Shown here: one piece after another, positions 1 through 64,000 of the stretch | Layout of the letters: every line of letters begins with the position of its first letter | Numbering within the stretch: the stretch's first letter is position 1 | NCBI GenBank assembly: GCA_025060505.1 | Contig: JANXBU010000011.1 | Span: forward strand, 1 to 64,000 | DNA length: 64,000 nt | Source of the DNA: Candidatus Calescibacterium sp. | Lineage (GTDB): Bacteria > Calescibacteriota > Calescibacteriia > Calescibacteriales > Calescibacteriaceae | Direction of reading: 5' to 3' | Notes under the pieces: generated by a model | Seen by the model: only the letters and a program-made list of their open reading frames with translations | Told to the model about the DNA's origin: nothing | Databases searched by the model: none | Program-made: the position numbers and the translations under genes

Positions 1-2
1 AG

Positions 3-125
3 GCTCAGAAGTTCATAACGAAGATAAGGAAGATAAGAGATGTAGATACACTAAGAGAGATAGCAAAGAAGCTCCAAAGGGCAAAGACATTGAAAGATAT
101 TGAAAAAATCTTTGATTCAAATTAA
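3..125 (+). CDS. C-terminal tail of a protein cut by the window edge
   Basis: An open frame enters from the left edge and ends at a TAA at 123-125, giving about 40 residues of a charged, helical C-terminus (ending KTLKDIEKIFDSN). Leucine/lysine-rich helical tails with a closing 'ak-sLeei' segment are common at the C-terminus of Rpn-type (PD-(D/E)XK, transposase_31-like) nucleases and related cytosolic proteins, but this match is by eye on a short fragment. It is clearly coding-like compared with the other two frames, which hit stops or drift. The 231 bases between it and the next gene show nothing recognisable. Confidence 0.45.
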   Translation, partial: AQKFITKIRKIRDVDTLREIAKKLQRAKTLKDIEKIFDSN

Positions 126-356
126 CTAATATCTAAACAACTGCTATGCTGGTTATCACTCAATTATAAAAAATTAGCATTCGGAAAGCAGGTAATACAT
201 TGCAATTGCAACAGAGATGTTTTCTTTTGATCTGCTTCAAACAATGTCGGAATTCAAAGTCTCTGAAAAACAAAACACATAATTAAGATAAATCATTTTC
301 CTTTCCTTTTCGTTCTTCGTTGTATTAAAGTATTAAAACCTAATATCTAATAAATT

Positions 357-2552
357 ATGTTGGTTGTATCTTTTGTTCTGCTCACTCTTCACTTAGATCC
401 ACTGTTCATCGCAAACGTAGTTTCCGGAAAAGAGCCCGAAAAAATAATGATTGTGAAAATGCATGATACAAATTTGCAGATTTTCTCGCATCCCGAAAAA
501 TATTTTGAAAGAGTTCCGGTATATCTTACACAGCAAATATCACACCGAATCCAAAGATGCATAAGAGAAAATATAACAGAATCAAGAAACATACTCAAAT
601 GTTTTTCAGATCAATGGAAAAACGGAGAAGTATTCTATATAAGAACTCCAAGAAAGCTTAGAACTCTTGGTGTAATAGACGATTATGTTCCGATACAAAA
701 AATTAATGAAAAGTTAAAAGAGTCTGATGATGAAGTTGGAGCATCACAAGCAAGAGAAATATATAAGGTAAGCGGTAAAAAATCAATAGTAGGCATAATA
801 GATACCGGAGTAAAATGGGATTCTGAATTGCTATCTTTCAAAATGAAAGATGACATATCGAGTATAATCTCCGACGGTGAAGAAAGAAATTTCTCAAAAG
901 CTGTGATAATGTGGGATCAGAGAAATCTCAGAGATCCCAGTGTTCAGTTTCCAAAGAATGGAACGTATCCCAGTGGATTCACTTATGGTTTTGAATGCAG
1001 AGAACCTGCAAGAAGATCCGAAATTCTTCCCGGATACAATAAATGTCAATCGGAAGATAGAGTAGGACACGGTACACACATAGCAGGAATAGTTTCTATG
1101 GAAGCAGGAGAAGATATAGGAATATCTCCGGATTCAATACTCATTGTAGTTCCGACAAATCTTTACGAAGATGAGGTAGTGGATGCGGTAAAGTACATAT
1201 TCATGGAAGCCGAGAGACTAAAACTTCCGGCGGTCGTAAATATAAGCCTTGGTGGACATTTTGGTCCGCATGATGGAACAAGCTTGTTTGAAATTCTTCT
1301 GACACAGGAACTCGGGGAAGGGAAGATAATAGTTGCAGCAGCCGGAAACGAAGGCAGAGAAAAAATACATATAGGTGGAAAATTCTCTGGAACACTTTCT
1401 TCGGTTGTTTCAATCAGGAACGATTGCGAGATACAGTTTTGGTTCCCTCCAAATTCAGAAGCACAGATCGAAGTCAAATTCAGAGGTTATAGTGGAAAAG
1501 TGAGCAAAGGTGAAAGAAAGATACTTTTTTCAGGAGAAAACAACGCATCTTTGATTGACTTTACTTCGTCAGCAGATGTTCCATTAACATATCTCCTTAA
1601 ATATTCTCTATCCGATCAGAAAGAATCTGCCGTTTTTGTATCAATAGGAAACGTTGGGCAAGCTCAAATAAACATAACACTTCCAAAAGAAAATGAATTT
1701 GATGCTTGGGTTTCTTCTGATCCTTCTGATTGTTTTTTCACAGAACTTGGAGATCTGAAACCGAACTTTGAGAAGACAATAGCTATACCAGCAACAGCAA
1801 AAGACATAATAGCAGTTGGATACTACATCACAGAAGGGGAAAATAAGGGCAAGATCTCTCCGAACTCTTCCATTGGATCGGACACCCTAATTAAACCAAA
1901 CATAACAGCACCGGGAACAAGAATTTTTTCTATATGCAATTCTTCCGATGAATATCTCTGTTCTGGTTCTGGTAGCTCACAAGCAACACCACATGTATCC
2001 GGAGCAATATCGCTCGCTCTTGAAAGAAATCATAAACTTACACCTACCGATGTGATAGAAGCATTATGTAAAAGTGCTAAAAAAGATGAATTCACAGGTC
2101 AAACACCAAACAAAGTATGGGGCTGCGGCAAACTCAGAATACCGGAATTCCTTTCTTACATCATACCTCAAAGCAAAGCATACTCCGAATACAAAATCTA
2201 CTACTCTACAAAAAGTGAAACAAAATTCAACAATACGTTCAGCACACTTGAGTTGAAATCAGATTATCCTTTCAGAGTGCTTGGGCCAAATCTCCAAAAC
2301 CTCGGTTGGATCAAAAACCACAAATTTTATATGAAATCAATTCCAGAATACATAGACATAGAGTTTGCAGATGGGAACCTCAAAAGATTGAACCTTGTTG
2401 GTGAGGGGATAAAAATCCAAGATGGACTACCCAGAAGCTGTGGATGCTTTGCTACATCTAAATATGATCTCTTTTCTCTGACTTACTTTTTCATTCTTCT
2501 GATCATATCAATTTACATACTGAGAATGAGGATCAAAACGCAAGGAAAATAA
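357..2552 (+). CDS. Membrane-anchored subtilisin-like serine protease (S8)
   Basis: A 731-residue subtilase. The catalytic triad is visible: Asp149 in GIIDTG, His238 in GHGTHIAG and Ser541 in GSSQATPHVSG, with oxyanion Asn331 in AAGNEG. A hydrophobic N-terminus (residues 5-20) looks like a signal peptide, and residues 31-130 would be a propeptide or accessory region. About 200 residues lie between the oxyanion Asn and the Ser, so a domain is inserted there, probably PA- or jelly-roll-like. The C-terminus ends in one hydrophobic helix (about 703-722) followed by a basic tail (RMRIKTQGK), so the protease should be anchored with its catalytic domain outside the cytoplasm. No Shine-Dalgarno is seen; a TATCTA element at 344-349 lies 7 nt before the ATG. 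A SurA-like protein follows 25 bp downstream, suggesting a shared envelope-protein quality-control role (inference). Confidence 0.9.
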   Translation: MLVVSFVLLTLHLDPLFIANVVSGKEPEKIMIVKMHDTNLQIFSHPEKYFERVPVYLTQQISHRIQRCIRENITESRNILKCFSDQWKNGEVFYIRTPRKLRTLGVIDDYVPIQKINEKLKESDDEVGASQAREIYKVSGKKSIVGIIDTGVKWDSELLSFKMKDDISSIISDGEERNFSKAVIMWDQRNLRDPSVQFPKNGTYPSGFTYGFECREPARRSEILPGYNKCQSEDRVGHGTHIAGIVSMEAGEDIGISPDSILIVVPTNLYEDEVVDAVKYIFMEAERLKLPAVVNISLGGHFGPHDGTSLFEILLTQELGEGKIIVAAAGNEGREKIHIGGKFSGTLSSVVSIRNDCEIQFWFPPNSEAQIEVKFRGYSGKVSKGERKILFSGENNASLIDFTSSADVPLTYLLKYSLSDQKESAVFVSIGNVGQAQINITLPKENEFDAWVSSDPSDCFFTELGDLKPNFEKTIAIPATAKDIIAVGYYITEGENKGKISPNSSIGSDTLIKPNITAPGTRIFSICNSSDEYLCSGSGSSQATPHVSGAISLALERNHKLTPTDVIEALCKSAKKDEFTGQTPNKVWGCGKLRIPEFLSYIIPQSKAYSEYKIYYSTKSETKFNNTFSTLELKSDYPFRVLGPNLQNLGWIKNHKFYMKSIPEYIDIEFADGNLKRLNLVGEGIKIQDGLPRSCGCFATSKYDLFSLTYFFILLIISIYILRMRIKTQGK

Positions 2553-2564
2553 ACAAAAACGAAT

Positions 2565-2570
2565 TATCTT
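2565..2570 (+). promoter_or_regulatory. Candidate -10 element of a leaderless promoter
   Basis: TATCTT ends exactly 7 nt before the ATG at 2578. No Shine-Dalgarno precedes that ATG. The same geometry recurs at several other genes in the window. Confidence 0.4.
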
Positions 2571-2577
2571 TATTAAA

Positions 2578-3528
2578 ATGTTAAATATGGTATGGAAAAT
2601 CAATAAAAAGATTTTTGTCATATCTCTTGCACTGACTGTTTCTCTTGGAGCGAATATCTTTTTTCTTTTGAACTCGTGCAAAAAGAAAGAAGAGCAACCC
2701 ACAAATAGAGAAATAATGTTTCGTATAGGACAAACGACTATATACATAGATGAGTTCAAAGCTTTCTTAGATAGCCTTCCTGAAATAAGAAAAATTGAGC
2801 TTATACGATATCCGGAGAAAAACACCCAAGTTGTCTCGGAATTCATAGAAGCCGTTTCAATACTTGAATATGCAAGACAAAGAGGATACCTTGATAGACC
2901 AGAGATAAAAATAAGGATTCTATCAAATACGGCAGAATTAGTAAGACCACAGATATTCATAAACGAAGTTAGACCATATATGCAAGTTGATTTCAAAGAA
3001 ATTCAGGAATTCTATGAGAAAAACAAAGAGATGTTCAAACATCCCGAAGTAGCAAGAGTCATGAAAATATCTGGAGACAAAAAGGAACTTGAAGAATTGA
3101 GAAAACAGTTTAAATCAGTAAAAGATTTTGTAGAATACGCTCAGTACAAATACAGTCCAGCTGAGTTTGATTACGGATACATATCAAGAGATGCAAACTT
3201 GCCAAAAGAGATAATAGATATGATATTTTCAATGAATGCAGGGGAAATATCTAAACCTGTAAAGTTCGGAGACAACTACGCCATTTTTGCAGTGATAGAC
3301 AAACTCGGAGAAGGATACTGGCCACTTGAACAGTCTGTTGAGAGAATTTTTAAAGCCGTAAGAGATAAAAAAATAAGAGATAGAATAAGTCAAATAACAA
3401 AAGAATTCTTAGTTTCAACAGATGTATATGTTAATTTTGAAGGAATACAGAAAGAACTTAAAGTTACATTATCAAGAGAAAAATTTGAGCAGATGTTTAT
3501 GGAAAAATTCGTAGGCGGACAGCAGTGA
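2578..3528 (+). CDS. SurA/PrsA-like peptidyl-prolyl isomerase family lipoprotein
   Basis: A 316-residue protein with an N-terminal signal sequence ending in a lipobox-like LNSC (Cys34) followed by KKKEEQ, so probably a lipoprotein. Residues about 45-140 look like a SurA_N-type helical chaperone domain. Residues about 145-265 resemble a parvulin-type rotamase fold (pattern '...HPEVARVMKIS...', '...DYGYISRDANLPKEI...', '...GEISKPVKFGDNYAIF...'). The C-terminal helix is basic and charged. By family it would assist folding of secreted or outer-membrane proteins. The parvulin domain is short and not every canonical active-site residue is evident, so it may be chaperone-only. It lies 25 bp after the subtilase and its TGA overlaps the next ATG. 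Confidence 0.75.
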   Translation: MLNMVWKINKKIFVISLALTVSLGANIFFLLNSCKKKEEQPTNREIMFRIGQTTIYIDEFKAFLDSLPEIRKIELIRYPEKNTQVVSEFIEAVSILEYARQRGYLDRPEIKIRILSNTAELVRPQIFINEVRPYMQVDFKEIQEFYEKNKEMFKHPEVARVMKISGDKKELEELRKQFKSVKDFVEYAQYKYSPAEFDYGYISRDANLPKEIIDMIFSMNAGEISKPVKFGDNYAIFAVIDKLGEGYWPLEQSVERIFKAVRDKKIRDRISQITKEFLVSTDVYVNFEGIQKELKVTLSREKFEQMFMEKFVGGQQ

Positions 3529-3770
3529 TGAAAGAACTACTTGAAATACTAATTACACTATTTATATCTTTCATTTTCACCGCAATCATATTTAATCTGG
3601 GGAAACTAACAACTCTGAAGGAAAAGGTCGTAAAAGACCTGATTACAACAACTGGTGAAAGATTCGAGATAATGCTCAAAACAAGATGTATATTTTCAGA
3701 TAATCAGGAAGAGGTAAATCTGAATGGGAAAACATACATCTGCGGAAACGGAAAGATACAGAGACAATGA
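3528..3770 (+). CDS. Small membrane protein of unknown function
   Basis: About 80 residues starting at the ATG that overlaps the upstream stop (TGATG), which favours translational coupling over the GTG at 3525. One N-terminal transmembrane helix (residues about 5-25) is followed by a charged region and a short soluble tail with two cysteines (TRCIFSDN, TYICGNGK). The Cys spacing and the final GxGKIQ turn suggest a small folded extracytoplasmic tail. I do not recognise a family. The tight coupling to the SurA-like gene suggests a role in the same process. Confidence 0.6.
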   Translation: MKELLEILITLFISFIFTAIIFNLGKLTTLKEKVVKDLITTTGERFEIMLKTRCIFSDNQEEVNLNGKTYICGNGKIQRQ

Positions 3771-3853
3771 ACTTTGAATAATCAATTCTGAACAAATCAA
3801 AATCTAATTGAGCAGTATAAATAAAAAAATAAGAAATAAATAAATAAACAAAC

Positions 3854-5488
3854 ATGTCTTTGGAGAAAGGTACGGAGAAAAAAAACACATTTCATACAAA
3901 GGATCTGAAAGTTGTTTCGAGAGAAAGAGCAAGAGAGCTTGATAGGATATCTGAAGAGAGATATTCAATTCCAACTATACTACTTATGGAAAATGCCGGG
4001 AGGGCAGTTGCAGAGGAATGCCTAAAATTAGCGGAAAAAACCGAATCAAGAAATTTTCTTGTTGTCGCTGGATCGGGCAATAATGGAGGAGATGGCTTCT
4101 GCGCCGCCAAACATATAAAAAATCTCGGATATACAGTAAAAATAGCCCTTGTTCAAGATGAAGAAAAGATAAAAGGAGACGCTCTGCAGAATTTTCTGAT
4201 CGCAAAGAAAATGGGAATCCCTATATTCAGAATAAGATCAAATGAAGAGTTAGAAGAACTACTGAAACAATCAGATATAGTAATTGACTCAATTTTCGGA
4301 ACAGGGCTGTCAAGAGAAATTGAAGATGAATTTATTGTATCTGTGATAAAACTTATGAACTTGTGGAGGTGGGGAAATGAAGAAGGAAAAACAAAATACA
4401 CAGAAAACAAACAAGTCAAAAAAAGAAAAATAGTTTCAGTTGATATTCCATCTGGTCTTGATTCAAATACTGGGATTCCGAAAAACATTTCAGTAAGAGC
4501 AGACATAACTGTGACATTCGCTCCGGCTAAGGTTGGACTTTTTATTGGAGAATTTGACCGTGCTGGTGAAGTTAAAATACACGATATTGGAATACCGCTT
4601 GAACTGTGGGAAAATTCTGAAATTGAGCTTATTAGAGATATCAGAGGAATTCTGAGAAAAAGAGAAACTCTCTCGCACAAGGGAGATTTTGGTCATCTTC
4701 TGTGTGTAGCTGGTGGTGTTGGAAGAGCCGGAGCCGCTATTTTGGCAGGCAAATCTGCATTAAGAGTGGGAGCCGGTCTTGTGACTATGATGGTTCCAGA
4801 ACCTGTATATCAAATTGTTGCATCCGCTTCAAGAGAATATATGGTCTTCCCAGCACCGGCAGATAAAAGGAGTTTTTCTGAAAAATCCATTGAGCTTTTC
4901 GAAGAACTTGTTGAAGGAAAAACAGCTGTGCTCGTTGGGCCTGGGATATGGAATTTTGACGGAGTGAAAGAATTACTGCTCCACATCATAGATACTATAA
5001 AGGAAAAGAAAATTCCCGCAGTGTTTGATGCGGATGCTCTGAACATTCTGGCGGAAGCATCACCTCAGAGATTGAATGGAACAAGAGCTGTTATAACTCC
5101 GCACCCCGGGGAGGCAGCAAGAATGCTTGGTGCAAAGAACGCAAAAGAAATACAGAAAGATAGAATAAAGCACGCAGTTGAGCTAAGCAAAATGACCGGA
5201 GCCATATGCGTTCTGAAAGGTGCCCGAACCATAATAACAGATGGAAACAGAATATATGTGAATATGTCCGGCGGAGTAGAGCTTGCAACAGGTGGAACTG
5301 GTGATGTTCTGTGTGGAATAATAGGTGGATTTTTGTCACAAGGATATTCTGTAACAGATTCAGCCGTTGCTGGAACTTTTATTCATGGAGTAGCTGGAAA
5401 GTTAGCAAAAAGAGATAATTTCCCGCTATCACTCGCAGATCAGGTCTGCGAAAAAATTCAGGATGCCATATCCGCAATTATAAGCTGA
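3854..5488 (+). CDS. nnr: Bifunctional NAD(P)HX epimerase / ADP-dependent NAD(P)HX dehydratase
   Basis: A 544-residue two-domain Nnr (YjeF) protein that repairs hydrated NADH/NADPH. Residues about 20-240 form the YjeF_N epimerase domain (LLMENAGRAVAEE, GSGNNGGDGF, VDIPSGLDSNTG, VTFAPAKVGLF). Residues about 255-540 form the ribokinase-like YjeF_C dehydratase (KGDFGHLLCVAGG, ITPHPGEAARML, VLKGARTIITDG, LATGGTGDVLCG). Length and order are normal for the bacterial fusion. A small lysine-rich insertion (about residues 176-193) lies in the N domain just before VSVDIPSG. The start carries about 17 extra residues over typical members; no later ATG fits better. A TAAATA element lies 7 nt before the ATG. 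It converges on the giant gene with 20 bp between stops. Confidence 0.95.
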   Translation: MSLEKGTEKKNTFHTKDLKVVSRERARELDRISEERYSIPTILLMENAGRAVAEECLKLAEKTESRNFLVVAGSGNNGGDGFCAAKHIKNLGYTVKIALVQDEEKIKGDALQNFLIAKKMGIPIFRIRSNEELEELLKQSDIVIDSIFGTGLSREIEDEFIVSVIKLMNLWRWGNEEGKTKYTENKQVKKRKIVSVDIPSGLDSNTGIPKNISVRADITVTFAPAKVGLFIGEFDRAGEVKIHDIGIPLELWENSEIELIRDIRGILRKRETLSHKGDFGHLLCVAGGVGRAGAAILAGKSALRVGAGLVTMMVPEPVYQIVASASREYMVFPAPADKRSFSEKSIELFEELVEGKTAVLVGPGIWNFDGVKELLLHIIDTIKEKKIPAVFDADALNILAEASPQRLNGTRAVITPHPGEAARMLGAKNAKEIQKDRIKHAVELSKMTGAICVLKGARTIITDGNRIYVNMSGGVELATGGTGDVLCGIIGGFLSQGYSVTDSAVAGTFIHGVAGKLAKRDNFPLSLADQVCEKIQDAISAIIS

Positions 5489-5508
5489 ATTTTTATATAG
5501 TTCAAAAA

Positions 5509-8500
5509 CTACCAAACAGCGTTAAGTGTATTGTCCCTTCTGAAATGTGGAACATCAGCGATACCGTTTCTGTTTGCTCTACCGGAATACTTTATTTCAA
5601 AGACATAGAAGCATCCCTTATCACCACTTACCATAAGATCTAATCTTTGATTGGAATCTATATCGGTCACGGATAGACCGAAAGAACCTATACCTTCTCC
5701 CTGACGAAGGGCTGATCTTTCTCTCAAATCAGCTCTCTCTGTTGCACTTCCTACATCAAATACATAGAATGGAGACTCATCTGCACCATCCATAAGACCA
5801 ATTATTATTTCTCTATCTCCTCTTGCTCCATCAAAATCACCAACCACAGGAAAAGCATATTCCCAGCCTCTGACCTCAAATCTTGAACCGACTCTGATTA
5901 TACTCAGGGAGCTAAATCTGACCACATTCAGGAAACTCTTCCAGTAGTTATCAGCCCGAAGCTGTGCTGTCTCCACGAATACAGCATATGTCACCCCTCC
6001 AATGAAAGCAGGAACAATACCTCTTATTGTATTCCTGCCCGGTATATCGGAAAGAGTTCCAAGATGAAATGTTGATGTGACATGTGCTCCAAATATGTTT
6101 GATACAAGTACAACATAGTTTGCTCCATTTGGTTGAGTCAATCCTCCAACCCAATCGACATTATTATCTCCATTTACATCTGCAAGGAAACCTTCTTTCA
6201 GATGCCCTGCAAAGCTGATAGTTTTCACTATGTTACAACTGCTATCAAGAACATAAAGATTACCACTTGAATCATTTCCTCCTCCACCTATTACTATTCC
6301 ACTTGGATGAATCAAAGGTATAGACCATATATGCTCCGCAAAAACTCTTGAGCACACAAGAGGATAAGAATTATCAGGATCGAGTACATGCAACATTGCT
6401 CTCTTTTGGTTCGGAGAGTATACGGTAAACACGAGCTCCGGCCTTGAAGAATCTCCTGCAACTATATCGTAAAGAGCTATACCTCTCACATATTTTATGG
6501 TAGATGGTAGGGGATAATTAAACAGAAGATTCCCAAGATTAAGGCTATCTCTCACATGTATATATCCTGGCTCATTAGTAGACCTATGTATAATACCAAA
6601 GACCAACTCATTTCCTGGATTACTACCCAGAACATCTCCAACTGATAGATTACTTGTTATCCACGACATTGAATGCGTATAACTTACGCTAGACAGAACG
6701 GAACCAGATGGAGAAGCTCTGAATATCCAATCTACGTTGTTTGTTGCAGAAAATCCATAGTATATGTTTCCAGCAAAACTTACTGGTGTTGGAGCAACAT
6801 AGTCTGCATTAGTTCCCAAGCAAAGAGGATTCCATTTTTGTACAATTCTAAAACTACCTCCAACAGATGGAGTTGTATCACAGGTATTATCTCCACGGCT
6901 ATTTCCTCCACTCCTCGGCCAACAGTCATCTGTTCTCCCACCTCCATTCACTATAAAACTCAGAGTCTGATTGCCTCCGCTTTCGCCAGAAGATATATCA
7001 GAACCCACAACAGGAGAAGCTAAAATTTGTGCGGAACCAAGAGATTGATTATAAATAAGAACACCATCTGTTATTCTGTAAGAGTAGAGATTTCCGGAGC
7101 CTGTCCCGACAACTATTCTATCTGTCTTCATAAGCGGTGCTGAAGGAATTGATCCCAACTCTTTTAACCATATTATCTTGACATCCAATGATGAATCATA
7201 AGGTGGAACCCTTGTTACCTCAACCAGATAAAAGCTTCCATCTTGAGCTGGTATTGCCAACAATTTCTGAGCTCCTCTGTTATATATCGTGATAACTCTT
7301 GTTATGCTTTCAGAAGGAGAAGTAAGCTGTTTTGTGAAAATTGTAGATGATGAATGCGGAACAAAAGCAATAACTCCTGTTGATGTTCCTGCAAACACCC
7401 CATCTAAATCAGCAGAAAGAAGAGTACTTATTCTTGTAGTATTAGGAGTACACTGCTCAGATGTAAGGTCCAGGTTTCTTCTACATACTCTTCGCTCATC
7501 TCCACCAGCTTCAACAACATAGTAAACCTTATTAATATCAGATAGAACAACAATAGGTCCGGATTCAATGTTATTCGTAAGCGTTATAGATGAAACAGGA
7601 GATAGTTCCAAAATTTTAAGCCTTACTACTTTATTTGGTTTAACACCAACATAAAGATCATCTGTGAGAGCACAGCCGACAATCTGTCCTCCCGCCGCAT
7701 ATTTCCTCATAAGTTTCAGATCGAATCTAAGTTTCAGAACATCTCCACCAGATGTCGTAGCTACAACAGTTACACCTCCAATATAATCTCTCAGACAAAG
7801 ACCACTTATGCTTGACCCAGCATTATACATTGCCACCAACTGTTTCTTGACGGTATCCACAGCATATATATAACCTGTTGAAGTAGCAACATATACAAGG
7901 GTAACACTGCTTGAACTTGAAATGTGAGTTATATTGCCTCCTTGTCCAAGAACAACAGAAGCTATATTGGAACCATCGGTTTTTGTAGAAACACATCTTA
8001 CCTCCGAGTATGAAGAGTAGTATGTATTTGCTCCAATAGTCTTGTAAGCTCTAACTCTGTAGCAGTAATCTTTATTAGCAGTCGTAGATGTATCAACAAA
8101 AAATCCAACGCTAGATAGTGTTACCATCTGAACCCATGTCACCCCGGCGTTTTCTGTTCTTTCTATTTGATATCCATCCTCACCGTCTGAATTATCACCC
8201 CAAGAAAGTCTGATTGTATCCAAGCGCTCAACAAGAAGCGGGTTTGGTGTCCCAAGAATATACTGGCAAACTTCCGAGGTGAACCCTGAACCTCTGACCT
8301 TCAGAGAAACTGGCTCAATAATGTATGAACTTATTGAGAAACACCATGTATTTTCTTCGGTAAGTGATGCAAAGTATGACTCAGAACCAGCTGGCGAAGT
8401 AACATCAATAGGTGTTCCCGGATCTTTTCTCACTTTAAGTAAGAATCCAGTCTCAGTGGTAGAGTTCGCCTGCCATGAGAAAATAACTACATCTGTAGCA

Positions 8501-11500
8501 GGACCTCCCATAACTTTCAGGAAAGACGGTCTATAAGGAGAAGATATAGCACTTACAACATTTGAGTAGCTTGATTGAGTTGTTGAATTAGCTGCCTGAA
8601 CTCTGAACCAGTACCATTTTCCTTCTTCAAGTCCCTGAATAGTTGCAAGAGTAGTGTTAGCTGTAAAAGTAGCAATTTGAGTGAAATTAGTTCCATCAGT
8701 AGAACTTTGAACATAATATGCTGTTTCAGCTGAGGAGTTATCATTCCAAGAAATCTGGAATGCAGAGCTAACTTCTGTTGAGAAAGAACTGATTATCTGC
8801 AAACCAGATGGTGCAACAAGCCCAAGCTCAACACAAGCTATGTTTGACCAACCAGAGAAATCCGAAACCCCCTTGTAAGCTCTAACCTTATAGCAGTAAT
8901 ATCCTTCGGTAAGACCCGTATCAACAAAGTAAGTCACATTAGCGGGAGCAGTTCCAACCATAGAGAAGGTTCCGCAACCAAGACCAGAACATCTCCATAT
9001 CTGAGTTCCATCCTCACCCATCGCATTGTTCACCCAATTTAATGTGACACCACCCGGATAAAGCGCTGCGGTTAGATTAGTTGGAGCAAAAAGGTTTATA
9101 TCTGTACACCAGGAGTTTGAATAGAGAGAATTCAGAGAACCCTTGTAAGACCTTACGCGATAACAGTACTCAGTTCCAGATACTATGCTTGTATCTTCCC
9201 ATGTCACGCTACCTGTTCCAGTTTTTGGTCCCAGAACAGCAATCTGACTATATACTCCACCGTGGTATAACCTTCTTTCTACCTTAAATCCATCTTCAAT
9301 GAGAGAATTATCTATAAAGTAAAGTGTTATTTTATCCGGAGCAACAGTACCTGTAAGACCAGTTGGAGCATGCGGGAATGTCGTTGAGCATGATGTATTG
9401 GAACAAGCAGAATCCCCGAAGCTGTTGTAAGCGGAAACACAGTAGCAGTACACAGTGTACTCGGAAAGACTATGGTTCTCGTAGAACACCAAACCAGTTG
9501 TCGTTGGATTTGAAGATAAAACAGTTGCAGCGAGCGTTCCGGAAAGCGGATTACACCCAGATCCCACACACCTCATAACTTTGAATCCCACTTCATTGGT
9601 AGCATTATCTTGCCATGTGAGGTTTATCTGCGTTGATGAATATGTATAAGTTGTGAGCGATGACGGCGGGTTCGGTATTGGATTAGTTGGCGTTGTGGCA
9701 GAAACAACATTAGAAAATTCAGACCAATTTGGAACAGTATTTGTTGCTCTTACCCTGTAATAATAAGTTGTATTTGATAGAACAGTTGTGTCTGAGTAAG
9801 TTTTAACACCAGTACCAGAGAGTCCCGGAACAGATGTGATGAGCACGAAGTCCGGGTCAGACTGCCCCTTCCTCCATATCTCATAAGATGTTTCTTGTGT
9901 AGAGTTATCTTGCCACTGCAGATCTATCTGGTTTGGTCCAATAGCGTTTGCAACAAGCCCCGTTGGTGTATTCAACCTTGTTCTAGCACAGTTTTCATTT
10001 GAAGGTAGAGATCTCAAATTACCAGAATGTATAAAACTCATCACACGATAGCAAAACTCAGTGTTCTCCGACAATCCAGAATTCAGATATTGAGTGACAT
10101 TTGGTGTAAATACTTGGTGTATGGTAGTCCAGACCGAAGATGAACTTGGTCTTCTTTCTACAACAAATCCCTGCTCCTTTGTTGAGTTATCGTACCATGT
10201 CAAGGTTATTGAGTTTGCAGAAAGCGTTTGTGCGGAAAGTCCGGTTGGTTCCCTCGGGAATGTTGTTGCACTAACAGTTGTTGTATAGTTGGAGAAGTCT
10301 GAACCCGCAAAAGCTCTGACTCTGTAAAATACGGTGGTAGCTTCCGGAAGGCTCTGGTGAGCATACTGTGTAACATTCTGAGCGAGAGTATCAAGTAAGA
10401 CAAAGTTTGTATCCAGACCAACTTGCTGTTTCCATATCTCAAAACCATTTTCTGAGGAGAACGTATCGGTCCATTTTATCTGAATTCTTGTAGAGGTTTC
10501 AGCCCAAGCTGTGATTGGATCCGGAGAACCTTGAAGTTTCGGACATGCTCTTGTTGCACCAAATGAGTATATATCAGATTGAAATCTTGGACATGCTCCC
10601 TCAGGAATTTCTCCCTGAGCTGAAACACCGTAGATTGTGCCTTTTGTTGTTGCGACTAAAAGAATACCAGATGGCATCCAGATATTTGGCCCCACCCTTA
10701 TATCTCCGTTAAGAGAAAGGGACCAAATCAAATTCATCCCACCAGCATTTACAGCATATAAGTTTCCAGAAGTATCTCCTACGAAAATAGTAGAATTACC
10801 CGCATAAGTTGCAAATGATGGGTGAGAATTTATCATACCCAGCGTTTGATAGCTACTTAAAACAGTACCAGAAGGAGAAATTTTTACAAGAGAAACATTT
10901 CCTCCATGCGCGCCCCCAACATATATATTTCCATCTGTTCCAACAGCAGGTGTTGACTCTCCTTTACCAATAGCTATTGACCAGACCACAGAACCTGAGG
11001 AACCATTATCTTGTATTCTGTAAAGTGTATCATCTCCCTTAACATAAATTGCTCCATCTGGAGTCACAGCTGGTGATGTCTCAATTGAACAGTTTATATT
11101 GAGTTGCCATTTCTGAGTTCCTGTGTTTGCATCAAATGCATATACTCTTGAAACTCCTACAACATAAACAGTGGCACCGTTCGGAGAAACAAAAGGAGAG
11201 GTCCTCAGAGGTCTCGGTAACGCTGAAGAAACCCACGCTATTGAACCATCTGTTATATTGACAGCATAAAGCCTGTGATTCGTAACAGTTACATAAACCG
11301 TAGTACCCTTTGGATGAAATGCTGGTGACGAAACAATCGGGGCCTTCCTTTGAGAAAGTTGAACATTCCATCTCAATACAGCGTTGCCTGTAAGAGAATG
11401 CAGATAACCATCATCTGAACCAAAATATATCTCTCCAAAACATCCAACAGCAGGAGATGACCTGATAGCTCCGCCAGTGGTGTACGTCCAAAGCACTGTA

Positions 11501-14500
11501 CCAGTAGTTGTCTCTATAGCATAGAGCTTTTTGTCATCTGAACCTATGTAAGCTATACCGTTGTTGATAGCAGGTGAGGAGTATATTGCTCCGCCTGTTT
11601 GAATCTGATAAGAAATATTCCCCGGTCCAACTGTTGTTCCGCATACAGTATTTGAGAAATCAGAATATGCATTTCCAACATATGCACTTACTCTATAACA
11701 ATATGTTGTGTTTGCAGAAAGCCCAGTATCTGTGTAGGTGTTAGAGTTAGCAGGAAGGTTTGCAACAACTTGATTTGGTGTACAAGATGCACCAGTACAC
11801 CTTTGCAATATATAACCTGCTTCCTTTGATGAATTATCGTTCCAAGAAAGTTTTATGGCAGTTGAAGTTGTAAGAACAACAGATAGAGCTGTTGGAGCAT
11901 TGGGCTTTGAATAACCAACAACAGGAGTTAGGAAAGACGAATAAGTTATCGCATTTGCGTGAGCTCTTATTCTGTAATATATTGATGAACCCTCAGAAAG
12001 TCCAGTATGGTCATAGGTTGTAACATCGCTCAAATTAACGAGTAAAGTATAATTAACACCATCTATGCTCTGCCAAATTTCATAGTTTGTATTCTGTGTG
12101 GAGTTATCTTGCCATGTAAGTTTTATAGAAGATGTTGAAAGAGCTCCTGTTGTCAGATTTGATGGCATTGCTATCAAGGTGACACATGTGACATTTGATG
12201 GAGCAGAATCACCGTGTATGTTGAAAGCTTTGACACGGTAGCAGTATCTCCTATCTGTTGTAGCCGAGTCTGTGTATGTTATTATGTTCGCTCCAACGGT
12301 TGCAGAAACTTGGTAAGGGCCACCCCAGAGGCTTCTTTCTACCTTGAATCCGGTTTCCGTTCCTGAATTATCTTGCCATGTCAGAACAGTTTCTGTTGAA
12401 GATATAACATACGCTGTAAGGTTAGACGGAGCAGCTGGAACTGCTGGCGGTGCTGGAGGAGTTGTTGTACAAGTTTCATCTGTAAATATTGAGAAAATTT
12501 GACCGTTCCATGTATTTGCAAATGCTCTTACTTTATAGCAGTAAGTTGTGTTCGGCATCAGAGCAGTATCTGTAATTGATGTAGTATTAGAAGAAAGCGT
12601 GGCTACAGCTTGGTATGTTCCAGATGCTCCGATCTTTCTCCAGACCTCAAATCCATTTTCTTTTGATGAGTTATCATACCATATAAGAGAAACCGTTTCG
12701 TGATCTATTGCGACAGCCGATGCTCCTGTAGCTGACCTTGGAGCAGTTATAATGCTTACAGTGTTTGAGTAAGCACTTTCTAGAGCACCTTTGAAGGCAA
12801 GAACACGATACCAGTAAGTCTCAACTTCAGAAAGTCCAACATTACTGAAATTCAATGTATTTGCTACAAGAGTAGCCACCGTTGAAAAAGTAATACCATT
12901 CAAAGATCTCTGAACTCTGAACCCATCTTCAACGGCAGAGTTATCTGTCCATACCAGATCAACAATCGAGTGAGGTGATGTAGCTGATAGTTGAGCGTTG
13001 AGAAGAGATGGCGCAAATGGCGGTAAAATAACACTTATCTGCTCAGAGTATCCAGAATATCCAAGATTATTCTTTGCTCTAACTCTGTACCAATAAACAT
13101 TTCCTTCACCTGCTGTTGTGTCTGTATAATGTGTAGCTGAACCCGGTGATGCACTTCCTATAATACTCCATGAAGAACCATTTGGACTTCTTTCTATCTC
13201 AGTGAAATCAGCAAAAGCGTTCACCGTTACCCAGTTCAAAGTTACACTACCCGGATGAGCATAAGGTGAGGTAAGACCCCACGGAGAGCATAATCCCGGA
13301 GCAAACCAACCGGAGTTTCCAAAATCATGTCTGAACTTTGTATAAGCAAATTTTCCGCTCTCCGGTGGAACAACACCTATATTCACCCTATATATACCAG
13401 AGTCCTCGGAACCAAACCATATAGAACCAGATGTTATAACTGGAGAGGATAATATCGCTCCGGTAGCAACTGTACCAGACCAATCAAGAGTTCCTGTTGC
13501 AAGCTGAACAACATAAAACACACCCGAGGCAGAACCGAAAGCTACTTTTCCATTACCAGAAATTGCAGGAGCAGATGTTACAGGAGCCGGAGTTGTGTAT
13601 TTCCATCTCAGGGCCAAAGCAGATGCAGTAGTCCATATAGCATAAAGCCCATCTGAGCCACCCACAAAAACTGTGTCTGTAGTCACTGTTGGAGAAGAGA
13701 TCAAAGATGCTCCAGCCGTACCAATTGTGAACTGTCTTTCGATTGCTCCGGTTGAATAATTTATTTCATAGAGTTTTTCACGAGCAACAACGTAAACCTT
13801 ACCCTGACAGCTCATAGCTGGAGAAGAAAACACAGGCTTCTTAACAAGCTCACCTATCAGAGTCTTCCACCTTATCACCCCAGATTGGTTCAGAGAATAA
13901 AGATAGCCATTTGAAGAACCAAAGTAAACATTTCCTTGAGGATCTACAAGAGTAGAAGAATCAATTTGTCCGGAATCACCGGCGCAATCAGCAGTTGTAT
14001 CATAAACCCAGGATATTGAACAAGATGTACCGTTATCTTGGATTGCATAGAATTTCCTATCTCGTGAGCCGACATAAATCAAAATCGTTCCACTACTTTC
14101 TCTCACACCAACAGATGCAATAACTCCACCACCAACCTGGCACTTCCATATTTCAGCTCCTGTTGCAGCGTTAAGAGCATAAAGATAACCAGATCTTGAA
14201 CCAATATAAACTCTTCCAGTTGAAGAAGTAGCTGGTGAGGCCCAGACCTGCTTTCCGGTATTGTATGTCCAAACAACAGCACAGGTGTTTCTATTTATAG
14301 CACGAACAATTCCATCTTTTGAACCATATATAATTAAGTTCCCATAAGTGACCCCTGTTGAAAACACTCCTCCACCCGTTGAAACACAAGCAGAAGCACT
14401 TGGCCCAAGTGTAGTTGCATTCGCTACATTTGAGTAAGACGAATAAGATTTGGTTCCCTTTCTCGCTCGTACTCTGTATTCATATGTTGTACTTGACAAC

Positions 14501-17500
14501 AATCCAGAATCTACATACTGACATGGACTCAAGGAGCAAGCGATTTCTCCAACCTTATCAAATGTTGGATCACCGGATTTCCTTCTTTCTATCTCATAAA
14601 AATCCTCATGAGATGAATTATCATTGAAAGAAAGTTGTATTTGTGAAGAAGATATAGCGGTTGCGTTGAGAGAAGTTGGAGCAGCAAGAACTCTGACACA
14701 GTCTTGATTCGACGCTGGGGAGTCAGGAGCTCCACCACCTGTTGCCGTTAAAATATAGCAGTACTGTTGTTCAACGCTAACTCCTGTATCATTATGTGAT
14801 GTAACATTCCCCACTGTTGTGTAAAGCGAGCCGTTCCTATATATCTTATAACCCGTATTCTGCGTAGAGTTATCACTCCAAGTTATGTTTACCTGAGCGG
14901 AGTTTGGAGCAAAAGCATTGACAGCAGAAGCCGGTAGAAGAGGAATAGTAACATTTACTTCGTTTGAAAATCCAGAGTATCCCGCAGAGTTTGCAGCAGA
15001 AACTCTGTAGTAATAAGTCTGAGCTTCAAGAACAGAGTAGTCTGAGTATGTTGTGACATTCGTAGGAGTTGAAGCTATGTTTGAATATGTTCCAGCAGCA
15101 CCCAGTTTTCTCTGAATTATAAACCAATCTTCATTATTTGAATTATCTTGCCACTTCAGTTTAACATTATAAGAATCAAATTCATAAATCTGCAAACCAG
15201 AAGGTGCAGCCGGTGGAGCCGCCGGCGGATTATTTGTGTTCTCACATACCTCGGTAGTATATGTAGAGTTCTTTGAACCTTTATATGCTCTGACTCTGTA
15301 ACAGTATTTTGTAGAAGGTGTAAGCCCTGTATCTATGTACTCCTGTACATTTGGACCCACTGTGGCTATTTCTGAATATGTTCCAACTAAAAACAGTCTC
15401 CTTTCAATTCTGAAACCATCTTCAATAGCAGAGTTATCAATCCACGTGAACTTTATAGATGATGCAGATAGAGATACAGCATTCGGATTAGACGGAGCAT
15501 GTGGTGGAGTTAAATCACAATCTTGGTTAGATAAATCAGAGTATCTCAAACCATCTGGTGTATTCGCAACTGCACTAACACGGTAGCAGTACTGTTCTCC
15601 TTCATTCAATCCTTGATCGAGGTAAGATGAGGTGTTCGCAGAAAGTGTTTGATAAACCGACCAACTTCCTGAACCAACCTTTCTCTGGAGTATATAGTTG
15701 TTCTCAACAGATGAGTTATCCGACCAGTTTACCTGAACTTGAGTTGAGCTTGTTGAGAAAGCATCAAGAGCTGTAGGTGTTTTTGGTGGAGCCCAATCGC
15801 AAAGTTCATTTGAAAATTTAGATGCTCCGGCTGTATTTGTTGCACGAACCTTATAACAATGTTTCTGTCCCTCAAACAAACTTGAATCAGCGTAATTTGT
15901 GGTCACCGGCTCAGCTATCTTTGAATATAGTCCAGAACCAACTTTTCTGTGAACCTCAAATCCATATCTTCCAAAAACATCGGTCCAGTTTAAAATGAAA
16001 GTTTCTGCAGAATAAGAGAGTGATGTAAGCTGTGGAGTGCACAACAAACCTCTACCCCACCCTTGTTCATTGTATCTTGAAGATGCCCAAGATGTATCTT
16101 TTGTTGCTCCTGTGCTTCCAATAGCGTAAATATATCCATTCCTTGAAGTAATATAAACTGTTCCATCTGGAGCTATGTTAGGAGATGACCTTATTTCAGC
16201 ACCAGTGTTAAAACTCCAAATTCCAGAACTAGAGCTACTTACAGCATAAAGATAGCTCCCACCAGCAAAATAAACAAGGTTATGTTCAGACAAAGCAGGT
16301 GATGACCAATTTACAGTTCCAGTAGCTGTATATGACCAGAGAGAAACTCCAAATGTTCCGGAATCCTGAATCTTGAAGAGCTTATTACCCGATGTAACAT
16401 ACAAAATGTTTCCATCAACAGCTGGAACAGATTTTATCTCTCCGCCAAGACTTAAAGTCCACTTCAAAGTCCCGTTTGGATTAATAGCAAAGAGATTTCC
16501 TGCTTTGTTGCCAACATATATCGTTCCATCGCAAGAAAGAGCAACTCCACTCTTCACATCACCAGCTGTATAAGACCACTGTAAAACACCAGATGATGAT
16601 ATCTTGTGAATCTTTCCATCACTTCTTGTTGCAACATAAATTGAACCATCTGGAGCAATTGTGGGGGATGCATCAGAGAGCTCGGAAGTAAGCTGCAACT
16701 GCCAAATAACAGAACCGTTTGATCCATTCAATCTCAAAACCTTTCCATCCTTCGTTATAACTACTATGTTTCCAGAGAAATCAATAGATGGCGAGCCATA
16801 AATTGGCCCAGTCTTTCTCCCCCAAACAAGAGAACCATTAGCAGTTGACAAAGCCCATACATTTGGACCACAAGCAACAAACAATCTTCCGTTCGTATCA
16901 TCTATTGCTGGTGCTCCTTTTATAACACATGGACAAGAGTTTGGAAGCGAAGGAATATTTACAGACCACCTTAGACCACCTGACGAATTCAGAGATATCA
17001 GAACTCCGTTATCATTCCCAACATAAACATTTCCGGAAGAATCAACAGAAGCAGGAGCATCTGAGGGAGCACCCAAGTTGTAGCTCCACTTCAAACTACC
17101 TATTCCAGCTGGCTTGAAAAAAATGTTTTTGAAACTTTCCCATATCTTTTCAAGGAATGAAATGTCTTCTTCTTTCACCTCTGGTTCAAAAATTCCTGTT
17201 ATTGACGGTTCGAACTCGTTTATTACAGCAAAAATATCCAAAACAGGTTTTCCTTCAACGATTTTTCCAGATAGAGCGGAACCGTTTATTATAGCATCTC
17301 TTAGATCGGAAGCAGAAGCATTTCTCAGAGAAAGAAGAAGACCGGCTGCTCCGGCTACAAATGGTGAAGAGAAACTCGTTCCACTTGCCAAGCAGTATCC
17401 AATCTCACACGTTGAAAAAATATTTTCACCCGGAGCAAAGATATCCGGATTCTTATTAGAAAAACTGCTTCTTTTTAACCCAGAAGATACCGAACCAACA

Positions 17501-18549
17501 ACTATTATGTTTACAAATTCATCTCTTAAAGAAGCACCAGCTCCAGCCCACTTTGAATCATATCCGCCATTTCCAGCTGACTGAACAAACAAAACATCTC
17601 CGAGATTTCTGAAAACCTGTCTGAAAACAGAATTCACAAAATCAAGAATCTCCTGACTTTCTTCAGGGTTTTCTTCTGGGTTTCTATCCCATTTTATCTC
17701 TCCTGAAAAATTTATAACCCTAACACCGCGCTTTTTGAGCTCAAAAGCACACCACACAATAGAAGCAAGAGAACCATCTGTTCTACAAAGTTCCAATGAA
17801 ACATCAAACATAACACCAGCAACACCTTTTAAGTTCATTCCCTTTGCTCCGATTATCCCAGCAACAAGAGTTCCGTGTCTTGAATTCAGAAAATTGTAGC
17901 TTCCCGCCTCCGTCACACCGCTTACATTTTCTTTCAGGTCATCATGTAGATAGTTGAAACCCCAGTCAATTACACCGATTTTTACAGATTTGCTTCCGCG
18001 AGCAATGTTCCAAGCAGAAGGGAGCCTTACAAGCTCAAAAGCCCAGTTCTTACCCTCTGGATTTTGCTCATTCCAGTTCTCTTCAGACCACTCCGAATCA
18101 TTTGGAACAAAAGCTCCACCAGATAGAATCAAATTCGGTGTTATTCCCAAAACATCAGGATTGTCTGATATAATCTCGGTAACTTTTTCAAGCTCCCCAG
18201 CATCTTTCACTTTCACTCTGAGCTGAACTATAATCAATCCTCTAGTTTCAACTCCACCAAGTATCTCTGGCTCGTATCCGGTTAAACCTACCACATCAAG
18301 AATAACTTTTCTCAAATCATCTTTTGTTCTAACTGCTACCAGGATTTCATCTTGTACTAATCTTATACCTTTCCAGTTTACAACCTTTTCCTTGCTAATA
18401 CCCTGTACAGAAGATGGGATATAGATAGGTTTTTCTGTTTTTTTTCCTAGCTTTGCACAAGAAAAAAACAAAAGTAGAGAAACAGAAAAAACAGATATCT
18501 GAGCGAAAATACGTTCAAAGCGATTTGAGCCTATTGTATTCCCAATCAC
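5509..18549 (-). CDS. Giant modular lipoprotein: subtilase, beta-propellers, 21 FnIII domains, FG-GAP-like tail
   Basis: A 4346-residue protein. Residues 1-31 are a signal peptide with lipobox LFFSC (Cys31). Residues about 60-145 look like an inhibitor/propeptide. Residues about 187-440 are a subtilase with Asp195 (GVIDWG), His225 (RHGTLVAG), Asn327 (SAGNGG) and Ser392 (GTSFSSPFVAG). Then come alternating blocks: PQQ-like propeller about 490-830, six FnIII about 838-1380, propeller about 1385-1745, six FnIII about 1755-2300, propeller about 2305-2655, nine FnIII about 2667-3525, a divergent propeller about 3526-3860, and an FG-GAP/VCBS-like tail about 3890-4346. Propeller blades show repeated 'SSPAI..G.IYVGS.DG.LYA' patterns. 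The start is GTG at 18549, set by a strong GGAGGGAGGAG 11 nt upstream; the nearer ATG hits TGA after four codons. It lies 25 bp after the DUF2341/LamG gene. No sorting domain or C-terminal anchor is seen. Likely a surface adhesin or protease; the ligand is unknown. Confidence 0.9.
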   Translation of the reverse strand: MIGNTIGSNRFERIFAQISVFSVSLLLFFSCAKLGKKTEKPIYIPSSVQGISKEKVVNWKGIRLVQDEILVAVRTKDDLRKVILDVVGLTGYEPEILGGVETRGLIIVQLRVKVKDAGELEKVTEIISDNPDVLGITPNLILSGGAFVPNDSEWSEENWNEQNPEGKNWAFELVRLPSAWNIARGSKSVKIGVIDWGFNYLHDDLKENVSGVTEAGSYNFLNSRHGTLVAGIIGAKGMNLKGVAGVMFDVSLELCRTDGSLASIVWCAFELKKRGVRVINFSGEIKWDRNPEENPEESQEILDFVNSVFRQVFRNLGDVLFVQSAGNGGYDSKWAGAGASLRDEFVNIIVVGSVSSGLKRSSFSNKNPDIFAPGENIFSTCEIGYCLASGTSFSSPFVAGAAGLLLSLRNASASDLRDAIINGSALSGKIVEGKPVLDIFAVINEFEPSITGIFEPEVKEEDISFLEKIWESFKNIFFKPAGIGSLKWSYNLGAPSDAPASVDSSGNVYVGNDNGVLISLNSSGGLRWSVNIPSLPNSCPCVIKGAPAIDDTNGRLFVACGPNVWALSTANGSLVWGRKTGPIYGSPSIDFSGNIVVITKDGKVLRLNGSNGSVIWQLQLTSELSDASPTIAPDGSIYVATRSDGKIHKISSSGVLQWSYTAGDVKSGVALSCDGTIYVGNKAGNLFAINPNGTLKWTLSLGGEIKSVPAVDGNILYVTSGNKLFKIQDSGTFGVSLWSYTATGTVNWSSPALSEHNLVYFAGGSYLYAVSSSSSGIWSFNTGAEIRSSPNIAPDGTVYITSRNGYIYAIGSTGATKDTSWASSRYNEQGWGRGLLCTPQLTSLSYSAETFILNWTDVFGRYGFEVHRKVGSGLYSKIAEPVTTNYADSSLFEGQKHCYKVRATNTAGASKFSNELCDWAPPKTPTALDAFSTSSTQVQVNWSDNSSVENNYILQRKVGSGSWSVYQTLSANTSSYLDQGLNEGEQYCYRVSAVANTPDGLRYSDLSNQDCDLTPPHAPSNPNAVSLSASSIKFTWIDNSAIEDGFRIERRLFLVGTYSEIATVGPNVQEYIDTGLTPSTKYCYRVRAYKGSKNSTYTTEVCENTNNPPAAPPAAPSGLQIYEFDSYNVKLKWQDNSNNEDWFIIQRKLGAAGTYSNIASTPTNVTTYSDYSVLEAQTYYYRVSAANSAGYSGFSNEVNVTIPLLPASAVNAFAPNSAQVNITWSDNSTQNTGYKIYRNGSLYTTVGNVTSHNDTGVSVEQQYCYILTATGGGAPDSPASNQDCVRVLAAPTSLNATAISSSQIQLSFNDNSSHEDFYEIERRKSGDPTFDKVGEIACSLSPCQYVDSGLLSSTTYEYRVRARKGTKSYSSYSNVANATTLGPSASACVSTGGGVFSTGVTYGNLIIYGSKDGIVRAINRNTCAVVWTYNTGKQVWASPATSSTGRVYIGSRSGYLYALNAATGAEIWKCQVGGGVIASVGVRESSGTILIYVGSRDRKFYAIQDNGTSCSISWVYDTTADCAGDSGQIDSSTLVDPQGNVYFGSSNGYLYSLNQSGVIRWKTLIGELVKKPVFSSPAMSCQGKVYVVAREKLYEINYSTGAIERQFTIGTAGASLISSPTVTTDTVFVGGSDGLYAIWTTASALALRWKYTTPAPVTSAPAISGNGKVAFGSASGVFYVVQLATGTLDWSGTVATGAILSSPVITSGSIWFGSEDSGIYRVNIGVVPPESGKFAYTKFRHDFGNSGWFAPGLCSPWGLTSPYAHPGSVTLNWVTVNAFADFTEIERSPNGSSWSIIGSASPGSATHYTDTTAGEGNVYWYRVRAKNNLGYSGYSEQISVILPPFAPSLLNAQLSATSPHSIVDLVWTDNSAVEDGFRVQRSLNGITFSTVATLVANTLNFSNVGLSEVETYWYRVLAFKGALESAYSNTVSIITAPRSATGASAVAIDHETVSLIWYDNSSKENGFEVWRKIGASGTYQAVATLSSNTTSITDTALMPNTTYCYKVRAFANTWNGQIFSIFTDETCTTTPPAPPAVPAAPSNLTAYVISSTETVLTWQDNSGTETGFKVERSLWGGPYQVSATVGANIITYTDSATTDRRYCYRVKAFNIHGDSAPSNVTCVTLIAMPSNLTTGALSTSSIKLTWQDNSTQNTNYEIWQSIDGVNYTLLVNLSDVTTYDHTGLSEGSSIYYRIRAHANAITYSSFLTPVVGYSKPNAPTALSVVLTTSTAIKLSWNDNSSKEAGYILQRCTGASCTPNQVVANLPANSNTYTDTGLSANTTYCYRVSAYVGNAYSDFSNTVCGTTVGPGNISYQIQTGGAIYSSPAINNGIAYIGSDDKKLYAIETTTGTVLWTYTTGGAIRSSPAVGCFGEIYFGSDDGYLHSLTGNAVLRWNVQLSQRKAPIVSSPAFHPKGTTVYVTVTNHRLYAVNITDGSIAWVSSALPRPLRTSPFVSPNGATVYVVGVSRVYAFDANTGTQKWQLNINCSIETSPAVTPDGAIYVKGDDTLYRIQDNGSSGSVVWSIAIGKGESTPAVGTDGNIYVGGAHGGNVSLVKISPSGTVLSSYQTLGMINSHPSFATYAGNSTIFVGDTSGNLYAVNAGGMNLIWSLSLNGDIRVGPNIWMPSGILLVATTKGTIYGVSAQGEIPEGACPRFQSDIYSFGATRACPKLQGSPDPITAWAETSTRIQIKWTDTFSSENGFEIWKQQVGLDTNFVLLDTLAQNVTQYAHQSLPEATTVFYRVRAFAGSDFSNYTTTVSATTFPREPTGLSAQTLSANSITLTWYDNSTKEQGFVVERRPSSSSVWTTIHQVFTPNVTQYLNSGLSENTEFCYRVMSFIHSGNLRSLPSNENCARTRLNTPTGLVANAIGPNQIDLQWQDNSTQETSYEIWRKGQSDPDFVLITSVPGLSGTGVKTYSDTTVLSNTTYYYRVRATNTVPNWSEFSNVVSATTPTNPIPNPPSSLTTYTYSSTQINLTWQDNATNEVGFKVMRCVGSGCNPLSGTLAATVLSSNPTTTGLVFYENHSLSEYTVYCYCVSAYNSFGDSACSNTSCSTTFPHAPTGLTGTVAPDKITLYFIDNSLIEDGFKVERRLYHGGVYSQIAVLGPKTGTGSVTWEDTSIVSGTEYCYRVRSYKGSLNSLYSNSWCTDINLFAPTNLTAALYPGGVTLNWVNNAMGEDGTQIWRCSGLGCGTFSMVGTAPANVTYFVDTGLTEGYYCYKVRAYKGVSDFSGWSNIACVELGLVAPSGLQIISSFSTEVSSAFQISWNDNSSAETAYYVQSSTDGTNFTQIATFTANTTLATIQGLEEGKWYWFRVQAANSTTQSSYSNVVSAISSPYRPSFLKVMGGPATDVVIFSWQANSTTETGFLLKVRKDPGTPIDVTSPAGSESYFASLTEENTWCFSISSYIIEPVSLKVRGSGFTSEVCQYILGTPNPLLVERLDTIRLSWGDNSDGEDGYQIERTENAGVTWVQMVTLSSVGFFVDTSTTANKDYCYRVRAYKTIGANTYYSSYSEVRCVSTKTDGSNIASVVLGQGGNITHISSSSSVTLVYVATSTGYIYAVDTVKKQLVAMYNAGSSISGLCLRDYIGGVTVVATTSGGDVLKLRFDLKLMRKYAAGGQIVGCALTDDLYVGVKPNKVVRLKILELSPVSSITLTNNIESGPIVVLSDINKVYYVVEAGGDERRVCRRNLDLTSEQCTPNTTRISTLLSADLDGVFAGTSTGVIAFVPHSSSTIFTKQLTSPSESITRVITIYNRGAQKLLAIPAQDGSFYLVEVTRVPPYDSSLDVKIIWLKELGSIPSAPLMKTDRIVVGTGSGNLYSYRITDGVLIYNQSLGSAQILASPVVGSDISSGESGGNQTLSFIVNGGGRTDDCWPRSGGNSRGDNTCDTTPSVGGSFRIVQKWNPLCLGTNADYVAPTPVSFAGNIYYGFSATNNVDWIFRASPSGSVLSSVSYTHSMSWITSNLSVGDVLGSNPGNELVFGIIHRSTNEPGYIHVRDSLNLGNLLFNYPLPSTIKYVRGIALYDIVAGDSSRPELVFTVYSPNQKRAMLHVLDPDNSYPLVCSRVFAEHIWSIPLIHPSGIVIGGGGNDSSGNLYVLDSSCNIVKTISFAGHLKEGFLADVNGDNNVDWVGGLTQPNGANYVVLVSNIFGAHVTSTFHLGTLSDIPGRNTIRGIVPAFIGGVTYAVFVETAQLRADNYWKSFLNVVRFSSLSIIRVGSRFEVRGWEYAFPVVGDFDGARGDREIIIGLMDGADESPFYVFDVGSATERADLRERSALRQGEGIGSFGLSVTDIDSNQRLDLMVSGDKGCFYVFEIKYSGRANRNGIADVPHFRRDNTLNAVW
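7970..10550 (-). repeat. FnIII array 3 of the giant protein (nine domains)
   Basis: Nine consecutive domains of about 90-100 residues with the pattern W.DNS..E.GF...R at the front and YRV.A near the end. Six carry a Cys in the YC[YF] position and a second Cys in the last strand; three carry neither. Two also contain a CxGxxC turn after the first Arg. Confidence 0.85.
11650..13290 (-). repeat. FnIII array 2 of the giant protein (six domains)
   Basis: Six consecutive FnIII domains between propeller blocks 2 and 3. Three have the paired Cys of strands F and G and three have neither. The last also has the CxGxxC turn (RCTGASC). Confidence 0.85.
14410..16035 (-). repeat. FnIII array 1 of the giant protein (six domains)
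   Basis: Six consecutive FnIII domains between propeller blocks 1 and 2. Four have the F/G-strand Cys pair. Two have neither, one of which contains a separate local pair (ACSLSPC). Confidence 0.85.
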
Positions 18550-18560
18550 AGCTCACACAT

Positions 18561-18572
18561 CTCCTCCCTCCT
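18561..18572 (-). promoter_or_regulatory. Strong Shine-Dalgarno of the giant lipoprotein gene
   Basis: On the minus strand this reads GGAGGGAGGAG, starting right after the stop of the upstream lipoprotein gene. It decides the GTG start at 18549, because the ATG touching it opens a four-codon frame only. Confidence 0.7.
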
Positions 18573-18574
18573 AC

Positions 18575-21500
18575 CTACTCTGTTGAGTCCTCTATTGCTC
18601 CATAAGAAACAGCTGGTTGAGTTCCATCCTTTCTAACTCTGACCCATCTTACCTCAATATCATCTATATCGTTAGTGTTGGGAGAATTAAGACCTTGAAA
18701 GTCACCCAAAAATAAATAAGGTGCTCCGGGCTCCTGTTCAGGAGTTTTATCTCCACCCCCGAGCAATCCACCTCGCCACTGCCCACTAACTGTTTGAGAA
18801 GCCAGAGATGTATACAACGCATTATTTATATAGTATATAAACTGTGATGAGTTGAACCTAAAACCCCCAATATACCAAATGAATTCAGTTATGGTATGAA
18901 GAGTACCCGCAAAAACATCATAAGAAGCAGAGTCTCCCTCGGCTCCCCAGATTGTAAGGTGTTCAGTGTTACCAACTGGACTATCTCCGGCCTCCGTCAT
19001 CCAATAAGCTAAACAGTCAGCTTGAGTATTGCTTCCCGATGTTCTATCATCATCTGCTATGTTTATACCAGCGTAAAGGACACTTGAATTCCACCATCTT
19101 GTAAGTATTTCAAATGCTCTTCCAACATTTGAATGAGCTACTGCATAGCGTGAAACAAGATTCCCAGTTCTTACAACAACTCCGTTACTGACAGTATAAT
19201 TAGAAGAATTAGCGTTCCATTTTGTTGTATCTACCGTATTTCCAGGGAACTCATCAAAGAACTCAAAGGTTCTATCACCAGAACTTATAGATGCTTTAGA
19301 TGTGTTTCCGAAATAAGCATAAAGAGTTGACGTTCCAGCTGTTATATAAGGTATTTTTACCCAAACCCGAGACCTTCCTTCATAAAGCATTCTCACCTCA
19401 TACGGTGCAAGTTCTCTGTTGAATATACGCAAATCATCAATATAACCTTCCCAATCTTCAGCGGCAGAAAAACCAGCACAGCTTGTCCCTGATATACTAT
19501 CTGTTTCCTGCCCAATAACAGTGCAAATGACATTTAAAGGTCCCGTTGTGAGATCACCTCTCGCTGCTCTCAAAACTCCATCAACATAGAGCCAACCACC
19601 ATTTCCGTTAGTAGCTCCCCTTACAAAAACTATATGGTGCCAGCTTCCATCTTCGATATTCACACCGGCTGGAAAATTAAAAGCAGTGTTTTTCACATGA
19701 ACCTGAATTGTATCATTTCCAGCCGTGGTGAGCTTATATATCAGAAGTTCATCAGGACTCCCTGATGTTGCAGCGGAAATAATAGAAGCAGGTCCTCCGT
19801 TATCTCCTTTTGTCCACCTGACCCATACTGAAATAGAAAAAGAAGTTCTTCCATCGAGAACAGTTCCGGGGATAGTGACAAAATCAGTAGTTCCATCAGG
19901 AACGAGGTTCACACCTCCCCCATATATTCCACCCCCCCAACTTGCACCAGAGAGAGTTCCTGTATTCCCATTTCCGGAAGAGTCAGAAGCCGAAGTTCCA
20001 GATGTCTCATTGAACTCCCACCAAGAAAGTAATGTAGGATCTCCTCCACACGGACCACGTGCTTCAAAATAATACGGGAAACTTAAATTCCAAAGATCAA
20101 CTTCAAAGTACGGGGAATCAGAAAATCTGAGGTCCCCACAATCATTTCTTATTGTATCAAGAGTTATGGGCAATGTAAGCGGTAGTTCAAAAACAACTTC
20201 AAAATCTCTGAGCACAAAAGTTGAATTCAAAGTTATTGGAATTCTTCTCAAAAATAAACCAGTGTAAGATGCAGAAGTCTCTACACCAACAGAAACAGAA
20301 ACATCCGCGTACTTTGCTACCGCAATGTCATCGAAGTAAGCATCTCTTGAGCCTCTTATAGCTACCCTATCAAAAACAACATGGTTCGCATCAGTAGCAT
20401 TCAGTGTTTGACTACCATTAGCATGAGTAAATTCTCCAGTGATGTTTGATCCTCTTTTGTAAAAGACAACCATCTGCCATTCGCCAGTATCAGTTGTACC
20501 AGGAGCTGTTCCAGAAGCAATATTTGCTCCAAAATTTCCATTATCAAACCTCTGTATCCATATCCCATCATCAGTTGTGCGGACTATAAAAGAATATCCA
20601 TCATATTTAACACTATGCAGATATATAAGATCATATTGCGTATCTGCTGTATTTACTCTTTTGAATCTCCACATAGCAATAAAATTTGAAACAGGATATG
20701 GGAATAATCTTTCTCCACCGTTATAGTAATCTCCTCCCCCAGTTAGAGAACAACCGGAAGCAGTGTTAGCACAACCTTTCATTATAACCATGTTCCCGCC
20801 ATCGTTGTGCGCCTCAAGAATTCCGGAACCAATATGTGTCCAGCCCGGAGGTGGTCTTTGACCATCTGTGTAAGATTCGGCATTATCATAAAACACGAAA
20901 ACTTTGTTCGGGTCTGAAACAGCATCTGCATTTTCATTTCCATAATACATATAAATTGAGTTCGCTCCGGACGGAAGGTACGGTATTTTGACCCAGAAAA
21001 CTGTTGCTGAGGTGTTGCAGGTACTCTGCCCAAGCCTGTTTATACCTATCCAATATGGTATAAAAATTTCATCTGTTTGATCCGTGAATCTTACATCGGA
21101 GCAATCCGCTTTCATCTTTCCACCAGAAATTAATGCAGCAGTATTCAGAGTAACACGCACCACTACATCTGTCTCTGGTGTTGAGCTGTTCGTGACCGTT
21201 ACTACTCTTCTGTAAGCCCATCCACAACCAGCTGATTTGCCCCTGATACGAGGAGAAGAGCGAGCAGATAGACAAACAACAGGTGAAGCAAAAAATTCTC
21301 TTGAATATCCAGAATCTCCCAAATTGTTTATCGCACGCGCTCGGTAAAACCATACACCCTCACTTTCTACTTTATCTTCAAATTCAAATTTTCCGGATTT
21401 CTTTACATCATCATCAACAGAAATCTCTTTTAGTTTTTCCCAATTCGTATCCTCTCCTCTTCTTTCAACTATGACCTTCTGAGCGTATGGTGGAACAGAT

Positions 21501-22024
21501 ACTTCAAGTCGAAAAGTCAAATCTTTGTATGAGCTTATATAAATTGATGGATCAGACAAAGTTCTCAATTCAAGAATACCGGAAGAAACCCCATCCGCAG
21601 ATTCAACCTGAAAAAGAACAAGGTTATCCGGTGAAACAGGAATCTGAACTTTACCTGAATCAAACAAATCTGATTCTTGATACCTTGCAACAGTCTCGCC
21701 ACTTTGATCTTTTTCTTCCCCAACTTTCAGCTGATAAGAAAGATATTGCCAATCTGTTTTTGATCCTTCTTCATATTTCATTTTTATTTTTACTGGAACA
21801 GCTGGCTCCCAGATCAAAACAGCAAACCCATCTTTGTACTCTCCCCTTAAAGTAATCTGATTAGTATCTCCTTTTTTATCTGACACATTTCCAACAGATT
21901 GACCCCTCTGATCACCTGAATCCAAAGCGCAACCAAAGTAAAGAAACAAAAAGAGAGTCGCAAATACAATCTTTATCCTTCCTCCCTTTACCTTGTTTTG
22001 CAGTGATTCGATTTTTTGATTCAT
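18575..22024 (-). CDS. Lipoprotein with FnIII, DUF2341 and nested LamG (concanavalin-like) domains
   Basis: An 1149-residue exported protein. The signal sequence ends at FGC (Cys32), a near-lipobox. Residues about 150-250 contain an FnIII-like domain (WFYRARAINNLGDSGYS). A complete DUF2341 domain follows (YRRVVTVTNSS ... VWVKIPYLPSGANSIYMYYGN), then a jelly-roll-like segment after FYDNAE. A second DUF2341 (FLRRIPITLNS ... LRFSDSP) is interrupted by a full LamG domain (LLSWWEFNETSGT ... YIDDLRIFNRELAPYEVRMLYEG) and resumes at VWVKIPYITAGTSTLYAYFGN. A third jelly-roll-like segment (EFFDEFPG...) closes the protein. DUF2341 and LamG are common in surface carbohydrate-binding proteins. Translation is set by GGGAGGACC 8 nt before the ATG. 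It is the first gene of a two-gene unit with the giant protein. Confidence 0.85.
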   Translation of the reverse strand: MNQKIESLQNKVKGGRIKIVFATLFLFLYFGCALDSGDQRGQSVGNVSDKKGDTNQITLRGEYKDGFAVLIWEPAVPVKIKMKYEEGSKTDWQYLSYQLKVGEEKDQSGETVARYQESDLFDSGKVQIPVSPDNLVLFQVESADGVSSGILELRTLSDPSIYISSYKDLTFRLEVSVPPYAQKVIVERRGEDTNWEKLKEISVDDDVKKSGKFEFEDKVESEGVWFYRARAINNLGDSGYSREFFASPVVCLSARSSPRIRGKSAGCGWAYRRVVTVTNSSTPETDVVVRVTLNTAALISGGKMKADCSDVRFTDQTDEIFIPYWIGINRLGQSTCNTSATVFWVKIPYLPSGANSIYMYYGNENADAVSDPNKVFVFYDNAESYTDGQRPPPGWTHIGSGILEAHNDGGNMVIMKGCANTASGCSLTGGGDYYNGGERLFPYPVSNFIAMWRFKRVNTADTQYDLIYLHSVKYDGYSFIVRTTDDGIWIQRFDNGNFGANIASGTAPGTTDTGEWQMVVFYKRGSNITGEFTHANGSQTLNATDANHVVFDRVAIRGSRDAYFDDIAVAKYADVSVSVGVETSASYTGLFLRRIPITLNSTFVLRDFEVVFELPLTLPITLDTIRNDCGDLRFSDSPYFEVDLWNLSFPYYFEARGPCGGDPTLLSWWEFNETSGTSASDSSGNGNTGTLSGASWGGGIYGGGVNLVPDGTTDFVTIPGTVLDGRTSFSISVWVRWTKGDNGGPASIISAATSGSPDELLIYKLTTAGNDTIQVHVKNTAFNFPAGVNIEDGSWHHIVFVRGATNGNGGWLYVDGVLRAARGDLTTGPLNVICTVIGQETDSISGTSCAGFSAAEDWEGYIDDLRIFNRELAPYEVRMLYEGRSRVWVKIPYITAGTSTLYAYFGNTSKASISSGDRTFEFFDEFPGNTVDTTKWNANSSNYTVSNGVVVRTGNLVSRYAVAHSNVGRAFEILTRWWNSSVLYAGINIADDDRTSGSNTQADCLAYWMTEAGDSPVGNTEHLTIWGAEGDSASYDVFAGTLHTITEFIWYIGGFRFNSSQFIYYINNALYTSLASQTVSGQWRGGLLGGGDKTPEQEPGAPYLFLGDFQGLNSPNTNDIDDIEVRWVRVRKDGTQPAVSYGAIEDSTE

Positions 22025-22132
22025 ATATAGGTCCTCCCTTATTTGATGTATTTACACCTAAATACAAAAACTCTCTACTGAAATATTAATACTAAATTTT
22101 ATAAAGTGTTGAAAACGATTAACTTTCTGATT

Positions 22133-22162
22133 TTGCATAAAGTATATCAAAAAAATTATCTT
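22133..22162 (+). promoter_or_regulatory. Possible sigma-70-type promoter for a small plus-strand RNA
   Basis: TTGCAT at 22133-22138 and TATCTT at 22157-22162 are separated by 18 bp. The implied transcript would start near 22169 and end at the intrinsic terminator at 22324-22347. Confidence 0.3.
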
Positions 22163-22168
22163 TGCTAA

Positions 22169-22347
22169 CTATATCTACATCTCAGCCGATAGCTCTGTGC
22201 CTCCTTAATACCAAGAAATTATTTACCCTGTAAAATACCATCTGAACAAAATGAGAAATTTGAAAATACTCACAAGTCAAAATTCCATAATTACAAAAAA
22301 ACAAAAATTTCTGATAACTTCTGCAAAAGCACGCGCTTTTGTTTTTT
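22169..22347 (+). ncRNA. Candidate small RNA or terminated leader
   Basis: Inferred only from a promoter-like element and a strong terminator bracketing about 180 nt with no ORF. The segment is A-rich with little other structure. It contains CCTCCTT (22200-22206), complementary to a Shine-Dalgarno core. It could be an independent sRNA or a prematurely terminated pckG leader. I found no match to 6S, tmRNA or SRP RNA. Confidence 0.3.
22324..22347 (+). terminator. Intrinsic (Rho-independent) terminator
   Basis: A perfect stem CAAAAGC / GCTTTTG with loop ACGC is followed by six T. It points along the plus strand, yet no plus-strand gene ends near it, and the minus-strand gene starts upstream of it. 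The minus strand has no T-run after the stem. Confidence 0.75.
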
Positions 22348-22399
22348 AGACATGCTCTGCTGCAAACATAGGAGAAACTCTAAGAAAAAAATTGATTCT

Positions 22400-22445
22400 G
22401 AAATATTTTGTCTCAAAAATATTCTGGAAAATATTTTGTTTCAAA
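22400..22445. repeat. Imperfect AT-rich direct repeat
   Basis: GAAATATTTTGTCTCAAA (22400-22417) recurs as GAAAATATTTTGTTTCAAA (22427-22445). The two copies also form an imperfect inverted repeat around CAAAAATATT/AATATTTTG. Possible regulatory AT-rich DNA; no function is assigned. Confidence 0.35.
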
Positions 22446-22635
22446 TACGAAGAAATATACGTTTCCAACGCTATTCCGCAGCAGAAATGTTTACAGCAGA
22501 ACGATTCCGTAAAAATATTCAAAACAAAGTTCCGTTATTTTGATGTCTTAGGTAAGAACTTAATTCAAAGAAAAATCCACATTCGCAATACAATAACAAA
22601 AAATTTGGTTTTTTCTACCAAAATAACAATCAATT

Positions 22636-22641
22636 TAAACT
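22636..22641 (+). promoter_or_regulatory. Candidate leaderless -10 of pckG
   Basis: TAAACT ends exactly 7 nt before the GTG start at 22649. No Shine-Dalgarno is present in the 20 nt before the start. Confidence 0.4.
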
Positions 22642-22648
22642 AACAAAA

Positions 22649-24532
22649 GTGGCTAAGACGATAGTAAAACTCAAAAGCATATTAAAAGAGGAAGAATATA
22701 GGAAACTTCAGGAGATACAAAATGATGAGGTTCACAGGTTCATCTATGAATCAATTGAGCTATGCCAACCAGATGATGTGTTCATTTGCTCAGATACTCC
22801 CGATGAGATAGCTTATATAAAGAATATGGCCATAGTGAGCGGAGAAGAATCTGCAGCACTTCTAACCCCTGGGCACACATTCCACTTTGACGGAATACAC
22901 GATCAAGGAAGAGACAGAAGCGTGACAAAATTCCTTGTTCCAAAAGGTGAAAAATTTCCCAAAAAGCTGAACCAAAAAGATAGAGATGAAGGACTAAAAG
23001 AAATCAGAGAGCTACTTAAAGGCTCAATGAAAGGTCGCACCATGATAGTAAGATTCCTGTGCTTGGGACCCCTGAACTCCGTATTTTCTATACCTTGTAT
23101 GGAGTGCACAGATAGTTGGTATGTTGCTCATGTTGTTGATCTACTTTACAGAAACGGATATAAAATTTTCAAAGAAATTGGAAATGATACACAGATATTC
23201 AAAACACTACACTCTTCAGGCGAACTCGACGAAAGAAAAAACAGCAAAAACTATGACAAAAAAAGGATTTACATTGATTACACTACAAACACGGTCTATA
23301 GCGTCAACACACAGTACGCTGGGAATTCGGTTGGTTTCAAGAAACTTGCTTTAAGGCTTGCCATAAGAAAAGCACATAGTGAAGGATACCTCGCAGAACA
23401 CTTTATGATCATGGGGGTACACGGACCAAACGGGAGAAAGACATATTTCGCCGGAGCATTTCCATCAGGCTGTGGAAAAACCTCAACAGCTATGCTTCCC
23501 GGAGAAACTGTGCTTTCAGATGATCTTGCCTATGTCAAAAACATAAACGGCGAATGTCGAGCAGTTAACGTTGAAAAAGGAATTTTTGGAATTATACAAG
23601 ATGTCAATCCCAAAGATGATCCGATAATCTGGAAAGTGCTTACATCTCCCGGGGAGGTTGTTTTCAGCAATGTTCTGGTAAAAGATGGAAAACCCTGGTG
23701 GCTCGGGATGGGTTGTGAACTACCCAAAGAAGGAATAAATTTCAGCGGTTATTGGTATAACGGCAAAAAAGATGAAAAAGGAGAACCAATACCTCCCGCT
23801 CACAAAAACGCAAGATATGCTGTATGTCTGAAAGCTCTTGAAAACTGCGATGAAGCACTTGAAAATCCGCAAGGTGTTGTAATCTCAGGAATTATGTTCG
23901 GAGGTAGAGACTACAGAGGATACGTCCCTGTTCAGCAAAGTTTTGATTGGACTCACGGAGTTGTTGCTTATGGAGCATCACTTGAAACAGAAACAACCTT
24001 CACCATAGTTGAAGAAGAAGGAAAATACGAAATAAACATAATGAGCATACAAGACTTTCTCTCTATATCACCTGGAAATTACATAAAAAACTACATAGAG
24101 TTTGGAAAAAAGCTCAAAAAACAACCTACAATCTTTGGAGTGAATTATTTCTTAAAGGATCTCAAAACAGGAGAATTTTTGAACTCACGCAGAGATAAAC
24201 ATGTCTGGGTAAAATGGATGGAGCTCAGAGTTCATGAAGAAGTAAAGGCAAGAAGAACACCAACCGGACTCATTCCACTTTATGAAGACCTTGTTGAATT
24301 GTTCAGAAAAGTTCTGAATAAGGAATACTCAAAAGATGACTACATCAAGCAGTTCACAATAAGGGTTCCGGAGAACTTAGCCAAAATTGAAAGAGTAAAG
24401 AAATTCTGGCAACAAGAAGAAGACACACCAGAAGAAGTATACGAAATTTTGGAAGGTCAGAAAAATAGATTAACAGAAGCACAAAAAAAGTTCGGCGACT
24501 ACATATCTCCAGAAAAATTTGAGATAGTGTAA
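22649..24532 (+). CDS. pckG: Phosphoenolpyruvate carboxykinase (GTP)
   Basis: A 627-residue enzyme catalysing oxaloacetate + GTP = phosphoenolpyruvate + GDP + CO2, the cytosolic entry to gluconeogenesis. The GTP-type P-loop FPSGCGKTS is at about residues 271-279, and the metal-binding LSDDLAYV is at about 289-296. The family signature around GFKKLALRLAIRKAHSEG and the C-terminal PTGLIPLYEDL region are present. Length is normal. The start is GTG with no Shine-Dalgarno, preceded by a -10-like TAAACT at 7 nt. A hot-dog protein gene follows after 23 bp, probably in the same transcript. Confidence 0.95.
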   Translation: MAKTIVKLKSILKEEEYRKLQEIQNDEVHRFIYESIELCQPDDVFICSDTPDEIAYIKNMAIVSGEESAALLTPGHTFHFDGIHDQGRDRSVTKFLVPKGEKFPKKLNQKDRDEGLKEIRELLKGSMKGRTMIVRFLCLGPLNSVFSIPCMECTDSWYVAHVVDLLYRNGYKIFKEIGNDTQIFKTLHSSGELDERKNSKNYDKKRIYIDYTTNTVYSVNTQYAGNSVGFKKLALRLAIRKAHSEGYLAEHFMIMGVHGPNGRKTYFAGAFPSGCGKTSTAMLPGETVLSDDLAYVKNINGECRAVNVEKGIFGIIQDVNPKDDPIIWKVLTSPGEVVFSNVLVKDGKPWWLGMGCELPKEGINFSGYWYNGKKDEKGEPIPPAHKNARYAVCLKALENCDEALENPQGVVISGIMFGGRDYRGYVPVQQSFDWTHGVVAYGASLETETTFTIVEEEGKYEINIMSIQDFLSISPGNYIKNYIEFGKKLKKQPTIFGVNYFLKDLKTGEFLNSRRDKHVWVKWMELRVHEEVKARRTPTGLIPLYEDLVELFRKVLNKEYSKDDYIKQFTIRVPENLAKIERVKKFWQQEEDTPEEVYEILEGQKNRLTEAQKKFGDYISPEKFEIV

Positions 24533-24555
24533 GAAAAAGTTAAAAATAGCATAAA

Positions 24556-24957
24556 ATGGAGTACAGCGAATCTGTAAAGGGCAAAGAAGGAGAATGGATT
24601 GAAGAAGAGTTCTGCTCAAAAGATGTTGAAAGGTTTCTGGAAGCTGTTGGTTATGAAAAAGATTATTTTCTAAAAGAGAAAATAGTTCCACCAACATTTT
24701 TTACTGTTTTCAGAAAAGGAAGACCAGACCCAGAAGTAAAAGGATACAAAACTATACTACACGCAGAACAAGAATACGAAATAATAAGGCTACCAAAATT
24801 CGGAGAGAAAATCAGATACAAAACAAAAATAAAAGATATATACCAAAAAGAAAGCTCAAAGACAAAGCAGAAAATGGTATTCGTAGTGTTTGAAACAGAG
24901 TTCTATTCAGGAAACGAACTCATATGCATAGGTAGATCTACGATAGTATTTATTTAA
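24556..24957 (+). CDS. MaoC N-terminal-type (FAS1-like) dehydratase domain protein
   Basis: A 133-residue single hot-dog domain. The pattern VPPTFFTVFRKG ... LHAEQEYEII ... PKFGEKIRYKTKIKDIYQKES ... FVVFETEFYSGNELICIGRST matches the MaoC_dehydrat_N / FAS1-like dehydratase family, which works on acyl thioesters, often as half of a hydratase pair. The N-terminal DVERFLEAVGYEKDYF fits the usual start of the fold. No C-terminal MaoC partner lies next to it, so the active dimer partner, if any, is elsewhere. It lies 23 bp after pckG and converges with a broken LLM gene, with only 9 bp between stops. Confidence 0.75.
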   Translation: MEYSESVKGKEGEWIEEEFCSKDVERFLEAVGYEKDYFLKEKIVPPTFFTVFRKGRPDPEVKGYKTILHAEQEYEIIRLPKFGEKIRYKTKIKDIYQKESSKTKQKMVFVVFETEFYSGNELICIGRSTIVFI

Positions 24958-24966
24958 TACTTTGTT

Positions 24967-26047
24967 CTATACCCGCTGTTTTAGTCTTGGAATGACCTTT
25001 TTGCAAAGCAACTCCATTGAGTTCTTAACTTTTCTGTGGTCAAGTCCTCCAAGACGAGTCCAACACAATATATCTGTAAGTTTGTATGATTTTATAAGAT
25101 CGTACATCTTACGCACAACATAATCTGGATCACCAACCAAAAATCCATGCGAAAACGGACCATCCTCAACGACTGATTTGAAAGTCAAAACTCCCTGATC
25201 ATAAGCTTTAAGATACTCCAGCATAAAGTTATGTAAATTCGCATAAAAACTTTCTGTACCCGGGTACTTTGTAGCGGGTATGAGCTTTACAAGATTTCTG
25301 AAATACCACATACAAGGCTTTTCAAAGTCATAAAGAGCCCTTTCTCTATCTTCATCAATGTACACGAAAACAAGAGCACATATTCTGAAATTTTTCGGAT
25401 CTTCTCCCATATCTTTCAAGGTCTGTACATACTCATCGTATTTTATCAGGAGTACAAAGAAGCTGGCTGAAAAGCAAATTCATCTTTTTGAGAGCCTGAA
25501 ATTTTATAGTCTCGGGATTAAACGATGCTCCAAAAAACGGAGGATGTGGTTTCTGAAGAGGCCTTGGTCTGGGCTTGACCCCTTTGAATCTGAAAAATTT
25601 TCCCTCAAAGTTCACTTCTCCATACTCCCATGCCATTTTTATTATCTGGAGCATCTCCTCAAATCTTTCTCTACTTTCCGATATCGGGATTCCATATCCT
25701 TCAAACTCGTGTGGCTGGTATCCTCTTCCGACACCAAAATCAAGTCTTCCTTCAGAGAGAACATCAAGCATTGCAAACTCCTCTGCCAATCTTATGGGAT
25801 TGTGAAAAGGAAGAACAACAACACCTGAACCGATCCTTATTCTTTTGGTTCTGGAAGCAACAAAAGAAGCAAAAACCTGAATTGATGGCATGACTCCATA
25901 TTCTGAAAAATGATGCTCCGCAAACCAAGCTGTATCCATTCCTACGCTATCAGCAAACTCAACTATCTCAACATTTTCTGCATAGAATTCTTTCTCCTCT
26001 TTACCATCAGGAGATTCAAAAAGGTGTAGCAAACTTACTCTGACCAT
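24967..26047 (-). pseudogene. LLM-class flavin-dependent oxidoreductase, frameshifted
   Basis: Two adjacent frames together make one luciferase-like monooxygenase of about 359 residues. The N-terminal part (26047-25433; TAWFAEHHFSEYG, IRIGSGVVVLPFHNPIRLAEE, GRLDFGVGRGYQPHEF) stops at TGA. The C-terminal part continues one frame over (KYDEYVQTLKDMGEDPKNF ... GFLVGDPDYVVRKMYDL). The shift maps to an AAAA run at 25444-25441: removing one A restores PDKYDEYVQT. The site is not a classical programmed-frameshift heptamer. This may be a real disruption or a homopolymer assembly error. The neighbouring gene on the same strand is also broken, which favours real decay. Confidence 0.8.
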
Positions 26048-26197
26048 ATTGATAAAATTCCAAGTGTATATTAATACTTTATACTTTCAAAAAATTTGAG
26101 CGGCTTGATTATAAAGATATTGTATCGCAGAAAATATTGCATCATATATACCACAAGCATAATGATTCAATGTAGAAAAACCTTACCATACCAATCC

Positions 26198-26609
26198 TTA
26201 CAACTCATCTATATTCCTCAGTTCCAGATATTTTTCGTAGTCTGGTTCTTTCATATAACTTCTCGGTAATGGGCTTGGTATGTAGTACAAAACTGTTTCT
26301 TCGTCTTCTTCATTTTCTGGGAAACCAAACCAACATGTATCATTTGTCAGAACTATCTCTCCACCGAAAAAATTTTCCACGCTTACAAGAAATTTTCTCA
26401 GGGCTCAAGAAATTTTCTCAGGGCTTCCCATTTTCCTGGGTTCTCCTCTATCACAAAGAACCTTGGCAGATAAAGCCAAATCGCATACTCCTTACCTCTG
26501 AATTTAAAAAGCTCCCACTGTGTTCCCATCCAGGTGGAAACTCTCTATCAATCTCCTCACGAGTTCTCTTATTTACATTTTCTATCAAAATCACAAAATT
26601 TACGCCCAT
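26198..26609 (-). pseudogene. Hypothetical protein gene broken by two frameshifts
   Basis: Three minus-strand frames join into one protein-like product of about 129-130 residues: MGVNFVILIENVNKRTRE..., then a shifted frame QWELFKFRGKEYAIWLYLP...KWEALRKFL, then the frame VENFFGGEIVLTNDTCWFG... ending LRNIDEL. The second break is a clean 20-bp tandem duplication (26386-26425); deleting one copy joins ALRKFL to VSVENFF in frame. The first break, near 26521-26530, needs one base added or two removed. I do not recognise the family; the product would be a small soluble acidic protein. Confidence 0.7.
26386..26425. repeat. 20-bp perfect tandem duplication
   Basis: The unit CAAGAAATTTTCTCAGGGCT occurs twice, head to tail. 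Because 20 is not a multiple of three, it breaks the reading frame of the minus-strand gene around it. Confidence 0.95.
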
Positions 26610-26670
26610 ACTATTTATTAGTATCTTGAAGAGTTTCAGGAAAAATTAATGATCTCTATCAATTCACAAT

Positions 26671-27834
26671 CTATTTGAAAAATTTTCTGAGCTTCAGAAG
26701 AACGAGAGCAGAAAGGAACTGGAATACAAAGGAAATCAAAATTATGCTATATGAGTTGCGTTCATAAAGTAAGCTGAAAATAAAGCTTCCTATCAGAGAA
26801 GCGAGACCAGAAAAAAGATACAGCGTTCCGAAAGCACCCGCGCTTTTTCTTATTTTAGCAAGTCCAGATTTGACAATACTTTCAGAAAGCCCCATGTAAG
26901 CACCCCAGAAGAACATAAAAACCGGATTCACAAGAGAAAAAGTTCCAAGAACACCAGTAATCGGTATAAAAATCAATGTCAGAAAAGGTTTTCTGTCAAA
27001 AATCAGACCGAATGGAATAGCCGTAACAGAGTCAACAAACATAGCTCCCGCAAAAATAACTGGGATAACAAAATCAGAAAAACCTATTGATTTGAGATGA
27101 AAAGAAATGATCTGAAAATTCAAAAAACCCAAAGTTGTCAGAAACACAAAGAGTATGTACAACTTGAAAATATCATCTCCTACAAACGCGTTGCTTTTTT
27201 CGCCGTCTTTCGGGTTCCCATTATATGAAATTTTTTCGTCCAAGATCTCATACTGCCCAAGATATTTCCTACTGATGTAATCCGAATAGAATTTTCTGGT
27301 TATAAAAAGAAGGATTATTGATATAGTAGCGGGAACAAACATAGATTTCAGTGCAGTAGAATATCCAAAATTAGATATCAAAAAAGCAATCAGAACAGGA
27401 CCTAAAACAGATCCAACTTGGTCAACAGCTTCGTGTATCGCAAACGATCTTCCGTATTTATGAGAAACCGTGCTTATGAGATAATCTCTTGCGGGATTTC
27501 TTAAAGCTTTTCCAAACCTTTCTGTTTGTGAAAGTATGAAAACACATTGAGCAGATGAGCAGAATCCCATCAGAGGTATTGAGAACAAACCGATTATGTA
27601 TCCGATGAAAGTGAAAATCCAGTGTGCCCTAAGTTTATCTGCCAGATAGCCAGAAATAGGTCTCAAGGAATACGATATAAGCTCTCCAAGCCCACCCGCT
27701 ATACCAGCAAATGCTACACTTCCTCCAACAACTTGAATTAACGGACCAAGAACACTTCTCATGCTCTCGTAAGTTATATCCGCAAATAGAGAAACCAATC
27801 CAAAAAGCAGAACAACCAAAAAAGCTCCACTCAC
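26671..27834 (-). CDS. Major facilitator superfamily transporter
   Basis: A 387-residue polytopic membrane protein with about 11-12 hydrophobic helices. MFS-like landmarks are RPISGYLADKLRAHW after the second helix, followed by SQTERFGKALRNPARD, a loop motif seen in a clade of uncharacterised bacterial MFS permeases. A central cytoplasmic loop (DEKISYNGNPKDGEKS) separates the two halves. Substrate is unknown. The start is GTG without a clear Shine-Dalgarno. It is downstream of the PKD lipoprotein gene on the same strand, but a hairpin lies between them. Confidence 0.85.
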   Translation of the reverse strand: MSGAFLVVLLFGLVSLFADITYESMRSVLGPLIQVVGGSVAFAGIAGGLGELISYSLRPISGYLADKLRAHWIFTFIGYIIGLFSIPLMGFCSSAQCVFILSQTERFGKALRNPARDYLISTVSHKYGRSFAIHEAVDQVGSVLGPVLIAFLISNFGYSTALKSMFVPATISIILLFITRKFYSDYISRKYLGQYEILDEKISYNGNPKDGEKSNAFVGDDIFKLYILFVFLTTLGFLNFQIISFHLKSIGFSDFVIPVIFAGAMFVDSVTAIPFGLIFDRKPFLTLIFIPITGVLGTFSLVNPVFMFFWGAYMGLSESIVKSGLAKIRKSAGAFGTLYLFSGLASLIGSFIFSLLYERNSYSIILISFVFQFLSALVLLKLRKFFK

Positions 27835-27921
27835 TATATTTGTATGATAGTTGATCTAAATTGAATCAGATTTATTTCAGAACATGCATTCTTGGCGAAA
27901 TAACTTAGTGTATAGAAGTTT

Positions 27922-27963
27922 GAGGGAACCCTGATCCAGTATTACTTAGTTCAGGATTCCCTC
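27922..27963 (-). terminator. Hairpin after the PKD lipoprotein gene
   Basis: Arms GAGGGAACCCTGA (27922-27934) and TCAGGATTCCCTC (27951-27963) pair over 13 positions with one C-A mismatch and a 16-nt loop. It lies 10 nt after the PKD gene stop. There is no T-run on either side, so it may be a Rho-type 3' end or an RNA-stability element rather than an intrinsic terminator. Confidence 0.45.
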
Positions 27964-27973
27964 GTGTAATCTA

Positions 27974-29479
27974 CTATTGAGGTCTTACCGTAAAACTTAC
28001 AGATGAAGAAGCCCTGCTTTCATCTGCCAAGATTCTGCTCCTTATCTGATTACATGGTTCAAGAGAAGGATCAGGGGAAGGTGAGAAATTCACCTGATTC
28101 GGCTGTGGATCATATACACAGGATTGATCAAAAATATTTATGTCTACTGTTCCAGTTTTTAGGGCAAAAACAGTAATTCTAAAAACTGCTGTAAGACCAT
28201 TAGAGAAAGATTCACTAGTAAAATAAGTGCAATTAATTTCTGTTGGTCCACTTCCTTTACATTTAACCCTTTGAACATAATTATTCGAACCTTGCATGAA
28301 TCCAAGTCTCAGAATGGATACATAAGTCACGCCCTCCGCTGGGAAGGTTATTTCTGTAAGATATACTATATCATATTTGTCTGGATCATATGCTGAGAGA
28401 TTAACTGTAATTGTAACTTGCTCGGTAGAGTTCGTTGCAACGACATTGTAAGTTTTCCCATCTGGATTTTGATTGAGTTGATCTGAAAAAGTAGCTGCAA
28501 GAACAGGTTTTGGTGAGAAGACATTAACCAGAGAACCGAATGTTCCAATTTTTCCTTTGTCATCCTCCGCTACGATAGTTACACTATAAGTCCCAGCTCT
28601 AGTGTAGGTATGAGATACTCTGTACAACTTTCTTCCGTCTCTTTCAGATACAAGTTGAGCGGATCCAAGAGTCTCAACAGAACCATCACCCCAGTCCACT
28701 TTTATCCCAACGATGCTACCATCTCTGTCGTATGCTCCAACCAAAAGAGTAACTGGCAAGGGAGCATTACCAGAATAAGTTGATATTATCATCACATCTA
28801 TATTCGGAGCTTGATTTATACCTCGTCTTACAACTATCTGTGTTGAAGCAGTGGAACTCAGAGGTTGGGGCATAGATGCGTCAAAAACAATAAGCCTTAC
28901 TGTGTAGTTGCCCTCGCTTTTGTATGTGTGCTCTAGCCCAGAGCATGTAAATACCTGCTGAGTTGTTCCATCTCCCCAATCAACAATAATGTTTGCAATA
29001 AATGAGTTCAGGTCTGTACACTGAGCATTTAGGATTATCTGAGTACCCGGTACAACCTCTGTTACCCTCTCTCTACTTGAATGATCAAACAGCTCAAGAT
29101 TAGATATTCTTGGAGCATCATTAGTTGTTATCTGGATTTGAGTTGAGGACCAGCCATTCTGATCTTTAACAGAAGCTCTTGCGGTGAAAACAGATATCGC
29201 CTGATATGTGTATGATGTTACAGCTTTTCCAGCTTGCTTATCAAAGTTGAGCTCTGCGGACTTGCCGTCACCGAATTCCATTATAACTTTTTCTATCTCA
29301 CCACGCGAAGGAATGGCTGTAACAGTGAAAGTAACAGTTAGAGGAGCTTCTCCGTAGGTTTTATCTGCTTGTAGAATAACTATGGGTTGACCAGTTGGCG
29401 GAAGCTTATTGAAGTCTACTTCTGTACATGCAACAATGCCGCTGATAAATAAGGTAAGGTATATGTATTTCCTTAACAT
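27974..29479 (-). CDS. PKD-domain lipoprotein
   Basis: A 501-residue exported protein starting at the internal ATG at 29479. GGAGGTGA lies 8 nt before it, and the product begins with a clean lipoprotein signal (MLRKYIYLTLFISGIVAC, Cys18). The longer TTG frame would put the Shine-Dalgarno inside the gene. Three PKD/Ig-like domains follow: about 25-112 (APLTVTFTVTA, KVIMEFGDG, YTYQAISVFTARA), about 120-210 (IIVDWGDGT, HTYKSEGNYTVRL) and about 220-320 (APLPVTLLVGAYDRDG, IKVDWGDGS, HTYTRAGTYSVTI). The last about 170 residues are beta-rich with four cysteines. PKD domains usually mediate surface protein-protein or protein-carbohydrate contacts. It is divergent from the first bacterioferritin gene. 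Confidence 0.85.
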   Translation of the reverse strand: MLRKYIYLTLFISGIVACTEVDFNKLPPTGQPIVILQADKTYGEAPLTVTFTVTAIPSRGEIEKVIMEFGDGKSAELNFDKQAGKAVTSYTYQAISVFTARASVKDQNGWSSTQIQITTNDAPRISNLELFDHSSRERVTEVVPGTQIILNAQCTDLNSFIANIIVDWGDGTTQQVFTCSGLEHTYKSEGNYTVRLIVFDASMPQPLSSTASTQIVVRRGINQAPNIDVMIISTYSGNAPLPVTLLVGAYDRDGSIVGIKVDWGDGSVETLGSAQLVSERDGRKLYRVSHTYTRAGTYSVTIVAEDDKGKIGTFGSLVNVFSPKPVLAATFSDQLNQNPDGKTYNVVATNSTEQVTITVNLSAYDPDKYDIVYLTEITFPAEGVTYVSILRLGFMQGSNNYVQRVKCKGSGPTEINCTYFTSESFSNGLTAVFRITVFALKTGTVDINIFDQSCVYDPQPNQVNFSPSPDPSLEPCNQIRSRILADESRASSSVSFTVRPQ

Positions 29480-29595
29480 ACAGACCCTCACCTCCTTTTT
29501 TATCAAACAGTGTATATTTTAAAAATCTCTTGTTGAAGTATCAAGCTTCAAGAATATCTATTGTTAAAGCCACTATTCAAACATAAAACTTTGTC

Positions 29596-29723
29596 TTACA
29601 TTTGAATCTTACATTTGATGTTTTCTTTTCGGATTATAAATACTCTCCGTAACATTTCCGTAGTACCTTTTGAATAAAATGTTCAGCTTAACTTATTGTA
29701 GCGTAATTTTGAATTACATTTGA
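29596..29723. promoter_or_regulatory. Three copies of TTACATTTGA in the divergent bacterioferritin promoter region
   Basis: The decamer TTACATTTGA occurs at 29596-29605, 29609-29618 (13-bp spacing) and 29714-29723, all in the same orientation, between the PKD lipoprotein gene and bfr. Repeated sites in a short divergent intergenic region suggest an operator for a regulator, perhaps iron- or stress-linked given bfr. It is not a classic Fur box. Confidence 0.45.
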
Positions 29724-29763
29724 TTATGTTCTTGCAACAGTTGAATCAGGAGGCAAGAAATAA

Positions 29764-30231
29764 ATGAATGGAAACCCAAGAATAATAGAAGCTCTGAATG
29801 ACCTACTTTCAGCAGAGCTCACGTCAATAGCTCAATATGTTGTTCAAGCTGAAATGTTTCAAAGCTGGGGATACAAAAAGCTATACAAAACGTATATGGA
29901 AATAGCAAAATCAAGTATGCAACATGCAGAAAAACACATTGAAAGAATAATATTCCTTGAAGGAAAAGTAACGGGCATAAAATTCAAAGAAATGGAAATC
30001 GGTGAAAACCCAGAGGAAATACTCAGAAATTCAATAGAGGACGAGGAATCTGTTGCCAAATTATATAACAATGCAATAAAGATTTGTGAAGAACTTGGAG
30101 ATAACGGAACAAAAACAATGCTTGAATCCATTCTCAAAGAAGAAGAGCAACACATCAATGCAATCAAGACTCTAATGCATCAGATAAAAGAGATGGGACT
30201 ACAAACATTCCTTTCAACCCAAACAGAATAA
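29764..30231 (+). CDS. bfr: Bacterioferritin subunit 1 (ferroxidase site altered)
   Basis: A 155-residue bacterioferritin that aligns without gaps to the E. coli type in its first two helices. Iron ligands Glu18, His54, the Glu in DEES, and Glu/His of KEEEQH are present. Met52, the inter-subunit haem ligand, is present (SSMQHAE). The bridging Glu at position 51 is Ser. Such a subunit could bind haem but would have a weakened di-iron site, as in two-subunit bacterioferritins where one chain is catalytic and the other is not (known in several proteobacteria). Translation: AGGAGG 10 nt before ATG. A second bfr copy follows beyond tRNA-Glu. Confidence 0.92.
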   Translation: MNGNPRIIEALNDLLSAELTSIAQYVVQAEMFQSWGYKKLYKTYMEIAKSSMQHAEKHIERIIFLEGKVTGIKFKEMEIGENPEEILRNSIEDEESVAKLYNNAIKICEELGDNGTKTMLESILKEEEQHINAIKTLMHQIKEMGLQTFLSTQTE

Positions 30232-30344
30232 TTGTCAGATCTAACAGCACGCTCAGCAATATTAGACTATTACCATCTGCACCAATTCTAAAAAATTTTG
30301 TTTAAAGCTAGATACTCTTGCTTTGAACTTAAATTGGAAAGAAA

Positions 30345-30422
30345 GCCCCCGTCGTCTAGCCAGGACTAGGACGCCGGGCTCTCAATCCGGAAACAGGGGT
30401 TCAAATCCCCTCGGGGGCGCCA
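30345..30422 (+). tRNA. trnE: tRNA-Glu (CTC), CCA encoded
   Basis: The acceptor stem GCCCCCG pairs with CGGGGGC and is followed by G and an encoded CCA (30420-30422). The anticodon arm is CCGGG-CTCTCAA-TCCGG with one G-T pair, giving anticodon CTC at positions 34-36 (reads GAG). The T arm CAGGGGTTCAAATCCCCTC is canonical. The sequence resembles other bacterial tRNA-Glu along its length (CGTCGTCTAGCC...). Only six bases separate its CCA from the ATG of the second bacterioferritin. Confidence 0.97.
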
Positions 30423-30428
30423 TAATAT

Positions 30429-30899
30429 ATGAAAGGAAATCCAAAAATAATAGAAATGCTAAACGACCTACTTTCAGATGAACTCACAGCTATAGTTCAG
30501 TACATTGTTCAAGCTGAACTCTTCGATAACTGGGGATATAAAAAACTTCACAAAATATTTATGAACAGAGCAAAAACAGAAATGCAACACGCCGAAAAAC
30601 ACATTGAAAGAATAATATTCCTTGAAGGAAAAGTAACGGGCATAAAATTCAAAGAAATGGAAATCGGTGAAAACCCAGAGGAAATACTGAAAATATCAAA
30701 AGATGGTGAAGAATACGCCGTAAAAGCATACAACAATGCAATAAAGATTTGTGAAGAACTCGGAGATAACGGAACAAAAACAATGCTTGAATCTATACTT
30801 AAAGATGAAGAATCACATCTTGATCTCGTTGAATCACAACTCGATCAGATAAAACAGATGGGACTCCAAAACTTTCTCTCAACTCAAACGGAAGAGTGA
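30429..30899 (+). CDS. bfr: Bacterioferritin subunit 2 (complete ferroxidase site)
   Basis: A 156-residue paralogue of the preceding bacterioferritin. Here the motif is TEMQHAE, so Glu51, Met52 and His54 are all present, together with Glu18, the helix C Glu (GEEY) and DEESH. It should be the catalytic iron-oxidising chain and could co-assemble with subunit 1. There is no Shine-Dalgarno: the ATG follows the CCA of tRNA-Glu by six bases (TAATAT). A leaderless or nearly leaderless mRNA would be left by 3' processing of the tRNA. A 95-bp stretch is identical to subunit 1. Confidence 0.92.
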   Translation: MKGNPKIIEMLNDLLSDELTAIVQYIVQAELFDNWGYKKLHKIFMNRAKTEMQHAEKHIERIIFLEGKVTGIKFKEMEIGENPEEILKISKDGEEYAVKAYNNAIKICEELGDNGTKTMLESILKDEESHLDLVESQLDQIKQMGLQNFLSTQTEE

Positions 30900-32031
30900 A
30901 TCAATATGTTAATCAACTTAATCCCAGAATAACAAGGATTTAAAATAAAACCTCTTGTCTTACCTCTCAGCAAATCAATTAATGAAAAAGAATTAAAATT
31001 CATCAAGATATAACCTAATTAGAATTGAAATAAAGACCTAAATCATAAAATCGCAACAGAAACTCTTCCGCAACCAGCTGGAAACATCCTTCTATCTCCT
31101 TCAACATTTTGTGAATATATACTGCAACTGGACTGAGTGTTTATACACTATCTTTTTGGCTCTCACTTAGATTCTTCAAGAATACTTTACCTAAATACCT
31201 ATTCCCTATACCTATTCCCTCTCTTAGCTCGCCCATATTACTGATATTATCTTACTTTCTGATAGATTTAGAATCAAATCCAATTCTTTACATCAGAAAC
31301 AAATGCTTCTCTCATTACTTCTTCTAATATCTCCTGGGAACCAATTCCGTGCTATATCTATGCACATTACTGCTCTCCCGACCTCCTTTCTTCTTTCGTA
31401 TATCTTTGCTTAGCAAGTAATATCAGCCTGCTTAGTTCCGAAATATCGATGTTCTGCTTCTCGCTTTTTCAAAACGTTCATTGAATCTTGATAAGTTTCA
31501 GTCATAACATCTGATACTTTATAGCTCCAGAAATTTATGCTGGCAAATAGATAAATCATCCATTCAAGAAAATGTTTCATATCCACTTACATATCTACTT
31601 CTTTAAGACCTACTATTTCGTTTCAAAAATAGATATCCTACCAAACGTCATCTATACTCTATCTCTCGTTTGAAGTTCATCTTTGAACAAGTAGATTGCA
31701 ACCTATATTAAAGATTATATCTTGAAATTAACATAGATAAAAAATCATCCTCCCCATTGGGGAGTTCCTTGTCTGAAACTCAGCTCAGTGTTTAGTATTC
31801 ACGTATAAAGCCGGCGATAAGCTTTACAAATTGCATTCCAAGATGAATAGGCTTCATAAAAATCTGTGCGCGCTCTATAGATTCAGAGCGAAATTCTCAA
31901 ATATCATTACCGAAAAATCGGTCATTATTCTCCTTGAATTTGATAAACTCGCAAAAAAAGATCGAATTTGGAAAGATTCAGGTATGTTCGTTATTGTCTC
32001 ACCGAATTTTCTTCCATGCTAAATTACAATA
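30900..32031. other. Gene-poor stretch (1.1 kb)
   Basis: No intact gene. The plus strand is pyrimidine-rich from about 31130 to 31700, the reverse of functional plus-strand genes here, consistent with a decayed minus-strand gene (31015-31580). Short hairpins follow near 31750-31764 (CTCCCC ATT GGGGAG), about 31868-31887 (CGCTCT/AGAGCG) and about 31909-31922 (ACCGA/TCGGT), the latter two in the possible leader of the next gene. A 63-codon plus-strand ORF (31831-32022) does not look coding. Confidence 0.5.
31015..31580 (-). pseudogene. Decayed minus-strand gene of unknown family
   Basis: Consecutive protein-like pieces in shifting minus-strand frames: 31580-31410 (starts MKHFLEWMIYLFASINFW), then AKIYERRKEVGRAVMCIDIA, HGIGSQEILEEVMREAF, MGELREGIGIGNRYLG...SESQKDSV, a TAA, and TLSPVAVYIHKMLKEIEG... 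ending at a TAG at 31015-31017. The pieces look like a transposase or Rpn-type nuclease remnant, but I cannot name the family. Several stops and frame changes show it is dead. Confidence 0.4.
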
Positions 32032-33006
32032 GTGCTTGAATTAGATAGAATTCGCAAGAGTCTTACGGCTCACAGAGAGATTCTGGCTCAAAACATACCC
32101 TCAAAAATAGATTTCCACAAGGATATATCAAAAGAACTTGGGATGAATTTCTTCATAAAGAGAGAAGATGTTCTTGGCAAGTATGGTGGTAACAAAGTGA
32201 GAAAGCTTGAATTCTTATATCCTACAATAGACAAAAAGAATGTGTTTATGTTCGGACCAACCGGATCGCATCATCTTGTAGCTAATTTAATCTACGGCAA
32301 AGATAGATTTGATTTCATAAGTGTAATCTTCCCAACTTATCTTTACAAAATGCGCAACAGCTACGTTTTGGAGAAAACAGAAATAGTAAAAATGTACTCA
32401 AAAAAAGTCATCTTCACACAAAGCATGCCTTTGGCTTTTGCCTTAACCTACGTTTTATCAAAAATCAAAAATGGATTTTTTATTCCACCCGGCTCTTCTT
32501 CTCCAAGAACTTCTCTTGGATTCGTTCTTTCTGCAATAGAAATATACGAGAGCATAACAAAAAACGAAATACCAGAACCAGATTTTATTTTCCTACCAGC
32601 AGGAACTGGTGGTACGATCGCTGGACTTTTAGCTGGATTGAACATAGTTGGTCTGAAATCTCAGATCATCGGTGTTCAGGTAGTTGAAACTTGTAGAGAG
32701 TTTATCGTAAAAAAGTTCTGCAATCTTGTACTAAAAGAACTCAAAAAAATAGTTAATGACCTGAACACAAATACAAATCATACAAAAGCAAATCTGAAAA
32801 TAATTCGTGGATTTATTGGCAAAGGATATGGATATCCAACAGAAGATGGAATCAAAGCAAAAGAGTTTTTTGAAAGATTTGGAATAAAATCTGAGCTCAC
32901 TTACACAGCAAAAACTCTGTCAGCCATTCTCCACATGAAAGAAAAATTCAGAGAAAAAAACGTTCTGTTCTACTATACTCTCAATACACTGAATACAAAA
33001 ATGTGA
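32032..33006 (+). CDS. PLP-dependent ACC deaminase / D-cysteine desulfhydrase family enzyme
   Basis: A 324-residue fold-type II PLP enzyme. The PLP lysine is Lys55 in the signature GGNKVRKLEFL, preceded by FIKREDVLG. The phosphate-binding loop PAGTGGTIAGLLAGL and the motif GPTGSHHLVAN (substrate loop) are present. Family members deaminate 1-aminocyclopropane-1-carboxylate or break down D-cysteine; which one applies cannot be decided here. The start is GTG, right after an AATTACAAT element, with no Shine-Dalgarno. The last 26 bp overlap the 3' end of the convergent uppP gene. Confidence 0.85.
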   Translation: MLELDRIRKSLTAHREILAQNIPSKIDFHKDISKELGMNFFIKREDVLGKYGGNKVRKLEFLYPTIDKKNVFMFGPTGSHHLVANLIYGKDRFDFISVIFPTYLYKMRNSYVLEKTEIVKMYSKKVIFTQSMPLAFALTYVLSKIKNGFFIPPGSSSPRTSLGFVLSAIEIYESITKNEIPEPDFIFLPAGTGGTIAGLLAGLNIVGLKSQIIGVQVVETCREFIVKKFCNLVLKELKKIVNDLNTNTNHTKANLKIIRGFIGKGYGYPTEDGIKAKEFFERFGIKSELTYTAKTLSAILHMKEKFREKNVLFYYTLNTLNTKM

Positions 33007-33754
33007 AAACAGAAACAAAAAGCATATACACTCCAAAAACCCAGAGCTTTTTAGCAATAACTATTTTTCTTAAAATCAAAAGAGAAACGCAACCAAAAAC
33101 AAAAGATGAAACTATACCGGAAACAATTTCAACCAAACCAACAGATTCTCCAAAAGTCTCCCCCTTAACGAAGATCTCAAAAGATTCGTACGCTATGGCA
33201 GATAATATGGTAGGAATTGAGAGAAAGAAAGAAAAACCAAAAGCATCTTGTGGATTCATACCAGAAAACATAGAAGAAGATATAGTTGTTCCAGATCTTG
33301 ATATACCGGGTATTGCAGAAACCCCCTGCATAACTCCTATGAATACGTATTTCCAAAAACCAAATTCAAATTTGAATTTAGGAAACAGAATCAAAATCAA
33401 ACCTCCTGCAAGGAAAGATACAGAAAGATAAATTGTCTCAACCTCTACCAGTTCAGCAAAATTTTTCAGAAGAAGAGCAATCGGAACCGTACAAGCAAAT
33501 GCCACGAGAACTCCCAAAAGATTTTCCCTTGACTTTATCCTTGAAACTATATCGCTCCATAGAACAAAAATCACAGAAAATGTTGTACCTATGTGTAAAG
33601 CTATGTCAAACCCAAGCGGATTCTGTATATTTGCACCCAGGATATGTTTTGACAAAGCAAGATGACCAGAACTTGATATAGGAAGAAATTCTGTCAATCC
33701 TTGAATAGCTCCAAGAATTATGCTCTCTGCAACTCCAAGATTATCGGTTTTCAT
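32981..33754 (-). CDS. uppP: Undecaprenyl-diphosphatase
   Basis: About 257 residues, an eight-helix membrane enzyme that dephosphorylates undecaprenyl pyrophosphate to recycle the lipid carrier for peptidoglycan and surface glycans. Both family motifs are present: GAIQGLTEFLPISSSGH near the start and GVMQGVSAIPGISRSGTT in the second half. The ATG at 33754 overlaps the 3' end of the upstream gene and gives a normal N-terminus (MKTDNLGVAES); the frame is open to 33772. It belongs with the surface-glycan genes. Its 3' end overlaps the convergent PLP-enzyme gene by 26 bp. Confidence 0.95.
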   Translation of the reverse strand: MKTDNLGVAESIILGAIQGLTEFLPISSSGHLALSKHILGANIQNPLGFDIALHIGTTFSVIFVLWSDIVSRIKSRENLLGVLVAFACTVPIALLLKNFAELVEVETIYLSVSFLAGGLILILFPKFKFEFGFWKYVFIGVMQGVSAIPGISRSGTTISSSMFSGMNPQDAFGFSFFLSIPTILSAIAYESFEIFVKGETFGESVGLVEIVSGIVSSFVFGCVSLLILRKIVIAKKLWVFGVYMLFVSVFTFLYSVY

Positions 33755-35654
33755 TTTCCAAAATGTATTCATTTATAAGATCTCTGATTGATTTTATCAC
33801 AATGTTTTCTTGAAATTGCCCAACAGATAAACTCAAAGTTCGCCCGGAAAAAATGTAAAGTCTCTTAGATATCAATTTCATTTCTTTCAACAAATCTTCA
33901 AACTTATCTTTGTTCCCAGAAAGTAAAAGTGCAGATAAAACCTCAGGCCACTTATCAACAAAAAACGGATCCATCTCATAAGCCTTTGTATATATCAAAG
34001 AAGCAGATTGAAAATCTCCCTGAGCCATCTTTATCTTCCCAAGAAGATAATATAGATCAGAAAATCCTTGAAAAATGCTTATAGCTTGATTGCAGAAATT
34101 CTCCGACTCTTTCAGATCACCATAATCAAGCGAGACATTTGAGAGGAAAACATAAAGCTGTGTCATCAAGACCCTTAGAATTTCATTTCTAAGAAAATCG
34201 GTTTTCTCAAAGTTCTGAACCCAGATCAAATCTATGTAGCTTTTGAAAAAAGTGTAATGCGAGAAAATAATCGGGGAGAAAGGTTCTGGATATCCTCTTA
34301 TTTCTTTCATTGATTCTCCTGGACTCAAAGTATTTGCAATCTTCAAGAAATTTGAGCAGGCGATTTGAAACTCTCTTATGTTTTTCGCAGAGTAATTTAA
34401 GAAAGCTAAATTATACCAATAAATCAACGATCTTGGAGAAAAAGCAACTGCTGAATTTATATATTTTATAGCCTTATCTAGCATATACCTTTTTTTGTTC
34501 GTATCATCTATTTTAGAAGCAGAAATCGTATACATAAAAGAAAGATCCGAGAGAACGGAAGATCTGACAAAAGTATCTGATTTCTCAGCGAGAGATAGTC
34601 CCCAGTTTTCCGCATAGTCCAAGTTCTGATCATTTATACAAATGGGAAAGTTAAAAAGGTGGTTCACAAAACTTCTGAAAGATGAAACCTCAGAAATAAA
34701 ATTGGAATTGTAAGTATCAAATACTCCATCCTTTATTTCTTCCCAAATCTTTTTGTATACATAACTTTTAGTTATTTTTCCCACTGAGTTGTATCCAGAA
34801 ATAGCTACCCTTTCCCTTTCATTATCATTTTGGATATAGCGAAGAACGAGATCAATTAAATTTGCCTCATTGTAAGCAACAGCATCTTCAAATTTCCTAA
34901 TGTACCACCAAGTTTCAATATTATTATCTTCAAGGAAAAGGCAACACGCTGTTTTCATGGCCTCAAAAACTCTCATATTCATCTCATTTCTCACAGAATA
35001 ATTGAAAACTATCTTTGATTTTGATAGCAAATCTGAGTAAAGATCATTGTTATAAAGTCCAGATGCAACAACTACCCTGTAATCCTCTGGAATAGTCAAT
35101 ATTTTCTTCAATAGTCTATTTCTGGCTTGGTGAATACCAGGGTTCAGACTACCTACAAAAAGTATATCTATCTTTTTCTTCTTCATCACAGAACTGAGAT
35201 TTTCTTTTAAAAAAACATCAACATAAAGAACAAAAAGTGGAACACCCACAACTTTTGCTGGAATCCTTCCAGAAAGATTTTGAGAACCAACTCCATCTGT
35301 GAAAATAACACTGAATTTATTTATATTCTGAAGTACGATATAAAAATTCAAATTCCAATCACCAACAATGACTGGATATCTTTTGAGATAGCCGGGAGAA
35401 AAAGAGTACTCGGGATTCCAAAGCAAAAATGGCTCCTTAACCGAAAATTTGCTCAGAAGGATTTTCTCAGAATATCTGCCAATCGTTGAAAAATTTCCTT
35501 GATCATCTTCGCAAACAAGAGAAACGGCAAATTCTGGAAAATCTTTTGACGGTTGAACATTATAGAACCTAAATATCACTTTGATAATTTTAATTAAAAC
35601 ATGCCATAGAATGAGATATAAAAGATATATTTCAGATACAAACCAAAAATTCAC
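33741..35654 (-). CDS. CgeB-like glycosyltransferase fused to TPR repeats
   Basis: A 637-residue protein with a hydrophobic N-terminal segment (residues about 8-30). Residues about 50-330 resemble a GT-B/CgeB-type glycosyltransferase: IDILFVGSLNPGIHQARNRL, then YSDLLSKSKIVFNYS and NMRVFEAMKTACCLFLEDN, the usual 'rvfEa...ga.ll' donor-site region. Residues about 385-610 form tetratricopeptide-like helices (LIYWYNLAFLNYSAKNIREF, DLYYLLGKIKMAQGDFQSA, YTKAYEMDPF). Fusion of a glycosyltransferase to TPRs is typical of protein- or surface-glycan modification. The start is GTG with a TAATTT element 9 nt upstream. uppP overlaps its 3' end. Confidence 0.7.
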   Translation of the reverse strand: MNFWFVSEIYLLYLILWHVLIKIIKVIFRFYNVQPSKDFPEFAVSLVCEDDQGNFSTIGRYSEKILLSKFSVKEPFLLWNPEYSFSPGYLKRYPVIVGDWNLNFYIVLQNINKFSVIFTDGVGSQNLSGRIPAKVVGVPLFVLYVDVFLKENLSSVMKKKKIDILFVGSLNPGIHQARNRLLKKILTIPEDYRVVVASGLYNNDLYSDLLSKSKIVFNYSVRNEMNMRVFEAMKTACCLFLEDNNIETWWYIRKFEDAVAYNEANLIDLVLRYIQNDNERERVAISGYNSVGKITKSYVYKKIWEEIKDGVFDTYNSNFISEVSSFRSFVNHLFNFPICINDQNLDYAENWGLSLAEKSDTFVRSSVLSDLSFMYTISASKIDDTNKKRYMLDKAIKYINSAVAFSPRSLIYWYNLAFLNYSAKNIREFQIACSNFLKIANTLSPGESMKEIRGYPEPFSPIIFSHYTFFKSYIDLIWVQNFEKTDFLRNEILRVLMTQLYVFLSNVSLDYGDLKESENFCNQAISIFQGFSDLYYLLGKIKMAQGDFQSASLIYTKAYEMDPFFVDKWPEVLSALLLSGNKDKFEDLLKEMKLISKRLYIFSGRTLSLSVGQFQENIVIKSIRDLINEYILENENR

Positions 35655-35677
35655 GAATTTTTCAAATTATGCAGAAC

Positions 35678-37282
35678 TCAGGAATTCGTACCATTTCTTG
35701 CTGAATATTCCAGAATTTTGTCAAACAAGGCCTCTATTGTGTGATGTTCTGAAACTATTTCTGGATATTTTCCAAGAATTCTTTCAACAGTCTTTGCTGT
35801 GACCCTTCCTATGCAAGCTATTACTTTTTTCATAATCCATTCCTTCGGAAACAATTCAGAAAAAAATTCAAAAGACAAGGAGGATGTGAATGTCAGAATA
35901 TCTGGATCGGCTTCTGTAAGCTTTTTCACATCTCCTTCTGTATGATTGTGTTTGGTTATCCTATATATATCAACATTTTTAACGAACTTTCCGTTTCTCT
36001 CAAGTTCAGACTCTATGTTTCTAACACCTTGGGCTCTCAGAAAGAACACATTTTTTATCTCGCTTCTTATAAGCTCATTCGCAAGCGCCTGAGTTGAAAA
36101 GTCAGAAGGTACCAGATCCGGTATTATTCCAAATTTCCTCAAAGAATATGCTGTCTTTTCCCCAACAGCGGCAATCTTAAAACCAAAAAACAAGCGTGAA
36201 TCGAAGCCCAACTCCAAAGCTGTATTGAAAAATATCTCCACACCATTCTGACTTGTAAAAACAATTACAGAATTTCTTCTCTCTTTTTCATCTAGACCAC
36301 CGATGAAAGCACAAAAATCTCCTATGTTTTTTCTGTGGTTTTCATCACTTTCTATCTTTATTGAAGGAAAAAGTATCGGATAACCTCCATTTTCAGAAAT
36401 CATAACCGCAAACTGGTATGACTGATCAATCGGACGCGTTATAACTATTTTTTTACCGAACAGAGCTTTTTCTTCAAACCACCTTAATTTTTTAGAAAGA
36501 GCAGAGACTCTACCTACAGCAAATATGGCAGGTGGAGATATCTTGTTTTCCTCAACTTCCTGTAATATGTCTTCAAGAGTTCCCAAAACAACTTTCTGAT
36601 TAGCAAGAGTTCCATTCTGGACTATTATGCATGGAGTTTTTGGATCAATATATTTTTTAAGTTCATTGACTATCTTCGGTAAAGGTTTTACAGTCATAAG
36701 AAACACAACAGTTCCACATTTCGATAGTGCAGAAAAATCGATCGCAGAACTTTCTTTCTCGGCTTCACTCCCAGTTACAACAGCAAATGATGATACGAAA
36801 TCCCTATGAGTTACAGGAACACCTGCATAAGCCAAAGCAGAGTAAAAAGAAGATATACCTGGAACAACTTCAAAATCTATGCCATGTTCTCGCAGATATT
36901 CGCATTCTTCCCCGCCTCTACCGAAAATAAATGGATCTCCTCCCTTGAACCTAACCACTTTTTTTCCATCCAAAGCATACCTTACAAGCAGATCATTTAT
37001 CTGATCCTGACTCAATGTATGCTTTGAAGCTTCTTTTCCAACATAAATTTTCTCTCCAGATGAAAATAGCTCAACAGCAATCTCAGGAGCAAGATGGTCG
37101 TATATTACAACATCGGCCTCCTGAAGTAATTTAATAGCTCTCAAACTTACAAGCAAAAAATCCCCCGGTCCTCCACCGACTATATAAACCTTGCCCTTCT
37201 TTCTTCTGTTATTATCTATATCTCGCTCCCTGTTGCCCTTATTATTGATTGTACTATATGTCTCGTAGGTTTTACTATCCAT
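35678..37282 (-). CDS. cobA-hemD: Uroporphyrinogen-III C-methyltransferase / uroporphyrinogen-III synthase fusion
   Basis: A 534-residue fusion. Residues about 30-270 are SUMT/CobA (VYIVGGGPGDFLLVSLRA, DVVIYDHL, RFKGGDPFIFGRGGEE, YAGVPVTHRD), which methylates uroporphyrinogen III to precorrin-2 using S-adenosylmethionine. Residues about 275-520 are HemD (KIVITRPIDQSYQFA, SQNGVEIFF, AAVGEKTAYSLRKFG, TFTSSLSFEFF, ACIGRVTAKT), which makes uroporphyrinogen III. Precorrin-2 feeds siroheme and cobalamin. A TAAATA element lies 7 nt before the ATG. It is divergent from recJ with 124 bp between starts. It sits next to a locus rich in cobalamin-type radical SAM enzymes. Confidence 0.93.
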   Translation of the reverse strand: MDSKTYETYSTINNKGNRERDIDNNRRKKGKVYIVGGGPGDFLLVSLRAIKLLQEADVVIYDHLAPEIAVELFSSGEKIYVGKEASKHTLSQDQINDLLVRYALDGKKVVRFKGGDPFIFGRGGEECEYLREHGIDFEVVPGISSFYSALAYAGVPVTHRDFVSSFAVVTGSEAEKESSAIDFSALSKCGTVVFLMTVKPLPKIVNELKKYIDPKTPCIIVQNGTLANQKVVLGTLEDILQEVEENKISPPAIFAVGRVSALSKKLRWFEEKALFGKKIVITRPIDQSYQFAVMISENGGYPILFPSIKIESDENHRKNIGDFCAFIGGLDEKERRNSVIVFTSQNGVEIFFNTALELGFDSRLFFGFKIAAVGEKTAYSLRKFGIIPDLVPSDFSTQALANELIRSEIKNVFFLRAQGVRNIESELERNGKFVKNVDIYRITKHNHTEGDVKKLTEADPDILTFTSSLSFEFFSELFPKEWIMKKVIACIGRVTAKTVERILGKYPEIVSEHHTIEALFDKILEYSARNGTNS

Positions 37283-37406
37283 CTCAAAGTATTTAGTTTC
37301 TCGGAAGACCAGATGTTCAATTTTAGAAAAGTGAAATAAAATTACAGTAAAAACATGAAACTGCCTAGCATAATAATAAACTTAAATAAAACAAAACTCT
37401 CAAACG

Positions 37407-39110
37407 ATGCCCGCTCTCAAAAAAAGAGTGAGATGGAGAAGAAAATCAGTTGATTTGGAAGTCGCTGAGAAAATATCAAATGAGCTAGGGATACCGAGTA
37501 TTGTTTCAAAAATTCTTGTATCACGCGGACAGAACACTCCAACCAAAGCGGAAAAATTTCTCAATCCCAAAATAGAAGATGCCGAAAATCCTTTTATTTT
37601 TCCAGATATGAAGAAAGCTTCTGAAAGACTCGCGAGAGCAATAATAAACAGAGAGAAAATAGGTATATTTTCAGATGCAGATGCAGATGGAATCTCCGCC
37701 GCAGCTATCTTACACAACTTTCTTACAGATGCAGGAATGACAAACGACTTGATTATAACAAAAGTTCCATCAAGAGACAAAGAAGGATACGGACTCTCCA
37801 AAGATTTTATACAGGATGCATATAGAAACGGAGTTAAACTTATCATAACAGCAGACTGCGGAGTAAGAAATCATTTTGAAATATCTTACGCCAAATCTCT
37901 TGGAATAGATGTTGTAGTCTGCGACCACCACCATATGGACTATTCTTTACCGGAATCGGCTTACGCTATACTTCATCCAAAAACAATACCAGAAGAAAGT
38001 GCATTGTCTTTTCTTTCGGGTGCTGGCGTTGCGTTTGAGCTCGTTGCAGGAACTCGTTCTGTTCTCAGAAAATTGGGTATTCAAACACCAAAACCCAGAA
38101 ATTATCTTGACATACTTTCCATAGGAACTGTTGGAGATATGGTTCCTCTGATTGGAGATAACAGAATATTTGTAAAATATGGTCTTGATATTCTTTCGCA
38201 AGGAACAGGAAACCTCGGACTACGCGCTCTGGTGCAGAGGAATAACCTCAAAGAAGTATATACATATGATCTGCAAATGAAAATCATACCAAGAATAAAC
38301 TCATCTGGAAGAGCCGGAAAACCCGAAATATCATTCAAACTACTCACAGAACAAAACCCAAAGAGAGTATCTGAAATATCAGATGAAATAGAAGAAGCAA
38401 ACCAGTGGAGAAAAGAAAAAGTCCAAGCTATCTTAGATGAAATAGAACTTCTTGGGATAGCCGACGATAATCAAAAACACTGTATAGTTGCTTACGGAGA
38501 AGACTGGCCGGAAGGAGTAGTAGGTCTTGTAGCCGCAAGGTTGCTTGAAAAAACCGGGAAACCAACATGCGTAATATCCGTAAGAAAAGATGAAGCAAGA
38601 GGATCAATCAGATCACCAGATTTTCTCAACATAATGGGAATACTTGAAAAAGTCTCTCCACTTCTTAGAAAATACGGAGGCCATGCCCAAGCAGCCGGAA
38701 TATCGCTTGATCCAGACAAAATAGAAGATTTCAAACACGCATTTGAAATGGAAATCAGAAAAAACCTTGAAAACTCCCTGAATGTAATTCTTGATTACGA
38801 CGACGATATTGTTCTTGATACAATAGATAATCAATCAATCTACGAGATAATTAAACTCGAACCTTTTGGAGAAGGAAATCCTTTGCCTTTGTTCATAATT
38901 GACTGTGATATTGTTGAATCAAAAATTGTAGGTGGAGAACACATCAAACTCTATGCTAAAACTAAAAATGGTAGAATACCGATGATCGCTTTTGGATACG
39001 CTAAAAAAATTCAGCCGTTTGTCGGAAGATCCAAGATGTTCGCCAAACTCAGACCCTCTCAAATAGACGGCGCAGAATTTGAAGTGATAGATATTATAAC
39101 TGATTTCTAA
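37407..39110 (+). CDS. recJ: Single-stranded-DNA-specific exonuclease RecJ
   Basis: A 567-residue DHH-family 5'-3' exonuclease used in recombination and repair. Metal-binding motifs are FSDADADGISAA (about 88-98), TADCGVRN (about 148-155) and VVCDHHHMD (about 170-178). The DHHA1 domain contains GEDWPEGVVGLVAARL and the GGHAQAAG motif. The C-terminal OB-like domain is present (FGEGNPLPLF...). Length is normal. No Shine-Dalgarno is seen before the ATG. Confidence 0.95.
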   Translation: MPALKKRVRWRRKSVDLEVAEKISNELGIPSIVSKILVSRGQNTPTKAEKFLNPKIEDAENPFIFPDMKKASERLARAIINREKIGIFSDADADGISAAAILHNFLTDAGMTNDLIITKVPSRDKEGYGLSKDFIQDAYRNGVKLIITADCGVRNHFEISYAKSLGIDVVVCDHHHMDYSLPESAYAILHPKTIPEESALSFLSGAGVAFELVAGTRSVLRKLGIQTPKPRNYLDILSIGTVGDMVPLIGDNRIFVKYGLDILSQGTGNLGLRALVQRNNLKEVYTYDLQMKIIPRINSSGRAGKPEISFKLLTEQNPKRVSEISDEIEEANQWRKEKVQAILDEIELLGIADDNQKHCIVAYGEDWPEGVVGLVAARLLEKTGKPTCVISVRKDEARGSIRSPDFLNIMGILEKVSPLLRKYGGHAQAAGISLDPDKIEDFKHAFEMEIRKNLENSLNVILDYDDDIVLDTIDNQSIYEIIKLEPFGEGNPLPLFIIDCDIVESKIVGGEHIKLYAKTKNGRIPMIAFGYAKKIQPFVGRSKMFAKLRPSQIDGAEFEVIDIITDF

Positions 39111-39204
39111 CAGATAAAAATTAAGTAATCTCAAAGAATCAGAAAATTCCATAAAAGCTCATTCTGAATATGAATTACATAAACAAAAATAAGCAATTAT
39201 ATAA

Positions 39205-39882
39205 ATGAAAGACATAGCAGTTTCAATACACCAACCGCAATACTTACCTTATCTTGGATACATACACAAGATGAAACTAGCTGATGTTTTTGTGTTTCTT
39301 GATGATGTTCAGTTCAAAAAAAACGAATGGCAAAACAGAAACAGAGTCAAAGGAACAAACGGTCAGATCATATGGCTCACCATACCTGTTCTACATAATT
39401 TCGGACAGAAAATAAATGAAGTTGTAATTAAAAACTCAATACCCTGGCAAAAACAGCACAGAAACACACTGAAAACATACTACTCAAAAGCTCAACACTT
39501 TCACATGATAGAAAAATTCAACAAACTCTGGTCTGAACAATATGAAAAACTCGTTGATGCAAATATAGATTCAGTAAAAATCTTGGCAGAAATATTCGAA
39601 GTAAAATCAAAATTCATCCTCTCCTCATCGCTGAGAATAGAAAAAACAAAAACAGAGAGACTTGTAGCAATATGCAAGGAACTTGGCGGTAAGATCTACA
39701 TATCTGGTGTAGGAGCAAGAGAATATCTTGATGAAAGCGCTTTTGCAAGAGAAGGAATAGAGATAGTTTGGCAAAAGTTTGAGCATCCTGTATACCCGCA
39801 ACTTCATGGAGAATTTATACCTAATCTTTCAGCAATAGATCTGGTGCTCAATGTTGGTGAGAAAGCAAAAGATATGATATAG
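39205..39882 (+). CDS. WbqC family protein
   Basis: 225 residues, a near-complete match by eye to the WbqC-like family: SIHQPQYLPYLGYIHKM at the start, FLDDVQFKKNEWQNRN, and IYISGVGAREYLDE in the middle. WbqC proteins occur in O-antigen and other surface-polysaccharide loci; their biochemical function is poorly defined. It marks the start of the glycan/radical-SAM region. The ATG is preceded by AATTATATAA and no Shine-Dalgarno. The 245 bp after it show nothing recognisable. Confidence 0.88.
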   Translation: MKDIAVSIHQPQYLPYLGYIHKMKLADVFVFLDDVQFKKNEWQNRNRVKGTNGQIIWLTIPVLHNFGQKINEVVIKNSIPWQKQHRNTLKTYYSKAQHFHMIEKFNKLWSEQYEKLVDANIDSVKILAEIFEVKSKFILSSSLRIEKTKTERLVAICKELGGKIYISGVGAREYLDESAFAREGIEIVWQKFEHPVYPQLHGEFIPNLSAIDLVLNVGEKAKDMI

Positions 39883-40127
39883 AATTGAAACAAAACATAG
39901 ATTTAGAAAAAAGTTCAGAATAATATGATTACACCAAAGAAATACAATAATTCCAAATAGAAATCATTATATCTAATTTGCTCTACCAATATCTCAGATC
40001 CACATAAGAACAACACAGGTAGCTTCCAGGCTATTAATTTCATTATATGAATTTCTTGGTAAAGCATACAAGTATCACCGCAAAACAAAGCTTACTAGCT
40101 AAAATGAAACAAAATAAATCTTGCAAT

Positions 40128-41513
40128 TTAGGATGTAAGAATAGAGGAAATGATTCTGAATATAACTTTAAGCTGAGCTATTGACTTGATCTTTCTTAAA
40201 TTCTTAAGAAGAAATTTTGGCCTTACATAAAAAGCAAAATAAGCAAAAGCCTGAATAAATCTCAGAATAAGAGAACCAACTTTTCTTTCCACAAATTTTG
40301 AAGAACGATACAGATTGAAAGTAGAAATTATTTTATCCCACATTTCAATCGGATATTTTCCCTTTATATTTCTCCACTCATCCGTTCCGGGAAAAGGATT
40401 GAATATAAAGTATCCAGCCTTGTTTATGGGAGCAGAAAGCGAGAAAGAAATTGTTCTGACCATGTCTCTTAAGTTTTCAGTTGGATAACCAATAATGAAG
40501 TTCCCCTGAACATGGAATTTATACTTCTCAATTAGTTTCAGTTTATCTATTACTTTCTGGATGCTTAGTTTTTTCTTCATAAAATCAAGAGTCTTTTGAT
40601 TATAAGACTCAATACCAAGAGCAAAAGCATAAAATCCAGCTTTTTTCATAAGCTCAAGTATCTGTTCATCAACGAGATCAACTCTTATTCCAGACGGCAG
40701 AGCAAACCTCACCGGAAAATTTGCTTCAATAAGAGAATTGAGAAGTCCAATTAACCATTTTCTTGGAGCAATTGTAATGTTATCGTCTATTATATGTATC
40801 TCCTCCATCCTATACTTGGAAACCAGAAGTTCTATCTCAGATATTATATATTTATGTTCTCTTGTTCTGATAATTTTACCTGATATAGCTGGAACACCGC
40901 AGAATGAGCAAGGATATGGACATCCACGCGTTGTTACTATTTGAGCTATTTTTGTTTTTTCAGAAAATATGCCTATTGGCAATGGTGGATATGTATCTGG
41001 CCTTACAAGATCCCAAGCTGGCAAAGGGTATCTGTTTACATCAACAAACTCCCTATGATTTACTACTATCTCACCGTTTTTCCTCCAAACCAGATTCGGT
41101 ATATCGTTATGTTTCTGTTTTGTTATTTTTATCAAAGTTTCCTCACCATCTCCCACGCAAGCAAAATCTACACTTTTGAGAAAATACAATGTATGCTCAG
41201 GTTCAAAAGTTGGATGCGGACCTCCCACAACTATTATGGTATCTGGTGAAACCTTTTTTATCTCATCCGAATATTGCCTCACAGATCTAATTAGCGGACT
41301 CAGAACATAAAAACCAACAACATCAAATTTCTCTCTCTTTACTATTGTTGCTAATTTCTCTGGACTAATCCTATCTTTCGCAGCATCAATTATCTGAACA
41401 TCATAGCCATTCATTATAATAGATGAAGCAAGATAACCAAGCGATTGCGGCTGAAGAAATCCAAACATTTTTCTTTCAAGATCGGCAGGATTTACAAGAA
41501 GAAATTTCATCAT
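40128..41513 (-). CDS. B12-binding-type radical SAM enzyme (1 of 7)
   Basis: About 461 residues from the ATG pair at 41513/41510; the longer frame upstream lacks a sensible start. Residues 1-150 form the cobalamin-binding-like Rossmann domain (KFLLVNPAD, VVGFYVLSPL, VVGGPHPTFEPE, CVGDGEETL). The radical SAM cluster motif is GCPYPCSFC (Cys198, 202, 205). HIIDDNIT and FALGIESYNQ follow, and the C-terminus has the FYVRPKFL motif common in this group. The classical DxHxxG cobalamin motif is absent, as in many BchE-like members. Its closest relative in the window is the enzyme at 57997. The substrate is unknown; by family a methyl transfer, cyclisation or oxidation on a lipid, sugar or cofactor. 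Confidence 0.85.
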   Translation of the reverse strand: MMKFLLVNPADLERKMFGFLQPQSLGYLASSIIMNGYDVQIIDAAKDRISPEKLATIVKREKFDVVGFYVLSPLIRSVRQYSDEIKKVSPDTIIVVGGPHPTFEPEHTLYFLKSVDFACVGDGEETLIKITKQKHNDIPNLVWRKNGEIVVNHREFVDVNRYPLPAWDLVRPDTYPPLPIGIFSEKTKIAQIVTTRGCPYPCSFCGVPAISGKIIRTREHKYIISEIELLVSKYRMEEIHIIDDNITIAPRKWLIGLLNSLIEANFPVRFALPSGIRVDLVDEQILELMKKAGFYAFALGIESYNQKTLDFMKKKLSIQKVIDKLKLIEKYKFHVQGNFIIGYPTENLRDMVRTISFSLSAPINKAGYFIFNPFPGTDEWRNIKGKYPIEMWDKIISTFNLYRSSKFVERKVGSLILRFIQAFAYFAFYVRPKFLLKNLRKIKSIAQLKVIFRIISSILTS

Positions 41514-41639
41514 CCATTCATTAGATTTTAGTTTCAGAAAAAACAAATTAGCAAATAATAAACACACCGAACAATGAAGCAATATTAAAATGGTAAGTTT
41601 TGATAATACAACAGAGTTTAGAGATTTAGAAGTTAAAAT

Positions 41640-42599
41640 ATGAAAAAAACAAAGCTTGTAGCTGGAATAGTTCTTGTTGTTGTGGCTCTAGAAATATTCT
41701 TGAGATTTTTCTTTACTCTGGGTTATAATCTCCTTTCCTTCAAAATAATAGCTCCTCTTTCAGTTAACATAAATTCACTTAGAGAAAAAGTTCTTTCAGA
41801 TGAGAGATTCTTTTCAACAAAGCATCCAGAACTTGGATTTGTCATAAAACCGAACATCAATATATCTTACCAAGCAAAAGAAATAAGCAATGATATACCT
41901 TCTGTATCTTACAGAACCATAGATGTTTTTGGAGACGGAAAATTTGGAGCTCGGGATGACGGAATAGATAAAAAACTCTGGGCAATCGCAATTGGTGACT
42001 CCTACGCATTCTGCTATTCTATTGAAATGAGCAGATGTTGGGTAGAGATAATAGAAAATGAAACAGGAAAAGATGTTCTGAACTTAGGAACTCCCGGAAC
42101 AGGCACATACCAGCAGTACAAAATCCTTGAATATTTTTTGAGAAGATATAATCAGAAACCAGAGTTTGTATTCCTTATGTTCAATTTCACAGATTACCTC
42201 GATGACCAGTGCTATCTACACAGAAAAAACTGCAACATTTTCTCACCAAACACATCTTTTCTTTTTGAAGATACATTTTTGGGCAACTTCTATATTATAG
42301 GCGTATTTAAAACTGTTATTGATTCAATTCAAACCAGAAAAACATACTCCTACCTTATGGAACCAGAAACAACTTATTTGAAGAACATCAAAGATGTATG
42401 CTCATGCGAAGTTATACTGATACCGGCTTACAACTATGTTAAGAACCTGCGAATATGTAGCTCATATCATTGTGTTAGACTAAACTATACAGAAGATATG
42501 TTTATGAAAGAACATCATAATGAAAAGGCACAAGATTATATTGCGAAAAAAGTTATTGAATATCTCAAAACCAACTTTAATCAGAACTTTCAGGAATGA
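41640..42599 (+). CDS. SGNH-hydrolase-like membrane-anchored protein A
   Basis: 319 residues with an N-terminal transmembrane anchor (about 7-26). Block I of the SGNH fold is IAIGDSYAF (Ser121), with a GTPGTGTYQQ block (about 147-156) and MFNFTD (about 189) as further blocks. The usual catalytic DxxH near the C-terminus reads KEHHNEKA, so the Asp position is Lys. A region rich in cysteine (CSCEV, CSSYHC) precedes it. By family it could be an acyl esterase or acetyltransferase-like enzyme of envelope polysaccharides (AlgJ/AlgX type). It is a paralogue of 44943-45950 (shared RDDGIDK...GDS). The stop overlaps the next ATG. Confidence 0.7.
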   Translation: MKKTKLVAGIVLVVVALEIFLRFFFTLGYNLLSFKIIAPLSVNINSLREKVLSDERFFSTKHPELGFVIKPNINISYQAKEISNDIPSVSYRTIDVFGDGKFGARDDGIDKKLWAIAIGDSYAFCYSIEMSRCWVEIIENETGKDVLNLGTPGTGTYQQYKILEYFLRRYNQKPEFVFLMFNFTDYLDDQCYLHRKNCNIFSPNTSFLFEDTFLGNFYIIGVFKTVIDSIQTRKTYSYLMEPETTYLKNIKDVCSCEVILIPAYNYVKNLRICSSYHCVRLNYTEDMFMKEHHNEKAQDYIAKKVIEYLKTNFNQNFQE

Positions 42600-43342
42600 A
42601 ACTAAGCATAGTTATACCGTTTAAAGATGAAAAAGATCTACTACCTGCTTTAATAAACCATATTTTGCAGAGCGTACCTATTCAGAAAGAAATCATAGCT
42701 GTGTATGATGAAAAAAGCTCAGATGTTGCTCGCTATATTGAAAAAGCTGTAAAGAACTTCTCAGATATCAACGATGAAATCAAATTTCTGAAGAACAAAT
42801 ATGGAAGTGGTGTTCCCAACGCAATAAGAACTGCTCTGGAGCACTGCACAGGAGATCCCATTGTTTTTATGACCGCAGATTTCTCAGATGATCCAAAAAC
42901 TATTAACCAAATGATAGAAAAAATAAAAGAAGGGTCAGACATAGTTTGTGGGTCAAGATTCTCAAAAGGAGGTGGATATCTAAATGGCAACCTATTGAAA
43001 AAGCTAGCTTCTCAAATGACAGGGGTTTCCCTTCATTACATCACTGGAATACCAACAAAAGACATCACCAACACCTTCAAAATGTTCAGAAAGAAAGTTC
43101 TTGAAGATGTAGGAGTCAAAGGTGATGGATTTGAGTGGGCAATGAGAGCTACATGCAAATCGTTTTACAAAGGTTACAGAATATCAGAAGTTCCACACGT
43201 ATGGAGAGAAATGAGAAAAGAAAAGAAAACAAATTTCAAAACAAAATGGATTATAAACTACCTGAAAATATATGTCTGGACTATTATGAACAGATTTAGA
43301 ACTTTCAGAGAATCATACATAGCACATATTTTTGAAGTTTAG
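42596..43342 (+). CDS. Family 2 glycosyltransferase (polyprenyl-phosphate sugar synthase-like)
   Basis: A 248-residue GT-A enzyme. SIVIPFKDEKDLLP starts the nucleotide-binding half; FMTADFSDDP is the DxD-type metal site in the same context as dolichyl-phosphate mannose synthases; VCGSRFSKGGGY and DITNTFKMFRKKVL follow. Such enzymes load a sugar onto polyprenyl phosphate, which would supply the GT-C/PMT-like membrane enzymes found nearby. No C-terminal transmembrane helices are present. Its ATG overlaps the stop of the SGNH-like gene (ATGA), so the pair is likely co-translated. Confidence 0.88.
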   Translation: MKLSIVIPFKDEKDLLPALINHILQSVPIQKEIIAVYDEKSSDVARYIEKAVKNFSDINDEIKFLKNKYGSGVPNAIRTALEHCTGDPIVFMTADFSDDPKTINQMIEKIKEGSDIVCGSRFSKGGGYLNGNLLKKLASQMTGVSLHYITGIPTKDITNTFKMFRKKVLEDVGVKGDGFEWAMRATCKSFYKGYRISEVPHVWREMRKEKKTNFKTKWIINYLKIYVWTIMNRFRTFRESYIAHIFEV

Positions 43343-43438
43343 AATTATTTAGAATTATCAGAGCACCTATATACCAAAGCAATCAAAAAATCGCTAAATA
43401 GATTAAACGAAACAAAGATAGAAAAAATCACTAAAAAA

Positions 43439-44965
43439 TTATAAAAAGAAAATTACAAAATGTTCTCCAAATTTAAAAACCTCTTTCGGTTCAAGATATT
43501 TCTGCATATCCTCAAAAGAAACTCCGTAAGCCGAACATGATAGGTCAAATCCAATTGCTCTGTATCTTGATCTTATGAATTTGATATTTCTCTGAACATT
43601 TCCGAGAACCTGATGACAGACAAAATAATCTATATTCAACTTACCTTCTGAAAGAACATAGGGAAAGCCAACCGAAAGAGGAGCAGAAATGAATAACATT
43701 TTCTCATCATCTAAATTCTGAATGAGAAAATTTGTTACCTCCTTTTGAATCTGCAAAGGAGAACCATAACCTATTTTCAGAAAAAACTCCGATCTTTCCC
43801 CCTTCATCTCAGATCTAGGATCTCTTGAAAAATCAGCGGAAGATATAAGAACTGATAGAACAATAAAAAACACAATCAAAACAAAACCTACAAGCTTCTT
43901 GGCTCTGCCAAGGACATACAATATCGGGAAAAAACAAAATGGAGTAAACATAGAAAAATATTTTCTCCATCTTGAGAATCTATCAAAAACAATCTCTCTA
44001 TCATTTACAACAAAAAATAGGAAAATCAGAGAAGCAACAAAAATTATAAGACCTGTAATATTTATAATCAATATCACTTCTTTCACTTTATCTCTCACCT
44101 TACCTGATGCCAGAAGAATCAATGATATAACAAAAGAAATCAGATTTATATTCAGAAATATAACATGCGGGAATGTGAATAGATAGATGAAGACCTTCAA
44201 TTTCTCTACAAAAGTATCTCTTTTTTCTCCGAGCTGACCATAATACAAATTTGATAAATCCGGATGCATAAGCAATATTAGAATCGGAACAAGCACAAGA
44301 AATACAAGAGCGAAAAAGTTTAGCAAACCGAACATTTTATAATTCATACCTTCAAAAAATCTCCTACCAATAAAATACATAATTAGCAAAAAGAGAATAA
44401 ACCAAGAGGTATTGAGGTGCAAAGCCAAGATCAGAAAAAGAACTTTTATCCTTACATTGCTTGAAAGAAGCGCTAAATAAAACATACAAAATGAAAGTAT
44501 GATCGGGTTCATCTCATAGATATATGAAATAAAGCCTATATGCATCTGAAATGCAATGGTCCCAAGAACAGATATCCAGAAATCAAATATCCTTGAGAGC
44601 AAAACATAAACCACAAAAGAACAAACTATATATGTGATCAAATTGAAAAGTCTCAGATAAAATGGGTCAAGTTTTAAGTTCCATATAGTCTTCAGAACAA
44701 AAGATGATAAATATCCTACATTGTATTGACTTGAAATTAGAGAAACATCCCCAAAACCGGGTATTCGCATCACAGCTGGTGGGAAATCATCGTAATAAAT
44801 CTCAAAAGACTTTTCGTTACCTGAACCGAAATTTTTGACATATATAAATTCACCAGTTGTTATACCAAGACTTTTTATTCCTTTGTAAGCATGTATTGAG
44901 ACGAAAAAAAGCGTTAGAGAAATTATCAGGAAACCTATTAGCTTAATTCTGCTTTCTCTCTTCAT
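43439..44965 (-). CDS. Polytopic membrane protein, possible GT-C glycosyltransferase
   Basis: 508 residues with about ten hydrophobic helices and a C-terminal soluble tail of about 110 residues. An N-terminal signal-anchor and an extracytoplasmic first loop containing acidic residues (EIYYDDFPPAV) fit the general plan of GT-C enzymes, but I see no firm signature. The start overlaps the 3' end of the upstream SGNH-like gene by 23 bp, so the two are coupled. The substrate would be a lipid-linked sugar if the assignment is right. Confidence 0.5.
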   Translation of the reverse strand: MKRESRIKLIGFLIISLTLFFVSIHAYKGIKSLGITTGEFIYVKNFGSGNEKSFEIYYDDFPPAVMRIPGFGDVSLISSQYNVGYLSSFVLKTIWNLKLDPFYLRLFNLITYIVCSFVVYVLLSRIFDFWISVLGTIAFQMHIGFISYIYEMNPIILSFCMFYLALLSSNVRIKVLFLILALHLNTSWFILFLLIMYFIGRRFFEGMNYKMFGLLNFFALVFLVLVPILILLMHPDLSNLYYGQLGEKRDTFVEKLKVFIYLFTFPHVIFLNINLISFVISLILLASGKVRDKVKEVILIINITGLIIFVASLIFLFFVVNDREIVFDRFSRWRKYFSMFTPFCFFPILYVLGRAKKLVGFVLIVFFIVLSVLISSADFSRDPRSEMKGERSEFFLKIGYGSPLQIQKEVTNFLIQNLDDEKMLFISAPLSVGFPYVLSEGKLNIDYFVCHQVLGNVQRNIKFIRSRYRAIGFDLSCSAYGVSFEDMQKYLEPKEVFKFGEHFVIFFL

Positions 44966-45950
44966 TATGTACGAAGTCTAATATCTGTTGAGCGAGGAAC
45001 CTTGAACCCTTTGGATTGTGGTGCCTATCGTTTGGTATAAACATGTCTTCGGTATATTTCGGATAAATGCATCTGTATTTTGAGCAAAGCCTTGGCTTCA
45101 CAATAGATCTATATGAGTATATTATGATAAGCTTACAACCTATATTTTGACATATATCTTCTGCTTCATTGAAGACTTTTGCATCCGGTTCTCTTGGTTG
45201 TTCATCAAAAGTGAAACGAAATTTTACTACATCATACAGAGTTAAAATAAATCCTACAAGGAATGAATAATTTATAAGCCCCAAAGCACTGTTGGCAGGA
45301 GTATATATAAACAGAGGAGAAAAAATATTGCACATCTTGCCTTCAAGAAAACAAAGATCATCTTGATAATCTGTGAATGTTATTTGCCAGAAGATGTACT
45401 TTATACTCTGCTTTCTATCTCCAAGCTTCTGAAAAACTTTCTTTAACATCAAAAGCTCCTGATATGTTCCCCAGCCATAAACACCTGTATTTATTACATC
45501 AAGGTTGCTCTCATTTTCCACGATCTCAACCCAGCAGTCTTTCATATCAAGGTGCATACAGAAGGTAAAAGAATCTCCAACAGCCAAAGCAAAAAGCTCC
45601 TTGTCTATACCATCATCTCTCAAACCGAATTCTCCATCGCCAAATAAATCTTTTGTCTCATAAAGTATATCTTGACCATAAGGATTTCTGATGTAAAACT
45701 TGTGATCTGGTTTGAAAACATACGCGAGTTCCTTATGAGGTATTGTTGAACCTATCTGCTCATCTAAATTTCGCAACTCAACAACGTTCTTGACCATAAC
45801 GTGTGTCATCGTTTGAATAATGTTAGGTAATGGTAAGTTCATAGAGATCAGAGCTTTTGGAACAAAGTAGAAAAAAAGCCTTGAAATTATTTCAAGAGAA
45901 AATAAGATAACAAGAATAATCAAAAAATATTTAAGGACTGAGCGAGCCAT
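44943..45950 (-). CDS. SGNH-hydrolase-like membrane-anchored protein B
   Basis: About 335 residues. I place the start at 45950: the longer frame has an unlikely N-terminus, whereas MARSVLKYFLIILVILF is a signal anchor and TAAATT lies exactly 7 nt upstream. It shares LRDDGIDKELFALAVGDSFTF with paralogue A; the nucleophile would be Ser127. The C-terminal block reads NDRHHNPKG, with the expected DxxH, so this copy keeps the full Ser-His-Asp pattern. It is first in a unit with the membrane protein 43439-44965. Confidence 0.72.
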   Translation of the reverse strand: MARSVLKYFLIILVILFSLEIISRLFFYFVPKALISMNLPLPNIIQTMTHVMVKNVVELRNLDEQIGSTIPHKELAYVFKPDHKFYIRNPYGQDILYETKDLFGDGEFGLRDDGIDKELFALAVGDSFTFCMHLDMKDCWVEIVENESNLDVINTGVYGWGTYQELLMLKKVFQKLGDRKQSIKYIFWQITFTDYQDDLCFLEGKMCNIFSPLFIYTPANSALGLINYSFLVGFILTLYDVVKFRFTFDEQPREPDAKVFNEAEDICQNIGCKLIIIYSYRSIVKPRLCSKYRCIYPKYTEDMFIPNDRHHNPKGSRFLAQQILDFVHNEERKQN

Positions 45951-45957
45951 ATATTTA

Positions 45958-45963
45958 AATTTA
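45958..45963 (-). promoter_or_regulatory. Candidate leaderless -10 element
   Basis: TAAATT on the minus strand ends exactly 7 nt before the ATG at 45950 and supports that start over the upstream one. Confidence 0.4.
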
Positions 45964-46114
45964 ATCTTACAAACAACCAGATGTTCTATATTTGTTTTGG
46001 AAATAAAGTAAACCTCAGCTTGAATACGAACTTTCAACCATGAACTTTCATGTCTAAAATTTAGTCAAACACAATAAAAGCTCTATTAGAATTATGTACA
46101 ATGGAAATTCCTAA

Positions 46115-46120
46115 TATAAT
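46115..46120 (+). promoter_or_regulatory. Candidate -10 element (TATAAT)
   Basis: A consensus TATAAT lies 5 nt before the ATG at 46126. An overlapping TAATAT lies 8 nt before it. No Shine-Dalgarno is present. Confidence 0.4.
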
Positions 46121-46125
46121 ACGAT

Positions 46126-47658
46126 ATGGCAAGAATTCTTCTTATACATCCTGGTCTCAATGCAAAAGATGGTAATTACTACACAATAATGCCTATGGGA
46201 TTGATCTCCATAGGTGATAAATTGGAAAAAGATAAACACGAAGTAAGAATACTGAATCTCGGTCTTGAGAAAAAATTGAACAAATCTTTTTCGCTTGAGA
46301 AATACCTTGATTCATTCAAACCAGATTTCGTCGGAGTAGATATGCACTGGTATCCATATATCTATGACTCAATAGAAGTAGCAATGATATGCAAATCAAA
46401 AGGAGCTGTTGTTATTTTAGGAGGACTGACCGCATCAATTTTTGCGAAAGATATACTTGAAAGATTTCCCTTCGTAGATGGAGTTATTGTTGGACAGGGT
46501 GAGATCCCGTTCTCCGAGCTAGTCAAGAACTGGAACAAAGATAAAAGCCTCGTACCAAATTTAGTCTACAAAAACGGAGAGAAAATCTTACTACCGTCTA
46601 AATTCGCAGACACTTCAGAGAATATTGATCGCCTTGAATTTTATAATTTTGATCTGATAGAGAATAAAGATTTCTATCTGAAAACAACAACATCTACTGG
46701 TAACTTCACAGTAATAAATTCCAAATATATACCAAAGAAATTTTACTTTCTGTTTGTAGGAAGAGGATGCTCAATGTTTTGCTCAAACTGCTGTGCAAAT
46801 TCATACAACTTTAAGAAAATAGGAATAGACAAACCTTTGTTCCGCAGTCCAAAAAGAGTAGTCCGAGACATACTGAATCTCCAAAATATGGGTTTTGATC
46901 TCCTATATATACAATTTGATCCAAAACCTTTTTCTGAAAAGTTCTATGATGAACTTTTTGATGAGCTAAGAGCTGTAAGACACAAGCTCAACATGGGTAT
47001 AGTCTTTGGCTCCTGGGGAGGCTCTATTCCATCAGATAATATGATAAAAAACATAAGTCAAATGTTCTGCCCTGAGATGAGCACTATAGAAATTTCTCCA
47101 GAATCCGCAGTTGAACGCATCAGAAGGATGAACGGAAGAGGTAACTACTCCAACGATGAAATAATAGAGTCAATAAATAAAATAAAAAGAAAAAAAATAC
47201 ATGTATGCTGTTTTCTCTCTGCAGGATTCCCTTTTGAAGGACCGGAAGATGCATACAAGACAATAGAATTTGCAAAGTATCTAATAGATCTTGATGTTTC
47301 AGCCAGCTTTTTTCCGCCAAACATTGAACCAGGCTCTCCAGCTTGGTATTTTCCTGAAAGATATAAGATAACGCTTTTCAGAAAAACCTTCGATGACTTT
47401 ATGGAATACTCAATTATGCTCAAAGACTGCATATACCCAGAACATCCTATCGGATACGAAACCCATCTCCTAAAAGAGAAGGAAATCATGGAACTTGAGA
47501 TGAAAGCTTACTCAGAACTGTATCTGAATAGAAAATTTATTCTGAACAGATTCAAGTACTCGGTCAGGTCATCAGATAGAATCTTGCCTAAGATAACGGT
47601 TTTTAGCTCCATAATCTTTAAAAACTATAAACTTATTTGGATGTTTAAAAAATCTTAG
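46126..47658 (+). CDS. B12-binding-type radical SAM enzyme (2 of 7)
   Basis: 510 residues. The N-terminal Rossmann-like domain has RILLIHPGLN, KPDFVGVDMHWYPY, VVILGGLTAS and IVGQGEIPF. The [4Fe-4S] motif is GCSMFCSNCC (Cys215, 219, 222). The radical SAM barrel continues with EISPESAVERIRRMNGRG. It is the most divergent of the seven: it has GGLTAS in place of GGPH and an extra Cys beside the cluster motif. The last 87 bp overlap the convergent radical SAM gene at 47572-49086. The substrate is unknown. Confidence 0.83.
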   Translation: MARILLIHPGLNAKDGNYYTIMPMGLISIGDKLEKDKHEVRILNLGLEKKLNKSFSLEKYLDSFKPDFVGVDMHWYPYIYDSIEVAMICKSKGAVVILGGLTASIFAKDILERFPFVDGVIVGQGEIPFSELVKNWNKDKSLVPNLVYKNGEKILLPSKFADTSENIDRLEFYNFDLIENKDFYLKTTTSTGNFTVINSKYIPKKFYFLFVGRGCSMFCSNCCANSYNFKKIGIDKPLFRSPKRVVRDILNLQNMGFDLLYIQFDPKPFSEKFYDELFDELRAVRHKLNMGIVFGSWGGSIPSDNMIKNISQMFCPEMSTIEISPESAVERIRRMNGRGNYSNDEIIESINKIKRKKIHVCCFLSAGFPFEGPEDAYKTIEFAKYLIDLDVSASFFPPNIEPGSPAWYFPERYKITLFRKTFDDFMEYSIMLKDCIYPEHPIGYETHLLKEKEIMELEMKAYSELYLNRKFILNRFKYSVRSSDRILPKITVFSSIIFKNYKLIWMFKKS

Positions 47659-49086
47659 AGATACCCTGAATTTAGTGAGAACTTTGAGAAAAAAACCGAA
47701 CAAAAGGTGTACAAGAGTACCGAAAACTTCAGAGGGTCTCTCAATCAGATATATAGCAATATTCCTGATAGATATATTAGACAAAATATAGGCCATCTTT
47801 TGAAATTTTACTAGTTTTTTGGGAGAAACAGATGTCCAGATCATTCTGTATGGAGGAGAGTCGGTATAAGGAGAGAAAAATTCCCAATGATCATCTGAGA
47901 AAGAGTATTTATCTTTTATGTACTTTTCATAGAGCTCCGTTCCAGGATACGGAACCGTTATAGCAAACTTTGCCCCATGTGTCTTGAGAGATCTAGCAAA
48001 CTTTATTGTTTTTATAGTTAGATCCTCGTTTTCTCCGGGAGTTCCAAGCATATAAAGACCCATAGTTCTGATACCCGCTTTTTTAAGAGCCCGAACCGCA
48101 TATATTACCTGTTCAGTCTTTATTCCCTTGTTTACGTTCTTCAGTATAAGATCATCTCCGCCCTCTATACCGAGCGCAACAAGATTGCAACCGCTCTCTC
48201 TTAGAGCAACAGCTAACTCATAATCTATTATATCAACCCGAGCTTCTATACTCCATGTTGTTATCTTCTGGATACCCCTCTTGTTTATATATCGGAGAAT
48301 TTCTAAACCCTTGTTTTTTGATGGAGGAAAAAGAGGATCACAGAATAGAAAATGCTCAGTACCATATTTATCACAAAAATGTTCAATTTCATCACAGATG
48401 TTCTCCGGTGATCTTATCGTATATTTCCTACCAAGTTGAACCATACAGAAATTACAAGAGTACGGACACCCCCTTGAGGCGAGAAAAGTAAGAACACTTC
48501 CCGGCTTTATTGGAGCCGGTGGTTTATAATACCTGAAATATTTCTCCAAAAGTTCCCATGCGGGAAAAGGAATAGAATTGAGATCTCTTATCCTCTGCCT
48601 CCGTTTTACCTCTTCTCCTGAAAAAAAGACAGCACCATCTATGTTTCGGAAGTTGCCTCTTCTTATATCATCAAAATTTTCAAGTATCTCTGCAAAAGTT
48701 TCTTCACCCTCACCAATTACAACAGCATCTGCTATCTTCCGAGAGATTATTTCTTGTGCAAAATATGAAGCGTGCGGACCACCCATAATAACAAAAGAAC
48801 CAATATTCTCCTTAACAGCTCTTGCTAGCTTGTATGCAAAACTTGCAGTTTGAGTTAGAACAGATATGCAAAATATATCTGGAGAATACTCCTTTATTCT
48901 GCTGAACACGCTCTGTAAATCTAATCTTTCAATAGAGTTGTCTATTGCCAGTATATCGTTTGTATATCTTTTCGCTATTGCCCCAAGATATCCTATCCAT
49001 AGCGGTGGCATTGGTGCGTAAAAGCTCCTGAAAGCTCCAAGAGATAAACCGAGATTTGGTATCGGATTGAAAAAAAGCAATCTCAT
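47572..49086 (-). CDS. B12-binding-type radical SAM enzyme (3 of 7)
   Basis: 504 residues. The N-terminal domain has LLFFNPIPN, IMGGPHASYFAQE and VIGEGEETFAE. The cluster motif is SRGCPYSCNFC (Cys207, 211, 214), followed by YTIRSPENICDEI, a strongly conserved arrangement in BchE/HpnJ-like enzymes. LVALGIEGGDD and MGLYMLGTPGENED are typical barrel strands. A GGAG-type Shine-Dalgarno precedes the ATG by 7-8 nt. Its 3' end overlaps the convergent gene by 87 bp. Confidence 0.87.
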   Translation of the reverse strand: MRLLFFNPIPNLGLSLGAFRSFYAPMPPLWIGYLGAIAKRYTNDILAIDNSIERLDLQSVFSRIKEYSPDIFCISVLTQTASFAYKLARAVKENIGSFVIMGGPHASYFAQEIISRKIADAVVIGEGEETFAEILENFDDIRRGNFRNIDGAVFFSGEEVKRRQRIRDLNSIPFPAWELLEKYFRYYKPPAPIKPGSVLTFLASRGCPYSCNFCMVQLGRKYTIRSPENICDEIEHFCDKYGTEHFLFCDPLFPPSKNKGLEILRYINKRGIQKITTWSIEARVDIIDYELAVALRESGCNLVALGIEGGDDLILKNVNKGIKTEQVIYAVRALKKAGIRTMGLYMLGTPGENEDLTIKTIKFARSLKTHGAKFAITVPYPGTELYEKYIKDKYSFSDDHWEFFSPYTDSPPYRMIWTSVSPKKLVKFQKMAYILSNISIRNIAIYLIERPSEVFGTLVHLLFGFFLKVLTKFRVSLRFFKHPNKFIVFKDYGAKNRYLRQDSI

Positions 49087-49179
49087 TTTGGATCTCCAAA
49101 TTAAATTTAAACCCCAAAATAAAAAGTTAATCTGAATAAGGTAAAATTGCTAAAATCCCTAAGTTCTTCCAGAGAATAA

Positions 49180-49185
49180 TAATAT
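49180..49185 (+). promoter_or_regulatory. Candidate leaderless -10 element
   Basis: TAATAT ends exactly 7 nt before the ATG at 49193, with no Shine-Dalgarno. Confidence 0.4.
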
Positions 49186-49192
49186 TGATTCA

Positions 49193-50257
49193 ATGGTACT
49201 TCTTTATGGCGCAACCGGATTCATAGGAAAGTCTGTATCTGAGAAACTATCAAAACTATGTGATTTGATAATATCTGGTAGAGATATTCAGAAGCTCGAA
49301 ATAGTATCAAGAAGAATCTACGAGAAGACCAAAATAAAACCCCTGATACTTCAGATGGATATAAACGAAATACACAAATTTGACCTCCATAAGCTCGGTG
49401 TGAAAAAAATTATAAACCTAGCATATCTTCCCCCAAATTTGCTTGAAAGGTTTGTTCTGTACAGCATAAACAATCAAATAGACTATCTTGATATATCAGC
49501 TGATACAAAATCAGTTATTGAAATATGGAGAAAATATAATCCTCTGGCAGAAGAGAAAAAAGTTCTAATCATTCAACCCGGAGGAATTGAAACAACTACA
49601 AGCGAAACTATTATATCTGATCTCAAATCTTCTATATCAAAAAGAGTTTACATACTTTACGAATCTATTTTCTACATGGTTCCAAAAAGTTTAAAGTCTT
49701 TGCTCTATCTTATCTCAAGTTCTCCTACTTACACCAGTCTTCTAAATATATATTGGGATGGAAGGGAATGGATATATACAGAAGCAAAAATTGAGAAAAT
49801 CTTGAATCAATCTTATTTGTCAATCCATACCATAGATGTAGCTACAATACCCCGATTATTCGCTGACAAATCCTTTGAACTCAGAAGCTATCTTCGTATA
49901 CCGAAAATTATGAAAGACCTAACACCATTTCTGATACACATCAACGGCACTCCCATAAGAAACTATGTTTCTAAGATTGTCAGAAAATTTATGTACAGCG
50001 TAGATCCACAAGAAAGAAAAAAAGATAGACTCATCATAAAATTACTTTTACAAGAAGACACAAAAAGCCAAAGATTGATCACATGGGAGATTGAAAATCC
50101 CATACTCCTGAACGAGGAACTCATATTGTTCTATACGCAAGAAATGCTAAAAGGTGAGCATATGTTTGGCATACTACCTCCCACAGTTGCCTTTCCGAAA
50201 GCAAAACAAAAAATATATGAAAAAATCATAAGACAAGAAATATATAATATCAGGTAA
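49193..50257 (+). CDS. NAD(P)-binding Rossmann protein, saccharopine dehydrogenase-like
   Basis: 354 residues. The dinucleotide-binding loop is at the very N-terminus (LLYGATGFIG, Gly6/9/12), followed by LIISGRDIQKLE. The middle contains VKKIINLAYLPP, DYLDISADTKSV and VLIIQPGGIET, the order found in saccharopine dehydrogenase / trans-acting enoyl reductase-like proteins. The C-terminal half is long and lacks a transmembrane segment. It may reduce a lipid or sugar intermediate for the same pathway as the radical SAM enzymes around it (inference). Confidence 0.7.
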   Translation: MVLLYGATGFIGKSVSEKLSKLCDLIISGRDIQKLEIVSRRIYEKTKIKPLILQMDINEIHKFDLHKLGVKKIINLAYLPPNLLERFVLYSINNQIDYLDISADTKSVIEIWRKYNPLAEEKKVLIIQPGGIETTTSETIISDLKSSISKRVYILYESIFYMVPKSLKSLLYLISSSPTYTSLLNIYWDGREWIYTEAKIEKILNQSYLSIHTIDVATIPRLFADKSFELRSYLRIPKIMKDLTPFLIHINGTPIRNYVSKIVRKFMYSVDPQERKKDRLIIKLLLQEDTKSQRLITWEIENPILLNEELILFYTQEMLKGEHMFGILPPTVAFPKAKQKIYEKIIRQEIYNIR

Positions 50258-50379
50258 AAATATCAGATAAAAACTAATCAAAACCATAAGAAAAACAAGA
50301 TCATGCATTAAACATACTAAACAATGAATTTACCCATCAGATACATCTAAAAATATCAAAAGAAAATCTAATCAGATAT

Positions 50380-51972
50380 TTAAAATGAAAAAATCTCCTC
50401 CTTGCCCCTACTTTTTCCGGATATAATTCTAGAAACAGCATATACCAAGTTCCTAAAATCTTCCTTACTCTCAAATCTGTGACTAAAACCAATGAAACCA
50501 ACATTTGATTCTACCTTCTGAACACCATATGAAATAAGAAATTCTTCAACTCGCTTATTCAGTGATCTTATTCTATCATACTCTATATCCCACCATTTGA
50601 TCATCCCACCAATATTCGGATAAAATACGGGATTCACCACAACATATATCTCCCGTGGAAAATTTACGTCCTCAACCGAAATAATCTTATGTTCGTCCAT
50701 TCTGAAACCACCACCCAATATTATAATTTCGTAGTACTTCTTCTCTTCAACAATAAAATTCAGATTTTTGTTTTTAAATTTAGAAGAGAAAAGAGAAATA
50801 AATGATCCTCTTGAAATGCATAGATCCCATTTTGTCTTTCCATATAACGGAACAATATATATCAACTCTTCATTCTCTGGATTGAAGTTAGAAACAAGAA
50901 CAGGAAAATCAAAATGAGTTGGTAACCTAACATATTTGATGTATGTGATTATGTTTGAAATAACAAAAGCCGAAACCAAAATAAACGATAATTGCTTTGA
51001 TCTTCTTGATACAAACTGAACAACCTGATAAATACAAAAGATATAAGGTATAAGAATCGGAATGAAATATCTTGGATGAACAAACTTTACAACCAATACA
51101 GACAACAAATACACTAAAGCAAAAGAGATAAAATAAACTAAAAAATACGGGAAACCAATCCTAAAAGACAAGATCAAACCAAAGAGAAAGACAAAGAAAA
51201 AGACAAAAAATATATCCCTCGAAAATATGCCTGATTGAAAAATAAGTATATCAAACAATGGTGGAAATGATACATCTCCAACAAAAAGTATATTAAATCC
51301 TTCTTCAAGTCCATCATATTTTATAGAATACCTGTAATCAAGCAAGAATATCAAAACAATGTTCCCGATTACATAAAGAAAACCCAAGAAAACAAAAAGA
51401 ACAATCGAAAAGAGAAGTTTTTTATCTCTCGTCTTCAAAAGATACAAAATATAAAGCGGAAAAATATAAATTATAAAAGGCCAATATGAAAATATTGAAA
51501 TAAGCGAGTAAACTGTTGCTCTGAAAAATTTCTTTTTCTCCAAGTTGATCCAACTCATAAGGTAAAACAAGAAAGAAAAAGAAACAGGATGAGCCATCTG
51601 CCCATAATATATTGTTATGAAAGAAAAAGAAAGCATAACAAAGAGCCCCTTTTTGTCTTTAAAAAGAGCATAGAACGCGAAAACTGTAGCAACAGAAGAG
51701 ACAACATTAGGAATTCTGACCAAAGCAGGAGAATCCCCAAATAAGCTAATAAGAGCGAACAAAATTAGCCTATAAAATATATCTTTCAAGTAGCTATAAG
51801 ATATCGGCTCAAAAACATGTTCCGCAGAAAACGGTAGAGCCATAACTTCATGCGCGTTGTATTCCTTGAACCAAAAACCCCAAACCCTGATAAATATGTT
51901 CAGAGATATGACAAAAAACAAAAAGTATTTCGAAATAAAGTCTCTCACAAATGAATACGCAGAATAAATCAC
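50380..51972 (-). CDS. GT-C-like polytopic membrane glycosyltransferase A
   Basis: 530 residues with about 11-12 hydrophobic helices. The first extracytoplasmic loop has EYNAHEVMALPF, in the place where PMT/ArnT-like GT39/GT83 enzymes carry their catalytic acidic residue. The C-terminal soluble tail (KWWDIEYDRIR ... GFIGFSHRFESKEDF) is shared in outline with the divergent neighbour at 52050. Such enzymes transfer a sugar from polyprenyl phosphate to a lipid or protein outside the membrane. The start is GTG. The 77 bp to the divergent neighbour's ATG would hold both promoters. Confidence 0.65.
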   Translation of the reverse strand: MIYSAYSFVRDFISKYFLFFVISLNIFIRVWGFWFKEYNAHEVMALPFSAEHVFEPISYSYLKDIFYRLILFALISLFGDSPALVRIPNVVSSVATVFAFYALFKDKKGLFVMLSFSFITIYYGQMAHPVSFSFLFYLMSWINLEKKKFFRATVYSLISIFSYWPFIIYIFPLYILYLLKTRDKKLLFSIVLFVFLGFLYVIGNIVLIFLLDYRYSIKYDGLEEGFNILFVGDVSFPPLFDILIFQSGIFSRDIFFVFFFVFLFGLILSFRIGFPYFLVYFISFALVYLLSVLVVKFVHPRYFIPILIPYIFCIYQVVQFVSRRSKQLSFILVSAFVISNIITYIKYVRLPTHFDFPVLVSNFNPENEELIYIVPLYGKTKWDLCISRGSFISLFSSKFKNKNLNFIVEEKKYYEIIILGGGFRMDEHKIISVEDVNFPREIYVVVNPVFYPNIGGMIKWWDIEYDRIRSLNKRVEEFLISYGVQKVESNVGFIGFSHRFESKEDFRNLVYAVSRIISGKSRGKEEIFSF

Positions 51973-52049
51973 ACTGGTAAATAAAATAACTAGTATTTTG
52001 GCAATGAGTCTTCGAATAAATCAAACATAATTACAATGAAAAAAAACGG

Positions 52050-53594
52050 ATGAGAAAATACATAGTATTCTTACTGGTTGCCGGATTTTTTCTGAGAATC
52101 TGGAAGATCTGGGAAAAATCCCTATGGGCAGATGAAATTTTGTATCTTGATTTTCAAAAATTTGACCTCCAGCTGATACAGTCAATAACAATAACTCTCT
52201 CCAAATATCTGATCAACAAACTCCCGATCGAAAATCAGGAAATTATACTGAGACTACCTCACATAATTATGTCCTCCATCTCCATATTAATTGTGTATAG
52301 AATATATAACTTGCTCGATCGTTCATCAGGACTTACCGCAGCGATTCTTTTGTGCTTTTCGTTCTTCATAACTATACTTACTCAAGATGCATCAGGCTGG
52401 GCTATATGCCTGCTCTTCTATCTACTTTCAATCTATGAATTCATAAAAATCAAGAAAAACATAGGTGGGAAACCCCCTGTGTTCCTTATGTATCTACTGG
52501 GATGTTTTTTCTCAAAAGAAATATCTGCAATATGGGTCTTTCCACTTATAATAGCAGTTCTACCAAAAATTAAAAAATATGTCTTCATTTTTATACCACT
52601 TACTGCTGTTCTTACTTCAATCATAATAGCAATAAATTATGATAAAATAAATATCACCAGAGATATAATAGAAGTTCTATATGCATCATTTGAACCGAAG
52701 ATACTCTCGCCTAAAACTTATGTTGAAACACTGATAATTTTTTCAGGTTCTTGGTGGGAATTATTAGCCTACATCCAAATCGCTATATCTATATTCGGTA
52801 TTGCTATAACAGATAAGAGAAGAGAAATTTTTTATTTTCTTCTGGCACCGTCGGTTATCACCGTGATTCTCGCATATATTTTATTTGACTTCTTTTCAAC
52901 AAGATATCTTCTTCCATTGTTTTTAGCTTACATAGTTGGTATAACCGAAGCAATAAAATATATCTCAACAAAGCTATCAGAAAAACTGAGAATTCCCGAA
53001 ACAGTCTTGAAAGCTCTTTTAGTTTGCATAACAATAATCTCAAATATCAAAACATTTTATGAATACTGGAAGCTTCCTACTACTTTTTTCGTTCCAATTG
53101 ACATATCTGAAATATCAAAAAAAATATGCGAAAGCGAGAAAAATTCCGAGATATCGGCAAGAATAATATCACCTCAGAGCATACTCAAAATTCCAGCCAT
53201 AGTTGGATTAAAAAGATATCTAAGAAAATGTAGAACAGAAATAATATATGTAGAAGATGATGATAAAATATCAGGAATAACCAAAAGAGCCGGTGTAAAA
53301 ACTATAGAATCTATCAATAACCAGAATGAAAAAAAGTATGTCTTTGTTTTGATACCATACAATCTAGATGCAAGTGGGATAAAAAAGTGGTGGGAAAGAA
53401 TGCCTGAGAACTATAATCAGAACGTTTTCGATTTCATAAACACCATAAGCCAAAAGGAAAATATCAGAATAAACAGAATATATACAGAGTACGGAATAAT
53501 AGGTTTCGAAGCTAGATGGGATTCACAAAGGAACTTTGAAAGATTCGAAGAAAGAGTCATAAAATTTTTATTGAGAAATATGAGAAAGATTTAA
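52050..53594 (+). CDS. GT-C-like polytopic membrane glycosyltransferase B
   Basis: 514 residues with a typical PMT/ArnT-like start: LRIWKIWEKSLWADEILYLDF, where Asp-Glu in the first loop is the catalytic acidic pair of GT39/GT83 enzymes. The helices and the C-terminal tail (IKKWWERMPENYN ... GIIGFEARWDSQRNFERFE) parallel the divergent paralogue at 50380-51972. It likely uses polyprenyl-phosphate sugars, which the GT2 at 42596 could supply. TACAAT lies 12 nt before the ATG; no Shine-Dalgarno. Confidence 0.72.
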   Translation: MRKYIVFLLVAGFFLRIWKIWEKSLWADEILYLDFQKFDLQLIQSITITLSKYLINKLPIENQEIILRLPHIIMSSISILIVYRIYNLLDRSSGLTAAILLCFSFFITILTQDASGWAICLLFYLLSIYEFIKIKKNIGGKPPVFLMYLLGCFFSKEISAIWVFPLIIAVLPKIKKYVFIFIPLTAVLTSIIIAINYDKINITRDIIEVLYASFEPKILSPKTYVETLIIFSGSWWELLAYIQIAISIFGIAITDKRREIFYFLLAPSVITVILAYILFDFFSTRYLLPLFLAYIVGITEAIKYISTKLSEKLRIPETVLKALLVCITIISNIKTFYEYWKLPTTFFVPIDISEISKKICESEKNSEISARIISPQSILKIPAIVGLKRYLRKCRTEIIYVEDDDKISGITKRAGVKTIESINNQNEKKYVFVLIPYNLDASGIKKWWERMPENYNQNVFDFINTISQKENIRINRIYTEYGIIGFEARWDSQRNFERFEERVIKFLLRNMRKI

Positions 53595-53633
53595 TATACC
53601 TTGGGAAAAATCATTAATATCAAAATAAAACAT

Positions 53634-53639
53634 TAATAT
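53634..53639 (+). promoter_or_regulatory. Candidate leaderless -10 element
   Basis: TAATAT ends exactly 7 nt before the ATG at 53647. No Shine-Dalgarno is seen. Confidence 0.4.
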
Positions 53640-53646
53640 TAATCTG

Positions 53647-55329
53647 ATGACAAATGGAAGGAAGTTGAGAATTCTTCTCATAGATTCTCCATATACCAAC
53701 ATAATAAAAGGAGCTTGTCCTCCGGGGGAACCGATACTTGCTGAATCAAACCATCCAATAGGACTACTCTATACAGGAACATACGCCCAGAAAAAACTTA
53801 AAGAAGAAATAGATCTGAAAATCCTTGGATTCAAACCATCCGAGAAAAACTACATCAGAATAACTCACGAAGTTGTAAGAGACTTCAAGCCAGATATAGT
53901 CGGCATAACAACATATACATTTACTCTTTATGATGCTTATCAAATAGCTAAAGCAGTAAAAACAGAGAATCCAAAAATAAAACTAGTTGCAGGCGGAGTA
54001 AACACATCTATATATCCAGAAGAGATGATAAAACAAGAATTCATTGATGCTATATTTATGGGAGATGGAGAAGAAATATTTGCAGAGTTCATCAAAAATT
54101 TCAACACCCAAGATATGTATTCAGTAAATGGAACTTGGATCAAAAAAGATAAAGAGATAATAAAAAATCATCCAGCTCCACCAATTTTAGATCTTGATAA
54201 AATACCTTTCCCTGACAGAAACTTGATGATCAACAAAGAAATATATCAAGAAAGCTATATATTTCCGGGATACAGAAAGACAGAACTTGTATCTTCACGA
54301 GGATGTCCTTACTCATGTAGCTACTGCCAATCAAGCGGGAAAAAGTACAGAGTAAGAAGTCCCACAAATGTTGTAGATGAAATGGAATATCTTCTCGGTG
54401 AAGGATATAACTTCTTTCAGTTCTGGGATGACACATTCAACATACAGATAAAAAGAGTAAAAGAAATATGCAAAGAAATAATCAGAAGAAATCTGCAAAA
54501 AAAAATTAGATACAGAATAAGAATTGTTGCAAACATAGCAGATGAAGAAATGTTCAGACTCCTGAAAGAGTCCGGATGCGAAATGGTCTACATAGGTGTT
54601 GAATCTGGAGACAACCATATTCTGGAATCTGTTAATCGAAAAATCAAGGTAGAACACTGCAAAGAAGCAATAAGATTAGCAAAAAAATATGGCTTATCTG
54701 TTATGGGATATTTCATGATAGGATTTCCAGGAGAAACAAAAAATCATATAAAAAAAACTTTGGACTTCATGCTCAAAAATTCCTTTGATTTTATGGAAAC
54801 AACAATTCTCGTTCCTATGCCCACTACACCAATATACAAAAGAGCAATTGAGGAGGGGAAAATGGATGATTGGTACAGAAGATACACTTTATCTCCTTGG
54901 AAAAACGCCTGGTACAAGTACTATGAAACAACAATCAAAGCAGAAGAACTTTACAAAATACAAAAACAAATATATTTCAGATTTTATTTCAGACCATCTT
55001 ATATCATAAGATTAGCTCTGAAAAGCAGAGATAAAAATTCTTTTATGAAAAGATTCAACATAGGAATCAGATTACTTCGATGGATTTTTTCCCAAGATTA
55101 TCCAAAGAACAAATTGGAATGCGAACTTAATGAATCCGGAGACTACGCTGAAATTCATACTCACAATGGAATTTCTTCCAATGACAGCTCCGTTTCTTTT
55201 AGCTCTAACAGCGAACAAGTTTCTACCTATCAGAAAAATTCTGCTGAAGATTTCAGAAAGCAAGAAAGTAGGCCTCAGATAAAACTTTCTGTAAAATTTC
55301 CTCTGAAGCTTCTGAAGTTTTTTCTTTGA
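53647..55329 (+). CDS. B12-binding-type radical SAM enzyme (4 of 7), with antisense-coded C-terminal extension
   Basis: 560 residues. The Rossmann-like domain has RILLIDSPY, DIVGITTYTFTLYDAYQIA, VAGGVNTSIYPE and FMGDGEEIF. The cluster motif is SRGCPYSCSYCQ (Cys220, 224, 227), then YRVRSPTNVVDEMEYL. VYIGVESGDNHIL and MGYFMIGFPGETK follow, and the FYFRPSYIIRLAL motif marks the normal end of this family near residue 458. About 90 further residues after that (low-complexity, Ser-rich) are read from the strand opposite the 3' end of the convergent paralogue, overlapping it by 258 bp. It is a clear paralogue of 55072-56583. Confidence 0.85.
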   Translation: MTNGRKLRILLIDSPYTNIIKGACPPGEPILAESNHPIGLLYTGTYAQKKLKEEIDLKILGFKPSEKNYIRITHEVVRDFKPDIVGITTYTFTLYDAYQIAKAVKTENPKIKLVAGGVNTSIYPEEMIKQEFIDAIFMGDGEEIFAEFIKNFNTQDMYSVNGTWIKKDKEIIKNHPAPPILDLDKIPFPDRNLMINKEIYQESYIFPGYRKTELVSSRGCPYSCSYCQSSGKKYRVRSPTNVVDEMEYLLGEGYNFFQFWDDTFNIQIKRVKEICKEIIRRNLQKKIRYRIRIVANIADEEMFRLLKESGCEMVYIGVESGDNHILESVNRKIKVEHCKEAIRLAKKYGLSVMGYFMIGFPGETKNHIKKTLDFMLKNSFDFMETTILVPMPTTPIYKRAIEEGKMDDWYRRYTLSPWKNAWYKYYETTIKAEELYKIQKQIYFRFYFRPSYIIRLALKSRDKNSFMKRFNIGIRLLRWIFSQDYPKNKLECELNESGDYAEIHTHNGISSNDSSVSFSSNSEQVSTYQKNSAEDFRKQESRPQIKLSVKFPLKLLKFFL

Positions 55330-56583
55330 AAAATTTTTCTCAAAAAATGGGAACTCAAAATCTTTTTTGGGACTCAGAGTAAAATCCTTACACCAATCTT
55401 TAAAACCAGACCTGACCAACAAAGAATATAGTTCGCTACCGGGCGTTGGCACGAATATATTAGCCTGAGCATAGTTTGGCTTAACAGAAATACAAAAATC
55501 TATAGTATCTTGTATATCTCTTTCTGTCTCGTTTGGGAAACCTATCACAAAATAAAGAGCAACCTTTATACCATATCTCCTTGCAAGGAAAACAGCCCTT
55601 CTTACATCATCTGTTTTAACGGCTCTTTTGAGCGACCTGAGAACATTATCGCTTCCAGACTCCGCTCCCAAAAACATAATCTTACAACCAGATTCTTTCA
55701 TAAGTTCAACAGATTCTTCATCCAAAGTCTTCGCAACACCCCTGAAACTCCAATTTATCTTCAAATTCCTTTTTATAATTTCTCTACACAAATCTTTTGT
55801 GTGATTTATATTCACATTCATAGTATCATCAGCAAAGCTTATGAAGTTATATCCCATATCAACGAGATATTCTATTTCATCAACTATGTTTTTTGGAGAT
55901 CTTATCCTGTAATTTCTCCTCGCAAGCTGACAGTAAGAGCAAGAGTAAGGACAGCCCCTTGAAGCTATGGTTATCACCTCGTTCGCTCCAGCATACAAAT
56001 TTGAATAAAAAGAATTTAGAACAAGTGATCTATCTGGAAAAGGTATTGAATCAAGATCAAGTATAATATCTGAATTTCCATTGCTGTAAATCTGACCATC
56101 TTTCTTGATCCAAAGTCCCTTTATCTGAAACATCTTATCTGTTCTGAAGTTTTCCACAAGATTATGAAAGGCTATCTCAGACTCTCCTACAATCAGAGCA
56201 TCTATGAAATCCTGAGACAAAATCTCATAAGGATACAACGAAGAGTGTATCCCACCAGCTACAACAAAAACATCTCTGTTCTCAGACTTTACCAGCTTTG
56301 CAATTTGATATGAATCATACAAAGATAGAGTATAGAGTGTTATGCCAACGATATCTGGACGAAAAGATTGCACAACCTCACGGGTTGCTTTCAGATAATC
56401 TGAATCACTAACACCCTCTGGAAAATCAAGAACTCTTACATCAATACCTGACTTCAACCTAAGATACGTAGCTATATACAGCAAAGATAATGGATGTTGT
56501 TTTTTTCCGGCCAGACTGTAAAACGGAGAACCAAAATATCTTATAGAATTTGTATCTGGTGGATGTATTAAAAGAACTCTCAT
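55072..56583 (-). CDS. B12-binding-type radical SAM enzyme (5 of 7)
   Basis: 503 residues. RVLLIHPPDTN, DIVGITLYTLSLYDSYQIA, VAGGIHSSLYPYE and IVGESEIAF form the N-terminal domain. The cluster motif is SRGCPYSCSYCQ (Cys211, 215, 218), then YRIRSPKNIVDEIEYL. It is very similar to the convergent enzyme at 53647, so the two form a tail-to-tail paralogous pair. The C-terminal FYLRPTFLLSEIF is followed by a hydrophobic stretch (VVSGFIKFAFQFVLWIIL) that may sit in the membrane. Its ATG overlaps the stop of the upstream radical SAM gene (TGATG). Confidence 0.87.
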   Translation of the reverse strand: MRVLLIHPPDTNSIRYFGSPFYSLAGKKQHPLSLLYIATYLRLKSGIDVRVLDFPEGVSDSDYLKATREVVQSFRPDIVGITLYTLSLYDSYQIAKLVKSENRDVFVVAGGIHSSLYPYEILSQDFIDALIVGESEIAFHNLVENFRTDKMFQIKGLWIKKDGQIYSNGNSDIILDLDSIPFPDRSLVLNSFYSNLYAGANEVITIASRGCPYSCSYCQLARRNYRIRSPKNIVDEIEYLVDMGYNFISFADDTMNVNINHTKDLCREIIKRNLKINWSFRGVAKTLDEESVELMKESGCKIMFLGAESGSDNVLRSLKRAVKTDDVRRAVFLARRYGIKVALYFVIGFPNETERDIQDTIDFCISVKPNYAQANIFVPTPGSELYSLLVRSGFKDWCKDFTLSPKKDFEFPFFEKNFSKKKLQKLQRKFYRKFYLRPTFLLSEIFSRIFLIGRNLFAVRAKRNGAVIGRNSIVSMNFSVVSGFIKFAFQFVLWIILGKNPSK

Positions 56584-57956
56584 CAGGCTACCTGATGAAG
56601 ATTAGTTCTCCTATCCTTGAAAGTTCCAACCTTCATAAAATATTTGAAACCTTCCAAAAAGGAGACATTATAAAGAGTCTTTAATTTCAGGAGAGAGTAT
56701 ACCTGTCCTATCTTCGAAAACAGAAAACTCAAAATAGGATTTTTATGTGCTCTCATAGATAATACCTGAAAAGTTTTATTTTTTGAAGCTAACGGAAAAA
56801 CATCCATAACATAGTAAAGTATCTTTTTTTTCTCGGAATCGTATTGATGACCAGCAAGCTTATCTCCAAGAATAGTTCCAGGAATAGGTACAAATGGAGA
56901 TCCTAATGCAAAATCTACACCTATTGTTCTGTTGAACTCTGCTGTTTTGAAGTAATCAGATAAATCTTCTCCTGGTAGTCCAATTATGTTAATAGATAGG
57001 GTCCTGATACCTTTCTTTCTAAGAGAGTCCACAGCACCTATCAGTACGCTGTTTGTGACGGATGTTTTCTCCAAATCAACAATCCTTCGCTTTTCATCGT
57101 ATGTTTCAACTCCGACTATGACAAATTTACATCCAGCTTCTTTGAGAAGCTCCGCAACACGATCGTTTATGAAATTTGAAAGAGTCACAATTGAGAATGG
57201 AAGTCTAACTTCTTTGCTCCACAAACTTGAAAATTTCTCAAGCCAAGACTTATTCCATACAGGAAAAAGGTCATCAGAAAAATGAACAAAATCTAGTCTA
57301 TATTTGTTTTTCACATCTAAAACCTCCTGAATAACTCTCTCCGGCGCCTTGAACCTAACTTTTACTTTGCCAAGTAGATTTCTCAAAGCAGATATGTAGC
57401 AGAACGAACAAGAAAGAACACATCCGCGAGACATAAGAAATCTCTTCACCGGAAAATCTCTGAGAAATTTATACCTTCTATAATATATATCCCTGTCTGG
57501 CATCGGTAAGGAGTTGAGGTCAAATTCAAGCGGCTGTATGTTAGCATGTTCTCCGTTATTCATATCTATAACATTTATGAGCTCGTTATTTGTACCTTTC
57601 AGATAATTTACAATAGAAACAAATGGTATCTCAGGTTCTCCCACAACCAAAAAATCAGCTCCCAAATTGGATTTTTTTTGCATGAAAGTTGGAATTGAGC
57701 CGAAAGAAACAACCGGAGTTCTCGGAAAATTATACTTGATCTCGGAAGTCATATCTCTAACCCACTGCTCATCTCCTATTTCAGATTGCACAGCTAGTAC
57801 ATCTACTCCCATCTTCTTGATAGTCTGAAAAAGGTCTTTCTCATATGCTTGTATAAGTAAGAAGGTCTCACAACCCTCCTGAATCAAAACAGACGAAAGA
57901 TCGCAGATAACCGGTGATTCTTCTATTCCCTTTCTCTGTATTATACATACTTTCAT
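56583..57956 (-). CDS. B12-binding-type radical SAM enzyme (6 of 7)
   Basis: 457 residues. The N-terminal domain is less regular (KVCIIQRKG, VVSFGSIPTFM, LVVGEPEIPFVS). The cluster motif is SRGCVLSCSFC (Cys179, 183, 186), then VRFKAPERVIQEV and VIVGVETYDEKRR. SINIIGLPGEDLSDY is the conserved barrel strand. A GGAG Shine-Dalgarno lies about 9 nt upstream. It sits between enzymes 7 and 5 in a tight minus-strand unit (40 bp after one, TGATG overlap with the other), so all three are probably one transcript. Confidence 0.85.
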   Translation of the reverse strand: MKVCIIQRKGIEESPVICDLSSVLIQEGCETFLLIQAYEKDLFQTIKKMGVDVLAVQSEIGDEQWVRDMTSEIKYNFPRTPVVSFGSIPTFMQKKSNLGADFLVVGEPEIPFVSIVNYLKGTNNELINVIDMNNGEHANIQPLEFDLNSLPMPDRDIYYRRYKFLRDFPVKRFLMSRGCVLSCSFCYISALRNLLGKVKVRFKAPERVIQEVLDVKNKYRLDFVHFSDDLFPVWNKSWLEKFSSLWSKEVRLPFSIVTLSNFINDRVAELLKEAGCKFVIVGVETYDEKRRIVDLEKTSVTNSVLIGAVDSLRKKGIRTLSINIIGLPGEDLSDYFKTAEFNRTIGVDFALGSPFVPIPGTILGDKLAGHQYDSEKKKILYYVMDVFPLASKNKTFQVLSMRAHKNPILSFLFSKIGQVYSLLKLKTLYNVSFLEGFKYFMKVGTFKDRRTNLHQVA

Positions 57957-57996
57957 ATAATTGATCTCCGCTATCGCTCAAAAATTATCCAAATCA

Positions 57997-59370
57997 TCAT
58001 TTGTTATCTAGAAACCTTTTCATAACCATTTTTACTTGGTCAAAGCTCTTGACTCCCTTCACAAAGTTCCATATATATTTTGGTCTCGCATAGAAGCTAA
58101 CGAAAGCTCGCAACTTCAGAAGATCTAGTTCCTTTTTAGTTCGTCCCTCCGGAACATAGGAGAACTTCCATATACAAAGAGAAGATGGGTCTGGTGTTTT
58201 TCTCTGTAATTTTAGTTTTTCCCATTCAGCAGAACCCGGCAGTGGAGCGAAACATCCAAAAGCAGCATGATCTATTGGTAAAGAAAGAGCAAAATTTATA
58301 GTCTCTATATCATCATCATAGGTTGCTCCCGGAAAACCCAAAATAAAGAAGGCTGTTACTCTTATTTTCGTATATCTCTTTATCATCTCTATCTGCTTTC
58401 TGATTTTTTGTTTTTCAAGAACATCTCCTCCTCTTCTCATCAACTTCAGAATTCTTTCGCTCCCAGATTCAACTCCAACAGAAAAGGCGTAACATCCGGA
58501 TTTCTCCATCTCAATAACGAGTTCCGGATCAAGCCTATCAAGTCTGACTCCGTTTGGACATCCCCAAGGTACTCCTATATCTTTCATATACTTGCATATA
58601 CTTAAAGCATACTCTCTATCAAAAGTCAGGTTATCGTCTAAAAAATGTATCTCATCTATTCCATATTTAGAAACCAGCATTTCCACTTCTTTTGCAACGA
58701 GCTCAGGTGATCGTTTCCTTATTTTTTTACCAGAAGCCTGCGGAGCTCCACAGTAAGAGCAGTTGTATGGACATCCTCTGGTCGCTATAACCGGTGCAAC
58801 CTTTCTTCCACGTGTGAAAAAACCAACAGGTCTCAGCGGATACTTGCTCGGATCCGGCATTATCTCCCAGGCTGGCATGGGATACCTATCTAAGTTCTCA
58901 AGAAATACTCTCCTTTTCTTTATAATTTTTCCGTTGATCCTGTAAGCGTAGTTTGAATCTGGTTCTTCTCCCCTCAAAATCTGTGGCAAAGACTCCTCAG
59001 CTTCCCCTAAAAAAGCATAGTGAAGATTCGGTATCCTCAAAAAGCAATCCTCCGTCTCAAATATGGCATGCGGCCCCCCTACAGCGAATATGCAATCTGG
59101 ATTCTCTTTTCTGTACTCTTCAACATATCTGTTGACAATAGATATGACCGGAGAAAAAGATTGGAAACCTATAAAATCAACTCTTCCATATTTTCTCTTC
59201 ACATAACTTGAAAAGTTCTCCGGTGGAATCTTTTCTTTTCTCAAATCCTCAATAAATATATCCCCTTTGAATCCATTGACAATCAAACCCTGAGCTATAT
59301 ACCCCAAAGATAGCGGTGGTATACACCAGTAATCCCTTGGATCGTACGGATATGCCAGAAGAACCCTCAT
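57997..59370 (-). CDS. B12-binding-type radical SAM enzyme (7 of 7)
   Basis: About 457 residues from the ATG at 59370 (the frame is open to a TTG at 59376); TAAGAT 6 nt upstream supports this start. RVLLAYPYDPRDYW, FAVGGPHAIFETED and FLGEAEESL form the cobalamin-type domain. The cluster motif is TRGCPYNCSYCG (Cys200, 204, 207), then IRKRSPELVAKEVEML and EIHFLDDNLTF. VGVESGSERILKLMRRGG and ILGFPGATYDDD follow; the FYARPKYIWNF motif closes it. It is the closest relative in the window of the enzyme at 40128-41513. It is first gene of the three-enzyme minus-strand unit. Confidence 0.88.
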   Translation of the reverse strand: MRVLLAYPYDPRDYWCIPPLSLGYIAQGLIVNGFKGDIFIEDLRKEKIPPENFSSYVKRKYGRVDFIGFQSFSPVISIVNRYVEEYRKENPDCIFAVGGPHAIFETEDCFLRIPNLHYAFLGEAEESLPQILRGEEPDSNYAYRINGKIIKKRRVFLENLDRYPMPAWEIMPDPSKYPLRPVGFFTRGRKVAPVIATRGCPYNCSYCGAPQASGKKIRKRSPELVAKEVEMLVSKYGIDEIHFLDDNLTFDREYALSICKYMKDIGVPWGCPNGVRLDRLDPELVIEMEKSGCYAFSVGVESGSERILKLMRRGGDVLEKQKIRKQIEMIKRYTKIRVTAFFILGFPGATYDDDIETINFALSLPIDHAAFGCFAPLPGSAEWEKLKLQRKTPDPSSLCIWKFSYVPEGRTKKELDLLKLRAFVSFYARPKYIWNFVKGVKSFDQVKMVMKRFLDNK

Positions 59371-59373
59371 CAT

Positions 59374-59690
59374 CAAATCTTAATCATTGTAAACCTTTGA
59401 TTTCCTATTCTTGAATAATCCCCAGAAAGAGGACGAAGACTGAAAAATTCATCTAAAAAATTCATAAAAGCTGATAAAAAATCATAAAAGCAAGATATTG
59501 ACGGGAATGAGAGTACCGCTTACTTTCACAAGCATAAACGCTTTGCAACAATCAAAACATCAATGATTCCTAAATTTTCTGACTCCTATCCAAAACACAG
59601 AGATTTCAACAGAGTAAAAACAAAATCTGATCATAATTAATAAAGAGCAAAAACTTCTCACAAGATAAAATTATCTCAACAACCAACGTC
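59374..59690. other. Intergenic stretch without recognisable features
   Basis: A 317-bp A+T-rich interval between two minus-strand genes. The first bases hold the -10-like TAAGAT of the radical SAM unit (59377-59382 on the minus strand). I see no ORF, hairpin or repeat of note in the rest. Confidence 0.5.
59377..59382 (-). promoter_or_regulatory. Candidate leaderless -10 element
   Basis: TAAGAT on the minus strand lies 6 nt before the ATG at 59370, at the head of the three-gene radical SAM unit. Confidence 0.35.
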
Positions 59691-60599
59691 CTACAGTGAA
59701 ATATTTCTATTCCAAAAAGATTTATTTTTACTGAGATTTCTTATATCAATTCCGAAGTTATTTAGAATCTTATATCTTTTTCCAATCTCAAACGCCAAAA
59801 AACGAAGTATAATTCTTTTAAAAAATTCAGCCATTAGGTTTGGATTTTTTACTAAATCTGGATTTTTTATTAAAAAGAGAAGTTCTGAAATAACGATATT
59901 CAAAGCATATCTTCTGAATCCAGAGAAAACATATGGTGTCTTTGAGAATGCAACACCAACATCAAACCACCTTCTGAAAGTTTCCAAAGAGCTCTCATTA
60001 TGGAAGTGCCAAACCTTCAAATTCGGATTGTACATAACTTTATAACCAGATCTCAATAACTTGAATGAAATGATCAGTTCCTCCGAACATATTACATTCT
60101 CAGGGAAGCCACCGAGCAGTTCAAAAATTTTCTTTTCAACAGCAAAGCATACATTAGAAACGAAAATATCCTCAAATTTAAGTTTAGATTTCCAAGATTT
60201 AGTAACTATATTATCATTATAAACGAACTCCCTTTCAAACTTTTCAAAGATATTTTGATCATCACCAACTACATGCTTGCCATAGACTGCTTTGACTTGA
60301 TCATCTATTGAAGAAATTATCTCTGCTGCGAAATTATCTCCGTAGGGTCTTGCATCTTGTGTCATAAAAAGTAGTATATCGCCTTTTGCTAAACTTGCTC
60401 CTTTATTTCTGGTTGAACCATGATCAAAGCTATCTTCTTGAAGAACAAGAACTCTTTTACCATTTACTCTGTCTTCTATATTACCCAAAGACAAAGAGCT
60501 GTCGAGTATTATAACCTCGTTTATCTCTTTGTATTTGAGCAAAGTTTTATGATTTTCAAAGTATTTTGGATCTGAAACGGGTATTATAACGCTTATCAT
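59691..60599 (-). CDS. Family 2 glycosyltransferase (rhamnosyltransferase-like)
   Basis: A 302-residue GT-A enzyme. SVIIPVSDPKYF opens the domain; FDHGSTRNKGASLAKGDILLFMTQDARP is kept in the order typical of rhamnosyltransferase-like GT2 proteins, with TQDARP as the metal site. SNVCFAVEKKIFELLGGFPE and ICSEELIISFKLLRSGYK form the acceptor half, with VWHFHNESS near the end. No transmembrane helices are evident. It probably adds a deoxysugar or similar residue in the surface-glycan pathway. No Shine-Dalgarno precedes the ATG. Confidence 0.85.
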   Translation of the reverse strand: MISVIIPVSDPKYFENHKTLLKYKEINEVIILDSSLSLGNIEDRVNGKRVLVLQEDSFDHGSTRNKGASLAKGDILLFMTQDARPYGDNFAAEIISSIDDQVKAVYGKHVVGDDQNIFEKFEREFVYNDNIVTKSWKSKLKFEDIFVSNVCFAVEKKIFELLGGFPENVICSEELIISFKLLRSGYKVMYNPNLKVWHFHNESSLETFRRWFDVGVAFSKTPYVFSGFRRYALNIVISELLFLIKNPDLVKNPNLMAEFFKRIILRFLAFEIGKRYKILNNFGIDIRNLSKNKSFWNRNISL

Positions 60600-60713
60600 A
60601 ATTTCATCAGATGTTCTTTTATCTGAATTACGGTTTTATTTGCAACTCCCAAAAAATATGCATAATTAAATAGTAAAAAAAATAAAAATTCTATTAGTTG
60701 TAGATATTTGTTT

Positions 60714-60719
60714 TATTTT
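60714..60719 (+). promoter_or_regulatory. Candidate -10 element
   Basis: TATTTT lies 5 nt before the ATG at 60725; no Shine-Dalgarno is present. Confidence 0.3.
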
Positions 60720-60724
60720 CTGCT

Positions 60725-61669
60725 ATGAAAACTCCGAAGAATTTGATTATTTTGATTTTTATTATATTTCCTTTGTGTCAGAGAAGTAACATCCCCAAAA
60801 ATGTAAAAGAAGGAAGCATGTTGGAGATTCCAGAAATCTCGCAAGATATATGCCCAAAAGAAAATTATGAACCCGAGAAAAAATACATATACACTTTGAT
60901 TTTCACAATAAGAACAATTTGGAACTTAATAGATTTTCTCTTACTCTCAAACACAATGCACTTACCGCAGATTTCAAAATGTGAAGAAGGAAAAATAAAA
61001 GAAAAAAAAACAGAAATCAAAATGAACAACGAAACGAAAGAAACAAACGAAAGAAATTTCATATCCTGCAAAAATCATCAAGATATAATTGATGGGAAGA
61101 TATACATATCAAATAACGAGTTTATACCGTCGGAAGTATGGTTTAGCCAAAAAGGAGAATTCATACGAAGATACACTTTTATAAAAAACGGGCATGTAAA
61201 GTTTATACCAGCAAATTATCAAGGTCTTATGTACGGTATAAGAAATTTATTAATATACTCTTTCATAGACTTTTCATCGGTTCTAAACGAAAAATTATTG
61301 TATTTACACGGAAGTGTAGCTATAAAACCGCCCTATTCAATATACTATAAAGGAGATTATAAAGAGTACATACCAAAGGAAGAGCAATATTACATGATAA
61401 ATTTTCAGAAGTTAAAAATTGACCTTGCTATTCAAGAAGGAAGCTTTTCGGTTAGTGGAGAATCTGAATTTTCTATCACTTCAAAAATTGCATGCGGCAA
61501 TTTTAAACTAAAATCAGATAACATAAATGTTTCGCCACTTGCTGCCTTTTCATACGACCCTTGTGGATACGAAGGAAAAATCGAAATCAACGAGTACAGC
61601 ATAAGCATATCAAACCAATCAATATATTTTGGCGACAAAAAGATATTTTGCTTTGAACTATTTGAATAG
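60725..61669 (+). CDS. Exported hypothetical protein
   Basis: 314 residues with an N-terminal hydrophobic segment (about 7-18) ending in PLCQ, a poor lipobox. The mature part is strongly lysine/glutamate-rich near residues 90-120, then beta-rich. The C-terminal half has repeated short strands (FSVSGESEFSITSKIACG, YEGKIEINEYSISISNQSIYFG). I recognise no family. Its 3' end overlaps the convergent membrane protein gene by 12 bp. Its codon and purine bias match neighbouring plus-strand genes, so it is likely real. Confidence 0.6.
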   Translation: MKTPKNLIILIFIIFPLCQRSNIPKNVKEGSMLEIPEISQDICPKENYEPEKKYIYTLIFTIRTIWNLIDFLLLSNTMHLPQISKCEEGKIKEKKTEIKMNNETKETNERNFISCKNHQDIIDGKIYISNNEFIPSEVWFSQKGEFIRRYTFIKNGHVKFIPANYQGLMYGIRNLLIYSFIDFSSVLNEKLLYLHGSVAIKPPYSIYYKGDYKEYIPKEEQYYMINFQKLKIDLAIQEGSFSVSGESEFSITSKIACGNFKLKSDNINVSPLAAFSYDPCGYEGKIEINEYSISISNQSIYFGDKKIFCFELFE

Positions 61670-63148
61670 ATCTTTCTTTTTGTATATCTTTATAGATTTA
61701 CCGAAAGTCTCGAAGACCAAATCAAATTTTCTTGTATTAAGAAATAGCTCTGTTTCTTCTGAAAGAACAGCATAATCAAACTTCTTCAAGATCTCATAAA
61801 GACCTTGAAAATCATGTGTTCTCGTATACAAGAAAAATAATCCTTCAAAGCTTTTTATGCTACCTTTACTTTCGAATTCAATTGAGCTGAATATTCCAAG
61901 ATTCAGAACTTCTGAAACTTTGTTTGATTCTAAATAATCTATAACTTCTTTGACCTCACTTTTTGAATACTGAGTTTTTGAGTTGATTATTTTTAGTAAT
62001 ACGAAAAACGAAAAAATAATCTGACCAAACAAAACGGCATACAAAAATATCTTCCTCTCTACGATGAATTTGTAAAAGAACGGAAGAATCAGTAGAAACT
62101 GCCAAGATATCTGTGTGAAATTGAAAAGTCCATACGGATTGCTAAAAGGCGCAAGAAAAATGTAAACCAGAATAAACATAATCTCCTTGAAATTTTTTCT
62201 CAAATCAATCAATCCATAAACTAGAACCAAAACAAAAAATAATGTTGATACAACTCTAAGATAAGGATTTTTATCTTTAATTATACCAAGGTCTACGAAA
62301 GGTTCAAGAGAGAAAAAAAGGGAAGAAAAGCTACTGAAAGCTTTGATAATCTCCTGAGTTATATTGAAATCTCCCGAGAGCAAATAATTCAAAACGAAAT
62401 TTCCTATATCCGATGGTGATCCAAACAGAACTTCAAAAGAGTTTTTATCCAAATTTATATCGTGAACTGCGGAAAGAAAAATATACGGTGTTAAACCCAA
62501 AAAACTTCCCAAAAGAGCCAATACAATACACCTGAGATTGAAAAATATAAGGGCGAAAAAAACAGAAAAACTGAAAAACCTTATATGAGACAGAACACCC
62601 AAAAAAGATACTACAAAAATCAAGAGATACTTTCTGTTGTTATCTTCACCTGTGATATCTTTAACATGCAATAAGGCCAGAGAAAAAAACAACATAAGAA
62701 CATACCAAAAAAGAGATGTATAAGATAAGACAAAAACAACAAAGGCATTGGTATAGAGCAATAAAAAAATAGGTGTAACATTTCTGAAAATAAACAACAT
62801 AATAATTCCTAAAAACACTCCAACAAATCTCATTGCAAAAGTGCTGTACTCAGAACCAATCTTGTATGCTATGTAAGGAAGAATTGTTGAAAGAGGACCA
62901 TGTTGCGGAAAAAGTATGAATGGGAAACTGAGATTTCCAAACTCCACAATCATCTTCGGTGGCATCTTATTTATTTGAATATTCAGATGATCTCCAAAAG
63001 ATATCATCTTGGACTCATCAGAAATCCATCTTGATTTGAGAGAAACTATCTGCTCCTCTCTATTTGCTGATATATTTTTGAGAGAAAAAAAATAGAATAC
63101 CAGAACAATAAAAGATAGAAACAGAAAAATAAAAAATTTTCTATTCAT
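61658..63148 (-). CDS. Polytopic membrane protein, probable GT-C glycosyltransferase
   Basis: About 496 residues from the ATG at 63148 (AAGGA 8 nt upstream), which gives a normal signal anchor (NRKFFIFLFLSFIVLVFYFF). The longer TTG frame adds only basic residues. About ten hydrophobic helices follow. The first extracytoplasmic loop has SRWISDESKMIS with acidic residues where PMT-like enzymes carry theirs. The C-terminal soluble tail (EVKEVIDYLESNKVSEVL...) is short. By context it transfers a sugar from a polyprenyl carrier. It is divergent from the partial membrane protein at 63206 with 57 bp between starts. Confidence 0.6.
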   Translation of the reverse strand: MNRKFFIFLFLSFIVLVFYFFSLKNISANREEQIVSLKSRWISDESKMISFGDHLNIQINKMPPKMIVEFGNLSFPFILFPQHGPLSTILPYIAYKIGSEYSTFAMRFVGVFLGIIMLFIFRNVTPIFLLLYTNAFVVFVLSYTSLFWYVLMLFFSLALLHVKDITGEDNNRKYLLIFVVSFLGVLSHIRFFSFSVFFALIFFNLRCIVLALLGSFLGLTPYIFLSAVHDINLDKNSFEVLFGSPSDIGNFVLNYLLSGDFNITQEIIKAFSSFSSLFFSLEPFVDLGIIKDKNPYLRVVSTLFFVLVLVYGLIDLRKNFKEIMFILVYIFLAPFSNPYGLFNFTQISWQFLLILPFFYKFIVERKIFLYAVLFGQIIFSFFVLLKIINSKTQYSKSEVKEVIDYLESNKVSEVLNLGIFSSIEFESKGSIKSFEGLFFLYTRTHDFQGLYEILKKFDYAVLSEETELFLNTRKFDLVFETFGKSIKIYKKKDLFK

Positions 63149-63192
63149 ATTTATATTCCTTTTTCTCAATTTAACTAAAATCAAACGAAAAC

Positions 63193-63198
63193 TATATT
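63193..63198 (+). promoter_or_regulatory. Candidate leaderless -10 element
   Basis: TATATT ends exactly 7 nt before the ATG at 63206, with no Shine-Dalgarno. Confidence 0.4.
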
Positions 63199-63205
63199 TA
63201 TCAAT

Positions 63206-64000
63206 ATGAAAGTTTTGTCTTCGGTTTCAGTTCTGATACTTTCTGTAATATTCTTCCTGATAAATCTATACAAGACCTTCCCTTTTGATGAAAATTTTTC
63301 CAAGATACATTACGTAGGATTCAACGCCCATCACCTGTACTATATAACTACTATATCTGAAAACATAGCAGAATCCTTGAGATTCACAAAAATAGTCCAG
63401 AGCAAATGTGTTTTTGAAGAATGCAGAAAACTATATCAGCACAATCCTTCTGCTTTCTGGATAGCGCTTATTTTTTCACTGATACCGAAAAATAATCACG
63501 AACTAGCATTTGCCATCTTAAACCTAACATCTGCAATAGCAGTGTTTATATTCTCAGTAATATTTTCATTCACAAGAGGCAAAATTCTTTTGCTACTCAT
63601 AACTCCATATATTTCATCACTGATTACAAGATTTATGATGACAGGCGGAATTGTTGTACATCTGATACCCTCTTTGCTGTTTATTTTAGGTTGGATGAAA
63701 CTAAAAGAATTCGAAGAAGATAAAAGGAATTTTAGAATATTTGCTTCATCTGTTCTGATTTCCATTGCTTGCTTTATGAACATAATGTTCATTGTACCAG
63801 CATCAATACTATATTTTGCTTATGCGAACCAGATCAGAAGCAAAATAATTATACCAGCATTTACATTTTTGATTATTTCACCGTTTTACCTGATTTATTT
63901 CTATCAGCACAGAATATGTGTTCCAAATGAATGGAGAGATATAATAGCTTACGAATTTTTCGGGAGACAATCTGACATAGGATTTATATACTCAATAAAA
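63206..64000 (+). CDS. Polytopic membrane protein, cut by the window end
   Basis: 265 codons open to the right edge. It begins MKVLSSVSVLILSVIFFLIN, a signal anchor, then an extracytoplasmic loop (YKTFPFDENFSKIHYVGF) and several hydrophobic helices (WIALIFSLIP, LLLLITPYIS, IIVPAFTFLIISPFYLIYF type). The arrangement resembles the other GT-C-like membrane proteins here, particularly its divergent neighbour. No signature decides the family in the visible part. Confidence 0.6.
   Translation, partial: MKVLSSVSVLILSVIFFLINLYKTFPFDENFSKIHYVGFNAHHLYYITTISENIAESLRFTKIVQSKCVFEECRKLYQHNPSAFWIALIFSLIPKNNHELAFAILNLTSAIAVFIFSVIFSFTRGKILLLLITPYISSLITRFMMTGGIVVHLIPSLLFILGWMKLKEFEEDKRNFRIFASSVLISIACFMNIMFIVPASILYFAYANQIRSKIIIPAFTFLIISPFYLIYFYQHRICVPNEWRDIIAYEFFGRQSDIGFIYSIK

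Follow-up and report, generated by a model that had tools for sequence, protein, structure and literature searches.

The 4346-residue protein P1, encoded on a single open frame of the window (the whole 64,000-nt stretch of DNA analysed), is best read as a multi-domain exported subtilase of a diderm, and its combination of domains, its size and its family of relatives with a swapped middle are new within the searches made. We favour a protease, secreted or retained on the cell surface, that digests or matures proteins and carries a rod for binding; the sequence shows its domains, its motifs, the order of the genes and the machinery of the genome, while we infer lipidation, processing, retention, exposure and substrate. 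The DNA comes from a MAG of 2.28 Mb (115 contigs, 86% complete), in which the window is contig C18; the host falls in the Ca. Calescibacterium family, the nearest relatives including Candidatus Calescibacterium nevadense, a hot-spring lineage. Calescamantes have been judged Gram-negative and heterotrophic, with peptidases and peptide transporters (PMC4791363), and the Omp85, LspA and LolA families are encoded in the host's own genome. The phylum is thermophilic and uncultured, with a cell surface of which little has been described, and P1 gives it a very large subtilase that looks intact. The features considered below are the following.

5509..18549, minus strand: whole P1 ORF, 4346 aa, GTG start, single frame without internal stop
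18561..18572, minus strand: Shine-Dalgarno AGGAGGGAGGAG, read from the sequence and rated strong, 11 nt 5' of the P1 GTG, inside the 25-nt intergenic gap
18457..18549, minus strand: signal sequence and lipobox-like FFS-C (Cys31), residues 1-31, from sequence, deviating from [LVI][ASTVI][GAS]C
18127..18390, minus strand: propeptide-like domain, residues 54-141, modelled b-a-b-b-a-b at low to moderate confidence, weak profile match
17230..18057, minus strand: S8 subtilase domain, residues 165-440 (PF00082 E 3.9e-31, matches to solved sequences, motif positions)
17965-17967, minus strand: D195, subtilase motif
17875-17877, minus strand: H225, subtilase motif
17569-17571, minus strand: N327 (oxyanion Asn), subtilase motif
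17374-17376, minus strand: S392 in GTSFSSP, subtilase motif
16111..17100, minus strand: propeller 1, BamB/PQQ-like, 8 blades by fold match, residues 484-813 (Pfam, AF2, Foldseek)
14428..16038, minus strand: FnIII domains 1-6, residues 838-1374 (iterated profile, Pfam fn3)
13300..14388, minus strand: propeller 2, residues 1388-1750 (PF13570 E 2.3e-48)
11650..13290, minus strand: FnIII domains 7-12, residues 1754-2300 (iterated profile)
10555..11634, minus strand: propeller 3, residues 2306-2665 (PF13570 E 5.4e-44, sequence match to solved 8-bladed designs)
8002..10530, minus strand: FnIII domains 13-21, residues 2674-3516 (iterated profile)
6835..7992, minus strand: propeller 4, diverged, residues 3520-3905 (PF13570 E 6e-10, below cut-off; hhalign)
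5512..6837, minus strand: C-terminal FG-GAP-like tail, residues 3905-4346 (63.6% identity to the paralogue tail, hhalign to the G002 homologue)
6052..6777, minus strand: conversion tract common to P1 and its paralogue, residues 3925-4166 (4-fold sites)
18575..22024, minus strand: 1149-aa lipoprotein-like protein with DUF2341 and LamG, candidate partner, same strand as P1 and upstream of it across the 25-nt gap
L005:1-6633 with L006:10859-11998, minus strand: paralogue of P1, with Cys-rich repeats of ~150 aa and Glu at the catalytic Asp

The protease head agrees with the original prediction of an intact Asp/His/Ser subtilase, since D195, H225, N327 and S392 all lie in canonical motifs. The PF00082 score is 108.9 bits against a curated cut-off of 21.8, and 124 solved sequences match the domain, the best being Deseasin MCP-01; the active-site geometry rests on the motifs, as the AF2 model of the catalytic domain was unusable owing to a shallow alignment. 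The lipobox proposed at the N-terminus stood only in part: a lipoprotein-type signal with Cys31 is present and, in FFS-C, Ser at -1 and the Cys fit the consensus, but positions -3 and -2 do not. Residues 56-141 are modelled as b-a-b-b-a-b, the fold of subtilase propeptides, and the domain displayed a weak in-register profile match to Fervidolysin_NPro (20% vs 0.2% for a control). Subtilase maturation cleaves after the propeptide domain. Given that the lipid would lie on the propeptide side of this normal processing site, an active P1 enzyme should cut itself off its own anchor; a lipid on Cys31 would remain with the propeptide, freeing the ~4,200-residue remainder. The suggestion of a protease that stays lipid-anchored at the base of the rod is not supported in that form, as a propeptide-like domain separates Cys31 from the catalytic domain, and P1 is probably freed from its lipid anchor on maturation. 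Whether lipidated subtilases cut themselves off their own anchor becomes testable with this protein.

Beyond the head, the chain runs propeller, six FnIII, propeller, six FnIII, propeller, nine FnIII and propeller, followed by the 440-aa FG-GAP-like tail. An iterated profile, seeded from P1 itself, counts exactly 21 FnIII domains, in arrays of 6 (838-1374), 6 (1754-2300) and 9 (2674-3516). In a Pfam scan of whole P1, Peptidase_S8 (E 3.9e-31), fn3 (8.6e-56), Beta-prop_ACSF4 (2.1e-122) and PQQ_2 (7.8e-75) all exceed their curated cut-offs. Scanned singly, propellers 1-3 are each above the Pfam cut-off; propeller 4 alone reaches 39.5 bits against a cut-off of 133 (E 6e-10), and aligns with propellers 1-3 in a profile-to-profile comparison by hhalign at 96% probability over 318 columns. 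Pfam, the FnIII profile and hhalign accordingly bear out the four propellers and 21 FnIII domains first proposed. Propeller 1 has an AF2 model (block pLDDT about 62-94) whose Foldseek matches include the solved 8-bladed propellers Cake8 (TM 0.93 by target length), BamB and YxaL. The profile of PQQ-dependent dehydrogenases (TIGR03075) scores 59 bits on P1, below its cut-off of 480. Standard domain lengths are about 3.5 nm per FnIII and 4-5 nm per propeller, and their rough sum gives a rod of roughly 90-100 nm.

The tail is FG-GAP-like by way of a homologue and not by a direct match. Pfam finds no family in the P1 tail, FG-GAP included; FG-GAP is clear in Pfam at the end of the G002 homologue, and the P1 tail aligns with that FG-GAP half at a moderate hhalign probability of 52% (E 1.5e-4). 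The AF2 model of propeller 4 and tail is too weak to interpret (mean pLDDT 44.5), its last 440 residues being mostly beta. The tail may well form a fifth propeller.

In the explanation that we rank first, and to which we give about an even chance, P1 is a zymogen of the S8 subtilase kind that a thermophile exports, with a rod of ~90-100 nm fused to it; it would release itself and then be held by a partner or shed. After export, the chain would receive its lipid on Cys31 and travel to the outer membrane. The propeptide, following known subtilase biochemistry, would fold the catalytic domain and then be cut near residues 142-150, parting mature P1 of ~4,200 residues from the lipid. Mature P1 may then be held at the cell by the DUF2341/LamG lipoprotein, or shed, as the dentilisin analogy suggests. 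The propellers and the LamG partner could bind glycans or proteins of a microbial streamer or mat, the FnIII arrays serving as putative spacers, and the subtilase would digest or mature the bound proteins, feeding a peptide-using heterotroph. No export route for P1 across the outer membrane was identified, which counts against this explanation.

Dentilisin of Treponema denticola is the closest guide to such a release. Its acylated 15-kDa propeptide is found apart from mature PrtP; PrcB and PrcA1, lipoproteins whose genes lie upstream in that operon, are believed to retain the mature enzyme (PMC8167434). The layout of P1 resembles that of PrtP, with a putative lipid on the propeptide side and a lipoprotein-like gene upstream; the propeptide homology is weak, and P1 may be processed and bound in a similar way. 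PrtP is far smaller and carries no such rod; its profile, NF033595, scores 44.1 bits on P1, short of the equivalog cut-off of 300. The DUF2341/LamG protein is likened to PrcA/PrcB by gene position. P1 and this upstream gene each have their own ribosome site, in an operon-like layout. Nevertheless, a search of four family genomes did not find the upstream gene, which among the five occurs in the own genome only, and it does not lie beside the paralogue, so it is no fixed partner, and its absence in relatives makes a partner role less likely. The neighbourhood of P1 in the four relatives keeps only YjeF, hence no empty site is readable.

Other known systems resemble P1 in part. NalP of Neisseria is likewise a lipidated subtilisin-like protease and releases surface proteins (PMC5472700), but it has an autotransporter beta-barrel, for which P1 gives no Pfam match. 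In the streptococcal ScpA/SpyCEP, a surface S8 protease is followed by FnIII domains and the propeptide is removed autocatalytically (PMC9082167), a layout like that of P1, but these enzymes have a C-terminal LPXTG anchor, a PA insert in the protease, three to four FnIII-like domains and no propellers; P1 shows no PA match in Pfam, and its C-terminus, ...FRRDNTLNAVW, is without LPXTG. The STABLE protease on tetrabrachion of Staphylothermus marinus, a hyperthermophile subtilase on a 70-nm surface stalk (PMC5744192), may also be likened to P1, yet it consists of separate proteins, with a coiled-coil stalk in an archaeal S-layer.

The unusual order of domains claimed for P1 was sustained for the exact alternation and not for its kind. 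The alternation was found in no other genome examined, within the reach of the search; a head scan of 84,980 species, with a query limited to two peptide patterns, returned only two already known relatives, no relative turned up among viral contigs, plasmid records gave partial P1 matches only, and literature searches for the architecture brought no match. However, two 889-aa proteins (L053 in G019 and L054 in G166; L053 scanned) combine a prodomain, S8 and a BamB/PQQ-like propeller in one chain, although they belong to another family, are one fifth of the length of P1 and have no FnIII array that was found. Giant subtilases elsewhere (L049, 4115 aa; L050, 2955 aa) also carry S8 followed by long arrays that include propellers, but with PD40 or NHL propellers, PKD, VWA and NosD in place of the PQQ-propeller and FnIII arrays. 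For subtilases, FnIII rods, propellers and giant size are each already known or were found in other genomes.

The relatives of P1 bear on how much of its function is proteolytic. The paralogue is split over contigs C19 and C34, whose ends have 68 identical bases in common; joining them there gives one open frame of 2568 aa. Its orthologue in G002 is an unbroken ORF of 2540 aa and that in G004 is incomplete, exiting the contig end; G001 and G003 yielded no family member at E 1e-12 in genomes that, as for all relatives here, are incomplete. The heads of these proteins are 34-35% identical to that of P1, their middles consist of repeated Cys-rich domains of ~150 aa instead of the propeller-FnIII alternation, and FnIII domains number five in the paralogue and five in the G002 protein. 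The Cys-rich domains match no Pfam family, nor did the Cys-rich middle of the paralogue match any plasmid record. The propeller/FG-GAP tail is kept in both complete relatives (paralogue and G002), that of the paralogue sharing 42% of residues with P1 over propeller 4 and 64% over the final stretch, and that of G002 being more distant from P1. As judged from these sequences, head and tail are constant in the family, whereas the middle is exchanged.

The catalytic residues diverge within this family. The paralogue and the G002 protein have Glu (VIEFG) in place of the Asp, which G004 keeps, and all three relatives lack the Pro that follows the Ser motif; with Glu in two of the four members, catalysis is not strictly kept, and together with the lost Pro this makes selection on general proteolysis in the family look weak. 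The paralogue may have lost or altered catalysis, and the family may include altered or inactive members. These substitutions speak for an adhesive stalk in which propeller and FnIII binding is the function and the subtilase is either vestigial or cuts only itself, a single time, to release the propeptide and shed the rod. About 85-90% of the P1 chain consists of binding or spacer domains, and recent homogenisation has affected the C-terminal tail rather than the protease, which also suits a stalk. Such a stalk is possible, though on balance doubtful, as P1 retains D195, H225, N327, S392 and GTSFSSP and the G004 protein also retains D, H and S. Judged by motifs, P1 is the family member most likely to be an active enzyme.

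The homogenised part of the tail spans ~240 codons in which silent sites are nearly identical between the two tails of the genome: 4-fold sites agree in 84/99 cases within the tract, 50/104 upstream and 6/27 downstream. Its sharp borders point, at the sequence level, to recent gene conversion between P1 and the paralogue. An assembly mix of the two tails is less likely; the tails, which share an exact run of 86 bp, could have been swapped in assembly, leaving the architecture unaffected. With constant ends, an exchanged middle and recent conversion, the pair illustrates how giant multidomain surface proteins can be rebuilt. One may further speculate, at rather long reach, on a group of diversifying giant surface proteases, in which a constant head and a converted tail would flank a middle swapped between propeller-FnIII and Cys-rich forms to alter grip, the lipidated propeptide would be a release switch handing the rod to a partner lipoprotein or shedding it, and some members would have changed Asp to Glu.

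A lipid-anchored P1 facing the periplasm, with BamB-like propellers acting in envelope quality control, appears improbable. BamB, a periplasmic lipoprotein, is the best-studied propeller homologue, a surface export system was not identified, and a second subtilase is encoded nearby together with a PpiC-type rotamase, all in keeping with this placement. Yet the BamB profile (TIGR03300) reaches 196.7 bits over several stretches of P1, below its equivalog cut-off of 285.2, and a chain of roughly 90-100 nm fits the periplasm poorly. Moreover, arrays of FnIII, LamG and FG-GAP domains typify extracellular proteins.

That P1 is encoded as one continuous gene, as originally proposed, is supported by its 4346-aa frame, its own Shine-Dalgarno and an in-frame stop codon closely preceding the GTG. 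An assembly artefact fusing separate genes, for which one could cite the 115 contigs and 86% completeness of the MAG and the break of the paralogue over two contigs at a stretch identical to the P1 gene, is highly unlikely because the 13-kb frame is single and open, its internal DNA repeats never exceed 81 nt or ~79% identity, its third-position GC (0.280) equals that of neighbouring genes, and the independent genome G002 links head and tail within one 2540-aa ORF. Foreign origin of the gene, considered for its GC of 0.41, above that of its surroundings, was rejected, as GC3 is the same as in the neighbours and the excess sits at second positions, which is expected of a beta protein rich in Ser, Thr and Gly. 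Block duplication of a propeller with six FnIII domains was also discarded, the pairwise FnIII identities forming no diagonal and the closest pairs being scattered (F2-F12, F3-F17, F10-F16). A scan for promoters and terminators gave a result close to chance level.

Several further genes were observed. Near the 3' end of the P1 gene lies the second subtilase; it has 731 aa, carries the triad motifs and a hydrophobic stretch at its C-terminus, and is weakly CspBA-like. A gap of 25 nt separates it from the PpiC-type rotamase (316 aa) that follows, the pair spanning 357-3528 on the plus strand. On the minus strand, two neighbouring ORFs at 24967-26047 divide a luciferase-like monooxygenase between them, covering profile positions 1-182 and 214-308, which is either a broken gene or a sequencing frameshift, and a probably exported protein of 510 aa, with two or more PKD domains, lies at 27974-29506. 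Tandem ferritin-like genes (155 and 156 aa) are found at 29764-30899 on the plus strand. Finally, G002 encodes large lipoprotein-like proteins of 1888 and 1907 aa (L036:6132-11798, minus strand; L037:6479-12202, plus strand), in which D-C-D-D...N-P motifs recur, the repeats are RCC1-like or FG-GAP-like and the C-terminus is hydrophobic.

Follow-up and report, generated by a model that had tools for sequence, protein, structure and literature searches.

The short junction between a tRNA-Glu gene and the bacterioferritin-like gene bfr2 in Candidatus Calescibacterium sp. is not a product of chance and is one of many such junctions in its family, because 25 of the 46 tRNAs in this genome share the layout, compared with 2 of 110 in control genomes. 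The junction lies in the window that we analyzed, a stretch of 64,000 nucleotides at positions 1 to 64,000 of contig JANXBU010000011.1. The best explanation for these junctions is probably a bacterial form of tRNA punctuation, in which a joint tRNA-mRNA transcript would be cut at the 3' end of the tRNA to leave an mRNA with a leader of 8 to 9 nt. For bfr2, the best-fitting model is a near-leaderless mRNA that would arise by tRNA 3' maturation. A promoter just 5' of the (mostly single) tRNA gene would drive a transcript of the tRNA and the protein gene, and a cut at the tRNA 3' end, probably beside the discriminator base or C74, would free the tRNA. The remaining mRNA, with a 5' leader of approximately 8 to 9 nt and without a Shine-Dalgarno (SD) sequence, would then be translated as a near-leaderless message. 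The sequences themselves show the close neighbors, their tight spacing, the lack of SD sequences, the kept tRNA/gene pairs, and a -10-like box 5' of the tRNAs; joint transcription, the cut, and initiation of the leaderless type are inferred.

The counts come from three of the five draft genomes of the family, all incomplete (82 to 86%): this genome (G000), G002, and G003, which represent three genera; G001 and G004 were left out of the tRNA-ORF counts. The tRNAs taken were 46 of 46 Rfam matches here, 40 of 44 in G002, and 40 of at least 45 in G003. As controls, we used three unrelated bacteria picked for their few contigs (G014, 43 of 43 tRNAs; G006, 37 of 37; G027, 30 of 46). Acceptor-stem pairing defined where each mature tRNA ends, and ORFs and starts were called mechanically. 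When a same-strand ORF (80 aa or longer) had to start no more than 16 nt from the discriminator base, the qualifying tRNAs numbered 25/46 here, 21/40 in G002, and 22/40 in G003 (68/126), compared with 0/43 in G014, 0/37 in G006, and 2/30 in G027 (2/110). A second rule, by which the next feature had to be a same-strand ORF starting no more than 12 nt from the tRNA end, gave 24/46, 20/40, and 20/40 (64/126) against 0/43, 0/37, and 2/30 (2/110; Fisher P of about 1e-19). Looser limits raised the counts to 69/126 against 7/110 in controls (up to 20 nt) and to 74/126 against 12/110 (up to 40 nt). Thus, tRNAs directly 5' of ORFs at many loci, as in mitochondrial-type punctuation, were found in this family for 68 of 126 tRNAs, and the layout was absent from about half of the tRNAs in the three genomes. 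The 2/110 in the three control genomes led us to reject the layout as a general bacterial habit.

At the bfr2 junction itself, the original prediction that only the six bases TAATAT lie between the encoded CCA and the ATG was borne out by the sequence, ARAGORN, and Rfam, as was its claim, by the sequence, that no room is left outside the tRNA for a promoter or SD sequence of bfr2 (Table 1). The tRNA-Glu gene matched Rfam RF00005 at 30345-30419 with 58.4 bits (gathering score, 29). The junction reads ...GGGGGCG CCA TAATAT ATG, with the ATG at 30429, and the 9 nt from the discriminator base to the ATG, CCA included, equal the median over all 68 junctions. A start earlier than this ATG is ruled out by the in-frame TAA at 30423, and residue 1 of the protein aligned with residue 1 in all six homologues aligned. 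The product contains a ferritin-like domain (Pfam Ferritin PF00210; E value, 1.3e-32) and scored 124.8 bits against NCBIfam TIGR00754, just under the cut-off of 125.55. The ferroxidase ligands E18, E51, H54, E94, E127, and H130 and the haem ligand M52, at what we take to be the bacterioferritin ligand positions, are complete in bfr2.

Table 1. Features at and around the bfr2 junction (positions in the window)
Feature	Position	Strand	Basis
AGGAGG, SD sequence of bfr1; same-locus contrast to bfr2	29748..29753	+	sequence
bfr1, paralogue 5' of tRNA-Glu, ordinary ribosome-binding site	29764..30231	+	ORF + Pfam
TAAATT, TAnnnT (-10-like) box, begins 15 nt 5' of tRNA-Glu	30330..30335	+	sequence; genome-wide enriched position
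tRNA-Glu (anticodon CTC), encoded CCA	30345..30422	+	ARAGORN
Spacer TAATAT, six bases	30423..30428	+	sequence
bfr2, bacterioferritin-like, 156 aa, without SD sequence	30429..30899	+	ORF + Pfam

Residue 51 of bfr1, a ferroxidase position, is Ser rather than Glu, and the bfr1 and bfr2 products therefore may build a mixed shell. The tandem copies share one mid-gene 45-nt window of 100% DNA identity, compared with 60 to 98% in other 45-nt windows, and this single window suggests recent gene conversion between them.

Across the 68 junctions, the distance from the discriminator base to the start codon had a median of 9 nt (quartiles, 9 and 11.25); the median was 10 where the tRNA gene encodes CCA (32 tRNAs) and 9 where it does not (36 tRNAs). 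The spacing is not absolute, with distances of 2 to 16 nt allowed by the definition of the set. As a null comparison, the distance from a random point in a window ORF to the next in-frame start had a median of 47 nt, and only 16% of these distances fell in the range of 5 to 16 nt. Start codons at the junctions were ATG (33), TTG (23), and GTG (12). A spacing of approximately 9 nt could represent the minimum leader length that ribosomes tolerate or the space required with the tRNA still attached.

An SD core, defined as AGGA, GGAG, or GAGG at -18 to -4, was found at 0 of the 68 junction starts (2.3 expected from shuffles), and an AGGA core occurred within 2 of the 68 spacers, nearer the start than this region. 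A normal anti-SD sequence is present in this genome, whose 16S rRNA 3' end contains GGATCACCTCCTTT. Among the remaining ORFs of 150 aa or more, an SD core was found in only 16/103, 9/52, and 12/59 cases in the three family genomes (16 to 20%), and the lineage therefore appears SD-poor in general. The control ORFs had an SD core in 26/42, 17/48, and 7/38 cases, the last being G027. Because G027 is equally SD-poor and yet nearly without the layout, loss of SD sequences is not enough to produce the layout.

These data bear on a reading that we consider unlikely, in which the junctions belong to ordinary compact operons whose genes are co-transcribed and packed, excision has no part in making the mRNA, and ribosomes use the unprocessed transcript or any product of it. 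The same-strand order and the promoter-like box before the tRNAs (see below) would fit any operon, and starts without an SD sequence need no special account in genomes where SD use is 16 to 20%. Moreover, an operon joining tRNAs to a protein gene is known, thrU-tyrU-glyT-thrT-tufB, with four tRNA genes 5' of tufB behind one promoter region (PMC6134099). The junctions described here share with it the order of promoter region, tRNA, and protein gene; however, the tufB operon is only one locus, and a regulatory region lies where tufB begins, whereas the layout here is genome-wide, with a spacing of approximately 9 nt and no SD sequence. Other observations argue against compact operons as the full account. 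Same-strand gaps of 5 to 14 nt between protein genes occurred in just 6 of 114 cases (same loci plus the window, with mechanical starts from the longest ORFs), the range in which the tRNA-to-ORF gaps cluster, and compaction alone therefore fails to explain the tRNA-ORF spacing. The layout is also nearly missing from the three controls despite the SD-poor G027, and spacer length is better kept than spacer sequence, as described below. Finally, use of the tRNA needs excision, which would remove the upstream sequence anyway.

Conservation of the tRNA/gene pairs provides a further line of evidence. Pfam domains were found in 19 of the 25 close downstream proteins of this genome. The genes at its junctions encode MreB, GAPDH, a proteasome-type protein that is presumably HslV-like, an RF-1/PCRF release factor, a DnaX-like clamp loader, ribose-phosphate pyrophosphokinase (Prs), thioredoxin, a PfkB kinase, and a Band-7 protein, along with proteins with a BpsA C-terminal domain, YfiO, an M50 peptidase, ferritin, and others. 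We limited the pair search to the proteins next behind tRNAs, which numbered 39 here (25 of them close, at no more than 16 nt) and 32 and 31 in the other two genomes. Another genus has a homologue behind a tRNA for 23 of the 25 close proteins, and for 20 of the 25 the homologue was equally close; kept close pairs include those of MreB, the HslV-like protein, the release factor, Prs, thioredoxin, and bacterioferritin. Homologues behind the same tRNA and not close were those of GAPDH (330 nt in G003) and of the genes behind Arg-CCG (40 nt in G002) and Leu-TAG (31 nt in G002), and two close proteins, one of them the clamp loader, had no match behind a tRNA elsewhere. Over the three genera we obtained 59 best pairs, 58 of which lie behind the same tRNA type and 46 of which have both starts within 16 nt (21 tRNA types), in a list where two tRNA-Met types carry one label and one pair is counted twice.

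Among the 46 close cross-genus pairs, 34 gave alignments that begin within the first five residues. The spacing was equal or differed by 1 nt in 26 pairs and differed by at least 4 nt in 12, and mean spacer identity was 0.37 over the 15 pairs of equal length. Judging from these alignments, spacer length appears better kept than spacer sequence, since the spacing is often equal while spacer identity is only 0.37 and start codons vary. That the junctions reflect chance or wrongly chosen start codons has next to no probability. Start choice was mechanical, and in 19 of 68 junctions no stop codon interrupts the reading frame across the tRNA, as this account would have it; the Fisher P value against the controls, the pairs kept in three genera, the 34 alignments from the first residues, and a bfr2 start that fits six homologues all speak against it.

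Boxes of the form TAnnnT are concentrated upstream of the tRNAs. At -17 to -14 they preceded 26 of 46 tRNAs in this genome, compared with 6 to 12 of 46 in nine background windows, and 53 of 126 over the three genera, compared with 14 to 28 of 126. This concentration at 14 to 17 nt upstream suggests a transcription start a few nucleotides 5' of the tRNA and would be only an indirect pointer to co-transcription of tRNA and ORF. The TAAATT box of the bfr2 tRNA is a weak match to TATAAT (4/6) and has no clear -35 element by eye, and a general promoter scan of 29500-31300 listed no sites on the + strand.

A promoter inside each tRNA gene or spacer, giving an independent leaderless mRNA, is quite improbable. 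An apparent, weak TAnnnT excess at approximately -15 to -12 before other starts may hint at leaderless promoters in these genomes, and CATAATAT, in the region of the bfr2 spacer, resembles a -10 element. However, for a start 9 nt past the tRNA, the -10 hexamer would fall in the acceptor stem and the beginning of the spacer, the 7 nt 5' of the discriminator base average 80% G+C over 66 junctions, and spacers of equal length have little sequence in common.

Very improbable is the idea that the uncut tRNA-mRNA is translated, with the tRNA sitting where the SD helix would be and aiding the ribosome. The approximately 9 nt from discriminator base to start resemble the 8 to 9 nt from SD center to start given in PMC4633059. 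The centroid fold of the bfr2 junction likewise contains acceptor, anticodon, and T stems and leaves the ORF start largely unpaired; against this, the stability of the fold does not exceed that of shuffled sequences (z score, -0.51), and the minimum-energy fold places the start region in a weak hairpin. We know of no bacterial precedent for an attached tRNA that aids the ribosome, many tRNA types would have to serve, and cutting would destroy the element.

RNase P RNA (class A) was found in all five family genomes. An RNase Z match above the TIGR02651 cut-off was found in none of these genomes (82 to 86% complete), compared with 9 of 14 control genomes. Since TIGR02651 exceeded its cut-off in just 9 of these 14 well-known controls, the absence of RNase Z is weakly supported. 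The best match in each family genome was a metallo-beta-lactamase-like frame of 256 to 275 aa with a weak score (36 to 51 bits). For two of these proteins, RNase Z models were the best matches (55 and 45 bits; cut-off, 293), and neither protein reached any of the cut-offs listed.

C74 was kept in 67 of 72 tRNA genes without a full encoded CCA in G000, G002, and G003, and positions 75 and 76 vary. RNase P recognizes the tRNA 3' end, and the kept C74 may reflect such recognition or, alternatively, a cut after C74. Propionibacterium acnes has leaderless and short-leader mRNAs, whose start codons coincide with a mapped 5' end or follow it by no more than 10 nt; the leaderless examples include ferritin, no obvious tRNase Z is reported, and some tRNA 3' cuts fall between the two C residues of CCA (PMC3848588). 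The kept C74 would fit a cut like that one, and the weakness of RNase Z has a parallel there; however, the short leaders of P. acnes arise from transcription starts, whereas here we propose that they arise from tRNA excision.

We considered tmRNA and RNase P RNA as further RNAs that might cap protein genes in this way and set this idea aside. On one contig of this genome (C49, 99915-100506; locus L254), an RNase P RNA, a tRNA-Asp, and an HslV-like gene stand in a row on one strand, with 58 nt between the RNase P RNA match and the tRNA-Asp. Possible same-strand ORFs begin 7 to 28 nt behind the tmRNA in four of the five family genomes (L257 to L261), with a poorly conserved start. Behind RNase P RNA, none of the five family genomes had a close ORF start, the nearest lying at 60 nt.

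In animal mitochondria, tRNAs stand directly before ORFs, and their excision makes mRNA 5' ends almost without a leader. The junctions described here resemble this punctuation in having tRNAs directly 5' of ORFs at many loci and in the near-leaderless ends that excision would produce. They differ from mitochondrial punctuation in that the genome is bacterial and measures about 2 Mb, a promoter-like box stands 5' of the tRNAs where mitochondria make genome-long transcripts, the leader would be approximately 9 nt long, only about half of the tRNAs are involved, and no RNase Z match lies above the cut-off. In plants, dicistronic tRNA-mRNA transcripts share the joining of tRNA and mRNA (PMC8166872), but these are nuclear and have a proposed role in movement between tissues. 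We found no description of genome-wide tRNA-ORF abutment in bacteria among the titles and abstract beginnings listed from open-licence literature, which is weak evidence of absence.

We put forward as no more than tentative the broader idea that tRNA excision is the general maker of mRNA 5' ends in this lineage, with a nuclease other than a recognizable RNase Z that keeps C74, SD-independent initiation on leaders of approximately 8 to 9 nt, and tRNA maturation setting core-gene output. Its core genes would be those for MreB, the HslV-like protease, Prs, the release factor, thioredoxin, the Band-7 protein, the PfkB kinase, and bacterioferritin. If true, the 5' ends of many core bacterial mRNAs would be made by tRNA maturation, in a layout otherwise associated with mitochondria, and tRNA supply would be linked to protein output. 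It would also allow large-scale tests of SD-independent, leaderless-type initiation from very short leaders and would suggest that an unknown nuclease acts on the tRNA 3' end. For annotators, it is a caution that a start codon directly behind a tRNA can be genuine in this lineage.

Conservation of the bfr2 junction in relatives had been set beforehand as a test. In a search of 41 genomes (this one and 40 others), 17 gave some ferritin-like match, and a close bfr2 homologue was found only in G002 (other genus, same family), at 73% identity, with the next best at 50 to 56% in other families. In G002, tRNA-Glu(CTC) is followed by 9 nt (TAATAAAAA) and then the ATG of its sole matching bfr gene, so the junction passed in the one other genome with a close bfr, and we discarded the possibility that it is unique to this genome. 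Over the first 150 residues, the G002 protein has an identity of 0.75 to bfr2 and 0.59 to bfr1. Because it is nearer to bfr2, bfr1 is probably an added or faster-evolving copy. Genus g2 (G001, G003, and G004) had no bfr matches; in G001 and G003, tRNA-Glu(CTC) is followed at a longer distance by another gene, which has an SD-like AAAGGAG. No bfr relatives were found in the viral contigs searched.

Iron storage had been proposed to be specially tied to tRNA-Glu through haem synthesis. This part of the original prediction was not supported, as the 25 tRNAs with the layout have many identities and precede unrelated genes alike, and the gene behind the second tRNA-Glu (TTC) encodes a polyamine-synthase (BpsA_C) domain. 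An iron- or haem-specific coupling was thus rejected as the main story. We saw no sign of bfr2 as a special iron or haem switch, and the link to haem is unsupported.

We also scanned 290 genomes for the pattern of a T-arm, 12 nt, CCA, 4 to 8 nt, and ATG, and 219 had at least one match. The highest counts were in this genome (10), G010, G026, and G173 (9 each), and G081 (8), and the other four family genomes had only 1 to 5 matches each. Flanks were checked in the four other genomes with 8 or 9 matches, for 30 of their 35 matches; these were mostly tRNA clusters or had no ORF start there, with one clear ORF start at the pattern spacing, behind a tRNA-Thr of G081. Because the pattern sees only CCA-bearing tRNAs and ATG, the scan is coarse, and other lineages may have the layout. 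Elsewhere in the window, the minus strand carries an ORF of 4346 aa (5509-18549) with many repeated domain-like segments by eye, which adjoins a large ORF of 1149 aa (18575-22024), and several similar ORFs on both strands at 40128-59376 are radical-SAM-like by eye (CxxxCxxC).

Follow-up and report, generated by a model that had tools for sequence, protein, structure and literature searches.

A dense group of B12-binding-type radical SAM genes among glycan-type genes in Candidatus Calescibacterium

Gene content of the locus

The window analyzed here comprises 64,000 nucleotides of Candidatus Calescibacterium sp. contig JANXBU010000011.1 (assembly GCA_025060505.1), and the locus of interest occupies positions 39205 to 64000 (Table 1; genes are denoted by their lower coordinate). 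Seven genes for B12-binding-type radical SAM enzymes lie between 40128 and 59376, all with open reading frames at the coordinates in Table 1. All seven proteins match Pfam Radical_SAM with 55-104 bits (cut-off 29.5) and carry the CxxxCxxC core motif, so that reading frames, Pfam and motif jointly confirm the seven radical SAM enzymes within about 19 kb that were proposed in the initial annotation. The N-terminal cobalamin-type domains proposed along with them were recovered above the Pfam B12-binding cut-off in six of the enzymes, but not in 56583, where the GGxxx[STAP] loop is missing and the score of 24.8 bits falls short of the required 32.1; judged from its sequence, the B12-binding domain of this protein is degenerate.

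Table 1. Predicted features of the locus
Feature	Coordinates	Strand	Evidence and remarks
WbqC-like protein (surface-polysaccharide-associated family)	39205..39882	+	Pfam PF08889, 244.9 bits
B12-binding-type radical SAM enzyme, clade C	40128..41513	-	Pfam B12-binding and Radical_SAM; paralogue of 57997
Membrane-anchored SGNH/GDSL-type protein 1	41640..42599	+	Conserved GDS and C-terminal HxN motifs; paralogue of 44943
GT2, polyprenyl-phosphate-sugar synthase type	42596..43342	+	Pfam Glycos_transf_2, 82.5 bits
Polytopic membrane protein, GT-C-like layout, putative	43439..44965	-	8 predicted TM and soluble C-terminal part; no Pfam match
Membrane-anchored SGNH/GDSL-type protein 2	44943..45950	-	AlphaFold2 and Foldseek; ORF opens at 46037
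B12-binding-type radical SAM enzyme, clade E (TIGR04190-related)	46126..47658	+	Pfam; conserved-module member
B12-binding-type radical SAM enzyme, clade A	47572..49086	-	Pfam; conserved-module member
Saccharopine-dehydrogenase-like NAD(P)-dependent reductase	49193..50257	+	Homologous to the family's PF03435 proteins; conserved-module member
Polytopic membrane protein, putative GT-C	50380..51972	-	9 TM; paralogue of 52050 (23% identity, E 4e-17)
Polytopic glycosyltransferase (PMT_2 / GT-C)	52050..53594	+	Pfam PMT_2, 27.7 bits, above cut-off
B12-binding-type radical SAM enzyme	53647..55329	+	Pfam; paralogue of 55072, 44% identical
B12-binding-type radical SAM enzyme	55072..56583	-	Pfam; paralogue of 53647; clade support 1.0
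Radical SAM enzyme with degenerate B12-binding-type domain, clade D	56583..57956	-	Radical_SAM, 74 bits
B12-binding-type radical SAM enzyme, clade C	57997..59376	-	Pfam; paralogue of 40128
GT2 glycosyltransferase	59691..60599	-	Pfam Glyco_tranf_2_2, 35.4 bits
Hypothetical protein, possible secreted/lipoprotein-like N-terminus	60725..61669	+	No family match; membership uncertain
Polytopic membrane protein, GT-C-like layout, putative	61658..63184	-	9 TM; no family match
Polytopic membrane protein, GT-C-like layout, putative	63206..64000	+	Cut by window; contig end 64342

The enzymes fall into five separate clades (support 0.995-1.0 for that of 40128) and include two paralogue pairs, with 44% and about 35% identity. 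Of the 11 B12-binding matches in the entire 2.28-Mb genome, one is a stand-alone protein of 145 aa, and for ten B12-binding-type radical SAM genes placed randomly, the probability of finding seven within 19 kb is ~3e-10. The density is therefore far beyond chance for the host genome, with part of the clustering attributable to the two paralogue pairs; the densest locus among 79 related ones encodes 5 enzymes in ≤21 kb. Several genes overlap: 46126 and 47572 do so convergently, and the C-terminal tail of 53647 shares 258 bp with 55072. The 40128 reading frame, open from 41582, is over-extended at a TTG start, its conserved part beginning at ~41513, and the TM segment predicted for it is accordingly an artefact.

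Among the neighbors, WbqC, two GT2 enzymes, two SGNH-like proteins and a Rossmann enzyme, all noted initially, were recovered. The GT2 protein 42596 weakly resembles PgfS, ArnC and AglJ. The five proteins described as polytopic and GT-C-like are indeed all polytopic, but a Pfam GT-C match was obtained for one of the five, 52050, of which 50380 is a paralogue, and no family match was found for 43439, 61658 and 63206 (8-9 predicted TM segments). An AlphaFold2 model of the 50380/52050 pair had a pLDDT of 38 and was not used. For 43439, a search of 386 genomes gave short weak matches and no convincing homologues. The SGNH gene 44943 probably starts near 45950; the AlphaFold2 model of its product (pLDDT 72) matched the SGNH proteins TesA (E 7e-5) and PatB (1.3e-3) in Foldseek. 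The GDS motif and the C-terminal catalytic histidine are supported for the SGNH proteins, as is, at the level of the model, the SGNH fold.

With WbqC, two GT2 enzymes and a PMT_2 protein present, this is a probable cell-surface sugar locus. Genes for nucleotide-sugar synthesis, flippase, polymerase or export were not recognized in 39205-64000, and no named glycan pathway is thus complete here; the locus is truncated, since gene 63206 runs into the contig end at 64342. PKS, NRPS or RiPP genes were not seen in the locus, which bears out the initial statement that it contains no polyketide or peptide synthase.

Relatives of the seven enzymes

In domain order, an N-terminal B12-binding Rossmann-type domain followed by the CxxxCxxC domain, the enzymes resemble class 1 cobalamin-dependent radical SAM enzymes (TokK, TsrM and OxsB and, by family model, BchE, HpnJ and HpnR). 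They differ from these in that one member is degenerate, cobalamin use is predicted, and none of the seven reached a curated NCBIfam equivalog cut-off (BchE, HpnJ, HpnR, PhpK, KedN5, TIGR04190 and others). The top equivalog score, 207.4 bits for 46126 against TIGR04190, compares with a cut-off of 500, and all others were lower. Assignment to known heme, hopanoid or tRNA enzymes, which the initial annotation had named, together with a neighborhood that is not conserved, as the outcome that would undo its single-locus idea, was accordingly not obtained.

The product proposed there was a heavily modified, for example multiply C-methylated, lipid-linked glycan or glycolipid. Cobalamin-dependent radical SAM enzymes are best known as methylases (PMC13331322), the best model for 57997, although far below its cut-off, is the Sden_1168 P-methyltransferase, and CobS is present in all five genomes of the family, making a corrinoid supply plausible. 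Set against this are the lack of an equivalog, the non-methylases BchE and HpnJ among the best scores, the degenerate domain of 56583, and a nearest solved relative, AprD4, that is a dehydratase. We regard methylcobalamin-dependent C-methylation by most of the seven as doubtful. Tailoring of a glycan or glycolipid in the broader sense is supported by the glycan-type surroundings and by the related clusters described below; multiple C-methylation is not.

AprD4 (6fd2) is the first solved match for 47572, 57997 and 53647 and the second for 56583; the search with 46126 gave no match. AprD4, from the apramycin pathway, acts together with the NADPH-dependent reductase AprD3 (PMC5461906), and the pair acts on a sugar; in a conserved module of the locus (see below), a reductase gene lies beside those of two of the enzymes. 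Mainly AprD4-like sugar deoxygenation or dehydration with a partner reductase, and no methylation, nevertheless seems rather unlikely. The similarity to AprD4 lies mostly in the radical SAM core, with 32-96 of the 500 bits required by NF033070 (AprD4 family) in the members that match, and the reductase 49193 is saccharopine-dehydrogenase-like. Aminoglycoside genes are absent, and there are seven enzymes here, not one.

Distribution in the family and related clusters elsewhere

The closest named relative, bacterium HR19, has a smaller version of the locus, with an orthologue of 56583 at 47% identity. Both the B12-binding-type radical SAM enzymes and the SGNH family are found in G000, G002 and G003 and are absent from G001 and G004, so that they are missing together in two of the four family relatives (p 0.10 for co-distribution across five incomplete genomes). 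The other two relatives retain orthologues in arrangements of their own: in the sister genera, modules of two or three enzymes are found, and their sites vary. The three-gene module of the reductase, a 46126-type and a 47572-type enzyme recurs in another genus (G002), next to a polytopic protein to which 63206 is 29% identical; an orthologue of 40128 lies on contig 1 of the same genome. Orthologues of 47572 occur at three loci (50-66% identity), and a four-row alignment of the 47572 type gave matches in a search of genome contigs. The scattered sites and the two relatives without the enzymes weaken the initial view of the locus as a single pathway; an accessory, modular tailoring island is the better reading.

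The same data bear on whether the genes are a graveyard of duplicated, partly decaying copies with no working pathway. The two paralogue pairs and the orthologue of 46126 that is split in the G002 assembly (contig 15) would fit such decay. However, all seven enzymes are full-length with intact cluster motifs, and several retain full-length orthologues in other genera at 47-66% identity, which points to selection; we consider decay very improbable.

Comparison across phyla revealed similar clusters in other bacteria and archaea, mostly among glycosyltransferase and nucleotide-sugar genes. Of 79 homologue-bearing loci in other organisms, 19 encode at least three such enzymes. Among the neighbors in these loci, GT2 was found in 13/97, GT4 in 8/97 and nucleotide-sugar epimerase in 6/97, compared with 5/93, 6/93 and at most 2/93 among the neighbors of single enzymes, a modest enrichment for GT2 (Fisher p 0.049). 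Multi-enzyme loci of other phyla, such as L108, L103, L054, L063, L042 and L047, encode 3-4 of the enzymes next to glycosyltransferases, nucleotide-sugar genes or genes for polytopic proteins, and the first four share clade C enzymes with the locus described here (support 0.979-0.996 for the recurrence of the 57997 clade in multi-enzyme loci). These loci differ in being mostly operon-like on one strand, with fuller sugar pathways in some and no more than 5 enzymes per ≤21 kb. A locus from Nitrospirota has rml genes adjoining three such enzymes. Adjoining SGNH and B12-binding-type radical SAM genes were seen only inside this bacterial family; outside it, the fetched SGNH loci had no such enzyme within flanks of about 1.5 kb, and a few loci contain both within 10 kb.

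A Citrobacter plasmid carries five such enzymes, accompanied by genes for GH3, PAP2 and a desaturase; no gene of this cluster is annotated as a glycosyltransferase. This cluster looks lipid-directed rather than glycan-directed, so a cluster of the enzymes alone does not prove a glycan. It also favors reading the present locus as one for membrane-lipid modification (hydrocarbon cyclization, cross-linking or tailing) with the glycan genes as unrelated neighbors, as do moderate scores with HpnJ- and ladderane-type models and the saccharopine-like reductase, a type that can act on lipids. We find this improbable: fatty-acid or isoprenoid genes were not recognized in the locus, and the glycosyltransferase context recurs in other phyla. 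In addition, TIGR04190, the model nearest to 46126, has no match in Sulfolobus acidocaldarius at E 1e-40; this archaeon has the GDGT ring synthases (Grs), and Grs-type lipid cyclization by 46126 is, on this indirect evidence, less likely.

A putative surface-glycan tailoring island

On balance, we lean towards an accessory, modular island that tailors a lipid-linked surface glycan or glycolipid. We infer the substrate, the order of the steps and all of the chemistry as follows. The GT2 enzyme 42596 would load a sugar on polyprenyl phosphate, and the polytopic transferases could use polyprenyl-linked donors at the membrane's outer face. In the cytoplasm, unactivated positions of sugar or lipid precursors might be the targets of the five types of radical SAM enzymes, with C-methylation, deoxygenation and C-C bond or ring formation as candidate reactions, and 49193 may reduce a product of the 46126/47572 pair. 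The membrane-anchored SGNH proteins could add or remove acyl groups outside. Seven enzymes gathered at a single site would suggest that this little-studied lineage has an unusual surface chemistry.

More tentatively, clusters of several B12-binding-type radical SAM enzymes in lipid-linked glycan loci could form a class of hyper-modification systems for surface glycans that is widespread among uncultured microbes, bacterial and archaeal alike, and has so far gone undescribed. The present locus would be the densest example seen here, and the sugar or lipid structures that such systems install by radical chemistry would be new to microbial surfaces; this is possible, but we would not bet on it. 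A limited literature search for such clusters in surface-glycan loci found no relevant paper, which does not prove absence. Radical SAM enzymes of this type often lack an assigned substrate; should the clusters work on surface glycans, a substrate class would be available for a large group of these enzymes.

A simpler analogue in a cultured organism, Solidesulfovibrio carbinolicus DSM 3852, makes the glycan idea testable. The pseudaminic-acid locus of its plasmid pDCAR1, for which the literature search found no functional study, encodes three B12-type and one SPASM radical SAM enzyme among glycosyltransferase, acyltransferase and SGNH/sialate-esterase-type genes. It has fewer radical SAM enzymes than the present locus and, unlike the window, contains an explicit nonulosonic-acid pathway (PseB, PseC, PseF and NeuB-like). 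Homologues of the enzymes also occur in IMG/VR, where a search returned 12, mostly single enzymes.

Density, types and chemistry of the radical SAM enzymes

The packing of seven B12-type radical SAM (B12-rSAM) genes in the island, noticed in the initial annotation, is confirmed, and its density is unusual. Each of the seven open reading frames (ORFs), denoted here by its lowest coordinate, encodes a Pfam Radical_SAM domain with the CxxxCxxC motif, preceded by a B12-binding-type domain that in 56583 scores under the Pfam cut-off. The source genome (assembly of 2.28 Mb in 115 contigs, 86% complete; the window covers the first 64,000 of 64,342 bases of the contig) contains 11 B12-binding matches (E <= 0.001). 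Six are island enzymes (all but 56583); contig 22 contributes three more and the end of contig 36 a tenth, and the last is a stand-alone protein of 145 aa. With ten B12-rSAM genes placed at random in the genome, the probability of seven falling within 19 kb is ~3e-10. The maximum elsewhere was five within <=21 kb across 79 homologue-containing loci of other organisms, and four within 20 kb among the matches listed for 15 genomes picked for many homologues. With up to 55 such matches in some of these genomes, the total here is unremarkable; it is the packing that is remarkable.

The seven enzymes had been described as distinct. The seven two-domain ORFs stand, but in a tree of 149 sequences they form five groups (40128 with 57997, 53647 with 55072, and the singletons 46126, 47572, and 56583; between-group identity, 19-29%), and "five types, two duplicated" is therefore the preferable wording. 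None of the seven attained a curated NCBIfam cut-off, the top score being that of 46126 against TIGR04190 (207.4 of 500 bits). The paralogues 53647 and 55072 are convergent, and their long C-terminal tails overlap by 258 bp; a second convergent overlap, of 87 bp, lies between 46126 and 47572.

Among five enzymes searched for solved relatives, the radical SAM sugar dehydratase AprD4, which works with a partner reductase (PMC5461906), was the best for 47572, 53647, and 57997 and second for 56583; 46126 had no match. Cobalamin-dependent enzymes of the same architecture include methylases and non-methylases (PMC13331322). Multiple C-methylation is one among several possible chemistries. Cobalamin use is possible, given a corrinoid-synthesis gene in all five family genomes and, in the window close to the island, a fused uroporphyrinogen-III C-methyltransferase/synthase, located at the tetrapyrrole/corrinoid branch point.

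Gene content of the island

Of the readings of the island, that of a glycan or glycolipid context has the best support. The surface-glycan reading proposed initially is moderately supported: WbqC, two GT2 proteins, and one PMT_2-type protein are backed by Pfam, but no nucleotide-sugar, flippase, or polymerase genes were recognized in the island. Two membrane-anchored SGNH proteins retain the GDS motif and the C-terminal histidine. The SGNH structures that match the predicted model of one of them, 44943, include TesA and the peptidoglycan O-acetyltransferase PatB; the model is read at the fold level only because its pLDDT is 72. The reductase 49193 is a homologue of saccharopine-dehydrogenase-like (PF03435) proteins from its own bacterial family. 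Five polytopic proteins each contain 8-9 predicted transmembrane segments and a soluble C-terminal part; among these, only 52050, and 50380 through it, could be tied to a glycosyltransferase family. The strand switches at 12 of 18 adjacent gene pairs, compared with 6 of 17 in the remaining window; thus, the island is not one operon.

Related loci in the family and in other phyla

The sample searched included four further species of the family; relatives found beyond it had only the domain in common. G002 and G003 (which matches bacterium HR19) encode both B12-rSAM enzymes and SGNH-family proteins, G001 and G004 neither, and orthologue arrangement differs among the family genomes. In the neighborhood comparison suggested initially, the reductase and the 46126 and 47572 types are kept together on G002 contig 15, with an adjoining polytopic protein; the other arrangements differ and two relatives lack the enzymes. 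On G002 contig 1, a 40128-type enzyme adjoins a type also found on contig 22 of the source genome and in HR19; the latter encodes enzymes of the 47572 and 56583 types and, close to them, an SGNH protein. In the contig 15 locus, the 46126 orthologue is split into three frames and the adjacent reductase into two, representing either pseudogenes or assembly errors. The enzyme set is accessory and modular, not one fixed pathway.

At least three B12-rSAM enzymes are encoded in 19 of the 79 loci, in archaea and in bacteria including Nitrospirota, Omnitrophota, deltaproteobacteria, Elusimicrobia, Thermoleophilia, Chlorobiaceae, and Patescibacteria; the island is a dense variant of this widespread arrangement. 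The 40128/57997 clade of the 149-sequence tree is common to four multi-enzyme loci of other phyla. Glycosyltransferases and nucleotide-sugar epimerases are somewhat commoner beside multi-enzyme than single-enzyme loci, a modest difference (GT2 neighbors, 13/97 versus 5/93; p 0.049). We found no functional study of such arrangements. Plasmid pDCAR1 of Solidesulfovibrio carbinolicus offers a cultured test case: its pseudaminic-acid locus includes four radical SAM enzymes, three B12-type and one SPASM. In contrast, a Citrobacter plasmid encodes five such enzymes (two with B12 domains slightly under the Pfam cut-off) and no annotated glycosyltransferase; this enterobacterial cluster is probably of a lipid type.

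Coordinates of the features discussed
Feature	Sequence	Position
Island	Window	39205-64000
Fused uroporphyrinogen-III C-methyltransferase/uroporphyrinogen-III synthase	Window	35678-37282
Enzyme 46126	Window	46126-47658
Enzyme 47572	Window	47572-49086
Enzyme 53647	Window	53647-55329
Enzyme 55072	Window	55072-56583
Split 46126 orthologue and reductase	L025 (G002 contig 15)	13713-15888
pDCAR1 pseudaminic/nonulosonic-acid locus with radical SAM enzymes	L176, NZ_CP026539.1	64000-100000
Citrobacter portucalensis IncF plasmid: five B12-type radical SAM, GH3, N-acetyltransferase, PAP2, fatty acid desaturase	L174, NZ_CP134684.1	53665-63512
Bacterioferritin/ferritin-like genes	Window	29764-30231; 30429-30899
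tRNA-Glu	Window	30345-30422
Luciferase-like monooxygenase frames (minus strand)	Window	24967-25419; 25433-26047
4346-aa frame	Window	5509-18549

Other features of the window

Two apparent bacterioferritin/ferritin-like genes, 75% identical, lie on either side of a predicted tRNA-Glu gene. A luciferase-like monooxygenase is apparently encoded in two adjacent frames, reflecting a frameshift, a stop, or an assembly error. In a single 4346-aa frame, which probably encodes a giant surface protein, a subtilisin-like region precedes repeated blocks of fibronectin-III-like and PQQ-like type.
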